Source: a virus. From it: a stretch of DNA of 28,319 nucleotides. A model generated the notes under the pieces. It worked only from the letters and a program-made list of their open reading frames with translations, did no database searches and was not told where the DNA came from. A program made the position numbers and the translations under genes. This document shows, piece after piece, positions 1 through 28,319 of this stretch (position 1 is its first letter; every line of letters begins with the position of its first letter). The stretch is taken from positions 33,033 through 61,351 of the IMG/VR virus record IMGVR_UViG_3300002242_000019; one strand, given 5' to 3'.

Positions 1-3
1 TGT

Positions 4-24
4 CTAGTAAGTAATGCTTATATA
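4..24. promoter_or_regulatory. TATA-like element at the left edge
   Basis: CTTATATA lies at 17-24 with CTAG at 4-7. It resembles the promoters elsewhere in the window, but the gap is 9 nt instead of 5. Read on the plus strand it would start a transcript near 46, where no reading frame follows. Read on the minus strand (TATATAAG) it would serve a gene just outside the window. The direction cannot be decided from this sequence. Confidence 0.35.
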
Positions 25-39
25 CCCCTCTCAAATCAC

Positions 40-76
40 AATTTAAAAAAAAATAAAAAAAATAATAATAATTATA
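40..76 (-). terminator. T-rich terminator after the 913-83 gene
   Basis: On the minus strand the bases just downstream of the 83-913 stop are a long run of T broken by single A residues, with tracts of nine and eight T. Archaeal RNA polymerase terminates on oligo-T without needing a hairpin, and none is seen here. It would end the minus-strand operon that begins near 1701. Confidence 0.6.
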
Positions 77-82
77 TTAGTA

Positions 83-913
83 TTAAAGTCCTAATATATT
101 TACCATTACTTTGAGTTGTTCCATGGCTACACCATACCAGCTCTCTGCTAAAGCTTTCCATTTGTCTCTATCATCAGACAAGTCTGTAATATCCTGTGAC
201 AATTTGGTGTTATCCAGTGATAACTTGGTGTTGTTTGCTTCCAACAGTGACACTTTGTTGTCTAACTCAGTTGTGTCAAACACTGCTAATGGTTGACTCT
301 TTAACTGAGTCATATTAGCTGTAAGACTTTGCACTTGATTGTTAAGTGACTGAATCTCTTTATTTTGATCAGAGATCTTTACAACTGATTCGTTAAACTT
401 TGATGTTACTTCTGAAAGTTTTCCTTGGATTGTAAGCAAGTCTACATCACCTGTGTATGCATCAACGTTGGATATTCCACTCCATTGACTTGAAGTTTCA
501 CTTGAACTTGCACTGAAAATAACTGTTGGTTCAGGTGTTGGTTCAACATATACTACTGGTGGTGGTGCTACATATGGTTCTTTAACCAATATTACACTCC
601 ATTCACCTGTAATAGTATCTTGTAAGTACCATCCATCTGTGTTATCAGTAGTCATGTATTCAGGTATCACTATTGTAATACTTTCACCAGATCTTAAAAC
701 CTGACTGAATGCATTGTTACCTATCTGTGCTGTGAAGTTACGATCTAATGCATCAGTACTGTTTAATGTGAGTGATCCTCCTTTTTCTATTGAAATATTA
801 AAAGGGAATTCACTGACTTCAACTGTCTTTGGTGCATCTGCGTAAGCGAATCCTATTACTGCTATCAGGCTAAATAGAATTATTGCTGTCAATCCTGTTA
901 TTGTTCTCATCAT
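83..913 (-). CDS. secreted or membrane-anchored coiled-coil protein
   Basis: A short basic N-terminus and about 20 hydrophobic residues ending in A-Y-A-D form a signal peptide or anchor. A beta-rich domain of about 80 residues follows (N-S-T and N-F-T sequons; somewhat like a cupredoxin fold, unproven). Next is a proline-rich linker (A-P-P-P-V-V, E-P-T-P-E-P-T), then about 110 residues of coiled coil rich in L, N, K and D. I choose the ATG at 913 because a strong Shine-Dalgarno, GGAGGTGA, sits about 10 nt upstream; an in-frame GTG at 928 overlaps that site. It is the last gene of a minus-strand operon. The architecture suits a cell-surface or virion-surface protein; no family is recognised. 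Confidence 0.7.
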   Translation of the reverse strand: MMRTITGLTAIILFSLIAVIGFAYADAPKTVEVSEFPFNISIEKGGSLTLNSTDALDRNFTAQIGNNAFSQVLRSGESITIVIPEYMTTDNTDGWYLQDTITGEWSVILVKEPYVAPPPVVYVEPTPEPTVIFSASSSETSSQWSGISNVDAYTGDVDLLTIQGKLSEVTSKFNESVVKISDQNKEIQSLNNQVQSLTANMTQLKSQPLAVFDTTELDNKVSLLEANNTKLSLDNTKLSQDITDLSDDRDKWKALAESWYGVAMEQLKVMVNILGL

Positions 914-920
914 TCTTTTC

Positions 921-1151
921 TTATTCACCTCCTGTTTTTTCTGTTAATGACGTACTTTGTACATCTATAACTGTTATCCATTCAACTATTCCATAGTTAT
1001 GATTACCCATAGGTTTTGATGCTGAACCATCACGTTCAGAATATATCACTCTGTTTTTAGAATGCATCCCTAACTCATGTCTTTCCTTCATAGTTTTAAT
1101 CAAAGGATCTGTCTCATCAAAACTCTGATTACATAGTGAGCATTTTATCAT
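921..1151 (-). CDS. small zinc-finger protein
   Basis: A 76-residue protein with C-S-L-C near the N-terminus and H-E-L-G-M-H about 25 residues later, a spacing compatible with a C2H2-type zinc site. The rest is polar with a hydrophobic C-terminal strand (W-I-T-V-I-D-V). The ATG at 1151 overlaps the stop of the upstream glycosylase gene (ATGA) and has GGAGG about 8 nt upstream, so it is preferred over the in-frame start at 1175. It lies between the DNA-repair gene and the secreted coiled-coil gene. A nucleic-acid-binding role is a guess from the zinc site alone. Confidence 0.65.
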   Translation of the reverse strand: MIKCSLCNQSFDETDPLIKTMKERHELGMHSKNRVIYSERDGSASKPMGNHNYGIVEWITVIDVQSTSLTEKTGGE

Positions 1152-1486
1152 ATCAAATCCTCCAATTTTATACATTCACATTCTTTACAACTTAATGATT
1201 TTTCTTGATTATCCCATGAATTAGGCATATCTGAATTAGGTGTATATTCTTCTTGATTAGGTAATAATTTAAAATTATATCCTCGTCTAGATGCCTCATC
1301 AAATATTAAATTATGTCTGTATACTAATGAGTTAAGATTATCTCTAAATCTAACAGTTTCAGGATGTTTTGAATAACCTTTTTTGTTATTTGTAATTACA
1401 CTCCATATACATAGTGTTTCTCTATGCTCTGCTAATAGATGTTTTTTACATAGTCTATCAGGTTTTATTTTATCCCAAACTCTCAT
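1148..1486 (-). CDS. pyrimidine-dimer DNA glycosylase (T4 endonuclease V-like)
   Basis: A 112-residue protein of the Pyr_excise family, which cuts the glycosyl bond at UV-induced pyrimidine dimers and nicks the abasic site. The segment H-L-L-A-E-H-R-E at 16-23 matches H-L-M-A-E-Y-R-E of T4 DenV at the same residue numbers, so catalytic E23 and R22 are conserved. Further family marks are Y-S-K-H-P-E-T-V-R-F-R (38-48) and R-G-Y-N-F near 68-72. A C-terminal C-K-E-C-E-C cluster is extra. Residue 2 is Arg, where T4 DenV uses Thr2 as the nucleophile; the family as a whole often begins M-R-[LV]-W. The start overlaps the previous stop (ATGA). UV repair suits a virus of sunlit water or exposed habitats. 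Confidence 0.82.
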   Translation of the reverse strand: MRVWDKIKPDRLCKKHLLAEHRETLCIWSVITNNKKGYSKHPETVRFRDNLNSLVYRHNLIFDEASRRGYNFKLLPNQEEYTPNSDMPNSWDNQEKSLSCKECECIKLEDLI

Positions 1487-1701
1487 TTTACATCCTCCAT
1501 TTGAGATGATAAATAATCGTCACCTAGTAATGCTTTCTTACATAGATTATCTAATACCATTGCCACAACATAGTTTACTACTGGTGGTTGTAGATGATCC
1601 ATTAGGTCTCTACTATTGGTATCTAACACATGCATCTTGATATCATCATTAACCTCAGCTTGGATCAATTCGATGAATCGTGAAATATTATCTTTTTCCA
1701 T
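1483..1701 (-). CDS. small hypothetical protein
   Basis: A 72-residue acidic, mostly helical protein with no recognised motif. It is the promoter-proximal gene of the minus-strand operon 1701-83. The start at 1701 is chosen because a TATA box is centred 25 nt upstream, the spacing seen at all leaderless genes here; a longer in-frame extension to 1815 would run over that promoter. The stop overlaps the glycosylase start by 4 nt. Confidence 0.65.
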   Translation of the reverse strand: MEKDNISRFIELIQAEVNDDIKMHVLDTNSRDLMDHLQPPVVNYVVAMVLDNLCKKALLGDDYLSSQMEDVK

Positions 1702-1722
1702 GAAATAATATTTTATTTGTAG

Positions 1723-1739
1723 TATTAAAGTCTGTCTAG
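1723..1739 (-). promoter_or_regulatory. CTAG-N5-TATA promoter for the 1701 operon
   Basis: Minus strand reads CTAG (1739-1736), five bases, then CTTTAATA (1730-1723). The TATA centre is 25 nt upstream of the ATG at 1701, predicting a leaderless mRNA. It belongs to the fixed-spacing promoter class described in the findings and shares the divergent intergenic region with the CobS-like gene promoter. Confidence 0.7.
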
Positions 1740-1759
1740 TAGAATATGTACTATAACGA

Positions 1760-1767
1760 TTTAAATA
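1760..1767 (+). promoter_or_regulatory. TATA box of the CobS-like operon
   Basis: TTTAAATA is centred 26 nt upstream of the ATG at 1790. The four bases at the usual CTAG position are CTAT, a one-base mismatch to the element seen at other promoters; a CTAG lies further up at 1736-1739 and belongs to the divergent promoter. Confidence 0.65.
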
Positions 1768-1789
1768 ATAGTAAAATAATATTACTGTA

Positions 1790-2710
1790 ATGAAGACTGA
1801 TACAAACGAAGCCATTGATCGTGTAAATAAAATAAATTTTGATATTTATTCACCAGAAAATATTGAAGATATGGGTGATTACATAGATCTACATGGTGAA
1901 CGTAAACGATTAGAAAACGTAATAGAACGAGCCAATAAACCATACTTGATATATGGTGCAAAAGGTATAGGTAAAACATCCTTAGTGCATTCCATATGTA
2001 GAGATAAAGGGTATGGTTTAGTTGAAGTGAATTGCAGTGCTGGTACAAATAATGCAAGACTTGAAGGAAGATTACAAGTAGATAACCAAGGATCTTACTT
2101 TGAAAGAGGTATCATACCTACTGCATTTGAAGCAAGTAATCACTTTAAACATATCGTGTTGTATATAGATGAAATTGGTGCATTAAATCATGACATACAA
2201 AAATGGTTAAACAGACCACTTGACAAAAGAAACAGTTGTAATGCTGGTGGTAGAACATACAAATTGAATCCAGACTGTAAAATGTCAATCATTGCAACTA
2301 CAAACCCTGTTGAATATGCTGGTGTAAATAATCTTACAGAGGATTTACGATCCAGATTTATCGGTAGAGTTTGGGATTATCCTAGTTCTGAACAAATGTC
2401 TAGAATTATTGACTGGACTGATATACCAGAATTTGATGTGAAAGAACCACTCTTAACATTGGCACAAGACACCTATGGTTTAAGAACTAAAGGTGATGTT
2501 GAGTATGTGTTATCAACTAGAGATATCTTGCAGTTTGTAGATGTTTATAGAGATTTGATAGCAGACTATGATGATGATGATCCAAATATCATTACTAATG
2601 TCTTAATGGAAACAATACATGAAACCATTATGATAAAGTATACAGATCCTAACGAACGTGAACTAATTAAAGCTAGGGTGCAGGAAACATTTGGAGTGAC
2701 TTTCAAATGA
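1790..2710 (+). CDS. cobS: MoxR/CobS-like AAA+ ATPase
   Basis: A 306-residue AAA+ ATPase. Visible are Walker A G-A-K-G-I-G-K-T (56-63), Walker B I-V-L-Y-I-D-E-I (122-129), sensor I A-T-T-N-P (169-173) and an arginine-finger-like L-R-S-R-F (186-190). True CobS is the ATPase subunit of aerobic cobaltochelatase. Viral members of this family are paired, as here, with a VWA protein and may instead act as a MoxR-type remodelling machine. CobS-like genes are reported in metagenomic tailed viruses of marine Thaumarchaeota, where they were proposed as auxiliary metabolic genes. It leads a plus-strand operon from a leaderless promoter, and its stop overlaps the next start (ATGA). The gene symbol denotes family resemblance; no CobN is present in the window. 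Confidence 0.8.
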   Translation: MKTDTNEAIDRVNKINFDIYSPENIEDMGDYIDLHGERKRLENVIERANKPYLIYGAKGIGKTSLVHSICRDKGYGLVEVNCSAGTNNARLEGRLQVDNQGSYFERGIIPTAFEASNHFKHIVLYIDEIGALNHDIQKWLNRPLDKRNSCNAGGRTYKLNPDCKMSIIATTNPVEYAGVNNLTEDLRSRFIGRVWDYPSSEQMSRIIDWTDIPEFDVKEPLLTLAQDTYGLRTKGDVEYVLSTRDILQFVDVYRDLIADYDDDDPNIITNVLMETIHETIMIKYTDPNERELIKARVQETFGVTFK

Positions 2711-3021
2711 CCTCACCTCCTTTTTCTTGTAAAAATGTTCATAACTTTGATGAAAAACCATCACCAGATCCTGATTTATGTATGCATTGCTGGTTTTTAA
2801 AAATAAATAAAGATCTTGAAAAATTATATGATACTGCTGACATACCTTGTCAATGTGGATGTAAGGATGTATGCCCTGAATGTGACGGTGAACGATACTG
2901 TGACTATGGTAGAGGTGAAGATGAAAGTATTGAAGGATGCCAAGTATGTAATGAAGAGGGTCATATAGAAAATGAAGATGATGATTATGATGCTTGGAGG
3001 GATGCACGATTAAATGACTGA
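2707..3021 (+). CDS. cysteine-rich zinc-binding protein (DnaJ-like knuckles)
   Basis: A 104-residue protein with many paired cysteines: C-M-H-C early, then C-Q-C-G-C, C-P-E-C-D-G-E, and C-Q-V-C-N-E-E-G-H. The C-x2-C-x-G-x-like spacing recalls the DnaJ cysteine-rich domain, which binds two zinc ions, but no J domain is present. The tail is very acidic (E-D-D-D-Y-D). It overlaps the CobS-like stop by 4 nt and sits between the two genes of the AAA+/VWA pair. It could be an adaptor for that pair; that is inference from position. Confidence 0.65.
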   Translation: MTSPPFSCKNVHNFDEKPSPDPDLCMHCWFLKINKDLEKLYDTADIPCQCGCKDVCPECDGERYCDYGRGEDESIEGCQVCNEEGHIENEDDDYDAWRDARLND

Positions 3022-3139
3022 CAATGAAAATTTCCATTGTTCTCATCAAGGAAGAGTTCATATGGATTATGTATTTAATGGTGAGGATGAGGTAAGAGTG
3101 TTTACATGTGATAATTGTGGGGAGGAATTAGACTTATGA
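3014..3139 (+). CDS. 41-residue zinc-ribbon-like protein
   Basis: A short frame starts with ATG at 3014 inside the end of the previous gene and stops at 3137-3139. It contains F-H-C-S-H near residues 7-11 and F-T-C-D-N-C-G-E-E near 31-39, a plausible four-ligand zinc site (C, H, C, C). Overlaps of 8 nt upstream and 4 nt downstream (ATGA) fit the tightly packed operon and support it being real. Confidence 0.6.
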   Translation: MTDNENFHCSHQGRVHMDYVFNGEDEVRVFTCDNCGEELDL

Positions 3140-3375
3140 GATGTAAAGTATGTTTAAAATCATTCAAAAGAACTGTTAATAAAAAATGCTGGAATGTATA
3201 TGGCATGTGCATAACATGTTGTGTTATTAAACATCCAAACGCATATCCTAAAAATATAGTAATGATGACATTGACAAAAGCAGGACTTTATAAAAGTCCT
3301 AAAAATAAATTCTATGCTGGTAAGACTAGAGACACTTATAACACAGTAAAACAAAAGGAAGTTAGAAATGGCTAG
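3136..3375 (+). CDS. small basic cysteine protein
   Basis: A 79-residue, lysine-rich protein starting M-R-C-K-V-C-L-K-S-F, with further cysteines in K-K-C-W-N-V-Y-G-M-C-I-T-C-C. This is a two-knuckle zinc-binding pattern. The ATG at 3136 overlaps the previous stop (ATGA) and is preferred over the in-frame start at 3115. The C-terminus overlaps the start of the VWA gene by 8 nt. Charge and zinc site suggest nucleic-acid binding; no family is recognised. Confidence 0.6.
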   Translation: MRCKVCLKSFKRTVNKKCWNVYGMCITCCVIKHPNAYPKNIVMMTLTKAGLYKSPKNKFYAGKTRDTYNTVKQKEVRNG

Positions 3376-5080
3376 AAATAGAGATCTGTTAACTGATAAA
3401 GAGTTTTTTAGAAAAACTTGTGATATTGCTGAACATATGAGAAATTGTACAATAGAAGTTATGTATTGGGATGACGATAACAAAGTGATTTCAGACAATG
3501 ATGATGATACAAAGTTTAGATTAAATGTTGCAACTCCAGCAGTTAAAGGTATTGAAAAATTTACTGCATTTAACCATGAAATAGGACATATTATAATGCA
3601 AAGTCCTCTAGCGGAAGCAAAATTACTTGTAGATGAATGGTGTTGTGAGTTTGAATTGGTTAATAGAATAGATAGAAATAATATTTCACAAAAAGACTTG
3701 GTAAGAGATACTTATTGGAATATGATGAATGTATTGGAAGATCAAAGAATTGAATCGTTAATGAGAAGGTTGTGGTTAGCAAACAAAAAAAGATTTACCA
3801 AAGCTAAAAAAAACAGAGGTAAATTACATAAAGAATGTAACACTAACCCTGTAAATATAATATTAAACATAAGATTTTTCAGAGAAGACTTGGCTAAAAA
3901 ACATGATAATTTTGATGTTTATAAAAAAGCGTTGGATGATGTTGAGAATACTGGTAGGTTAGGTGCATTAATAGTATTAAAAAAATTAAAACCTATTCTT
4001 GATGAATGGTTGAAAACCAATATAGATGAAGAAAATAAAACAGATCTTCAACATTTTCCAGATGCACATTATCACGAACCTTATGACGGAAGTGATACAG
4101 AGACAATGTCAACAGATCCTGATCAAATAAAAACAAATAATATTTTAGAGATTATTGACAGTATTGAATCCGATGAAGAATATGATGATGAATTAGAAAC
4201 ATCAAAAAATGATGGTACGGAAGATATTAATGAGTTAAAAGGATCTTTGAGTACATTAGAGGGTAAAGATGATCCACTTAAACCATCATATATGAAACCA
4301 GCTCAAAGACATGCTTGTGAGTATGATGTAGATTCACATTTGTCACATAATCTTAAAAATGTATTTAGAAAAATATCAGAAATGCCTAAAGATACAATAG
4401 GTTATGAAGGTGAGGAAATAGACATGGAGTCATTTATTGAAAATAAAATCAGAGGTTATGATATAAATAATTGTTTTGTTGATACGAAAATAGATTATGG
4501 CTTATCAGTAGTATTGTCAATAGATGGATCTCAATCTATGAAACAGAATAATAAGATGGAACAAACCAGAAATCTAGTTGCTACTTTGTTTGATTCTGTA
4601 AAAGATTATCCAATGATAAATCTAAAGGCAAATGTATGGTCTAGTAACACTCATGGAGATGTAGGTATTACAAATATTGAAAAAATAGAAGACTGTAAGT
4701 ATGTTACAGAGAGAAACAGTCAAGGTTTCTGTCTAACACCTACTCATTTGGCATTGGATTATGCATCCAGAACATTGAAGAGTATGAAAGGTAGAAGGAA
4801 AATAATTATCTTAATAACTGATGGAATCCCTCAATATCAGAATTGGGGTTACAACATATCTGATAAAACATTACTTTCAATGAACAAAAAAGCAATGTTA
4901 AAGTCTAGAAGAATATCAAATGAGATTGTTGTTTTGGCTGTAGGTATGAGATCTGATGGTATAAATCACTTAAGATCAGTTTTTGGTGATGGTAGAGTAG
5001 TTACTGTAAATAATATGGATGATGGCTCTAGATTAATTGTAAATAAGTTCAAAAATGCTGTACTAGACACACTTAAATAG
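3368..5080 (+). CDS. cobT: CobT-like VWA protein with N-terminal HExxH motif
   Basis: A 570-residue partner of the AAA+ ATPase at 1790. Near the N-terminus is H-E-I-G-H (70-74), an HExxH zincin-type motif in a helix. The middle, around residues 235-310, is acidic and probably disordered. The C-terminal third is a von Willebrand A domain with the MIDAS motif D-G-S-Q-S (386-390), a conserved Thr near 455 and I-T-D-G near 483-486. In magnesium and cobalt chelatases and in MoxR systems, the VWA protein is the metal-dependent adaptor for the AAA+ ring. An HExxH-bearing CobT-like protein is typical of viral copies and is hard to explain by cobalamin synthesis alone. Its last codons contain the promoter of the next gene. 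Confidence 0.78.
   Translation: MARNRDLLTDKEFFRKTCDIAEHMRNCTIEVMYWDDDNKVISDNDDDTKFRLNVATPAVKGIEKFTAFNHEIGHIIMQSPLAEAKLLVDEWCCEFELVNRIDRNNISQKDLVRDTYWNMMNVLEDQRIESLMRRLWLANKKRFTKAKKNRGKLHKECNTNPVNIILNIRFFREDLAKKHDNFDVYKKALDDVENTGRLGALIVLKKLKPILDEWLKTNIDEENKTDLQHFPDAHYHEPYDGSDTETMSTDPDQIKTNNILEIIDSIESDEEYDDELETSKNDGTEDINELKGSLSTLEGKDDPLKPSYMKPAQRHACEYDVDSHLSHNLKNVFRKISEMPKDTIGYEGEEIDMESFIENKIRGYDINNCFVDTKIDYGLSVVLSIDGSQSMKQNNKMEQTRNLVATLFDSVKDYPMINLKANVWSSNTHGDVGITNIEKIEDCKYVTERNSQGFCLTPTHLALDYASRTLKSMKGRRKIIILITDGIPQYQNWGYNISDKTLLSMNKKAMLKSRRISNEIVVLAVGMRSDGINHLRSVFGDGRVVTVNNMDDGSRLIVNKFKNAVLDTLK
5063..5079 (+). promoter_or_regulatory. CTAG-N5-TATA promoter inside the end of the VWA gene
   Basis: CTAG (5063-5066), five bases, then CTTAAATA (5072-5079). 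The TATA centre is 25 nt before the ATG at 5101. The element is encoded by the last codons and stop of the VWA gene. It is the only plus-strand example of the fixed-spacing class found. Confidence 0.65.
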
Positions 5081-5100
5081 TTATTTTTACTAGTTTCTCA

Positions 5101-5355
5101 ATGGTAAAAGAAAATCAAAAAAGCATATACAGTAGACAAGAAATCAAAGAACTTATAAGTGAGTTAACCGATCAAGAAACGGTACAAGAAGTGGTATTCA
5201 GTAGATCAAAAACTATTAAAAGAATCAAAGAGATTCAAAATGAAATATGGATTCCGATACATAGAGATAAGGAAGAGTATTTTACTAATATGGATGACTC
5301 TGAATTAAAAAGACAGTTGGCTATGCATGAATATGCATTGGCTAATCCAGAATGA
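5101..5355 (+). CDS. small hypothetical protein
   Basis: An 84-residue charged, mainly helical protein rich in E, K and Q, with no recognisable motif. It is the first gene of a second plus-strand unit, with a leaderless start supported by the TATA box 25 nt upstream. It overlaps the next gene by 4 nt (ATGA). Confidence 0.65.
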   Translation: MVKENQKSIYSRQEIKELISELTDQETVQEVVFSRSKTIKRIKEIQNEIWIPIHRDKEEYFTNMDDSELKRQLAMHEYALANPE

Positions 5356-5618
5356 GTTTATCAGAAAGAGAGAGGTTTCTCTATCATCTCTCTGTTTTAA
5401 TGACAATGGACACTGTAAAAAATGAAATTGATATTGATGTTGACGAAATGTTATATGCAATATGGAAAAACAGATGCAGAAGTTTAACAGAATCTGACAT
5501 AAAAAGTATATACAAGGAAGTTGAAGAAGAAGCTATGAATGGAACAAGTGTTTATGAAGAGTTCACTGCAAGAATTACATATGATAAAGATGAGGATAAA
5601 GATGACGAATACAGATAA
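5352..5618 (+). CDS. small acidic hypothetical protein
   Basis: An 88-residue helical protein with a strongly acidic C-terminus (Y-D-K-D-E-D-K-D-D-E-Y-R). No family is recognised. The ATG at 5352 overlaps the previous stop. Its C-terminal codons overlap the start of the next, cysteine-containing gene at 5602. Confidence 0.6.
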   Translation: MSLSERERFLYHLSVLMTMDTVKNEIDIDVDEMLYAIWKNRCRSLTESDIKSIYKEVEEEAMNGTSVYEEFTARITYDKDEDKDDEYR

Positions 5619-5724
5619 ACTGTGTAATATTTGTCTTTTATTAGAGAAAACTTTGGATTATGAGTCTTTGGATTTATGTAATAAATGTTATAAACTAGTA
5701 AATGATAAACTAACTGAGAAATAA
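5602..5724 (+). CDS. 40-residue zinc-knuckle protein
   Basis: Starts at the ATG at 5602, inside the end of the previous gene. It carries L-C-N-I-C-L near residue 8 and L-C-N-K-C-Y near residue 27, two C-x2-C pairs forming a probable single zinc site. The stop overlaps the next start by one base (TAATG), as in a coupled operon. Confidence 0.6.
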   Translation: MTNTDKLCNICLLLEKTLDYESLDLCNKCYKLVNDKLTEK

Positions 5725-5924
5725 TGTGTAATGGTGTATGTTCTAGATTTAAAAAAGAGTTAGGTATTAACTACTATTGTCAAGGCTGTGCCAAATTCAT
5801 AAGCAAGTCTAATGTAGTTAAAGAATCAAAAATAAATGGTAGAATGAGATGTTCTTGTTGTAATGGTCTTGTTAGAAATAAAGGAAGAATTAGAACAGTT
5901 CATGGATTTAAAGCGATTCATTAG
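5724..5924 (+). CDS. thaumarchaeal-type C-x-G-[IV]-C zinc ribbon protein
   Basis: A 66-residue protein: C-N-G-V-C-S-R-F at the N-terminus, Y-C-Q-G-C-A-K-F-I in the middle and R-C-S-C-C-N-G-L-V-R-N-K near the C-terminus. The same layout (C-x-G-I-C-x-[RK], C-x2-C, C-x-C-C-x-G-x-[LV]-R-[TN]) occurs in a widespread family of small proteins in Nitrosopumilus-like archaea, recalled from experience. It is paralogous to the protein at 21398-21610. The 3' end overlaps the convergent zincin gene by 17 nt. Function unknown; zinc binding is likely. Confidence 0.7.
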   Translation: MCNGVCSRFKKELGINYYCQGCAKFISKSNVVKESKINGRMRCSCCNGLVRNKGRIRTVHGFKAIH

Positions 5925-6150
5925 CCCATTGTATACAAAATATTAGTCTTTCTTCTTGATCTTCATCCATCGTCATTGTTTCACCTAGGTTATCGAAGCA
6001 GAAATGTAGTATTTCATGTTGAATTGTTTGTAATATATCGTCTAAACTTTCATGTTGATTAAGATTTATTACACATCTACGAGTTTCAGCATAGTATGTG
6101 CCTCTATCATCGCCATGCGTACGCATATCTACTGTGACATTTGTGTCCAT
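5908..6150 (-). CDS. small HExxH zincin-like protein
   Basis: An 80-residue protein with I-Q-H-E-I-L-H-F (43-50), an HExxH metalloprotease-type motif, and a downstream D-Q-E-E-R-L-I-F helix that could supply a third, acidic ligand as in gluzincins. The preceding strand R-R-C-V-I-N-L-N suits the edge strand of a minimal zincin. Its length is near the lower limit for a working protease. The start at 6150 has a TATA box centred 25 nt upstream. It is convergent with the zinc-ribbon gene and overlaps its end. Confidence 0.65.
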   Translation of the reverse strand: MDTNVTVDMRTHGDDRGTYYAETRRCVINLNQHESLDDILQTIQHEILHFCFDNLGETMTMDEDQEERLIFCIQWANESL

Positions 6151-6171
6151 AATAGCGATAATGGTTTTTCA

Positions 6172-6179
6172 TTATTAAA
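6172..6179 (-). promoter_or_regulatory. TATA box of the small zincin gene
   Basis: TTTAATAA on the minus strand is centred about 25 nt upstream of the start at 6150, predicting a leaderless transcript. No CTAG occurs at the fixed upstream position, so this promoter is outside that class. Confidence 0.55.
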
Positions 6180-6211
6180 GATTCATATGTAGATTAAGCG
6201 TGGTTTAAATA

Positions 6212-6601
6212 CTATATAAAGACCCAATTTATTGCTTCCATTACTTCTCTTTTACTCTCATCATTTTCTATATTCTTGAATAATGTAGGACAGTCATACC
6301 ACCAAAGATCAACTACCTTACAGTTTGACCATTCTAGCATCTGTTTTTGTACAGTATCTCTACTGCTTTTTAACACGCCTTTATGGTCTTTTCCCTGTAC
6401 CCTAATACATACGGTATCAAACAGTGTATATAATACTATATCCACACTTTCTTTCATCTGCCTATCTGATAATCCATCTTTAAATTCATAAGACATTAAG
6501 TCTTTGAATGGCACTTGTATGCTGTATTCTATTGAATCACCATATTCTTTTTTTAGTAATGATAAAGCCACAACTTCACCGTTTCCAATTATTTCAGTCA
6601 T
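6212..6601 (-). CDS. hypothetical protein, possibly a nuclease
   Basis: A 129-residue protein. The core V-D-I-V-L-Y ... V-C-I-R-V-Q-G-K-D-H, followed by R-D-T-V-Q-K-Q-M-L-E-W and K-V-V-D-L-W-W-Y-D-C-P, resembles the strand-strand-helix-strand layout of small PD-(D/E)XK or very-short-patch-repair-like endonucleases. The Q-G-K would take the (D/E)xK position. This is a weak pattern match. It overlaps the upstream nuclease-like gene by 8 nt and is the last gene of the run from MCM and RadA. Confidence 0.5.
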   Translation of the reverse strand: MTEIIGNGEVVALSLLKKEYGDSIEYSIQVPFKDLMSYEFKDGLSDRQMKESVDIVLYTLFDTVCIRVQGKDHKGVLKSSRDTVQKQMLEWSNCKVVDLWWYDCPTLFKNIENDESKREVMEAINWVFI

Positions 6602-6965
6602 AATATCTAGTTAAAACTTCCCATGTTTTAAGTTTACCTCGTACATTTATGGATAAGATCCTAAGATTTTTTTTATCTGATAAAAAATCTCTAAACGGTT
6701 TTTCAGTAGCCCAAGCATTAGTTTTTATCTGTAGTAGAACTATATTACCTTTTTCATCAAAACATATTCCATCAAACAGATTCCATAGATCTAATGCTCT
6801 ATACCATTCACCTCTATTATACACCAAGTCCTGTCTTCTACCATGTGCCTTTAACCAAATCTCATCATAACCATTTTTTAATAACCACATAACTGCTTTT
6901 CTGTTTGAGAAACGCATTCTTTCTCTAGGATTTATATTGATTACCCCCCTAAATAGTAAAACCAT
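6594..6965 (-). CDS. PD-(D/E)XK-like nuclease (Holliday junction resolvase/VRR-like)
   Basis: Up to 123 residues. The segment W-N-L-F-D-G-I-C-F followed by I-V-L-L-Q-I-K-T-N fits the PD-(D/E)XK core, with the Asp of F-D-G and Q-I-K as the (E/Q)xK strand; an N-terminal helix and R-R-Q-D-L-V precede it. Archaeal Hjc-type resolvases and VRR-NUC nucleases look like this. The start is uncertain: ATG 6965 overlaps a short upstream frame and sits in one arm of an inverted repeat, while ATG 6917 (M-R-F-S-N-R-K) also gives a full domain. The position after RadA suggests recombination or replication-fork processing. Confidence 0.6.
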   Translation of the reverse strand: MVLLFRGVININPRERMRFSNRKAVMWLLKNGYDEIWLKAHGRRQDLVYNRGEWYRALDLWNLFDGICFDEKGNIVLLQIKTNAWATEKPFRDFLSDKKNLRILSINVRGKLKTWEVLTRYYD

Positions 6966-7056
6966 GTGGCATCAATGCAGGCAAACGTATTGAACCTCTG
7001 TATGTTTTAGGGTAGGACGTATTTGAATAACCCCTATATTCATATTCTAGCCACAT
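6949..7056 (-). CDS. 35-residue possible small protein
   Basis: A frame from ATG 7056 to TAG 6949 between RadA and the nuclease, not in frame with either. It starts M-W-L-E-Y-E-Y-R-G-Y and ends P-A-L-M-P-H-G-F-T-I. It is rich in Y, R, G and P and poor in K, I and N, unlike chance translation of AT-rich DNA. A TATA-like GGATATAG is centred about 23 nt upstream, inside the end of RadA. It could instead be a structured leader, because its ends form the inverted repeat at 6963-6970 and 7050-7057. Confidence 0.4.
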   Translation of the reverse strand: MWLEYEYRGYSNTSYPKTYRGSIRLPALMPHGFTI

Positions 7057-7067
7057 GAGTGTAATAT

Positions 7068-8114
7068 TCATTCTTCTATATCCTCCACACCTTTTGCTGT
7101 CAATCTGTACTCAGCATCTGCTTGTGGATGTTCTGGTGAATCTACCATTCTTGCAATTCTTTTCTTGCCTGATTTCTTAAAGTATACTCTGTATGTTGCG
7201 GCATGACCTACAACATTTCCTCCTATTGGTTTGACTGGATCACCAAACATAATAGATGGATCAGTTTGAACTTGATTTGTAAATATAACAGTACATTTGA
7301 AATAATATGATATATTTTTAATATGTGTCATAAGTCTAGCAATGTGATTTTGTCTGTCTGCTAAAGTTCCTCTACCTAGGTATTCTTCTCTAAATTGACC
7401 TATAGCACCGTCTATTATCACTAATTTTGCTTTCTTTGCCTCCATTGTTTTAGACAAAGCATTGATAGTTCCTAGTAATTGTTCTGTATTTGGTGTATAA
7501 AAGTAACTTATACGTCTTAATGCATCTTCTAATTCTTCTTTAGAGTCAGCATATTCTCTTGTTTTTAATATTTCAATTATTCTTCTTGGTCTAAATGTGT
7601 CCTCACAATCTACCCAAACTACATTTTCTGAATTATTAATTGTTTCAACTGTTAATGTATTACAGAACTGTGTTTTACCTGAACCAAACTCACCATACAC
7701 TTCATAAACACATTCTGGTTTTATTCCTCCACCAAACAAATCATCTATTGCATTACATTTAGTTGGAACTGATTCCAAGTTTTCTTGGTATTCCATCAAG
7801 TCAATAACATCCAAATCTGATTTTCTGATCATGTTGTTGTCTTCTAATATTTTCTGTGCATTAAATACCCATCCGTCTGCTTTAGCTTTGGTTACACCAG
7901 TAATTTCTGATATTTCTCTACCACCTCTAATACATATGTCTATTAATGATGTTACACCAAAAGTTTCTAATTTTTTAGTTGTAACACCACCAACTCCATC
8001 TAATTGATTTACTGACAGGTCAACGGTTTCAGTTATTTCTTCTGTAATAGTTTCAGACATACCTTCTTCAAGGTCTTCTGCTATATTACTTTTATGTTCT
8101 TTTCCAAGTACCAT
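7068..8114 (-). CDS. radA: archaeal RadA-type recombinase
   Basis: A 348-residue full-length archaeal RadA/Rad51-family protein. An N-terminal helix-hairpin-helix DNA-binding domain covers about 36-90 (L-D-G-V-G-G-V-T-T-K-K-L ... G-V-T-K-A-K-A). Walker A is G-E-F-G-S-G-K-T (141-148) and Walker B is L-V-I-I-D-G (231-236). A-D-R-Q-N-H-I-A-R-L-M and I-F-T-N-Q-V-Q are typical of the core; F-G-D-P-V-K-P-I-G-G-N-V-V-G-H-A corresponds to loop L2. It polymerises on single-stranded DNA and drives strand exchange. The start at 8114 has a good Shine-Dalgarno (GGTGATG) and overlaps the MCM gene by 23 nt, so the two are probably translated from one mRNA. Confidence 0.93.
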   Translation of the reverse strand: MVLGKEHKSNIAEDLEEGMSETITEEITETVDLSVNQLDGVGGVTTKKLETFGVTSLIDICIRGGREISEITGVTKAKADGWVFNAQKILEDNNMIRKSDLDVIDLMEYQENLESVPTKCNAIDDLFGGGIKPECVYEVYGEFGSGKTQFCNTLTVETINNSENVVWVDCEDTFRPRRIIEILKTREYADSKEELEDALRRISYFYTPNTEQLLGTINALSKTMEAKKAKLVIIDGAIGQFREEYLGRGTLADRQNHIARLMTHIKNISYYFKCTVIFTNQVQTDPSIMFGDPVKPIGGNVVGHAATYRVYFKKSGKKRIARMVDSPEHPQADAEYRLTAKGVEDIEE

Positions 8115-10047
8115 CTGCCATCACCTTTATCTGGTTTGTTTTCTCCCACATTCCAAATATTTTCTGTCTTTCCAAATCATTGATACCTTCTGCATCAAGT
8201 TTCTTGAAGAACTCATTAATTTTTACACATCCGTTTTTATCTGCACACTGTTCCCATATATGTATGTGTAATTGTTGTTTGGACATTTTACCAGTGCTAC
8301 CAATTAATGTAGACTGTGTACCCTGTGATTTGACTAAATCAATTCCAAAGTTGTTAAACATATCAACTAGTAGATTTTTTACTGCATTAATATCTTCTAA
8401 CTCAACATTTTGTTTGAATCTTAGTTTAGCATGTGCCATTGATAGTCTTATCAGTGCTTCAAGTTGTCTAATACCTATGTTTAATTCACTGTTTGAAGAC
8501 TGTCTAAGTTTCTCATATATCTTTACTATTTCATCCCTGACTTCTTTAGTGATTTTTGGAGTGTATTTTTTTGCTTCATTAATAAATGCAGATAGTTCAA
8601 GGTTGTTAAATCTACAATCATTATTACTTTCAGTTTCATCAAAACCGTCAAGTATGTGATTAGCTTTCATAATATCCTCTGTCACATTAACACCATCACG
8701 AATCAACCAGATAAGATCAAATCTAGATAACAGTGGGCTTGGTATGTTTATGTTATCCATCAATGATAAGTCAGGATCATAATTACCAAATTTTGGGTTA
8801 GCTGCCGCCATTATACTAGTCTTTGCTTCCAAAGTCAATGATATACCAGCCTTAGCTATAGATACTGTTTGTTGTTCCATGGCTTCGTGCATAGAACTTC
8901 TGTCATCTTTACCCATCTTATCAAACTCATCTATGAATGCATATCCACCAGAACATAAAGGTAATACACCAGCTTGTGCAACCATTCTACCATCAGATAG
9001 TTTTACCATACCTATTGTAAGACCAGCACTTGTTGAACCTCTACCACTTGTATACACTGATTTTTGTGTTATACTTTTACCATATTTTAAGAGTTCAGAC
9101 TTAGCCATACTTGGATCTCCCACTAAAAGTATGTTGATATCCCCCCTCTTTTTGGTCTTAACACCACCAACAAGCTGTAGTAGACATGATAATTTTATGT
9201 TATCATACCCATAAATGTCAGGTGCATAACTGTGAACCAATTTCTTTATGAAGTCTTCGTCTTTTGATTCTTTAAGTAATTGCTCTTTAGCCTCCTTACT
9301 AGGTAAAATATCCCTGTTATCATCCAAGTCTGATATTGACAATATATCAATCATTACTTCATGTTCATCATCCTTTGGTTTAATCATTGACCTGAATATA
9401 CCTATTATTTTCTTTCTTTGACCAATAAACGAAGTGCCTACATTGTCACCTACTAATTTACCATAGAATAATATAGGTGAATTATTGTCTGCTGACTCCA
9501 ATGGCTGTTGTAACAATATAGTCTGAATATCATCTGTTGTAAGATTTCTTTTTACTATCTCCATTTTGGCTCTACTACAACCAGAATTCATGCATTGTAA
9601 TACAGGCATTGTTCTATCAAATGTACAACTTACCCTCTCAGTTGCAAAACATTTAGGACATTCAACGTCTGCTGATTTTATGTATGTTTTAGGTGCATCT
9701 GTTGCTATAACAGTTGCTTCAAAACATATTGTTTCACCCTCTTTTTTAGAGTTAATTTCTCTCATAGGCATGTCCTCTGTTGAAGTTAATTTGATTTTTA
9801 ACTGACTGAATGCAGTATTAACATCTATACCCACTAATCTCTGTGACAATATTCTTAACACAGCATGTCTAAATAATGGTATAAAGTCACCCTGTCTAGA
9901 CAAATACAAATCTATAAAATCATCACTTGATATGTCTACAGTTACAGTGTCTGTAGGTCTGATACTTGAAAGTTTGTCATTCCAGTATCTGTGATTCAAT
10001 ACTTCGTATATTTTGTCTTGTACTGCGGAGTCTGTATATGTTGTCAT
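8092..10047 (-). CDS. mcm: MCM replicative helicase
   Basis: A 651-residue archaeal-type minichromosome maintenance helicase. The N-terminal domain carries a zinc site C130-P-K-C133 ... C152-x4-C157. The AAA+ core shows Walker A G-D-P-S-M-A-K-S (310-317), the presensor region Y-T-S-G-R-G-S-T-S-A-G-L-T, Walker B A-F-I-D-E-F-D-K-M (370-378), sensor I A-A-A-N-P (about 414-418) and arginine finger L-S-R-F-D (440-444). The C-terminus (about 590-651) looks like the usual winged helix. It forms a hexamer unwinding DNA at the virus fork. No primase or polymerase is seen in the window. It overlaps the upstream gene (ATGA) and RadA downstream. Confidence 0.95.
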   Translation of the reverse strand: MTTYTDSAVQDKIYEVLNHRYWNDKLSSIRPTDTVTVDISSDDFIDLYLSRQGDFIPLFRHAVLRILSQRLVGIDVNTAFSQLKIKLTSTEDMPMREINSKKEGETICFEATVIATDAPKTYIKSADVECPKCFATERVSCTFDRTMPVLQCMNSGCSRAKMEIVKRNLTTDDIQTILLQQPLESADNNSPILFYGKLVGDNVGTSFIGQRKKIIGIFRSMIKPKDDEHEVMIDILSISDLDDNRDILPSKEAKEQLLKESKDEDFIKKLVHSYAPDIYGYDNIKLSCLLQLVGGVKTKKRGDINILLVGDPSMAKSELLKYGKSITQKSVYTSGRGSTSAGLTIGMVKLSDGRMVAQAGVLPLCSGGYAFIDEFDKMGKDDRSSMHEAMEQQTVSIAKAGISLTLEAKTSIMAAANPKFGNYDPDLSLMDNINIPSPLLSRFDLIWLIRDGVNVTEDIMKANHILDGFDETESNNDCRFNNLELSAFINEAKKYTPKITKEVRDEIVKIYEKLRQSSNSELNIGIRQLEALIRLSMAHAKLRFKQNVELEDINAVKNLLVDMFNNFGIDLVKSQGTQSTLIGSTGKMSKQQLHIHIWEQCADKNGCVKINEFFKKLDAEGINDLERQKIFGMWEKTNQIKVMADGTWKRT

Positions 10048-10376
10048 AACCTTTTCTCCGTTTCTTTATTGATCAGATTGTTCAACTGTGAAAATCTTTT
10101 CTGTAGTTTTTTAAACCCATCTGGTTTCAAACTGTTAAGATGTTTTTCCCACTTTAGAATGTTAGCATAGAACAATGGTAGTTCTGCTGTTACATCAATG
10201 TGATCAAAGTCTGTTATTCTTGCTGATGTTCTGTGTTTCTTAACATAGTCATCTGCTACTACTGCTAAAAACAAACTGAAACTCATATGTTCTGGTTTCA
10301 TTCTATTTAGCGATTCAAAAATAGGAGAAGCATACTGACCTACTGACAGTGTTACTGTGTTTCTATTAAATTGCAT
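10044..10376 (-). CDS. hypothetical protein upstream of MCM
   Basis: A 110-residue, largely helical protein with no motif I recognise; it has a basic C-terminus (K-K-L-Q-K-R-F ... E-T-E-K-R-L). It is the first gene of the MCM-RadA operon, overlapping MCM by 4 nt. The leaderless start at 10376 has a TATA box 25 nt upstream. Position next to the helicase and the candidate origin makes a replication role such as MCM loading possible, but sequence alone does not show it. Confidence 0.65.
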   Translation of the reverse strand: MQFNRNTVTLSVGQYASPIFESLNRMKPEHMSFSLFLAVVADDYVKKHRTSARITDFDHIDVTAELPLFYANILKWEKHLNSLKPDGFKKLQKRFSQLNNLINKETEKRL

Positions 10377-10397
10377 ATATTGATATTATTAGTATGT

Positions 10398-10414
10398 TAT
10401 TTAAAACTTGCTAG
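10398..10414 (-). promoter_or_regulatory. CTAG-N5-TATA promoter of the MCM-RadA operon
   Basis: Minus strand: CTAG (10414-10411), five bases, TTTAAATA (10405-10398), centred 25 nt before the start at 10376. This is the only strong promoter seen for the replication operon. Confidence 0.75.
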
Positions 10415-10428
10415 TAACTTGATCAACT

Positions 10429-10519
10429 GTTAGCTAACATGCTGTTCTTAGAAAAAATAAGTTAGTTAAGTTATTAACTAAGTTAGTATTGGTGACTTAG
10501 TTATTAAGTTAGTTAAGTT
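10429..10519. repeat. iteron-like repeats, candidate replication origin
   Basis: A perfect 10-bp palindrome GTTAGCTAAC lies at 10429-10438. AAGTTAGTTAAGTT occurs exactly twice in the same direction at 10459-10472 and 10506-10519. Further TTAGTTA/TAACTAA variants lie between them, including the inverted AGTTATTAACT. The stretch is very AT-rich, codes for nothing and abuts the MCM operon promoter. Direct repeats in AT-rich DNA beside a helicase gene are a common origin layout. They could equally be operator sites. Confidence 0.45.
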
Positions 10520-10524
10520 TATTT

Positions 10525-10643
10525 TGTAAAGAAAAATATGTAGGTGATAGCGTATCTACACTTTTTCACCTACGTTTGATTTTGCCTACTCAGGAGCATG
10601 CGTAACACAGCACGATGTTACCTCCCTTTCGTTTTCTTGTGCT
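10525..10643 (-). ncRNA. candidate small RNA, about 115-120 nt
   Basis: A strong promoter (10665-10681, minus) predicts a start near 10643, but no usable frame follows: the only Shine-Dalgarno (GGAGGT) leads to a seven-codon frame. The predicted RNA begins AGCAC and can pair with a GTGCT further on. It contains a hairpin with a 6-bp stem GTAACA/TGTTAC (10602-10621). It ends in the stem GTAGGTGA/TCACCTAC (10540-10573) followed by T5 and more T. Promoter, internal structure and terminator together suggest an independent RNA gene. A cis-acting leader is the main alternative. The remaining gene-free bases in 10377-10677 are the repeats and promoter listed separately. Confidence 0.5.
10532..10573 (-). 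terminator. hairpin plus T-tract terminator of the candidate RNA
   Basis: A perfect 8-bp inverted repeat, GTAGGTGA and TCACCTAC, with a loop of 18 nt is followed on the minus strand by ATATTTTTCTTT. The oligo-T fits archaeal termination; the hairpin may stabilise the RNA 3' end. Confidence 0.55.
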
Positions 10644-10664
10644 ATATTCTTTATTCATCTATAT

Positions 10665-10681
10665 TATATAAGTATTACTAG
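10665..10681 (-). promoter_or_regulatory. CTAG-N5-TATA promoter before the candidate RNA
   Basis: Minus strand: CTAG (10681-10678), five bases, CTTATATA (10672-10665). CTAG overlaps the stop codon of the 10678-10845 gene. The usual spacing predicts transcription from about 10643. Confidence 0.7.
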
Positions 10682-10845
10682 TTGTTTACTAACATAACAT
10701 CGGTTGTTACATCATCAGGCATTACTAATGATGGTTGAACATCTCTTTCAACAAAGGAATTAATGAATCCTTGGATTTTACTTGAGTCTACATATGATTT
10801 AAGAATCTCACCTTTTTTGTTTTTCCATGAAATTTCAATGAACAT
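10678..10845 (-). CDS. 55-residue hypothetical protein
   Basis: A short frame beginning M-F-I-E-I-S-W-K-N-K-K-G and ending T-T-D-V-M-L-V-N-N. An edge-strand-like start, a helix around K-I-Q-G-F-I-N-S-F-V-E-R and an acidic V-M-P-D-D-V-T-T-D tail suggest a small alpha/beta fold. The start at 10845 is supported by the TATA box 26 nt upstream. The end coincides with the promoter of the candidate RNA. No family is recognised. Confidence 0.6.
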   Translation of the reverse strand: MFIEISWKNKKGEILKSYVDSSKIQGFINSFVERDVQPSLVMPDDVTTDVMLVNN

Positions 10846-10867
10846 AGAGTGTTCTATGGTTATGGGG

Positions 10868-10884
10868 TATTTAAGAATTGCTAG
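10868..10884 (-). promoter_or_regulatory. CTAG-N5-TATA promoter of the 10845 gene
   Basis: Minus strand: CTAG (10884-10881), five bases, CTTAAATA (10875-10868), centred about 26 nt before the start at 10845. It abuts the stop of the winged-helix frame. Confidence 0.7.
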
Positions 10885-11124
10885 TTATATGAGCTTGTAT
10901 AAACCATCTGTTCTCTGTATAACTTTATCCTGCATTAGTATTCTTAGTATGTTACTTAGATTACCAGTGCTTCTAATTTTAGCATTATTAGCTATTTCTG
11001 TAAATGTTAGTAACCCATCTGATTCTTTAATAGTATCTAATACTCTATCAAAATTAGTTATTTTTGGAGTGTTAGGTGCTGGAACAGGAGTATCTAACAG
11101 ACGTTTGTTCTTTCTTACTACTCT
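10885..11124 (-). pseudogene. winged-helix domain without a start codon, probable frameshifted C-terminus of the phosphoesterase
   Basis: An open frame of 79 codons. After a Pro-rich linker (D-T-P-V-P-A-P-N-T-P-K) comes a winged-helix-like domain: F-D-R-V-L-D-T-I-K-E, L-T-F-T-E-I-A-N-N-A-K-I, L-S-N-I-L-R-I-L-M-Q-D-K-V-I-Q-R and the wing T-D-G-L-Y-K-L-I. No ATG, GTG or TTG lies between the in-frame stop upstream and the domain. Removing one base at the CTAG of 11123-11126 joins it to the phosphoesterase (G-H-I then R-V-V-R-K), giving one protein of about 346 residues. This is either a real mutation, a recoding site or a sequence error. Confidence 0.6.
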
Positions 11125-11926
11125 AGATATGTCCTACCACTTTCCCTTGATATGCATCTATTGATAAAGTTGCAGTGCCAGTTTGACCATACACTACTTC
11201 ATTTTTTCTATCCATATATCCATCAGTATTATCTACTAATGTACGACAAAAAGTACCAGCATTAATAAGGTGAATATCTCTTTCCCATCTTTGACCAGTT
11301 TCAAAGTCAAAATCACTTACTAGCTCTGGTGTATATCTTTTCTGATGCAAATGTCCACATAGAAATATGTCTGCATACACATTCTTTTTCATTTGATCAA
11401 ACATTCTTTCAGGTTTACCCCCACCTGAACCGTGTATTGCTAGCATAGTCCACTGTCCTAATACTTTCTTTTTATGAGTAATTTCCAATCCTATTAATGC
11501 TCTACTGCCAAGGAATTCTATATTATTAGGCTCACAAAATTGATTTTCAATGTAAGATCTTGTTATTTCTCTGATGTTATATTCGTGGTTGCCATGCAGA
11601 AGACCGCCAATTTTTTCACTATTTGATTCCTTATGAACATCTATTAATGGCTGTGATAGTTTTTGCCATATTTTTCTCTGATTATCAACGTCATGTTCTA
11701 TTGATGTGTCAGGATTATATCTTTTATCATAGGTTGTTATAGCATCTAATTGATCTCCTAAAAATAATGTATACCTGTGTTTATCTTTTGCTATTGCTTT
11801 GATTCGTTTTTTATAAAGTTCCTCATCAAAACCAGCGTGTCCTATATGAATGTCAGATAACGGTTCTAAGTGAACAATATCATCTTTCTTTTCAAGTTCT
11901 ATATTCCATTTTTTTGCAAATACCAT
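11123..11926 (-). CDS. calcineurin-like (Mre11/SbcD-type) phosphoesterase
   Basis: A 267-residue metallophosphoesterase with all usual motifs: S-D-I-H-I-G-H (24-30), G-D-Q-L-D (57-61), G-N-H-E (112-115), a lone H165 in A-I-H-G-S and G-H-L-H (191-194), coordinating two metal ions. Such enzymes cut DNA or phosphodiesters; Mre11/SbcD nucleases work in end processing, but no Rad50/SbcC partner is present here. The frame stops at a TAG within CTAG, and a winged-helix domain continues in the next frame. The leaderless start at 11926 has a TATA box centred 25 nt upstream. Confidence 0.8.
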   Translation of the reverse strand: MVFAKKWNIELEKKDDIVHLEPLSDIHIGHAGFDEELYKKRIKAIAKDKHRYTLFLGDQLDAITTYDKRYNPDTSIEHDVDNQRKIWQKLSQPLIDVHKESNSEKIGGLLHGNHEYNIREITRSYIENQFCEPNNIEFLGSRALIGLEITHKKKVLGQWTMLAIHGSGGGKPERMFDQMKKNVYADIFLCGHLHQKRYTPELVSDFDFETGQRWERDIHLINAGTFCRTLVDNTDGYMDRKNEVVYGQTGTATLSIDAYQGKVVGHI

Positions 11927-11947
11927 AATTAAATCACATCATACATA

Positions 11948-11964
11948 TATTTAAGAGTTGCTAG
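11948..11964 (-). promoter_or_regulatory. CTAG-N5-TATA promoter of the phosphoesterase
   Basis: Minus strand: CTAG (11964-11961), five bases, CTTAAATA (11955-11948). It overlaps the 3' end of the upstream gene and is centred 25 nt before the start at 11926. Confidence 0.75.
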
Positions 11965-12238
11965 TTATTTTATTTTCGTCTATTGAATGTGATTCTGTCT
12001 GCATTTTTTTATATTGCTTTCTTTTAATATCATTTTTATAACCATCTGGTAAGTGATGTATACATGGCTCTAGCAATGTTGATTTACCACACCTATCACA
12101 GTCAAGTATTACCTTAGCCATTTTTCTTTTAGCCATTGCTTTATAAACAGGATCTTCTGGATTATATTTTCCAGTACTACTCTGTTTAAATTCTTTTAAC
12201 GGTTTCCATTTACCGTTTGGTAGTTTTTCCCATTTCAT
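11951..12238 (-). CDS. small basic protein with a zinc knuckle
   Basis: A 95-residue protein rich in K, starting M-K-W-E-K-L-P-N-G-K-W. It holds C-D-R-C-G-K near 47-51 and C-I-H-H near 59-62, a probable zinc site of type C-x2-C ... C-x-H or C-x2-H. The start overlaps the upstream zincin stop (ATGA). The end runs into the promoter of the phosphoesterase. Function unknown. Confidence 0.6.
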   Translation of the reverse strand: MKWEKLPNGKWKPLKEFKQSSTGKYNPEDPVYKAMAKRKMAKVILDCDRCGKSTLLEPCIHHLPDGYKNDIKRKQYKKMQTESHSIDENKITSNS

Positions 12239-12777
12239 ATTTTTTTCACAGACCTTGAGTTTGTAACATCTTCTATGTCTACACCTATAAAATTAAATGT
12301 TTTCCATCTAGTTAGTTTGTATTTGAACTGTTTTACCCTACCTTCTGTAACCCTATCATGTACCTCAGAGCTAAAAAACTTGCGTGAATCGCCTGCTTTA
12401 CCATGAAAATCGTTATTTCTCATTTTAACTATTTTATCAGGATAGTATATCATAAGTATCATATGTGCTAATTCATGGCATATTACAGTCATGTTTTGCA
12501 TTGTGATTAGATTATTCTTACTATCTGTAACATAACATGTTATTTCACCCAAACCAGTAACACCGTGAGGTATACTAAAATCTAAATCTTGGGCTCTTGG
12601 ATCTGATGAATAAAATTGATGGTCATAGTCACTTGTTTTTCTAATACTTATTTTCCACTTATCTTGTTTTATTATTCTTTCATAGTCTTTATAGTAATAA
12701 TGATCATAAATATATTTTAAAATTAGTTTTTGATACAGTTTTTCATCTAATACATCTGTAGTAAAATCTATTCTCAC
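12235..12777 (-). CDS. HExxH zinc protease-like protein (SprT-like)
   Basis: A 180-residue protein with V-I-C-H-E-L-A-H-M-I (98-107), the HExxH zincin motif, preceded by a strand (E-I-T-C-Y-V) as in SprT/WSS1-like proteases. F-H-G near 124 may supply a third His ligand. SprT-type proteins act on DNA-bound proteins, but only the active-site pattern is visible here. It starts with GTG at 12777, chosen because the TATA box is centred 25 nt upstream and no ATG lies nearby. Confidence 0.6.
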   Translation of the reverse strand: MRIDFTTDVLDEKLYQKLILKYIYDHYYYKDYERIIKQDKWKISIRKTSDYDHQFYSSDPRAQDLDFSIPHGVTGLGEITCYVTDSKNNLITMQNMTVICHELAHMILMIYYPDKIVKMRNNDFHGKAGDSRKFFSSEVHDRVTEGRVKQFKYKLTRWKTFNFIGVDIEDVTNSRSVKKI

Positions 12778-12798
12778 AAGTTAATTAATTAATACAAC

Positions 12799-12815
12799 TA
12801 TTTATACATTTCTAG
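12799..12815 (-). promoter_or_regulatory. CTAG-N5-TATA promoter of the SprT-like gene
   Basis: Minus strand: CTAG (12815-12812), five bases, TATAAATA (12806-12799), centred 25 nt before the GTG at 12777. Confidence 0.7.
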
Positions 12816-12816
12816 T

Positions 12817-12824
12817 AAAAAAAA
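12817..12824 (-). terminator. oligo-T terminator after the 13177-12830 gene
   Basis: Eight T on the minus strand directly follow the stop at 12830 and lie one base upstream of the next promoter's CTAG. This is a compact terminator-promoter junction. Confidence 0.5.
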
Positions 12825-12829
12825 GGAAG

Positions 12830-13177
12830 TTATTGTTGCTTTTTTTGTGATTTTGGAAACATTGATAAACAAATCATAGGTCTATCAGTCTTATCCGAAA
12901 TACGTTCAACAACATAACAGTCTAGTCCATCAGAGGCATCTTTATCAACACATTTTTCAACAACTTCATTCCAGTAATCGGATTTTGCTTGACCAACTAC
13001 TGTCTTTCCAAATGAGTGTCTTAAGCCATCTGTAGTTTTAATCTCTGCTACATCTGCACCTAAACTTTCAACATGTTTGACTTCAAAGCCTTGAATGACT
13101 ATTTTCTCCCCCACTTGTAGTGGAGTAGAATCATTTCCCTGTGAACTGGATATATCCAGTACGTCTGAAACATTCAT
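12830..13177 (-). CDS. hypothetical beta-rich protein, possibly an OB fold
   Basis: A 115-residue protein. V-G-E-K-I-V-I-Q-G-F-E-V-K-H-V, A-E-I-K-T-T-D-G-L-R-H-S-F-G and C-Y-V-V-E-R-I make a run of beta strands with small turns, and the tail is K/Q-rich (K-S-Q-K-K-Q-Q). Single-strand-binding proteins of archaeal viruses can look like this, but no diagnostic motif is present. A leaderless start from the promoter at 13200-13216 and an oligo-T after the stop make it a monocistronic unit, consistent with a strongly expressed protein. Confidence 0.6.
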   Translation of the reverse strand: MNVSDVLDISSSQGNDSTPLQVGEKIVIQGFEVKHVESLGADVAEIKTTDGLRHSFGKTVVGQAKSDYWNEVVEKCVDKDASDGLDCYVVERISDKTDRPMICLSMFPKSQKKQQ

Positions 13178-13199
13178 TAATCTACTAATAATTATCTGA

Positions 13200-13216
13200 T
13201 ATATAAGGCTTACTAG
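13200..13216 (-). promoter_or_regulatory. CTAG-N5-TATA promoter of the 13177 gene
   Basis: Minus strand: CTAG (13216-13213), five bases, CTTATATA (13207-13200), about 26 nt before the start at 13177. Nineteen consecutive bases (13197-13215) are identical to the promoter at 15714-15732. Confidence 0.78.
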
Positions 13217-13627
13217 TTAATCTAAACTGTTTTGTTTTGCCACTACTACACCAGCAAGATGCACAAGTTGATTTAAAACTGTCTGTCTAATCATTCCAAA
13301 TCTGTCACTGTTTACATCTTCTTTTGAATATACCATTTTAGTTAACTCATGTGCTTCCTTAAAATATTGTTGCCATAACTTACCTATCTTTATAGTATCT
13401 TCTGAAACATTTACTTCTGGTATGTTTGTAATTATTATGTTTGCTGGATTTCCAAATGCTTTTTTGCCAAAAGAATCATTTACAGTTCCTCCTTGATTAA
13501 GAAAACAGTCTTTTTCTATACAAATTGCTTTTGGAGTCTTCTGATAAAAAATTTCATTTCCAACTTTCCAATCACTTCCACAGTTTTTACAAGATCCTTC
13601 AAATTTTGCAGTAATTTTAGTTCCCAT
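13217..13627 (-). CDS. zinc-ribbon hypothetical protein
   Basis: A 136-residue protein. The N-terminus F-E-G-S-C-K-N-C-G-S-D-W-K-V-G-N-E-I ... A-I-C-I-E-K-D-C-F is a four-Cys zinc ribbon of a type common in phage DNA-associated proteins (C-x2-C and C-x4-C). A helical C-terminal half (K-I-G-K-L-W-Q-Q-Y-F-K-E-A-H-E-L) follows. The start at 13627 is supported by the TATA box 26 nt upstream. Function unknown. Confidence 0.62.
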   Translation of the reverse strand: MGTKITAKFEGSCKNCGSDWKVGNEIFYQKTPKAICIEKDCFLNQGGTVNDSFGKKAFGNPANIIITNIPEVNVSEDTIKIGKLWQQYFKEAHELTKMVYSKEDVNSDRFGMIRQTVLNQLVHLAGVVVAKQNSLD

Positions 13628-13649
13628 AAGAACCCTTATTAATTACTAG

Positions 13650-13666
13650 CATATAAGAGTTTCTAG
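13650..13666. promoter_or_regulatory. shared promoter region between the zinc-ribbon and Dam-like genes
   Basis: Minus strand: CTAG (13666-13663), five bases, CTTATATG (13657-13650), 26 nt before the start at 13627. It sits inside an inverted repeat ATTACTAG ... CTAGTAAT whose right arm ends in the ATG of the divergent plus-strand gene at 13669. The plus-strand gene probably uses the TTATTAAT further left (about 13636-13643). One bound factor could therefore affect both genes. Confidence 0.65.
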
Positions 13667-13668
13667 TA

Positions 13669-14121
13669 ATGGATTTACATGAAAAGCCTAGAAGTAAAAA
13701 ATCATTAAGTGATGAGTATGAAACTCCTGATGAAGTTTTTAAACTACTCTGTAATAAATATAAAATAATTCCATCTATAGATGTATGTGCGAATGTAGAT
13801 AATAAAAAGTGTAGAGATTTTTTTGGAGTTAACAGTAATGGATTAAAATGTGACTGGTCTGTGGATGCATGGGTAAACCCTCCGCATTCTATAACTGGTG
13901 ACTTTGTAAAAAAAGCATATGAACAATGGAAAGAAAACAATATCAATATTATGATGATTATACCAGCAAACACATGCAGTAGTAAATACTGGCATGAATA
14001 TATTGAAGGTAATGCTGAATATCATGCCATCAAAGGCAGAATCAGATTTTTATACAATGGAAAACCTAGTGATTTTATGAGTAGGAATGCTTACATGTGT
14101 ATTATATTTAGAAGCAACTAA
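13669..14121 (+). CDS. phage-type DNA adenine methyltransferase (Dam-like)
   Basis: A 150-residue protein like the small phage DNA N6-adenine methyltransferases. D-E-Y-E-T-P-D-E-V-F (15-24) is the usual start of the fold, I-D-V-C-A-N (37-42) resembles the SAM-binding strand, and W-V-N-P-P-H-S (68-74) is the catalytic (D/N)PP(Y/H) motif. M-I-I-P-A-N-T and G-R-I-R-F also occur in the family. It would protect viral DNA or mark it; no cognate restriction enzyme is nearby. His replaces the usual aromatic residue after N-P-P. The 3' end overlaps the convergent metzincin gene by 14 nt. Confidence 0.75.
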   Translation: MDLHEKPRSKKSLSDEYETPDEVFKLLCNKYKIIPSIDVCANVDNKKCRDFFGVNSNGLKCDWSVDAWVNPPHSITGDFVKKAYEQWKENNINIMMIIPANTCSSKYWHEYIEGNAEYHAIKGRIRFLYNGKPSDFMSRNAYMCIIFRSN

Positions 14122-14887
14122 ATAAAAACGTGCTTAGTATATGGCATCCGTCTATATGATACACAGGTTGTGGCGAACCCCATCCATTCTCACCATATAT
14201 TTTAGCCAACATTATTAAATCTAAATATGTTACAGATAGATTTTGATGTTCATCAAACGGATTTATTGATTCAACCATAACTGATTTTGTATAACCATTA
14301 GAATCATAACCACTTTGAAAATGACCTAAACCAAAACCATGACCTAGTTCATGAACTACTATGTTTTTTATAGTGTTTGGTGGTAAAGGATAACTAGCAG
14401 AGTCTCTTGATATTACAGTGCTGTTATCTCCTCCTATTACAATTTTAGTGACACTTTTTTGACTCTCTAAAAATATATTAATAAACATAAATTTATGCCA
14501 AGACTGATTAAAATTCAAACTTGTGTAACCTAATGCCATATCATTTGATGTTTTCTCATAATTGAACATTATGTCACAATCACCATAATCATGTACAGAT
14601 TTAATAGCATGATCTTCCCAAGATATTTCCCTTACAGTTAAATTCCAATCACCGTCAGGATAAGCATATTGTAGTTTTACTATCCATTCTGCTATACCAA
14701 TCAATGTTAAATTTTTCAATTCATCCCAATTACTGTATAAAGATGGGTCTACTTCAAACAAACAGATATCAGGATTATCTGCATGTCTTAATCTTAATGA
14801 GTCATACATATAACCTCCTTCACTGTGAATTAATGGTAAATTTACTGTTAATAACAAAATTATAAAAAATCCTGCTACAACCTTCAT
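14108..14887 (-). CDS. secreted metzincin metalloprotease (matrixin-like)
   Basis: A 259-residue protein with an N-terminal signal peptide (F-F-I-I-L-L-L-T-V-N-L-P-L-I, cleavage near 22). The extended zinc motif H-E-L-G-H-G-F-G-L-G-H (179-189) gives three His ligands and the catalytic Glu180, and S-V-M-V-E-S with M204 is a plausible Met-turn, so the metzincin active site is complete. Several N-x-[ST] sites occur, and a Cys near the C-terminus may pair. It would be exported and could cut host S-layer or surface proteins at entry or release; that is inference. The start has a TATA box 25 nt upstream without the CTAG element, so it may be timed differently from its neighbours. Confidence 0.8.
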   Translation of the reverse strand: MKVVAGFFIILLLTVNLPLIHSEGGYMYDSLRLRHADNPDICLFEVDPSLYSNWDELKNLTLIGIAEWIVKLQYAYPDGDWNLTVREISWEDHAIKSVHDYGDCDIMFNYEKTSNDMALGYTSLNFNQSWHKFMFINIFLESQKSVTKIVIGGDNSTVISRDSASYPLPPNTIKNIVVHELGHGFGLGHFQSGYDSNGYTKSVMVESINPFDEHQNLSVTYLDLIMLAKIYGENGWGSPQPVYHIDGCHILSTFLFSCF

Positions 14888-14908
14888 ATTTAAATTGTAA
14901 TTTTAAAC

Positions 14909-14915
14909 TATAAAA
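14909..14915 (-). promoter_or_regulatory. TATA box of the metzincin gene
   Basis: TTTATAG on the minus strand is centred 25 nt upstream of the ATG at 14887. No CTAG precedes it at the fixed position. Confidence 0.5.
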
Positions 14916-14929
14916 AGATTTGATATCAA

Positions 14930-14964
14930 ACCTTATATAACACGAATCTATACCTTATATAACA
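14930..14964 (+). promoter_or_regulatory. duplicated TATA/operator repeat before the RHH gene
   Basis: ACCTTATATAACA occurs at 14930-14942 and again at 14952-14964, exactly 22 bp apart (about two helix turns). The first copy is the TATA box, centred 27 nt before the ATG at 14964; the second runs into the ATG. Such tandem sites are typical operators of ribbon-helix-helix proteins, so autoregulation is likely. Confidence 0.55.
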
Positions 14965-15203
14965 TGGCTAGAAGAAAAATAGGTAATTCTCACACTACCA
15001 TATCTATCACATGGGAAGATAAAGAAAAATTTAGACAATTTGCAAAATTTGTTAAAAAAACAAAAACTGGTGATTTGTATGAGTCTGATGCTGTCTTATT
15101 TCACAAAATATTAACATTTTACAACGAACATCACGAATCAAGTGAAAACAGACCAACATATCCAAGCAGAGTTACTTCTCAAGAACATGTCCAGCAAGAT
15201 TAA
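14964..15203 (+). CDS. ribbon-helix-helix-like transcription regulator
   Basis: A 79-residue protein. Basic start M-A-R-R-K-I-G-N, strand H-T-T-I-S-I-T, helix W-E-D-K-E-K-F-R-Q-F-A-K-F-V, then Y-E-S-D-A-V-L-F-H-K-I-L-T-F-Y matches the CopG/RHH strand-helix-helix order. The strand alternates polar T-I-S-I-T side chains that would read the major groove. Tandem repeats cover its own start. The 3' end overlaps the convergent RNase H gene by 32 nt. Confidence 0.62.
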   Translation: MARRKIGNSHTTISITWEDKEKFRQFAKFVKKTKTGDLYESDAVLFHKILTFYNEHHESSENRPTYPSRVTSQEHVQQD

Positions 15204-15528
15204 AATCTCTGGAAATCCATTTTATTTTTATTTTATCAGTCATTAATTTCATACACTTTTCCCATAAAGGATATAGTTTTTCTGTTGTAACTCTCCATTT
15301 ACCATTGATTTGATTTACAACAAGCATAGAATCACTGTGAATTGTAATAGATCTTAACTTGTAATTATTTTGAATATATCTTAATGCATACAACAATGCA
15401 AGATACTCAAGTTCATTATTTGTAGGATCACCATCAATACCATTACGAGTTTTTACTATGGTTTTTGAACCATCGACCAAACATATGTTATTATGTCTAG
15501 TACCTCCATCTATGTAGAGTTTAATCAC
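15172..15528 (-). CDS. RNase H family protein
   Basis: A 118-residue protein of the RNase HI/archaeal type. Acidic residues are in place at D7 (Y-I-D-G-G-T), E39 (N-N-E-L-E-Y-L-A-L) and D66 (I-H-S-D-S). Near the C-terminus R-D-F-N-L-A-G-H-V-L-E replaces the usual N-x2-A-D-x-L-A, so the fourth acidic residue appears to be Gly, although D108 lies close. It would remove RNA primers or R-loops during viral replication. It starts with GTG at 15528, with a TTAAATAA box about 25 nt upstream inside the end of the preceding gene. Confidence 0.78.
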   Translation of the reverse strand: MIKLYIDGGTRHNNICLVDGSKTIVKTRNGIDGDPTNNELEYLALLYALRYIQNNYKLRSITIHSDSMLVVNQINGKWRVTTEKLYPLWEKCMKLMTDKIKIKWISRDFNLAGHVLEK

Positions 15529-15549
15529 CGTAATTGTTATAATTAACTA

Positions 15550-15693
15550 TTATTTAAGATTTTTAGTTTCTTTTACTTTTTCTGTATAGAGTTTTCTACA
15601 TGCTGGACTACAGTATATCCTCTGTCTTCCTTTATAACGCCAAGGTAATGTAGTTCCACATTCTATACAGAAATGAGTATCATCTTTTCTCAA
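15550..15693 (-). CDS. 47-residue zinc-finger protein
   Basis: Starts with TTG at 15693, supported by the TATA box about 27 nt upstream. It contains F-C-I-E-C-G-T-T-L-P-W-R near residues 8-19 and I-Y-C-S-P-A-C-R-K-L near 28-37: C-x2-C ... C-x3-C, the layout of FCS/treble-clef-type zinc fingers. The tail is lysine-rich. It overlaps no neighbour and looks like its own leaderless unit ahead of RNase H. Confidence 0.6.
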   Translation of the reverse strand: MRKDDTHFCIECGTTLPWRYKGRQRIYCSPACRKLYTEKVKETKNLK

Positions 15694-15716
15694 TGTTTTA
15701 TATGATATGTTTATGA

Positions 15717-15733
15717 TATATAAGGCTTACTAT
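15717..15733 (-). promoter_or_regulatory. variant ATAG-N5-TATA promoter of the 15693 gene
   Basis: Minus strand: ATAG (15733-15730), five bases, CTTATATA (15724-15717). ATAG replaces CTAG because it includes the stop codon of the upstream gene. The sequence 15714-15732 is identical to 13197-13215. Confidence 0.68.
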
Positions 15734-16710
15734 TCTTCTTTGTTTATTTTTTTCTGATGAACATCAGAGTATACAGCATTAACACCGTCTGATGTTGTTA
15801 TACCGCCATCTGCTTTTAATTGTGCCTCATAGGCTTCTTTAATTAATTCTTCCTGAATTGCTTTTTCTTTTGCATCTTGATATACTGCTATTGTCTTCAT
15901 AGCCATGTCTATTGCATCTATTGCCATTTCTCTGACTTCTGATTTGTATCTATCTGCTGGGCTTTCTAGTTTTCTTGATTTACCGTCTTTGTCTTCAATT
16001 TCAGTTCCTCCTACTTTTTTATCGTCTTTACCTTGTGGTAAGTCACCTAGTTTTTCATGAGGAATTTTATCACCAGTTGTTTTTGTTTTTCTATTTTCTT
16101 GAGTATCTGCTCTTCCTACCTCTTGTTGTTTATCCCCTGATTGATCAGAAGAAATTTCTCCTGTAGATGTTCTTCTAGGTGTGTCAACTCTTAAAAGGTC
16201 TGATGAATCAGCTTTGCTTTCTTGAAAATCACTTTGTTTATCATCTGGACTAAAATTATGAGCTTTTAATTTAAGTAATTTACATTTAATAATTGCCAAG
16301 TTTAATGATGCATTCTTTGGTAATGCTTGACCTTCTGGTTTTTTGAAATTTACTTTATTTCCTTGTTTATCAGAATTTGGATTTTTCTTAGTTCCACCAA
16401 TACCATCTGTAATTGCTCTATCACCTGTATTTGGTTTATCTCCCTGTGTTCCTGTTGAACCTTCTCCATATGTAGTTACTTTACCTTGTTGATGTTCACT
16501 AGGATTAGTTAAATTACTTGTTGTACTGCTTGCAGCTAAGTCCAATTTATCTTTAGGTGCATCTGCACCTGATGTTGGTAATTTTGTTGTACTTGGTGTT
16601 GAACCAGTTGGTTTTGTATTTCCTTTAGTCCATTGATCTACAGGTTTATCTTTCTTAACGTATTTTATTCCAAAAGTGTCCAAATTATAATCAGGTGTTC
16701 CTACGGTCAT
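15730..16710 (-). CDS. long disordered protein, function unknown
   Basis: A 326-residue protein very rich in K, D, G, T, S and P. A short ordered start (P-D-Y-N-L-D-T-F-G-I-K-Y) is followed by about 220 low-complexity residues with a small island near A-S-L-N-L-A-I-I-K-C-K-L-L-K-L-K. A helical C-terminus follows (M-A-I-D-A-I-D-M-A-M-K-T-I-A-V-Y-Q-D-A-K-E-K). It overlaps the upstream gene (ATGA). Position downstream of the terminase is where portal, scaffold or head genes usually lie; a scaffold- or ejection-type role is a guess. Confidence 0.65.
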   Translation of the reverse strand: MTVGTPDYNLDTFGIKYVKKDKPVDQWTKGNTKPTGSTPSTTKLPTSGADAPKDKLDLAASSTTSNLTNPSEHQQGKVTTYGEGSTGTQGDKPNTGDRAITDGIGGTKKNPNSDKQGNKVNFKKPEGQALPKNASLNLAIIKCKLLKLKAHNFSPDDKQSDFQESKADSSDLLRVDTPRRTSTGEISSDQSGDKQQEVGRADTQENRKTKTTGDKIPHEKLGDLPQGKDDKKVGGTEIEDKDGKSRKLESPADRYKSEVREMAIDAIDMAMKTIAVYQDAKEKAIQEELIKEAYEAQLKADGGITTSDGVNAVYSDVHQKKINKEE

Positions 16711-17921
16711 ATCTTCTTATCCTTCTCTTGATCTGCGGCTCTTCCATTTATAGTTTTTGGCTGTGTTTTAGTGTCATATTTGTTACCTCCATCGTGAGTA
16801 TCTGATGGTTTTGTATCTCCAAGTTCCAGATGTTCTTTTTTAATTGATGGTTTTTTGTCATCATATTTGAATTGGTCTGCTCTTACACCTGTATGTGAAG
16901 CACCTTCATAGTCTTTTGGTGCATCAAAACCTGTACTTGTACTAACTCCTGAGTTTGGTTCTCTTCCAGCGTTTCCATGAACACTTTCTTCAACATTTGA
17001 TTTTAATTGGTTTAATTTTTCTATTGCTTTTTCTAATTTACTTGGTTTCTTTTTATCCTCACCACTATCGTTATCATCATTTTTCCACTCATCTAATACT
17101 TCAACTTTTGTATTTTTATCATGTTCATCTTCTATTTTTAATAATGAATCTTTCATAACATCATCTTTTCTATCTGCTAACCATGATACCCATGCTTTAT
17201 CATTATATCCTTTTGATTCACCTTTATCATCATAACCACTAAATAGTTTAACTTCACTACTTTCTAATGCTTGTTTGTTTTCTTTTGGAACATGTTTACC
17301 ACCTCTTTTACCACCTTTCTGTTCTTCTGTAGATGGCTCTCTTGGTTGAATACCATGTTGTCTTGTCATTTGCATTTGACCAAATCCTTTATCACCTTTT
17401 TCTCCAGCCATACCTTCTGTTCCTATAGGAGTATTAAGTTTAAAACCTCCACTTCTTTTTTTAGGATCAGTTACCATCGAATTTGATGATGCACCTTCTC
17501 CTCCACTTTCAGTTAATGTATTATTATCTCCACTTGATGCTTTATCAAATATTCTATGTGTTACGTTTTCATCGTCATCCTTACCTTCTTTTGCAGATAC
17601 ATTGCTTGAGTTGTTCTTAGTCAACAATACTTGAAGATCTTTTGGTAGTTGATCCCATGATTTAGTTACATATCTTGGACTTGGAACATGTGCTTTAGAC
17701 AATTCCTCCAATTTTTCATTGTCATCCATAGCATCCCAAGTCTTGTTTACGACTATATCTTTGACAAAAAATGTCTCGTTTAATTGTATATCTTTATATT
17801 CACCTGATTTAAAAACTGTAACATATGCATTGTTCATTTTGACTACAATACCACTGTCTTCTACACCATTTACAAAAAAGTTTATCTTATCGCCAACTCT
17901 GGTGTTAGTGATTTTATTCAT
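16707..17921 (-). CDS. protein with N-terminal small beta-barrel and long disordered tail
   Basis: A 404-residue protein from ATG 17921, preferred over an in-frame start at 17948 because it overlaps the upstream stop region. The first 60 residues (R-V-G-D-K-I-N-F-F-V-N-G ... G-I-V-V-K-M-N-N-A-Y-V-T-V-F) read as a small SH3-like barrel. Residues to about 110 hold a helical segment (W-D-Q-L-P-K-D-L-Q-V-L-L). The remainder is highly charged low complexity with a coiled-coil island (L-E-K-A-I-E-K-L-N-Q-L-K). No family recognised; it shares composition with the next gene. Confidence 0.65.
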   Translation of the reverse strand: MNKITNTRVGDKINFFVNGVEDSGIVVKMNNAYVTVFKSGEYKDIQLNETFFVKDIVVNKTWDAMDDNEKLEELSKAHVPSPRYVTKSWDQLPKDLQVLLTKNNSSNVSAKEGKDDDENVTHRIFDKASSGDNNTLTESGGEGASSNSMVTDPKKRSGGFKLNTPIGTEGMAGEKGDKGFGQMQMTRQHGIQPREPSTEEQKGGKRGGKHVPKENKQALESSEVKLFSGYDDKGESKGYNDKAWVSWLADRKDDVMKDSLLKIEDEHDKNTKVEVLDEWKNDDNDSGEDKKKPSKLEKAIEKLNQLKSNVEESVHGNAGREPNSGVSTSTGFDAPKDYEGASHTGVRADQFKYDDKKPSIKKEHLELGDTKPSDTHDGGNKYDTKTQPKTINGRAADQEKDKKI

Positions 17922-18170
17922 GTCTATCACCCTTTTTTCCCTTTTCATCTATATAAATTTCACTATCTACAGGTTTCATCCAATCTTGTTCCATTCCAGT
18001 CTCATGTTGATTACCCATTCTTGCATCTCCTGCACCTTGCATTTTTTCTAGCCATGATTTGAACAACTTCTTCCTGTGTACCAGCAGATTTGAACTCTTG
18101 GTTTCTTTTTAACCTCTTCCAATTCGTCATCAGTGACTTCTTCTATAGGATCTGGTAGATCATTGGTCAT
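17914..18170 (-). pseudogene. small gene with two apparent frame breaks upstream of the disordered proteins
   Basis: Starts at ATG 18170 with a good TATA box: M-T-N-D-L-P-D-P-I-E-E-V-T-D-D-E-L-E-E-V-K-K. The sensible reading then moves one base forward within about 18085-18105 (N-Q-E-F-K-S-A-G-T-Q-E-E-V-V-Q-I-M-A). It moves again near 18042-18051, at a CTAG followed by six A, into K-M-Q-G-A-G-D-A-R-M-G-N-Q ... D-S-E-I-Y-I-D-E. With one base removed at each place the product is about 84 residues and ends overlapping the next start. Without correction only 40 residues are made. A sequencing indel or real decay are both possible. Confidence 0.5.
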
Positions 18171-18192
18171 AATTAAGTATAAATGGGATAAT

Positions 18193-18200
18193 ATATAAAG
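18193..18200 (-). promoter_or_regulatory. TATA box before the 18170 gene
   Basis: CTTTATAT on the minus strand, centred 26 nt before the ATG at 18170, just after the terminase stop. There is no CTAG upstream. This is a possible late-type promoter for the genes after terminase. Confidence 0.55.
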
Positions 18201-18207
18201 TATTCTG

Positions 18208-19590
18208 TCATCCAAACAGTGATTTTCTTAAGTTTTTACCAACATCCAGTACATACCAGTTGTTACCAGCAGTTAATGCTCTACAGGCAAGAACCAAACT
18301 GTCTGGATAGTCATCATGTTCGTCTGATTTAATCTTCATCTGACCATTTTCAGTGTAATCTCTTTTTAAATATGACAACTGATATATCAGTTTATCAACG
18401 TTTTTTAATGTTATTTTATGATTTTCAAACAAAAGTCTTAGATTTTTGTACATAGAACCTTTCTCTTGCAAAGAAAACACTACACCTCTAGCTGGTATAT
18501 CCTGCTCTCTTGCCAAGTCTATAAGACCTCCACCTAATCCAGTCTCATCTATGAATACAGTCTCTAACCTGTAATCTCTTACCATATCACCTATCCTACC
18601 ACATACCTGAACAACATTTGATTGAGTCTCTGCAAAAACATCCTCTACAAAAACACTTTCATCCTCATCTACAGACACTACTGTAAATACAGTCTCATCT
18701 CTACCACTTCTTGCAACATCCACCCCCATATAATGTTTCAATCTTCCTCTAGGCTGTTTGTCATTCACAGACTCCATTAACAATGAATATGGAATTAGTT
18801 GATCACCTATGTCTAGGAACTCACCCTCTACCTCTTGAACATATTCCTCTCTGGTAAGTTTCTTCATTTCTTCTACAAAAGTAGGGTCTTCCTGAATCAG
18901 TGGGTTGTCAGTTGACTTTACATGAAACTCAGTCCATAGACCTTCTGGATTTCTAGGTTTACTATTCATACTCGCTTCATAAAAATAACCTGACTTGGAA
19001 AATGGCGTTGATGTAAGCCATACCCTAGCATGTGTAGCCATACCAGAAGGAAGGAATGCCCTTAGAATATCTGTCTTAATAAAACTGCATTCGTCAGCAA
19101 TAATACAGTGAGGCGAATAACCTCTGAGTCCTGTACCTTTTTCACCAGTAGCCCTTGTTACAATTTTTGATACACCTGAATTATCTAAAAATGAAACTGT
19201 CATTTCAGTCTGCGTGTTTCTTACAACGTAGTTCTTAAGAAAGTCATTACCCATAATCAAACTTCTGATCCTGTCAAACATGATACCTGATTGGTTTTGA
19301 GTAGGTGCGGCAATTACTATTGTACATTCTTTGTTAACAGTCTCCAGCATCAAAGGTGCAAAAAAAGCAAAGTGTATAGCCTTGACAGCAGTTGACATTG
19401 TTTTACCCACCTGTCTTCCAGATCTGTATACTATGAATCTGTCTTTACAATTAACGTATTTAATATTATAGTCAAACAGTTTATGACCTAAGAATACTTC
19501 ACTGAATTTACTAGGATTGTCAGCACATTCTGCAACTACTTGCATAAAGTTTTGTCTTTCTTCAATCTCTTCATTTGTAGGTCTACCCAT
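18208..19590 (-). CDS. terL: terminase large subunit
   Basis: A 460-residue packaging motor. The ATPase has Walker A S-G-R-Q-V-G-K-T (57-64), Walker B C-I-I-A-D-E-C (162-168) and coupling motif L-T-S-T-P (192-196). The RNase H-like nuclease has G-V-D-V-A-R-S-G (289-296), F-I-D-E-T-G-L-G-G-G (346-355) and D-D-Y-P-D-S-L-V-L-A (about 426-435), supplying the acidic metal ligands. It packages DNA into the prohead and cuts concatemers. It overlaps the candidate small subunit by 8 nt. This is the strongest proof that the element is a tailed virus. Confidence 0.95.
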   Translation of the reverse strand: MGRPTNEEIEERQNFMQVVAECADNPSKFSEVFLGHKLFDYNIKYVNCKDRFIVYRSGRQVGKTMSTAVKAIHFAFFAPLMLETVNKECTIVIAAPTQNQSGIMFDRIRSLIMGNDFLKNYVVRNTQTEMTVSFLDNSGVSKIVTRATGEKGTGLRGYSPHCIIADECSFIKTDILRAFLPSGMATHARVWLTSTPFSKSGYFYEASMNSKPRNPEGLWTEFHVKSTDNPLIQEDPTFVEEMKKLTREEYVQEVEGEFLDIGDQLIPYSLLMESVNDKQPRGRLKHYMGVDVARSGRDETVFTVVSVDEDESVFVEDVFAETQSNVVQVCGRIGDMVRDYRLETVFIDETGLGGGLIDLAREQDIPARGVVFSLQEKGSMYKNLRLLFENHKITLKNVDKLIYQLSYLKRDYTENGQMKIKSDEHDDYPDSLVLACRALTAGNNWYVLDVGKNLRKSLFG

Positions 19591-20098
19591 CGTTCTTCTG
19601 TGCCTTTATCTGTTTAAATATTGATGTTATGTCACCAGTTTTATCATCTACTGATCTTGTCTCAGTAACCATGATTTTTGTAGATAGGTCAGTTAGTGTT
19701 TTAACTATGTTAAGGAATGTATTTATCTCAGACTTGGTGTTTCTGTCAGGTATGTTACCGTCCATTTTAGCCTGTGTCAGTGCCATTAACACGTTTTCAA
19801 ATGATAATTTGGCTATCATATCTACCATGGACTTAACATCTTCTGGTTTTCTGGTATCTATTTGATTTATTACTTTAATAAAATCTTCCCTGACACTGCA
19901 TACAGCATCTTTTTCATATTTAGGACACCTACCATTTCCACCAGACTCTACACTTCTATACATACACTGGTTACAGTATGCTGGTATGTTTGCATCCTTA
20001 AAATGTTTAGCACTGTTGAAAGGTGAAACAGTCTTCCTTTTATCTTCTACTACTATGTTTTTGCCATCTATAGGCTTAATTTTAAATAAATCTCCCAA
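19583..20098 (-). CDS. candidate terminase small subunit
   Basis: A 171-residue protein directly before and overlapping the large subunit. It has a cysteine cluster (A-Y-C-N-Q-C-M-Y-R ... G-R-C-P-K-Y-E-K-D-A-V-C) of zinc-finger type. The rest is helical (V-I-N-Q-I-D, V-D-M-I-A-K-L-S-F-E-N-V-L-M-A-L, I-N-T-F-L-N-I-V-K-T-L-T-D-L). Small terminases are usually helical, oligomeric DNA binders encoded in this place; identity rests on position more than on sequence. The start is TTG at 20098. Confidence 0.55.
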   Translation of the reverse strand: MGDLFKIKPIDGKNIVVEDKRKTVSPFNSAKHFKDANIPAYCNQCMYRSVESGGNGRCPKYEKDAVCSVREDFIKVINQIDTRKPEDVKSMVDMIAKLSFENVLMALTQAKMDGNIPDRNTKSEINTFLNIVKTLTDLSTKIMVTETRSVDDKTGDITSIFKQIKAQKNDG

Positions 20099-20117
20099 TA
20101 TATAACATTTAATTTTA

Positions 20118-20876
20118 TCACTTAATAAAGTTATCTGTATATGAGTTCAATGACTTACATAAAGGCATGTAATACAAGGCTATTGGCAGTTTAAGCATTG
20201 TATAGTAATGATTATCCAACACATCATCATACTTAATACCTATTATATCCATATTGTCCTTGTATTTTTTACAGTAATGTTTCAGTATGGGGTCGTTCAT
20301 ATTATTAACGTTGATTTTTATCTGCATGGATGAGTTTCCAGTCCAAACATCGAATTTTTTTGCAAGTGCCGCAGATATCCATAAACTTGTGTCTATACTT
20401 TCAAATGTTTTTTTATTAATGTACTTACCTTTTCCCAAACCATGATATTTCATACTTACAGGCAAACGTCTTATGGCTTCTTCCATGTCAAGCCTCCCAC
20501 TCATTTTACCAACACATACGTTTGAACCGTTTGGAAGATTGAGTTGGCTAAGATGTTTGATAAAATCCTGCTGGAGTACTGGTATTGTATTCAATCCCAT
20601 ATTATTTTCTTTTTTAAAGATGTTTATAGTGTCACACATATTATTGTTAACAAAAAACTGTGCCGCATGAGTGTACAATTCTTTATTATCTTTCAAAAAC
20701 TCATGGTATTTATCTTCCTCGCCATTGACTCCTGCTATCAAAAATATTTTTTCAAAACAATCATGAAACTGTTTTAAATTATGTGAGTATTTATGAGATA
20801 CCAATACGTTCTTTACACCGCATGACTGTAGTGACTCTAATGTTGCCTTGTTATTGGCGTTAAAGAATATATTCAT
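20118..20876 (-). CDS. TIM-barrel protein resembling tRNA-guanine transglycosylase/DpdA
   Basis: A 252-residue protein. Alternating strands N-V-L-V-S, I-F-L-I-A-G, T-I-P-V-L-Q (97-102) and N-V-C-V-G-K-M-S-G-R-L-D (119-130) fit a TIM barrel. K-Y-H-G-L-G-K-G (143-150) and E-S-I-D-T-S-L-W (159-166) resemble the [IV]-P-V-[LV]-Q-G, G-G, H-G-[LF]-G and S-[IV]-D-[ST]-[ST]-x-W landmarks of TGT-like phage proteins. Such enzymes exchange guanine for 7-deazaguanines in tRNA or, as DpdA, in DNA. The archaeal host makes preQ0 for archaeosine, so substrate would be available. No preQ0 pathway gene is in the window, and the similarity is by eye only. Confidence 0.42.
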   Translation of the reverse strand: MNIFFNANNKATLESLQSCGVKNVLVSHKYSHNLKQFHDCFEKIFLIAGVNGEEDKYHEFLKDNKELYTHAAQFFVNNNMCDTINIFKKENNMGLNTIPVLQQDFIKHLSQLNLPNGSNVCVGKMSGRLDMEEAIRRLPVSMKYHGLGKGKYINKKTFESIDTSLWISAALAKKFDVWTGNSSMQIKINVNNMNDPILKHYCKKYKDNMDIIGIKYDDVLDNHYYTMLKLPIALYYMPLCKSLNSYTDNFIK

Positions 20877-21301
20877 TTTAAATATGGTGAAGCAGATAAT
20901 GTTTTAACCATTTTTTTATACTTTCTTTTTATCATTCTATATTTGGGAATAAAGCATGGATAACATTCTTTAGAACAGTATTTTGATCCTGATTTTTTGA
21001 AAAGTTTTTTACATGTAGGACATTTCTTTGTTTTTATAGGATTGGCTTTTCTATATCTAGCCTTAGCTAACAAACTGTGTTTAATAGCCTTGCATTTAAT
21101 ACTGCATGAAGTTGGTATAGAACCAGAAGCACCGCTACTACCCCTTCCGTTATGTGTAAACGTAGTGTCACATATGTCACATAGGAATACATATGGATTA
21201 CTAGACATTCTACAAGATTTACAGAACTGATCTTTTTCTTTCCTGCCTCCTTTTACTTCATTTAAACATACAAAATTATAACATTTTTGCATATCATTCA
21301 C
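20873..21301 (-). CDS. multi-zinc-knuckle protein
   Basis: A 142-residue basic protein with repeated C-x2-C pairs: C-K-S-C, C-D-I-C-D, C-S-I-K-C, C-P-T-C-K-K-L-F and C-S-K-E-C. The C-P-T-C-K-K-L-F-K-K-S-G-S-K-Y-C-S-K-E-C part is an FCS-type zinc finger like that of the 15550-15693 protein. The start is probably GTG at 21301, with ATG at 21292 as alternative. It overlaps both neighbours. A nucleic-acid-binding role is likely from the zinc fingers and high K/R content. Confidence 0.65.
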   Translation of the reverse strand: MNDMQKCYNFVCLNEVKGGRKEKDQFCKSCRMSSNPYVFLCDICDTTFTHNGRGSSGASGSIPTSCSIKCKAIKHSLLAKARYRKANPIKTKKCPTCKKLFKKSGSKYCSKECYPCFIPKYRMIKRKYKKMVKTLSASPYLK

Positions 21302-21401
21302 CTACTATTTTATGACATATGCACTGACATTTAATATTACTTCTTGTTATAGGACAGTCAAAGTGTCTATGAGTGTGACATTCAGGAGATATGAACTTCA
21401 T
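21294..21401 (-). CDS. 35-residue Cys/His-rich protein
   Basis: A short frame from ATG 21401, overlapping the previous stop (ATGA), to TGA 21294, which overlaps the next start. It holds P-E-C-H-T-H-R-H-F-D-C and K-C-Q-C-I-C-H-K, enough Cys and His for one or two zinc ions. Perfect coupling to both neighbours argues that it is translated. Confidence 0.5.
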   Translation of the reverse strand: MKFISPECHTHRHFDCPITRSNIKCQCICHKIVGE

Positions 21402-21610
21402 ATCCGTGTTAGATAGCACTCCTTTTTACCTCTGCTTCTGTTGTTAGTTCTTACTTTTCCATTACAACAAGGGCATCTGTATTTTTTTATCTTCTTAAAA
21501 TCATATCCCTTGTTACAGTTTTTACAGTAACAGTACAAGCCTTCATTATAATTTACTTTTTTATAGTGAATTTTTGGAAATCTGTCACATATACCTTTAC
21601 AGCCAGTCAT
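21398..21610 (-). CDS. thaumarchaeal-type C-x-G-[IV]-C zinc ribbon protein (paralog)
   Basis: A 70-residue protein: G-C-K-G-I-C-D-R-F near the N-terminus, Y-C-Y-C-K-N-C-N-K-G in the middle, and Y-R-C-P-C-C-N-G-K-V-R-T-N-N at about 45-58. It aligns with the protein at 5724-5924 along its length, so the virus carries two diverged copies. The first position overlaps the upstream nuclease stop by one base (TAATG). Function unknown; likely acquired from or shared with the host. Confidence 0.7.
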   Translation of the reverse strand: MTGCKGICDRFPKIHYKKVNYNEGLYCYCKNCNKGYDFKKIKKYRCPCCNGKVRTNNRSRGKKECYLTRI

Positions 21611-22371
21611 TATGCGTATTGTTTCCTTTCGTCACCAAAACACATTGAAGCATACGGACACATGCCATCACAAAGAAAACACTTTGTTCTTTCTGGTAAT
21701 GTTTTTTCCAATAAAGAGGATTTTATTACTCTGGATTTTTCAATCATATCTATTAAAGTAGTTTCCATATCTTGCAACTTAAAGGAAATTGTAATAGGCT
21801 TATCCCTTTTGTCTTTTTCTATTCTATTAGAAATGTATATGACACATCCAAAAGTAGCATCTATGTCATAGCATTTTTTTAACAAGACTCTATACCTGTT
21901 AATTTGATCCTTGTGAGACTCACTTGCCTTGCTTGTTGACTTAGAAAAATAGTCTATTGAGCCAGTTGTTTTCTTGTCACATATTACCCATTTGTCACCA
22001 ACTTTTATCAAGTCGTCTATACTTCCATAGATAATATCCAAGTGTTTAGGATCATCATCTGGTATTTTTTTTGCTTCTTCATATGTCAAAGATTCATCTC
22101 TAACATAGTCATATGCCAAAAACATTTCATGGTGTTCTGGTTTTGCCACCATTGAATTGTTATGAACACATTGACCAAAATACAAAGACTTCATATCTTC
22201 TGTACTCATGCCTTGATCTTTACCTATTTTTTTGTATATTACGTTACGCATACACGGTTTAATAATATCTGATACATGTATAGTACCAAGTCTTTCTGTA
22301 TGCATTGCTTCTGTTTGGGCTTTTCTAAACTTAAAGTATATGTCTTGATTTATGTCATCTAGTTTTATCAT
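21610..22371 (-). CDS. Cas4/RecB-like Fe-S PD-(D/E)XK nuclease
   Basis: A 253-residue protein. A lone Cys40 in V-S-D-I-I-K-P-C-M-R and three late ones among C231, C234, C238 and C244 (C-F-L-C-D-G-M-C-P-Y-A-S-M-C) match the four-Cys iron-sulfur site of Cas4/AddB-type nucleases. The nuclease core shows G-x3-H (H70 region), G-S-I-D-D-L (116-121), I-C-D-K-K-T (130-135, (D/E)xK) and a Q-x3-Y-like helix (D-Q-I-N-R-Y). Viral Cas4-like proteins process DNA ends; there is no CRISPR array here. The start has the CTAG-N5-TATA promoter 25 nt upstream. Confidence 0.8.
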   Translation of the reverse strand: MIKLDDINQDIYFKFRKAQTEAMHTERLGTIHVSDIIKPCMRNVIYKKIGKDQGMSTEDMKSLYFGQCVHNNSMVAKPEHHEMFLAYDYVRDESLTYEEAKKIPDDDPKHLDIIYGSIDDLIKVGDKWVICDKKTTGSIDYFSKSTSKASESHKDQINRYRVLLKKCYDIDATFGCVIYISNRIEKDKRDKPITISFKLQDMETTLIDMIEKSRVIKSSLLEKTLPERTKCFLCDGMCPYASMCFGDERKQYA

Positions 22372-22392
22372 ACATAATTATAGAAACTATAT

Positions 22393-22409
22393 TATATAAG
22401 AGTTACTAG
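22393..22409 (-). promoter_or_regulatory. CTAG-N5-TATA promoter of the Cas4-like operon
   Basis: Minus strand: CTAG (22409-22406), five bases, CTTATATA (22400-22393), centred 25 nt before the start at 22371. The stop codon of the upstream small gene is the TAG within CTAG. Confidence 0.75.
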
Positions 22410-22531
22410 TAACTTCCGATGTTTGTACAGTCGCATCCTTCTATGTCACAAATGTTATTACCTTCATGTGATTCTTGGTTATGACCACATTCTTCACAAG
22501 TACCAGATGCAACTATTTTTATATCAGTCAA
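22406..22531 (-). CDS. 41-residue zinc-binding protein
   Basis: Starts with TTG at 22531 and carries G-T-C-E-E-C-G-H near residues 10-17 and N-I-C-D-I-E-G-C-D-C-T near 25-35. The layout C-x2-C-x-H ... C-x4-C-x-C allows one zinc site. A TATA box is centred 26 nt upstream. It lies alone between the tail genes and the Cas4-like gene. Confidence 0.55.
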   Translation of the reverse strand: MTDIKIVASGTCEECGHNQESHEGNNICDIEGCDCTNIGSY

Positions 22532-22553
22532 TAAATATTACCATATAAACCAG

Positions 22554-22561
22554 TATTTATA
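22554..22561 (-). promoter_or_regulatory. TATA box of the 22531 gene
   Basis: TATAAATA on the minus strand directly after the stop of the BppU-like gene, centred 26 nt before the TTG at 22531. It lacks the CTAG element. Confidence 0.55.
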
Positions 22562-22563
22562 GT

Positions 22564-22917
22564 TTAATAACTTTCTTCTATTACAAAATTAAATGTCTTA
22601 GTCTGTTCAGATATTCCACCAGAACTGTCTAATAATTCTATTTCACCAGACCAATTACCAGCATTTGCTATTACTGTGTCTGATGTGACTAAGGTATATG
22701 TTACTATGCCGCTTGCTCTTGTGGCATATGTTATATTACCATTGATAACAAGTGTTCCATCAGGCTTCCATACCTTCCATTTACCAGTGTTATATGTGAC
22801 TGTATTTGATAAATTCTTAGCAGTTCCAGCATCATCGGTTATTGTTAACTGTAGTGTTGGCTTACTTCCTACTTTTACCCTAAATTCAGTGGATCTTCCT
22901 ACCATATTCATACTCAT
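22564..22917 (-). CDS. baseplate/fibre protein with BppU N-terminal-like domain
   Basis: A 117-residue beta protein: F-R-V-K-V-G-S-K-P-T-L-Q-L-T-I-T-D-D, K-W-K-V-W-K-P-D-G-T-L-V-I-N-G, A-S-G-I-V-T-Y-T-L, A-G-N-W-S-G-E-I-E-L and T-F-N-F-V-I. This is the usual course of BppU N-terminal (Ig-like) domains, in which a polymer-like variable is given as polarity, linear term and source (x-x-P-D-G ... Y-x-L-x-x-x-D-T ... G-x-W). Such domains attach tail fibres to the baseplate. The start overlaps the stop of the repeat protein (TAATG). Confidence 0.6.
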   Translation of the reverse strand: MSMNMVGRSTEFRVKVGSKPTLQLTITDDAGTAKNLSNTVTYNTGKWKVWKPDGTLVINGNITYATRASGIVTYTLVTSDTVIANAGNWSGEIELLDSSGGISEQTKTFNFVIEESY

Positions 22918-23222
22918 TATGACTCACCCTTTATATTCTTTCCACGTTTATAAGTTTTGACATTTTTATCCTTATCGTTAGTCTCAATAGTCTTATCTTT
23001 GTCATCTACACGCTGAGATTTAGTCCTATCATTGACTTTTCTGGTTCTGTTTCTACCATGAATTCTCAATGTTCTTGTGACATATACAGCACCATCCTGT
23101 AACTTCTTAGCAAATGAATCTGCAATACTTACACTTTCTGTGAATATCTTGATTAATGATCTTGCAGTTCCCTTGAATGACTGTATTGATATTGATTCAA
23201 TTACTATTACAAGTAACTTCAA
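22917..23222 (-). CDS. C-terminal part of the giant repeat tail protein (third frame)
   Basis: About 101 codons in a different frame from the middle part. The repeat pattern resumes at I-E-S-I-S-I-Q-S-F and F-T-E-S-V-S-I-A-D-S-F. A short strand G-A-V-Y-V-T-R-T-L and a very charged tail (K-D-K-T-I-E-T-N-D-K-D-K) follow. TTG at 23222 could be a start, but homology shows it is the continuation of 23197-25575 after an apparent extra base near 23215-23232. Confidence 0.6.
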   Translation of the reverse strand: MKLLVIVIESISIQSFKGTARSLIKIFTESVSIADSFAKKLQDGAVYVTRTLRIHGRNRTRKVNDRTKSQRVDDKDKTIETNDKDKNVKTYKRGKNIKGES

Positions 23223-26200
23223 ACCTTGGCTGTAATTGTATTGGTATTGATACAGTCTCTGAGAATGACATTGACCATTTCTTATAGAAATTCTCTGCAA
23301 CACTCAATGTCTCATTGACAATTCTACCCAATCCTCTTAGTCTCTGTATGTTTTCACCTACACTTACACTGCTTGTTATTGATCTAAATATTCCTCTTGT
23401 TGGTAATACAATCTCACTTACGTTTACTGTATCAGATAATTTCTTGATTATGTTTCTTATTCTTAACCTTGATTCGGTAATAGAGATACTTTCGTTGACC
23501 ATTCTTACAAGTGAGCTAAGACTTCCACGGAAGTGCTGTATGGATATAGATTCATCCAACACTCTACCTAATACTCTTAGTCTGTTTTCTGAAACGCTTA
23601 CGTTAATTGTGTTGTTTATTATTCTACCAATTCCTCTTAACCTGTCAACTGATTCTTCATAACTTACAGTGTCAGTTATTAGTTTCAATATTCCTCTAAG
23701 CCTAACTCTGTTTTCAGACAATGACAATGTGTCAGATATTGATCTAATCAATCCTCTAAGGAATACTCTGTTTTCAGGCAATGAAACACTCTCTGAGAAA
23801 CTTCTCTTGAATCCCTTGCTGAATGTTATTGATACACTTACTGACTCGTTTATCATTCTTGTAATCTGTCTTAGTCTGTCTCTGAAACTCTGTACACTTA
23901 CTGACTCGTTAACAATTCTACCAATATCTCTTAACCTGTTTACAGATTCTGATGAAGATATTGTATTGTTTATTACACGTTGTAATACTCTTGTTGGTAA
24001 CATCAATTCATTGACACTGACTATCTCTGACAATACCTTTAACATTGCTCTTACAAACACATGTGTATCTGATACTGACACAGTCTCTGAGAAACTTCTC
24101 TTGAATCCCTTGCTGAACTCTACTGATATGTTGACTGAGTCGTTTACCAATCTTGTAATCTGTCTTAGCCTGTCTCTGAATGTCTGAACTGACACTGACT
24201 CGTTTATCATTCTGGTCAATCCTCTTAGTCTTGTAACTGATTCTGACAATGAGATGGTGTTATTGATTACTCTGTTCATTCCTCTTGAGAATACTGGAGT
24301 GTCTAACAATCTAACAATATCAGATAATGATTTTATAATTGCTCTTACAAACACATGAGTACCTGACACTGATACAGTCTCTGAGAATGACCTTGCGAAC
24401 TTCATTCTGAATGATTCAGTTGAACTGACTGACTCGTTTATCATTCTGGTTATCTGTCTTAGCCTGTCTCTGAATGTCTGTACAGATACTGACTCTGTCA
24501 ATGACCTTACCAATACTCTCAACCTTAAGTCTGTCTGTGACACTGATACACTGTCAGTTATAATTCTGGTCAATCCCCTTAGTTTGTTTACGCTTGTTGA
24601 CACGCTTACGTTATCTGATATGGTTCTCTTCAAGACTCTGCTAAAGTTCTTTACTTCTATTGATTGAACTGTACTGTTTATTATTCTACCCAATACTCTC
24701 AATCTTACATCTCCTATAGTTATCTCTACAGTGTTTGTTATTGACCTAATCAATAATCTAGCAAAGTTCTGTACGTCAGATATACTGTTTGATTCGTTCT
24801 TGAATCTTACCAATGTTTGTAGTCTAACAAACTCATATCCACCTTGGAACACATCTGACTGGAATATTCCTTGGAACACTCTTATTACTCCTATGCTTAC
24901 TGAGTTGTTTACAGTCTTAATTCTTCCTACTATTGTTCTGGAAACAGATGATATGCTAACATCATCAGATGCAAATCTGATAATATGTCTGAGCTTCTCT
25001 CTGAATGTCTGAACTGATATTGACTCTGTCAATGATCTTATCAATGTTCTTGCAAAATTAGAGTCAGTTTCTATGCTTACACTGCTTGTTATTGTTCTGT
25101 TTAATGCTCTAGCAAAGTTAACTGATGTGCTTGTATTAACACTGTTAGATATTATTCTACCAAGTGCTCTTAGCCTTGTAACTGATTCTGAAAACTGTAT
25201 TGTTTCAGGTGCTAGTTTTACAAGTGCTCTTAGCCTTTGTCTGAACTGCTGTATGGATATAGATTCACCGTATGACCTGACCAATGCTCTTGCAAAGTTA
25301 GTTGCTGTTGACACCGATATACTTTCAACAAATGCCATTGACATTGCCTTTCTAAATGACTCTGTAGAGTTTACTGTATCTGATATATGCTTACCCAATC
25401 CTCTTACCATTGATGTTTCATATCCCTGTTGGAAAACTCCTCCTTGGAATATTCCTTGGAACACTGCTAGCCTAGTTCTTGCAACATTGACAGTTTCACT
25501 TATCACTCTTAACATATGTCTTGTGTTTGATCTGAATGTCTGAACTGAGACACTTTCACCAAATGACCTTACCAATACTCTTAGCCTTATATCCGTCTGT
25601 GATACTAGATATACTGTTGTTTATAGTTCTAGTTAACAGTCTTAGTCTTGTTATACCCTCACTGATAGAAACAGATTCATTGATAACCCTGTTTATTATT
25701 CTGAGTTTTTCTCTGAAACTTTGTATGGAAACTGATTCTGAGTAAGATCTTATCAGTCCTCTAAGGAATATGTTTGACTCTGATACAGATGTGTTCTCAT
25801 TGACTCTCTTAGTCCATGACTTGTAAAAGTTTTCAGATATGCTAACACTGTTGCTTATTGTTCTAAGCAATGCTCTAGTAAACACCGCTGTCTCTGAAAA
25901 GTTGATTGACTCTGATACAGATTTTACGAATCCACTTGCGGTAAACTTAGATTCTGACACTGATATTGTATTGTTTATTGATCTAAATATTCCTCTTAGC
26001 CTAATTATTGTCTCAGAGTGTTGTACAGATTCGTTTATTACCCTGTTAATTGCTCTGAGTTTTTCTCTGAAACTCTGTATGGACACTGACTCACTTTGAA
26101 CCTTTAATAGTGACATTCCTTTTACCAATGCTTCTGATATTTGTGATGTTTCTGCAACTAATCTTAATATAGATCGTAATTTTACTATTGATTCTGATGA

Positions 26201-27075
26201 TTGAATTGTTTCTGCAATATGTCTTACTAAAGACCTCAAGGTTATCTTTCCTTCTACCACGCTTTGTGTTTCGTTTACCAGTCTTATTCTTCCCATTAAT
26301 TTCACATACTCTAAACCTTGCTGGAATACGTTTGATTGGTATATAGATTGGAAGATTCTCTTTGCACCAACACTTATTGTTTCATTAACACGTTTAATTC
26401 TACCATGCACAACATTTTCAACTTCTGATAGAGATGTAGATTCAGTTATACTTTTTACTATTGATCTTAGTTTTTCTCTAAACGTTTGAATTGAAATTGA
26501 TTCGTTGATTACTCTACCTAAACCTCTAAGTTTTACAGGTAATTCACTTACCTGTACTGTTTCGGCTAAATGTTTAATAATTGATCTTAAAGGTATTTTA
26601 GATGAAACAATACTAACACTATTATTTACGATATTAGTTAAACCTCGAAGTCTAACAGGTGAGTCACTGGATTGTATAACATCTGATATTTTTCTAATAA
26701 TACCTCTTGATTTAATATGAGTAGATACAACACTAACTGCATTAGATACTATTTTTCTTAATCCTCTTAACTTAATTTGTGATTCTGACACACTCTCTGT
26801 TTCTGCTAAATGTCTAATAATTGCCCTATACCTTGTTATGTTTTCTGCTGTATTTAATGACTCATTGAATAGTTTGATAAGTCCACGTTTCTTCACTTCA
26901 CTATCAGCAATCTGTGATGTCTCAATGACATGATAAACTAATACTCTAAGTCTTAATCTAAATGTTTGAATTGATACTGATTCATTTGCAAGTCTTATTA
27001 ATTCCCTAGTCCTTACCTGTGTATCTGCAATGGATAATGATTCTGTTATTATTTTCTTTACAGTTGTAGGAACAT
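23080..27075 (-). repeat. tandem 60-bp protein-coding repeats
   Basis: The coding sequence repeats about every 60 bp, giving on the order of 60 degenerate 20-residue units. Units between about 23700 and 25600 are closest to one another at DNA level, with recurring blocks coding for S-V-S-V-Q-T-F-R-D-R-L-R-Q-I. The promoter-distant part of the protein may therefore have expanded by recent recombination. Confidence 0.7.
23197..25575 (-). CDS. middle part of the giant repeat tail protein
   Basis: Nearly 790 codons of tandem units of about 20 residues. The unit is approximately [SN]-E-S-[VI]-S-[VI]-x5-L-R-x-L-x-R-x-[IL]; in many units x5 begins Q-T-F-R. Two V-F-Q modules (R-V-F-Q-G-I-F-Q-S-D-V-F-Q and A-V-F-Q-G-I-F-Q-G-G-V-F-Q, near 24880 and 25460) interrupt the series. 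The frame opens with TTG 25575 inside the end of 25556-27187 and is best read as its continuation. Long repeat proteins between baseplate and receptor-binding genes usually form tail fibres; the fold is unknown. Confidence 0.7.
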   Translation of the reverse strand: MVRSFGESVSVQTFRSNTRHMLRVISETVNVARTRLAVFQGIFQGGVFQQGYETSMVRGLGKHISDTVNSTESFRKAMSMAFVESISVSTATNFARALVRSYGESISIQQFRQRLRALVKLAPETIQFSESVTRLRALGRIISNSVNTSTSVNFARALNRTITSSVSIETDSNFARTLIRSLTESISVQTFREKLRHIIRFASDDVSISSVSRTIVGRIKTVNNSVSIGVIRVFQGIFQSDVFQGGYEFVRLQTLVRFKNESNSISDVQNFARLLIRSITNTVEITIGDVRLRVLGRIINSTVQSIEVKNFSRVLKRTISDNVSVSTSVNKLRGLTRIITDSVSVSQTDLRLRVLVRSLTESVSVQTFRDRLRQITRMINESVSSTESFRMKFARSFSETVSVSGTHVFVRAIIKSLSDIVRLLDTPVFSRGMNRVINNTISLSESVTRLRGLTRMINESVSVQTFRDRLRQITRLVNDSVNISVEFSKGFKRSFSETVSVSDTHVFVRAMLKVLSEIVSVNELMLPTRVLQRVINNTISSSESVNRLRDIGRIVNESVSVQSFRDRLRQITRMINESVSVSITFSKGFKRSFSESVSLPENRVFLRGLIRSISDTLSLSENRVRLRGILKLITDTVSYEESVDRLRGIGRIINNTINVSVSENRLRVLGRVLDESISIQHFRGSLSSLVRMVNESISITESRLRIRNIIKKLSDTVNVSEIVLPTRGIFRSITSSVSVGENIQRLRGLGRIVNETLSVAENFYKKWSMSFSETVSIPIQLQPRFEVTCNSN

Positions 27076-27187
27076 CAAATACATTGTTTTGAAAAACATT
27101 CTTTTGAAATGTTACTCCACCCCATTCTCCTTGAAAAGCATTGTTTTGGAATACATTGTCTTGAAAAACCTGTGCAATAACTGCCAA
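25556..27187 (-). CDS. N-terminal part of the giant repeat tail protein
   Basis: 543 codons from TTG 27187. It begins with a V-F-Q cluster (Q-V-F-Q-D-N-V-F-Q-N-N-A-F-Q and F-Q-K-N-V-F-Q-N-N-V-F), a motif also seen at the start of marine phage tail fibres. The same 20-residue repeats follow, with another V-F-Q module near 26340. It leaves the repeat pattern after N-N-S-I-S near 25607 and stops at 25556 in a non-repeat tail (Y-K-A-K-S-I-G-K-V-I-W). The other frame continues V-S-Q-T-D-I-R-L-R-V-L exactly as expected. Joined, the three parts give roughly 1,400 residues. Confidence 0.7.
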   Translation of the reverse strand: MAVIAQVFQDNVFQNNAFQGEWGGVTFQKNVFQNNVFDVPTTVKKIITESLSIADTQVRTRELIRLANESVSIQTFRLRLRVLVYHVIETSQIADSEVKKRGLIKLFNESLNTAENITRYRAIIRHLAETESVSESQIKLRGLRKIVSNAVSVVSTHIKSRGIIRKISDVIQSSDSPVRLRGLTNIVNNSVSIVSSKIPLRSIIKHLAETVQVSELPVKLRGLGRVINESISIQTFREKLRSIVKSITESTSLSEVENVVHGRIKRVNETISVGAKRIFQSIYQSNVFQQGLEYVKLMGRIRLVNETQSVVEGKITLRSLVRHIAETIQSSESIVKLRSILRLVAETSQISEALVKGMSLLKVQSESVSIQSFREKLRAINRVINESVQHSETIIRLRGIFRSINNTISVSESKFTASGFVKSVSESINFSETAVFTRALLRTISNSVSISENFYKSWTKRVNENTSVSESNIFLRGLIRSYSESVSIQSFREKLRIINRVINESVSISEGITRLRLLTRTINNSISSITDGYKAKSIGKVIW

Positions 27188-27197
27188 GTTTAACTAC

Positions 27198-27806
27198 CTA
27201 CAGTTCAGTCCAAGTTTCATTCGATAGTATGTATTCCTTGTTTAATGTTTTATCATAATATACTGCACCGTCTTGAACGTTTAATATTTCTGCAACGTCA
27301 CTACCAAATATTGTTGCATTACTGTCATCATCATATTCGTAGCCTATTGATGTGCCTCTGTTGTTTCTACAGTCTAATCTAGTGAATTGAGAAGTTCCTG
27401 TGTATTTGTTTACCGTTTGAATAACTCTGGGTGCTGTACCTGCTCCTGTTGATACAATATCAACTTGAATACTTTGTTGTAATATTTCTTCGCCATCTAT
27501 CGCAGCTATATATTGAAAAACAAACGAATCATTTGGCGAAACATTATATTGTGTTGCCATGAAAGCCTGACCTGTGAAAGTATTATCTGAACCATAATCT
27601 TGTGAAACTCTATGTGCATAATTAGAAGCTGAATCATTGTTTAAAGTAAAAGCATGGACACCATCTCCATTACTGCCTGTTCCGTCATCTATCAAACTAT
27701 GTAGAGTATATGAAAATGTATTTTTACTCATAGCTGTACTTGCTCCTAAATCTATATCTAAGGAAGCTGAACTCAATGTGTTTGTTTCTAATTTACTCCA
27801 AACCAT
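27198..27806 (-). CDS. tail fibre/receptor-binding-type beta protein
   Basis: A 202-residue protein. N-D-S-A-S-N-Y-A-H-R-V and D-G-T-G-S-N-G-D-G fit a family of marine virus tail proteins with the G-D-T-G-x-N-Y-A-x-R signature. The end, D-G-A-V-Y-Y-D-K-T-L-N-K-E-Y-I-L, looks like an attachment strand similar to the end of the repeat protein. It is related to the next gene upstream. The ATG overlaps that gene's stop (TGATGG). Role in host recognition is inferred from gene position. Confidence 0.55.
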   Translation of the reverse strand: MVWSKLETNTLSSASLDIDLGASTAMSKNTFSYTLHSLIDDGTGSNGDGVHAFTLNNDSASNYAHRVSQDYGSDNTFTGQAFMATQYNVSPNDSFVFQYIAAIDGEEILQQSIQVDIVSTGAGTAPRVIQTVNKYTGTSQFTRLDCRNNRGTSIGYEYDDDSNATIFGSDVAEILNVQDGAVYYDKTLNKEYILSNETWTEL

Positions 27807-28319
27807 CAGTCGCTACCCCATATAATCATTTTTGCTCCTGCATCAAAAGTAGTACCCATACACTCAATAGATGTAATCTGATCAGATGTGTTTGCCCACT
27901 TACAAGCTATATCTCCTCTATTTCCAATTTGTCCTGCACCTGCTGTATTTCCAAAAACAGAATTACCAAACCAAAATTTCTCTCTACTAGCAACATTAAC
28001 TATAAATCCTGTAAGAAAAACCATTTCTCCTGCTGTATTTCCATCTCCACCTATGTTTGCAGATGTTTGATTTCCATAAGTATAGTGAGTTCCATTAATA
28101 TCATTTCTCTGTGCATAGTTAGATCCTGTATCTCCGTTAAATCGAAAACGAGCTGATTCAGTTCCTGTACCACTTGCTTTCTTACCAATTATATTATACA
28201 TTAAATATTTCTTAGCAGTAATTGTTCCACTAGAAATTGTTCCTGATGATGTTGTAGTAACACTAGATAATTCTTCCCAGAAGTTTGTAGTATGTGAATC
28301 AGCAGGATCATATCCTAAT
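27806..28319 (-). CDS. tail fibre-type beta protein, cut by the window edge
   Basis: The frame is open to the last base of the window, so the N-terminus is missing; an internal ATG at 28201 is not the likely start because coding continues upstream (T-T-N-F-W-E-E-L-S-S-V, S-S-G-T-I-S-S-G-T-I-T-A-K-K-Y). F-N-G-D-T-G-S-N-Y-A-Q-R and A-S-R-E-K-F-W-F-G-N-S-V are the family landmarks. It resembles the 27198-27806 product and probably arose by duplication. Confidence 0.6.
   Translation of the reverse strand, partial: LGYDPADSHTTNFWEELSSVTTTSSGTISSGTITAKKYLMYNIIGKKASGTGTESARFRFNGDTGSNYAQRNDINGTHYTYGNQTSANIGGDGNTAGEMVFLTGFIVNVASREKFWFGNSVFGNTAGAGQIGNRGDIACKWANTSDQITSIECMGTTFDAGAKMIIWGSD

Follow-up and report, generated by a model that had tools for sequence, protein, structure and literature searches.

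The stretch of DNA analysed here, which we call the window, is 28,319 nt long and covers positions 33,033-61,351 of IMG/VR record IMGVR_UViG_3300002242_000019, an uncultured tailed virus of 61 kb that probably infects marine ammonia-oxidising archaea (host family Nitrosopumilaceae). A close relative of the virus was not found among the named phages searched, and in a Pfam search with 20 of its small proteins only Dam and Kyano_Gp96 scored above the cut-offs. The window contains a series of TATA octamers that we read as archaeal TATA/BRE core promoters, with predicted binding by the host TBP and TFB, and many of them carry a short upstream tag. These sites are listed below together with a noncoding RNA and three proteins considered as readers of the tag.

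1723..1739, minus strand: CTAGACAGA-CTTTAATA, promoter of a 72-aa ORF starting at 1701
1749..1767, plus strand: variant TACTATAACGA-TTTAAATA, AAA ATPase gene promoter (ATG 1790), at which relatives have ACTAG
3136..3375, plus strand: 79-aa CxxC protein, a weak candidate reader
5063..5079, plus strand: CTAGACACA-CTTAAATA, promoter of an 84-aa ORF at 5101, overlapping the 3' end of the vWA gene
5724..5924, plus strand: 66-aa Zn-ribbon protein, a candidate reader
10398..10414, minus strand: CTAGCAAGT-TTTAAATA, promoter of a 110-aa ORF (ATG 10376) at the head of the MCM-RadA gene run
10519..10648, minus strand: structured ncRNA with two covarying hairpins and a T-run
10665..10681, minus strand: CTAGTAATA-CTTATATA, promoter of the conserved ncRNA, with no ORF at leaderless distance
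10868..10884, minus strand: CTAGCAATT-CTTAAATA, promoter of a 55-aa ORF at 10845
11948..11964, minus strand: CTAGCAACT-CTTAAATA, promoter of an Mre11/SbcD-like nuclease gene (ATG 11926)
12799..12815, minus strand: CTAGAAATG-TATAAATA, promoter of a 180-aa ORF (GTG 12777)
13200..13216, minus strand: CTAGTAAGC-CTTATATA, promoter of a 115-aa ORF at 13177
13650..13666, minus strand: CTAGAAACT-CTTATATG, promoter of a 136-aa ORF at 13627
14964..15203, plus strand: RHH-like protein, with an untagged promoter
15717..15733, minus strand: variant ATAGTAAGC-CTTATATA, about 30 nt upstream of a conserved 47-aa ORF
22393..22409, minus strand: CTAGTAACT-CTTATATA, promoter of a Cas4-like gene (ATG 22371)

An initial annotation of the window had reported eleven stretches in which CTAG, or ATAG at 15717-15733, stands exactly five bases upstream of a TATA box. 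The sequence is correct at all 11, with 5063-5079 on the plus strand and the other ten on the minus strand, and the A preceding CTAG, described as present in most cases, is found in 10/10. The ATAG variant is a probable, though weaker, member of the set. CTAT variants such as 1749-1767 (+) before the AAA ATPase gene also belong to it, and at least 12 further sites precede the window, at 25-32 kb of the genome; neither group had been noticed before. The fixed-spacing element is real, as both the comparison with shuffled sequence and the whole-genome scan proposed in that annotation bear out. In the window the strict form CTAG-N5-YTTAWATA is present 7 times; 200 dinucleotide shuffles gave a mean of 0.085 and a maximum of 2. 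We take this form as the carrier of the evidence because the count with a lenient octamer (10, against a shuffle mean of 3.0 in 200 shuffles) is near the shuffle maximum of 9. Across the whole virus, CTAG precedes YTTAWATA 13 times at spacing 5, never at spacings 0-4 or 6-8, and twice at spacing 9, and ACTAG at -10 is present in 17/68 candidate promoters genome-wide versus a 99% null maximum of 5. All elements share one orientation relative to TATA. In a bare-pattern scan of all of IMG/VR, spacing 5 was not separated from the spacing-6 control among the matches listed.

A check that is independent of the shuffles comes from promoter geometry. In 12/12 ORF-linked strict cases from the whole virus, the octamer starts 29-30 nt upstream of the start codon, which is the distance of a leaderless promoter. 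CTAG had been placed beyond the BRE, but it is not wholly outside that element, because its final G doubles as the -6 purine of the BRE, with an A following at -3. These two bases are constant in the tagged promoters of related lineages; the CTAT variants of this genome have T at -6.

The element separates two promoter classes. TACTAG (or TACTAt) is found at 20/24 leaderless promoters in the non-structural region versus 1/10 in the structural regions (Fisher p = 1e-4), the sole tagged promoter in the latter being that of the Cas4-like gene. The tag thus fronts about 20 replication and small accessory genes, and the proposed division between these and other genes is borne out, as is the lack of the element at the 6150 gene, the metzincin, the RHH gene and the 18170 gene. 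The description "virus-wide" does not hold, because the structural genes lack the tag; their promoters often read AATC-TTTAAATA. From its gene content, we infer that the tagged class is probably that of the early genes.

Comparison with relatives shows that the tag differs between lineages while its register is kept. In other lineages GTTAG, ATAG, AGAG, TTCTAG, TGCTAG or CCAG occupies the same register, and orthologous promoters carry ACTAG in the virus's own clade, GTTAG in G050 (including the orthologue of the 5063..5079 promoter), ATAG in L066 and AGAG in L017. AG..A stays constant across related lineages and positions -10 to -8 vary. In a table compiled by hand, likeness at -10 to -8 is 0.70/0.90/0.97 between different genes of one genome and 0.22/0.35/0.56 for the same gene across different lineages; L012, L014 and L018-L020, which with L017, L021 and L066 are among the lineages at roughly 60% identity, contribute few promoters per lineage. 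The observed within-lineage homogeneity at -10 to -8 was reached by 0/300 permutations and the flanks are flat, with no lineage homogeneity at -20..-12 or -5..-2. Non-homologous genes of one virus share sequence around the promoter core, and that sequence differs between viruses. Lineages further away have elements of another kind, or none was detected: G053 (CTTCAAAT) and G047 (TTAATCAAA) have independent elements of their own, AACTC at -14 in G096 is borderline and tentative, and positional motifs downstream gave weak signals only (G047 ATAAC). The element was not detected in many sister lineages of the virus family that were scanned, and it is therefore dispensable for the gene set.

The lineage-specific, concerted change of the tag makes a dedicated reading factor, as the initial annotation had suggested, much more likely. 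Support for individual candidate readers differs. A search for the TFIIB family (PF00382) gave matches in genomes of the host family and of control archaea but in none of 17 virus records, so a viral TFB-like factor is not supported. Nor is the RHH protein as reader: lineages whose elements differ, or that have none, share a nearly identical N-terminal region of this protein. The residues presumed to face the DNA do vary from lineage to lineage, yet identical ones turn up whether or not the element is there; the signature HTTISITW is found in both element-bearing and element-less lineages, and the specificity residues do not track the element (SvtR/AvtR/F55-type test). The protein has no Pfam match and no convincing solved relative, and its low-confidence model (pLDDT 61) has two helices after an N-terminal extended segment. 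The 66-aa Zn-ribbon protein stays a candidate reader; it is present in most element lineages, absent from at least 11 records and present in several element-less ones, and a fold search with it returned nothing significant. The phyletic distribution of the 79-aa CxxC protein matches the ACTAG/GTTAG genomes, but G088 and G064/L065, where no element was detected, have homologues too.

We consider it fairly likely, reading from sequence, that the tag is a BRE-abutting activator site or extended BRE of the early/replication class, read by a lineage-matched trans factor. It would then be the class-specifying part of the core promoter for replication and small accessory, probably early, genes. The TATA octamer, at about -30, would be occupied by TBP, and the BRE, with its G and A at -6 and -3 from TATA, by TFB; the bases immediately upstream (TACTA here) would be read in exact register, probably by a factor that touches TFB or extends its contact. 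Through this reading only the tagged genes would be switched on together, with the structural genes using the untagged promoter type. The specificity of the factor, and hence the -10 to -8 triplet in all target promoters, would have changed between virus lineages, so that each lineage would have a regulator of its own that fits its tag. A bolder version is possible, and we hold it tentatively: each lineage may have its own small protein, an initiation factor or activator, for which three bases beside the BRE, at -10 to -8, serve as a private code, and this protein and some 10-20 promoters would have repeatedly changed code together, giving lineage-private early/replication transcription and perhaps excluding competing viruses in the same cell.

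That the reader would be virus-encoded and would activate is itself an inference, and two rivals bear on it. The tag could be an extended BRE whose reader is one among the many TFB paralogues of the host, with lineages differing because their hosts or the exploited TFB differ. The element does adjoin the BRE and include its -6 base, TFB was not found in the 17 virus records, and the TFIIB cyclin domain matched 18 and 24 times in two genomes of the host family, equivalent to about 9-12 TFBs. The element is nearly absent from the probable hosts, however: 200 host-family genomes gave 14 matches versus about 100 for reversed controls, and a shorter pattern gave 7 versus 27 in 26 Nitrosopumilaceae genomes. 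Since these counts are below the reversed control, no sizeable host regulon uses the element; a host promoter class is rejected, and we regard the host-TFB reading as unlikely. Similarly doubtful, in our view, is the tag as operator for a viral repressor (Aca-type autoregulation), which would block TFB at early genes later in infection. Archaeal viral repressors bind BRE-overlapping sites (PMC5569661, PMC11065993), several own-clade sites are near-palindromic (TTACTAGTAA), and a repressor would likewise be virus-specific and co-evolve with its sites, but an operator need not keep one exact register and orientation to TATA in about 20 promoters, and the sister tags GTTAG and AGAG are not palindromic.

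It is very improbable that there is no reader and that the tags owe their sameness to recombination or to descent from a promoter cassette that spread. Although small accessory genes may spread along with their promoters, it is -10..-8 that is homogeneous within lineages, whereas for the flanks -20..-12 and -5..-2 likeness within genomes does not exceed that between genomes, and several tagged genes have orthologues in lineages with different tags. We give hardly any credence to the idea that CTAG serves methylation or the avoidance of restriction instead of promoter function: the virus does encode a Dam-family methyltransferase (PF05869; 13669-14121), detected in the own clade only, but most of the 158 CTAG in the virus lie away from TATA, and relatives have GTTAG, ATAG or AGAG in the same place.

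Most knowledge of transcription in archaeal viruses comes from Sulfolobales and haloarchaea. The element provides a sequence-level handle on gene-class separation in tailed viruses whose probable hosts are abundant ammonia oxidisers of the sea; with it, start sites can be located in unannotated viruses and likely early (host-takeover) genes picked out. As the change between lineages is confined to three bases of an otherwise stable core promoter, it also offers a natural experiment in the co-evolution of DNA-binding specificity and regulon, with a directly testable reader.

Several known systems resemble parts of this arrangement. The proposed factor would stimulate TBP/TFB recruitment from a site beside the core promoter, as do the archaeal activators Ptr2 and TFB-RF1 (PMC5569661), which are known proteins, unlike the putative reader here. 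The GTC element of SIRV1/SIRV2, as summarised in PMC5569661 from Kessler et al. 2004, is likewise short, virus-specific and constant in place in most promoters of one archaeal virus; that summary puts it downstream of TATA, whereas the present element is upstream and abuts the BRE, and it implicates the host protein Sta1 in SIRV1/SIRV2 transcription. The constant G and A conform to the archaeal BRE (G at -6, A at -3) as PMC11065993 relates it from Qureshi and Jackson 1998, and the additional A at -7 and lineage-specific triplet at -10..-8 extend it upstream. A further likeness is to early (anti-defence) genes of Sulfolobales viruses, e.g., SIRV2/Aca8, which have a virus-specific consensus around a strong TATA/BRE core, common to many non-homologous early genes per genome, different between viruses and taken to indicate different regulators (PMC11065993). 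Here too, a virus-specific sequence at the TATA/BRE core is shared within a genome and differs between viruses. Unlike in that system, the element belongs to tailed, probably thaumarchaeal viruses, and replication genes (MCM-RadA, nuclease, Cas4-like) are part of the tagged set; what varies is a triplet in exact register to the BRE, which changes in concert between fairly close lineages.

The element, CTAG or a variant five bases upstream of a TATA octamer, lies in a virus record of 61,351 bases. The window comprises bases 33033-61351 and encodes an MCM helicase, a RadA-type recombinase, a T4-type large terminase, an AAA ATPase, a vWA protein, and a Cas4-like protein; with the nearest named phages there are only distant matches in common, to terminase or MCM. 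Terminase relatives (34-50% identity) in 3 of 200 genomes from the family of a Nitrosopumilus bin point to a marine ammonia-oxidising archaeon as the probable host. Two long proteins encoded at 23197-27187 (minus strand) consist of many RxxxESVSVQTFR-type repeats and are probably tail or fibre proteins.

All eleven sites listed in the initial annotation were recovered on re-reading the sequence, and the fixed spacing it described holds: the whole virus has 13 copies of the strict form, CTAG-N5-YTTAWATA, and none with a spacing of 0-4 or 6-8. The window has seven strict copies versus 0.085 expected from dinucleotide shuffles. The octamer begins 29-30 nt before the start codon, giving the geometry of leaderless archaeal promoters. 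The extended consensus is nTACTA[G/t]-n-(A)A-nn-YTTAWATA; counting upstream from the octamer, it puts the CTAG G at position -6 and an A at -3. Since both positions are TFB-preferred, according to work cited in PMC11065993, CTAG is an upstream extension that takes in the BRE purine, with which its G coincides, and not the separate box beyond the BRE that had been proposed.

With CTAT variants counted, ACTA stands at -10 in 20 of 24 promoters of the non-structural region and in 1 of 10 in structural regions, that of the Cas4-like gene (Fisher p = 1e-4, for a boundary set after the data were seen). Four promoters previously named as untagged do lack the tag. Untagged structural-gene promoters (structural region of G000, locus L002; G050 and relatives) often carry AATC-TTTAAATA, a second promoter type. 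Several tagged promoters in both lineages (about 8800-12700 of locus L003; locus L418 of G050) are preceded, at a distance of ~20-40 nt, by another repeated motif, CGCTTTTATACCC. The site ending at 13666 adjoins the start of a gene for a Dam-family DNA adenine methyltransferase (PF05869; 13669-14121, plus strand), detected only in the own clade, the closest relatives carrying ACTAG.

The tagged class also appears, from sequence, to drive a noncoding RNA, because the 10681 site has no ORF at leaderless distance and precedes a conserved structured segment:

Window 10519-10648, minus strand: noncoding segment (about 120-130 nt) that has two hairpins and ends in a T-run
L007, 9367-9483: counterpart in a relative
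L009, 9326-9451: counterpart in a relative

The hairpins covary strongly (9 pairs changed on both sides, reached by 0 of 500 shuffles), and slid controls are far lower. Own-clade members (MCM identity at least 80%) carry this segment, and in the more distant ones the RNA model begins about 80 nt past the TATA box instead of 24 nt; no Rfam family matches the RNA. Between this segment and the MCM operon promoter, at about 10415-10520, are conserved direct and inverted repeats (TTAACTTAACTAACTT; AACTAAGT/ACTTAGTT), possible iterons of a replication origin.

Among 73 loci gathered by MCM search, the element is abundant at 80% identity or above, and some relatives near 60% have it too. Beyond these it all but disappears: 1 of 392 octamers carries it in the 46-53% group and 0 of 61 in the 43% group. 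Scans of whole records gave 1-9 copies in clade members (reversed controls, 0 or 1) and 0-1 in about 30 sister records. When promoter sets of large records were subjected to a positional 5-mer test, ACTAG emerged at -10 in every own-clade genome, and other elements in three relatives: GTTAG at -10 (G050), CTTCA at -13 (G053), and ATCAA at -12 (G047). The remaining large records showed no clear element in this test, save a borderline AACTC at -14 in G096. Early promoters of G053 (L429) and G047 (L438) also share ATAACGAC just downstream of TATA, for which the positional test is no more than weakly significant in G047.

Lineages near 60% MCM identity share one register and differ in tag, each tag being followed by the BRE A.

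Tags by locus or record
ACTAG: L013
TTCTAG: L014
TGCTAG: L018-L020
CCAG: L012
GTTAG: L031/G050
ATAG: L066, L478
AGAG: L015, L017

In 88 promoters selected solely on A-7, G-6, and A-3, within-lineage identity at -10, -9, and -8 exceeded all 300 label permutations; at -11 it was weak (reached by 3 of 300), and at -1 it also equaled the permutation maximum. In a table compiled by hand from tag listings, pairwise agreement at -10/-9/-8 was 0.70/0.90/0.97 between different genes of one genome and 0.22/0.35/0.56 for the same gene in different lineages. Such regulon-wide replacement is the outcome expected from co-evolution with a trans-acting reader. Recombination spreading entire promoters would homogenise the flanks too, and at -20 to -12 and -5 to -2 within-lineage identity does not exceed all 300 permutations.

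The viral TFB-like factor initially suggested as reader finds no counterpart, as none of the 17 virus records examined has a TFIIB domain; the counts in two host-family genomes are 18 and 24. The RHH-like protein occurs throughout the virus family and its N-terminal strand hardly varies; it is not supported as reader, identical signatures being seen with and without the element. Two small cysteine-rich proteins are candidate readers on weak phyletic grounds. The most probable mechanism has a putative activator, virus-encoded or recruited, contacting TFB from -11 to -7. In 200 host-family genomes the bare element turns up less often than its reversed control (14 vs about 100), as does a shorter pattern in 26 genomes (7 vs 27). 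Nitrosopumilaceae promoters near MCM place CTAG one base from TATA, often downstream of an inverted repeat, as TTAGTC..ACTAA-N..-CTAG-N-TTTAAATA (L094:6966 and 7583, L096:4535, L113:6961, and others); this arrangement recurs at two genes in many hosts and looks like a host regulon.

Sulfolobales viruses have virus-specific early regulatory sequences around TATA/BRE that differ between viruses, implying different regulators (PMC11065993), and the GTC element of SIRV was already known (PMC5569661). In contrast to these, the present set belongs to another virus group, includes replication genes, and holds a triplet in exact register against the BRE; these features are new, together with the demonstrated replacement of the tag lineage by lineage.
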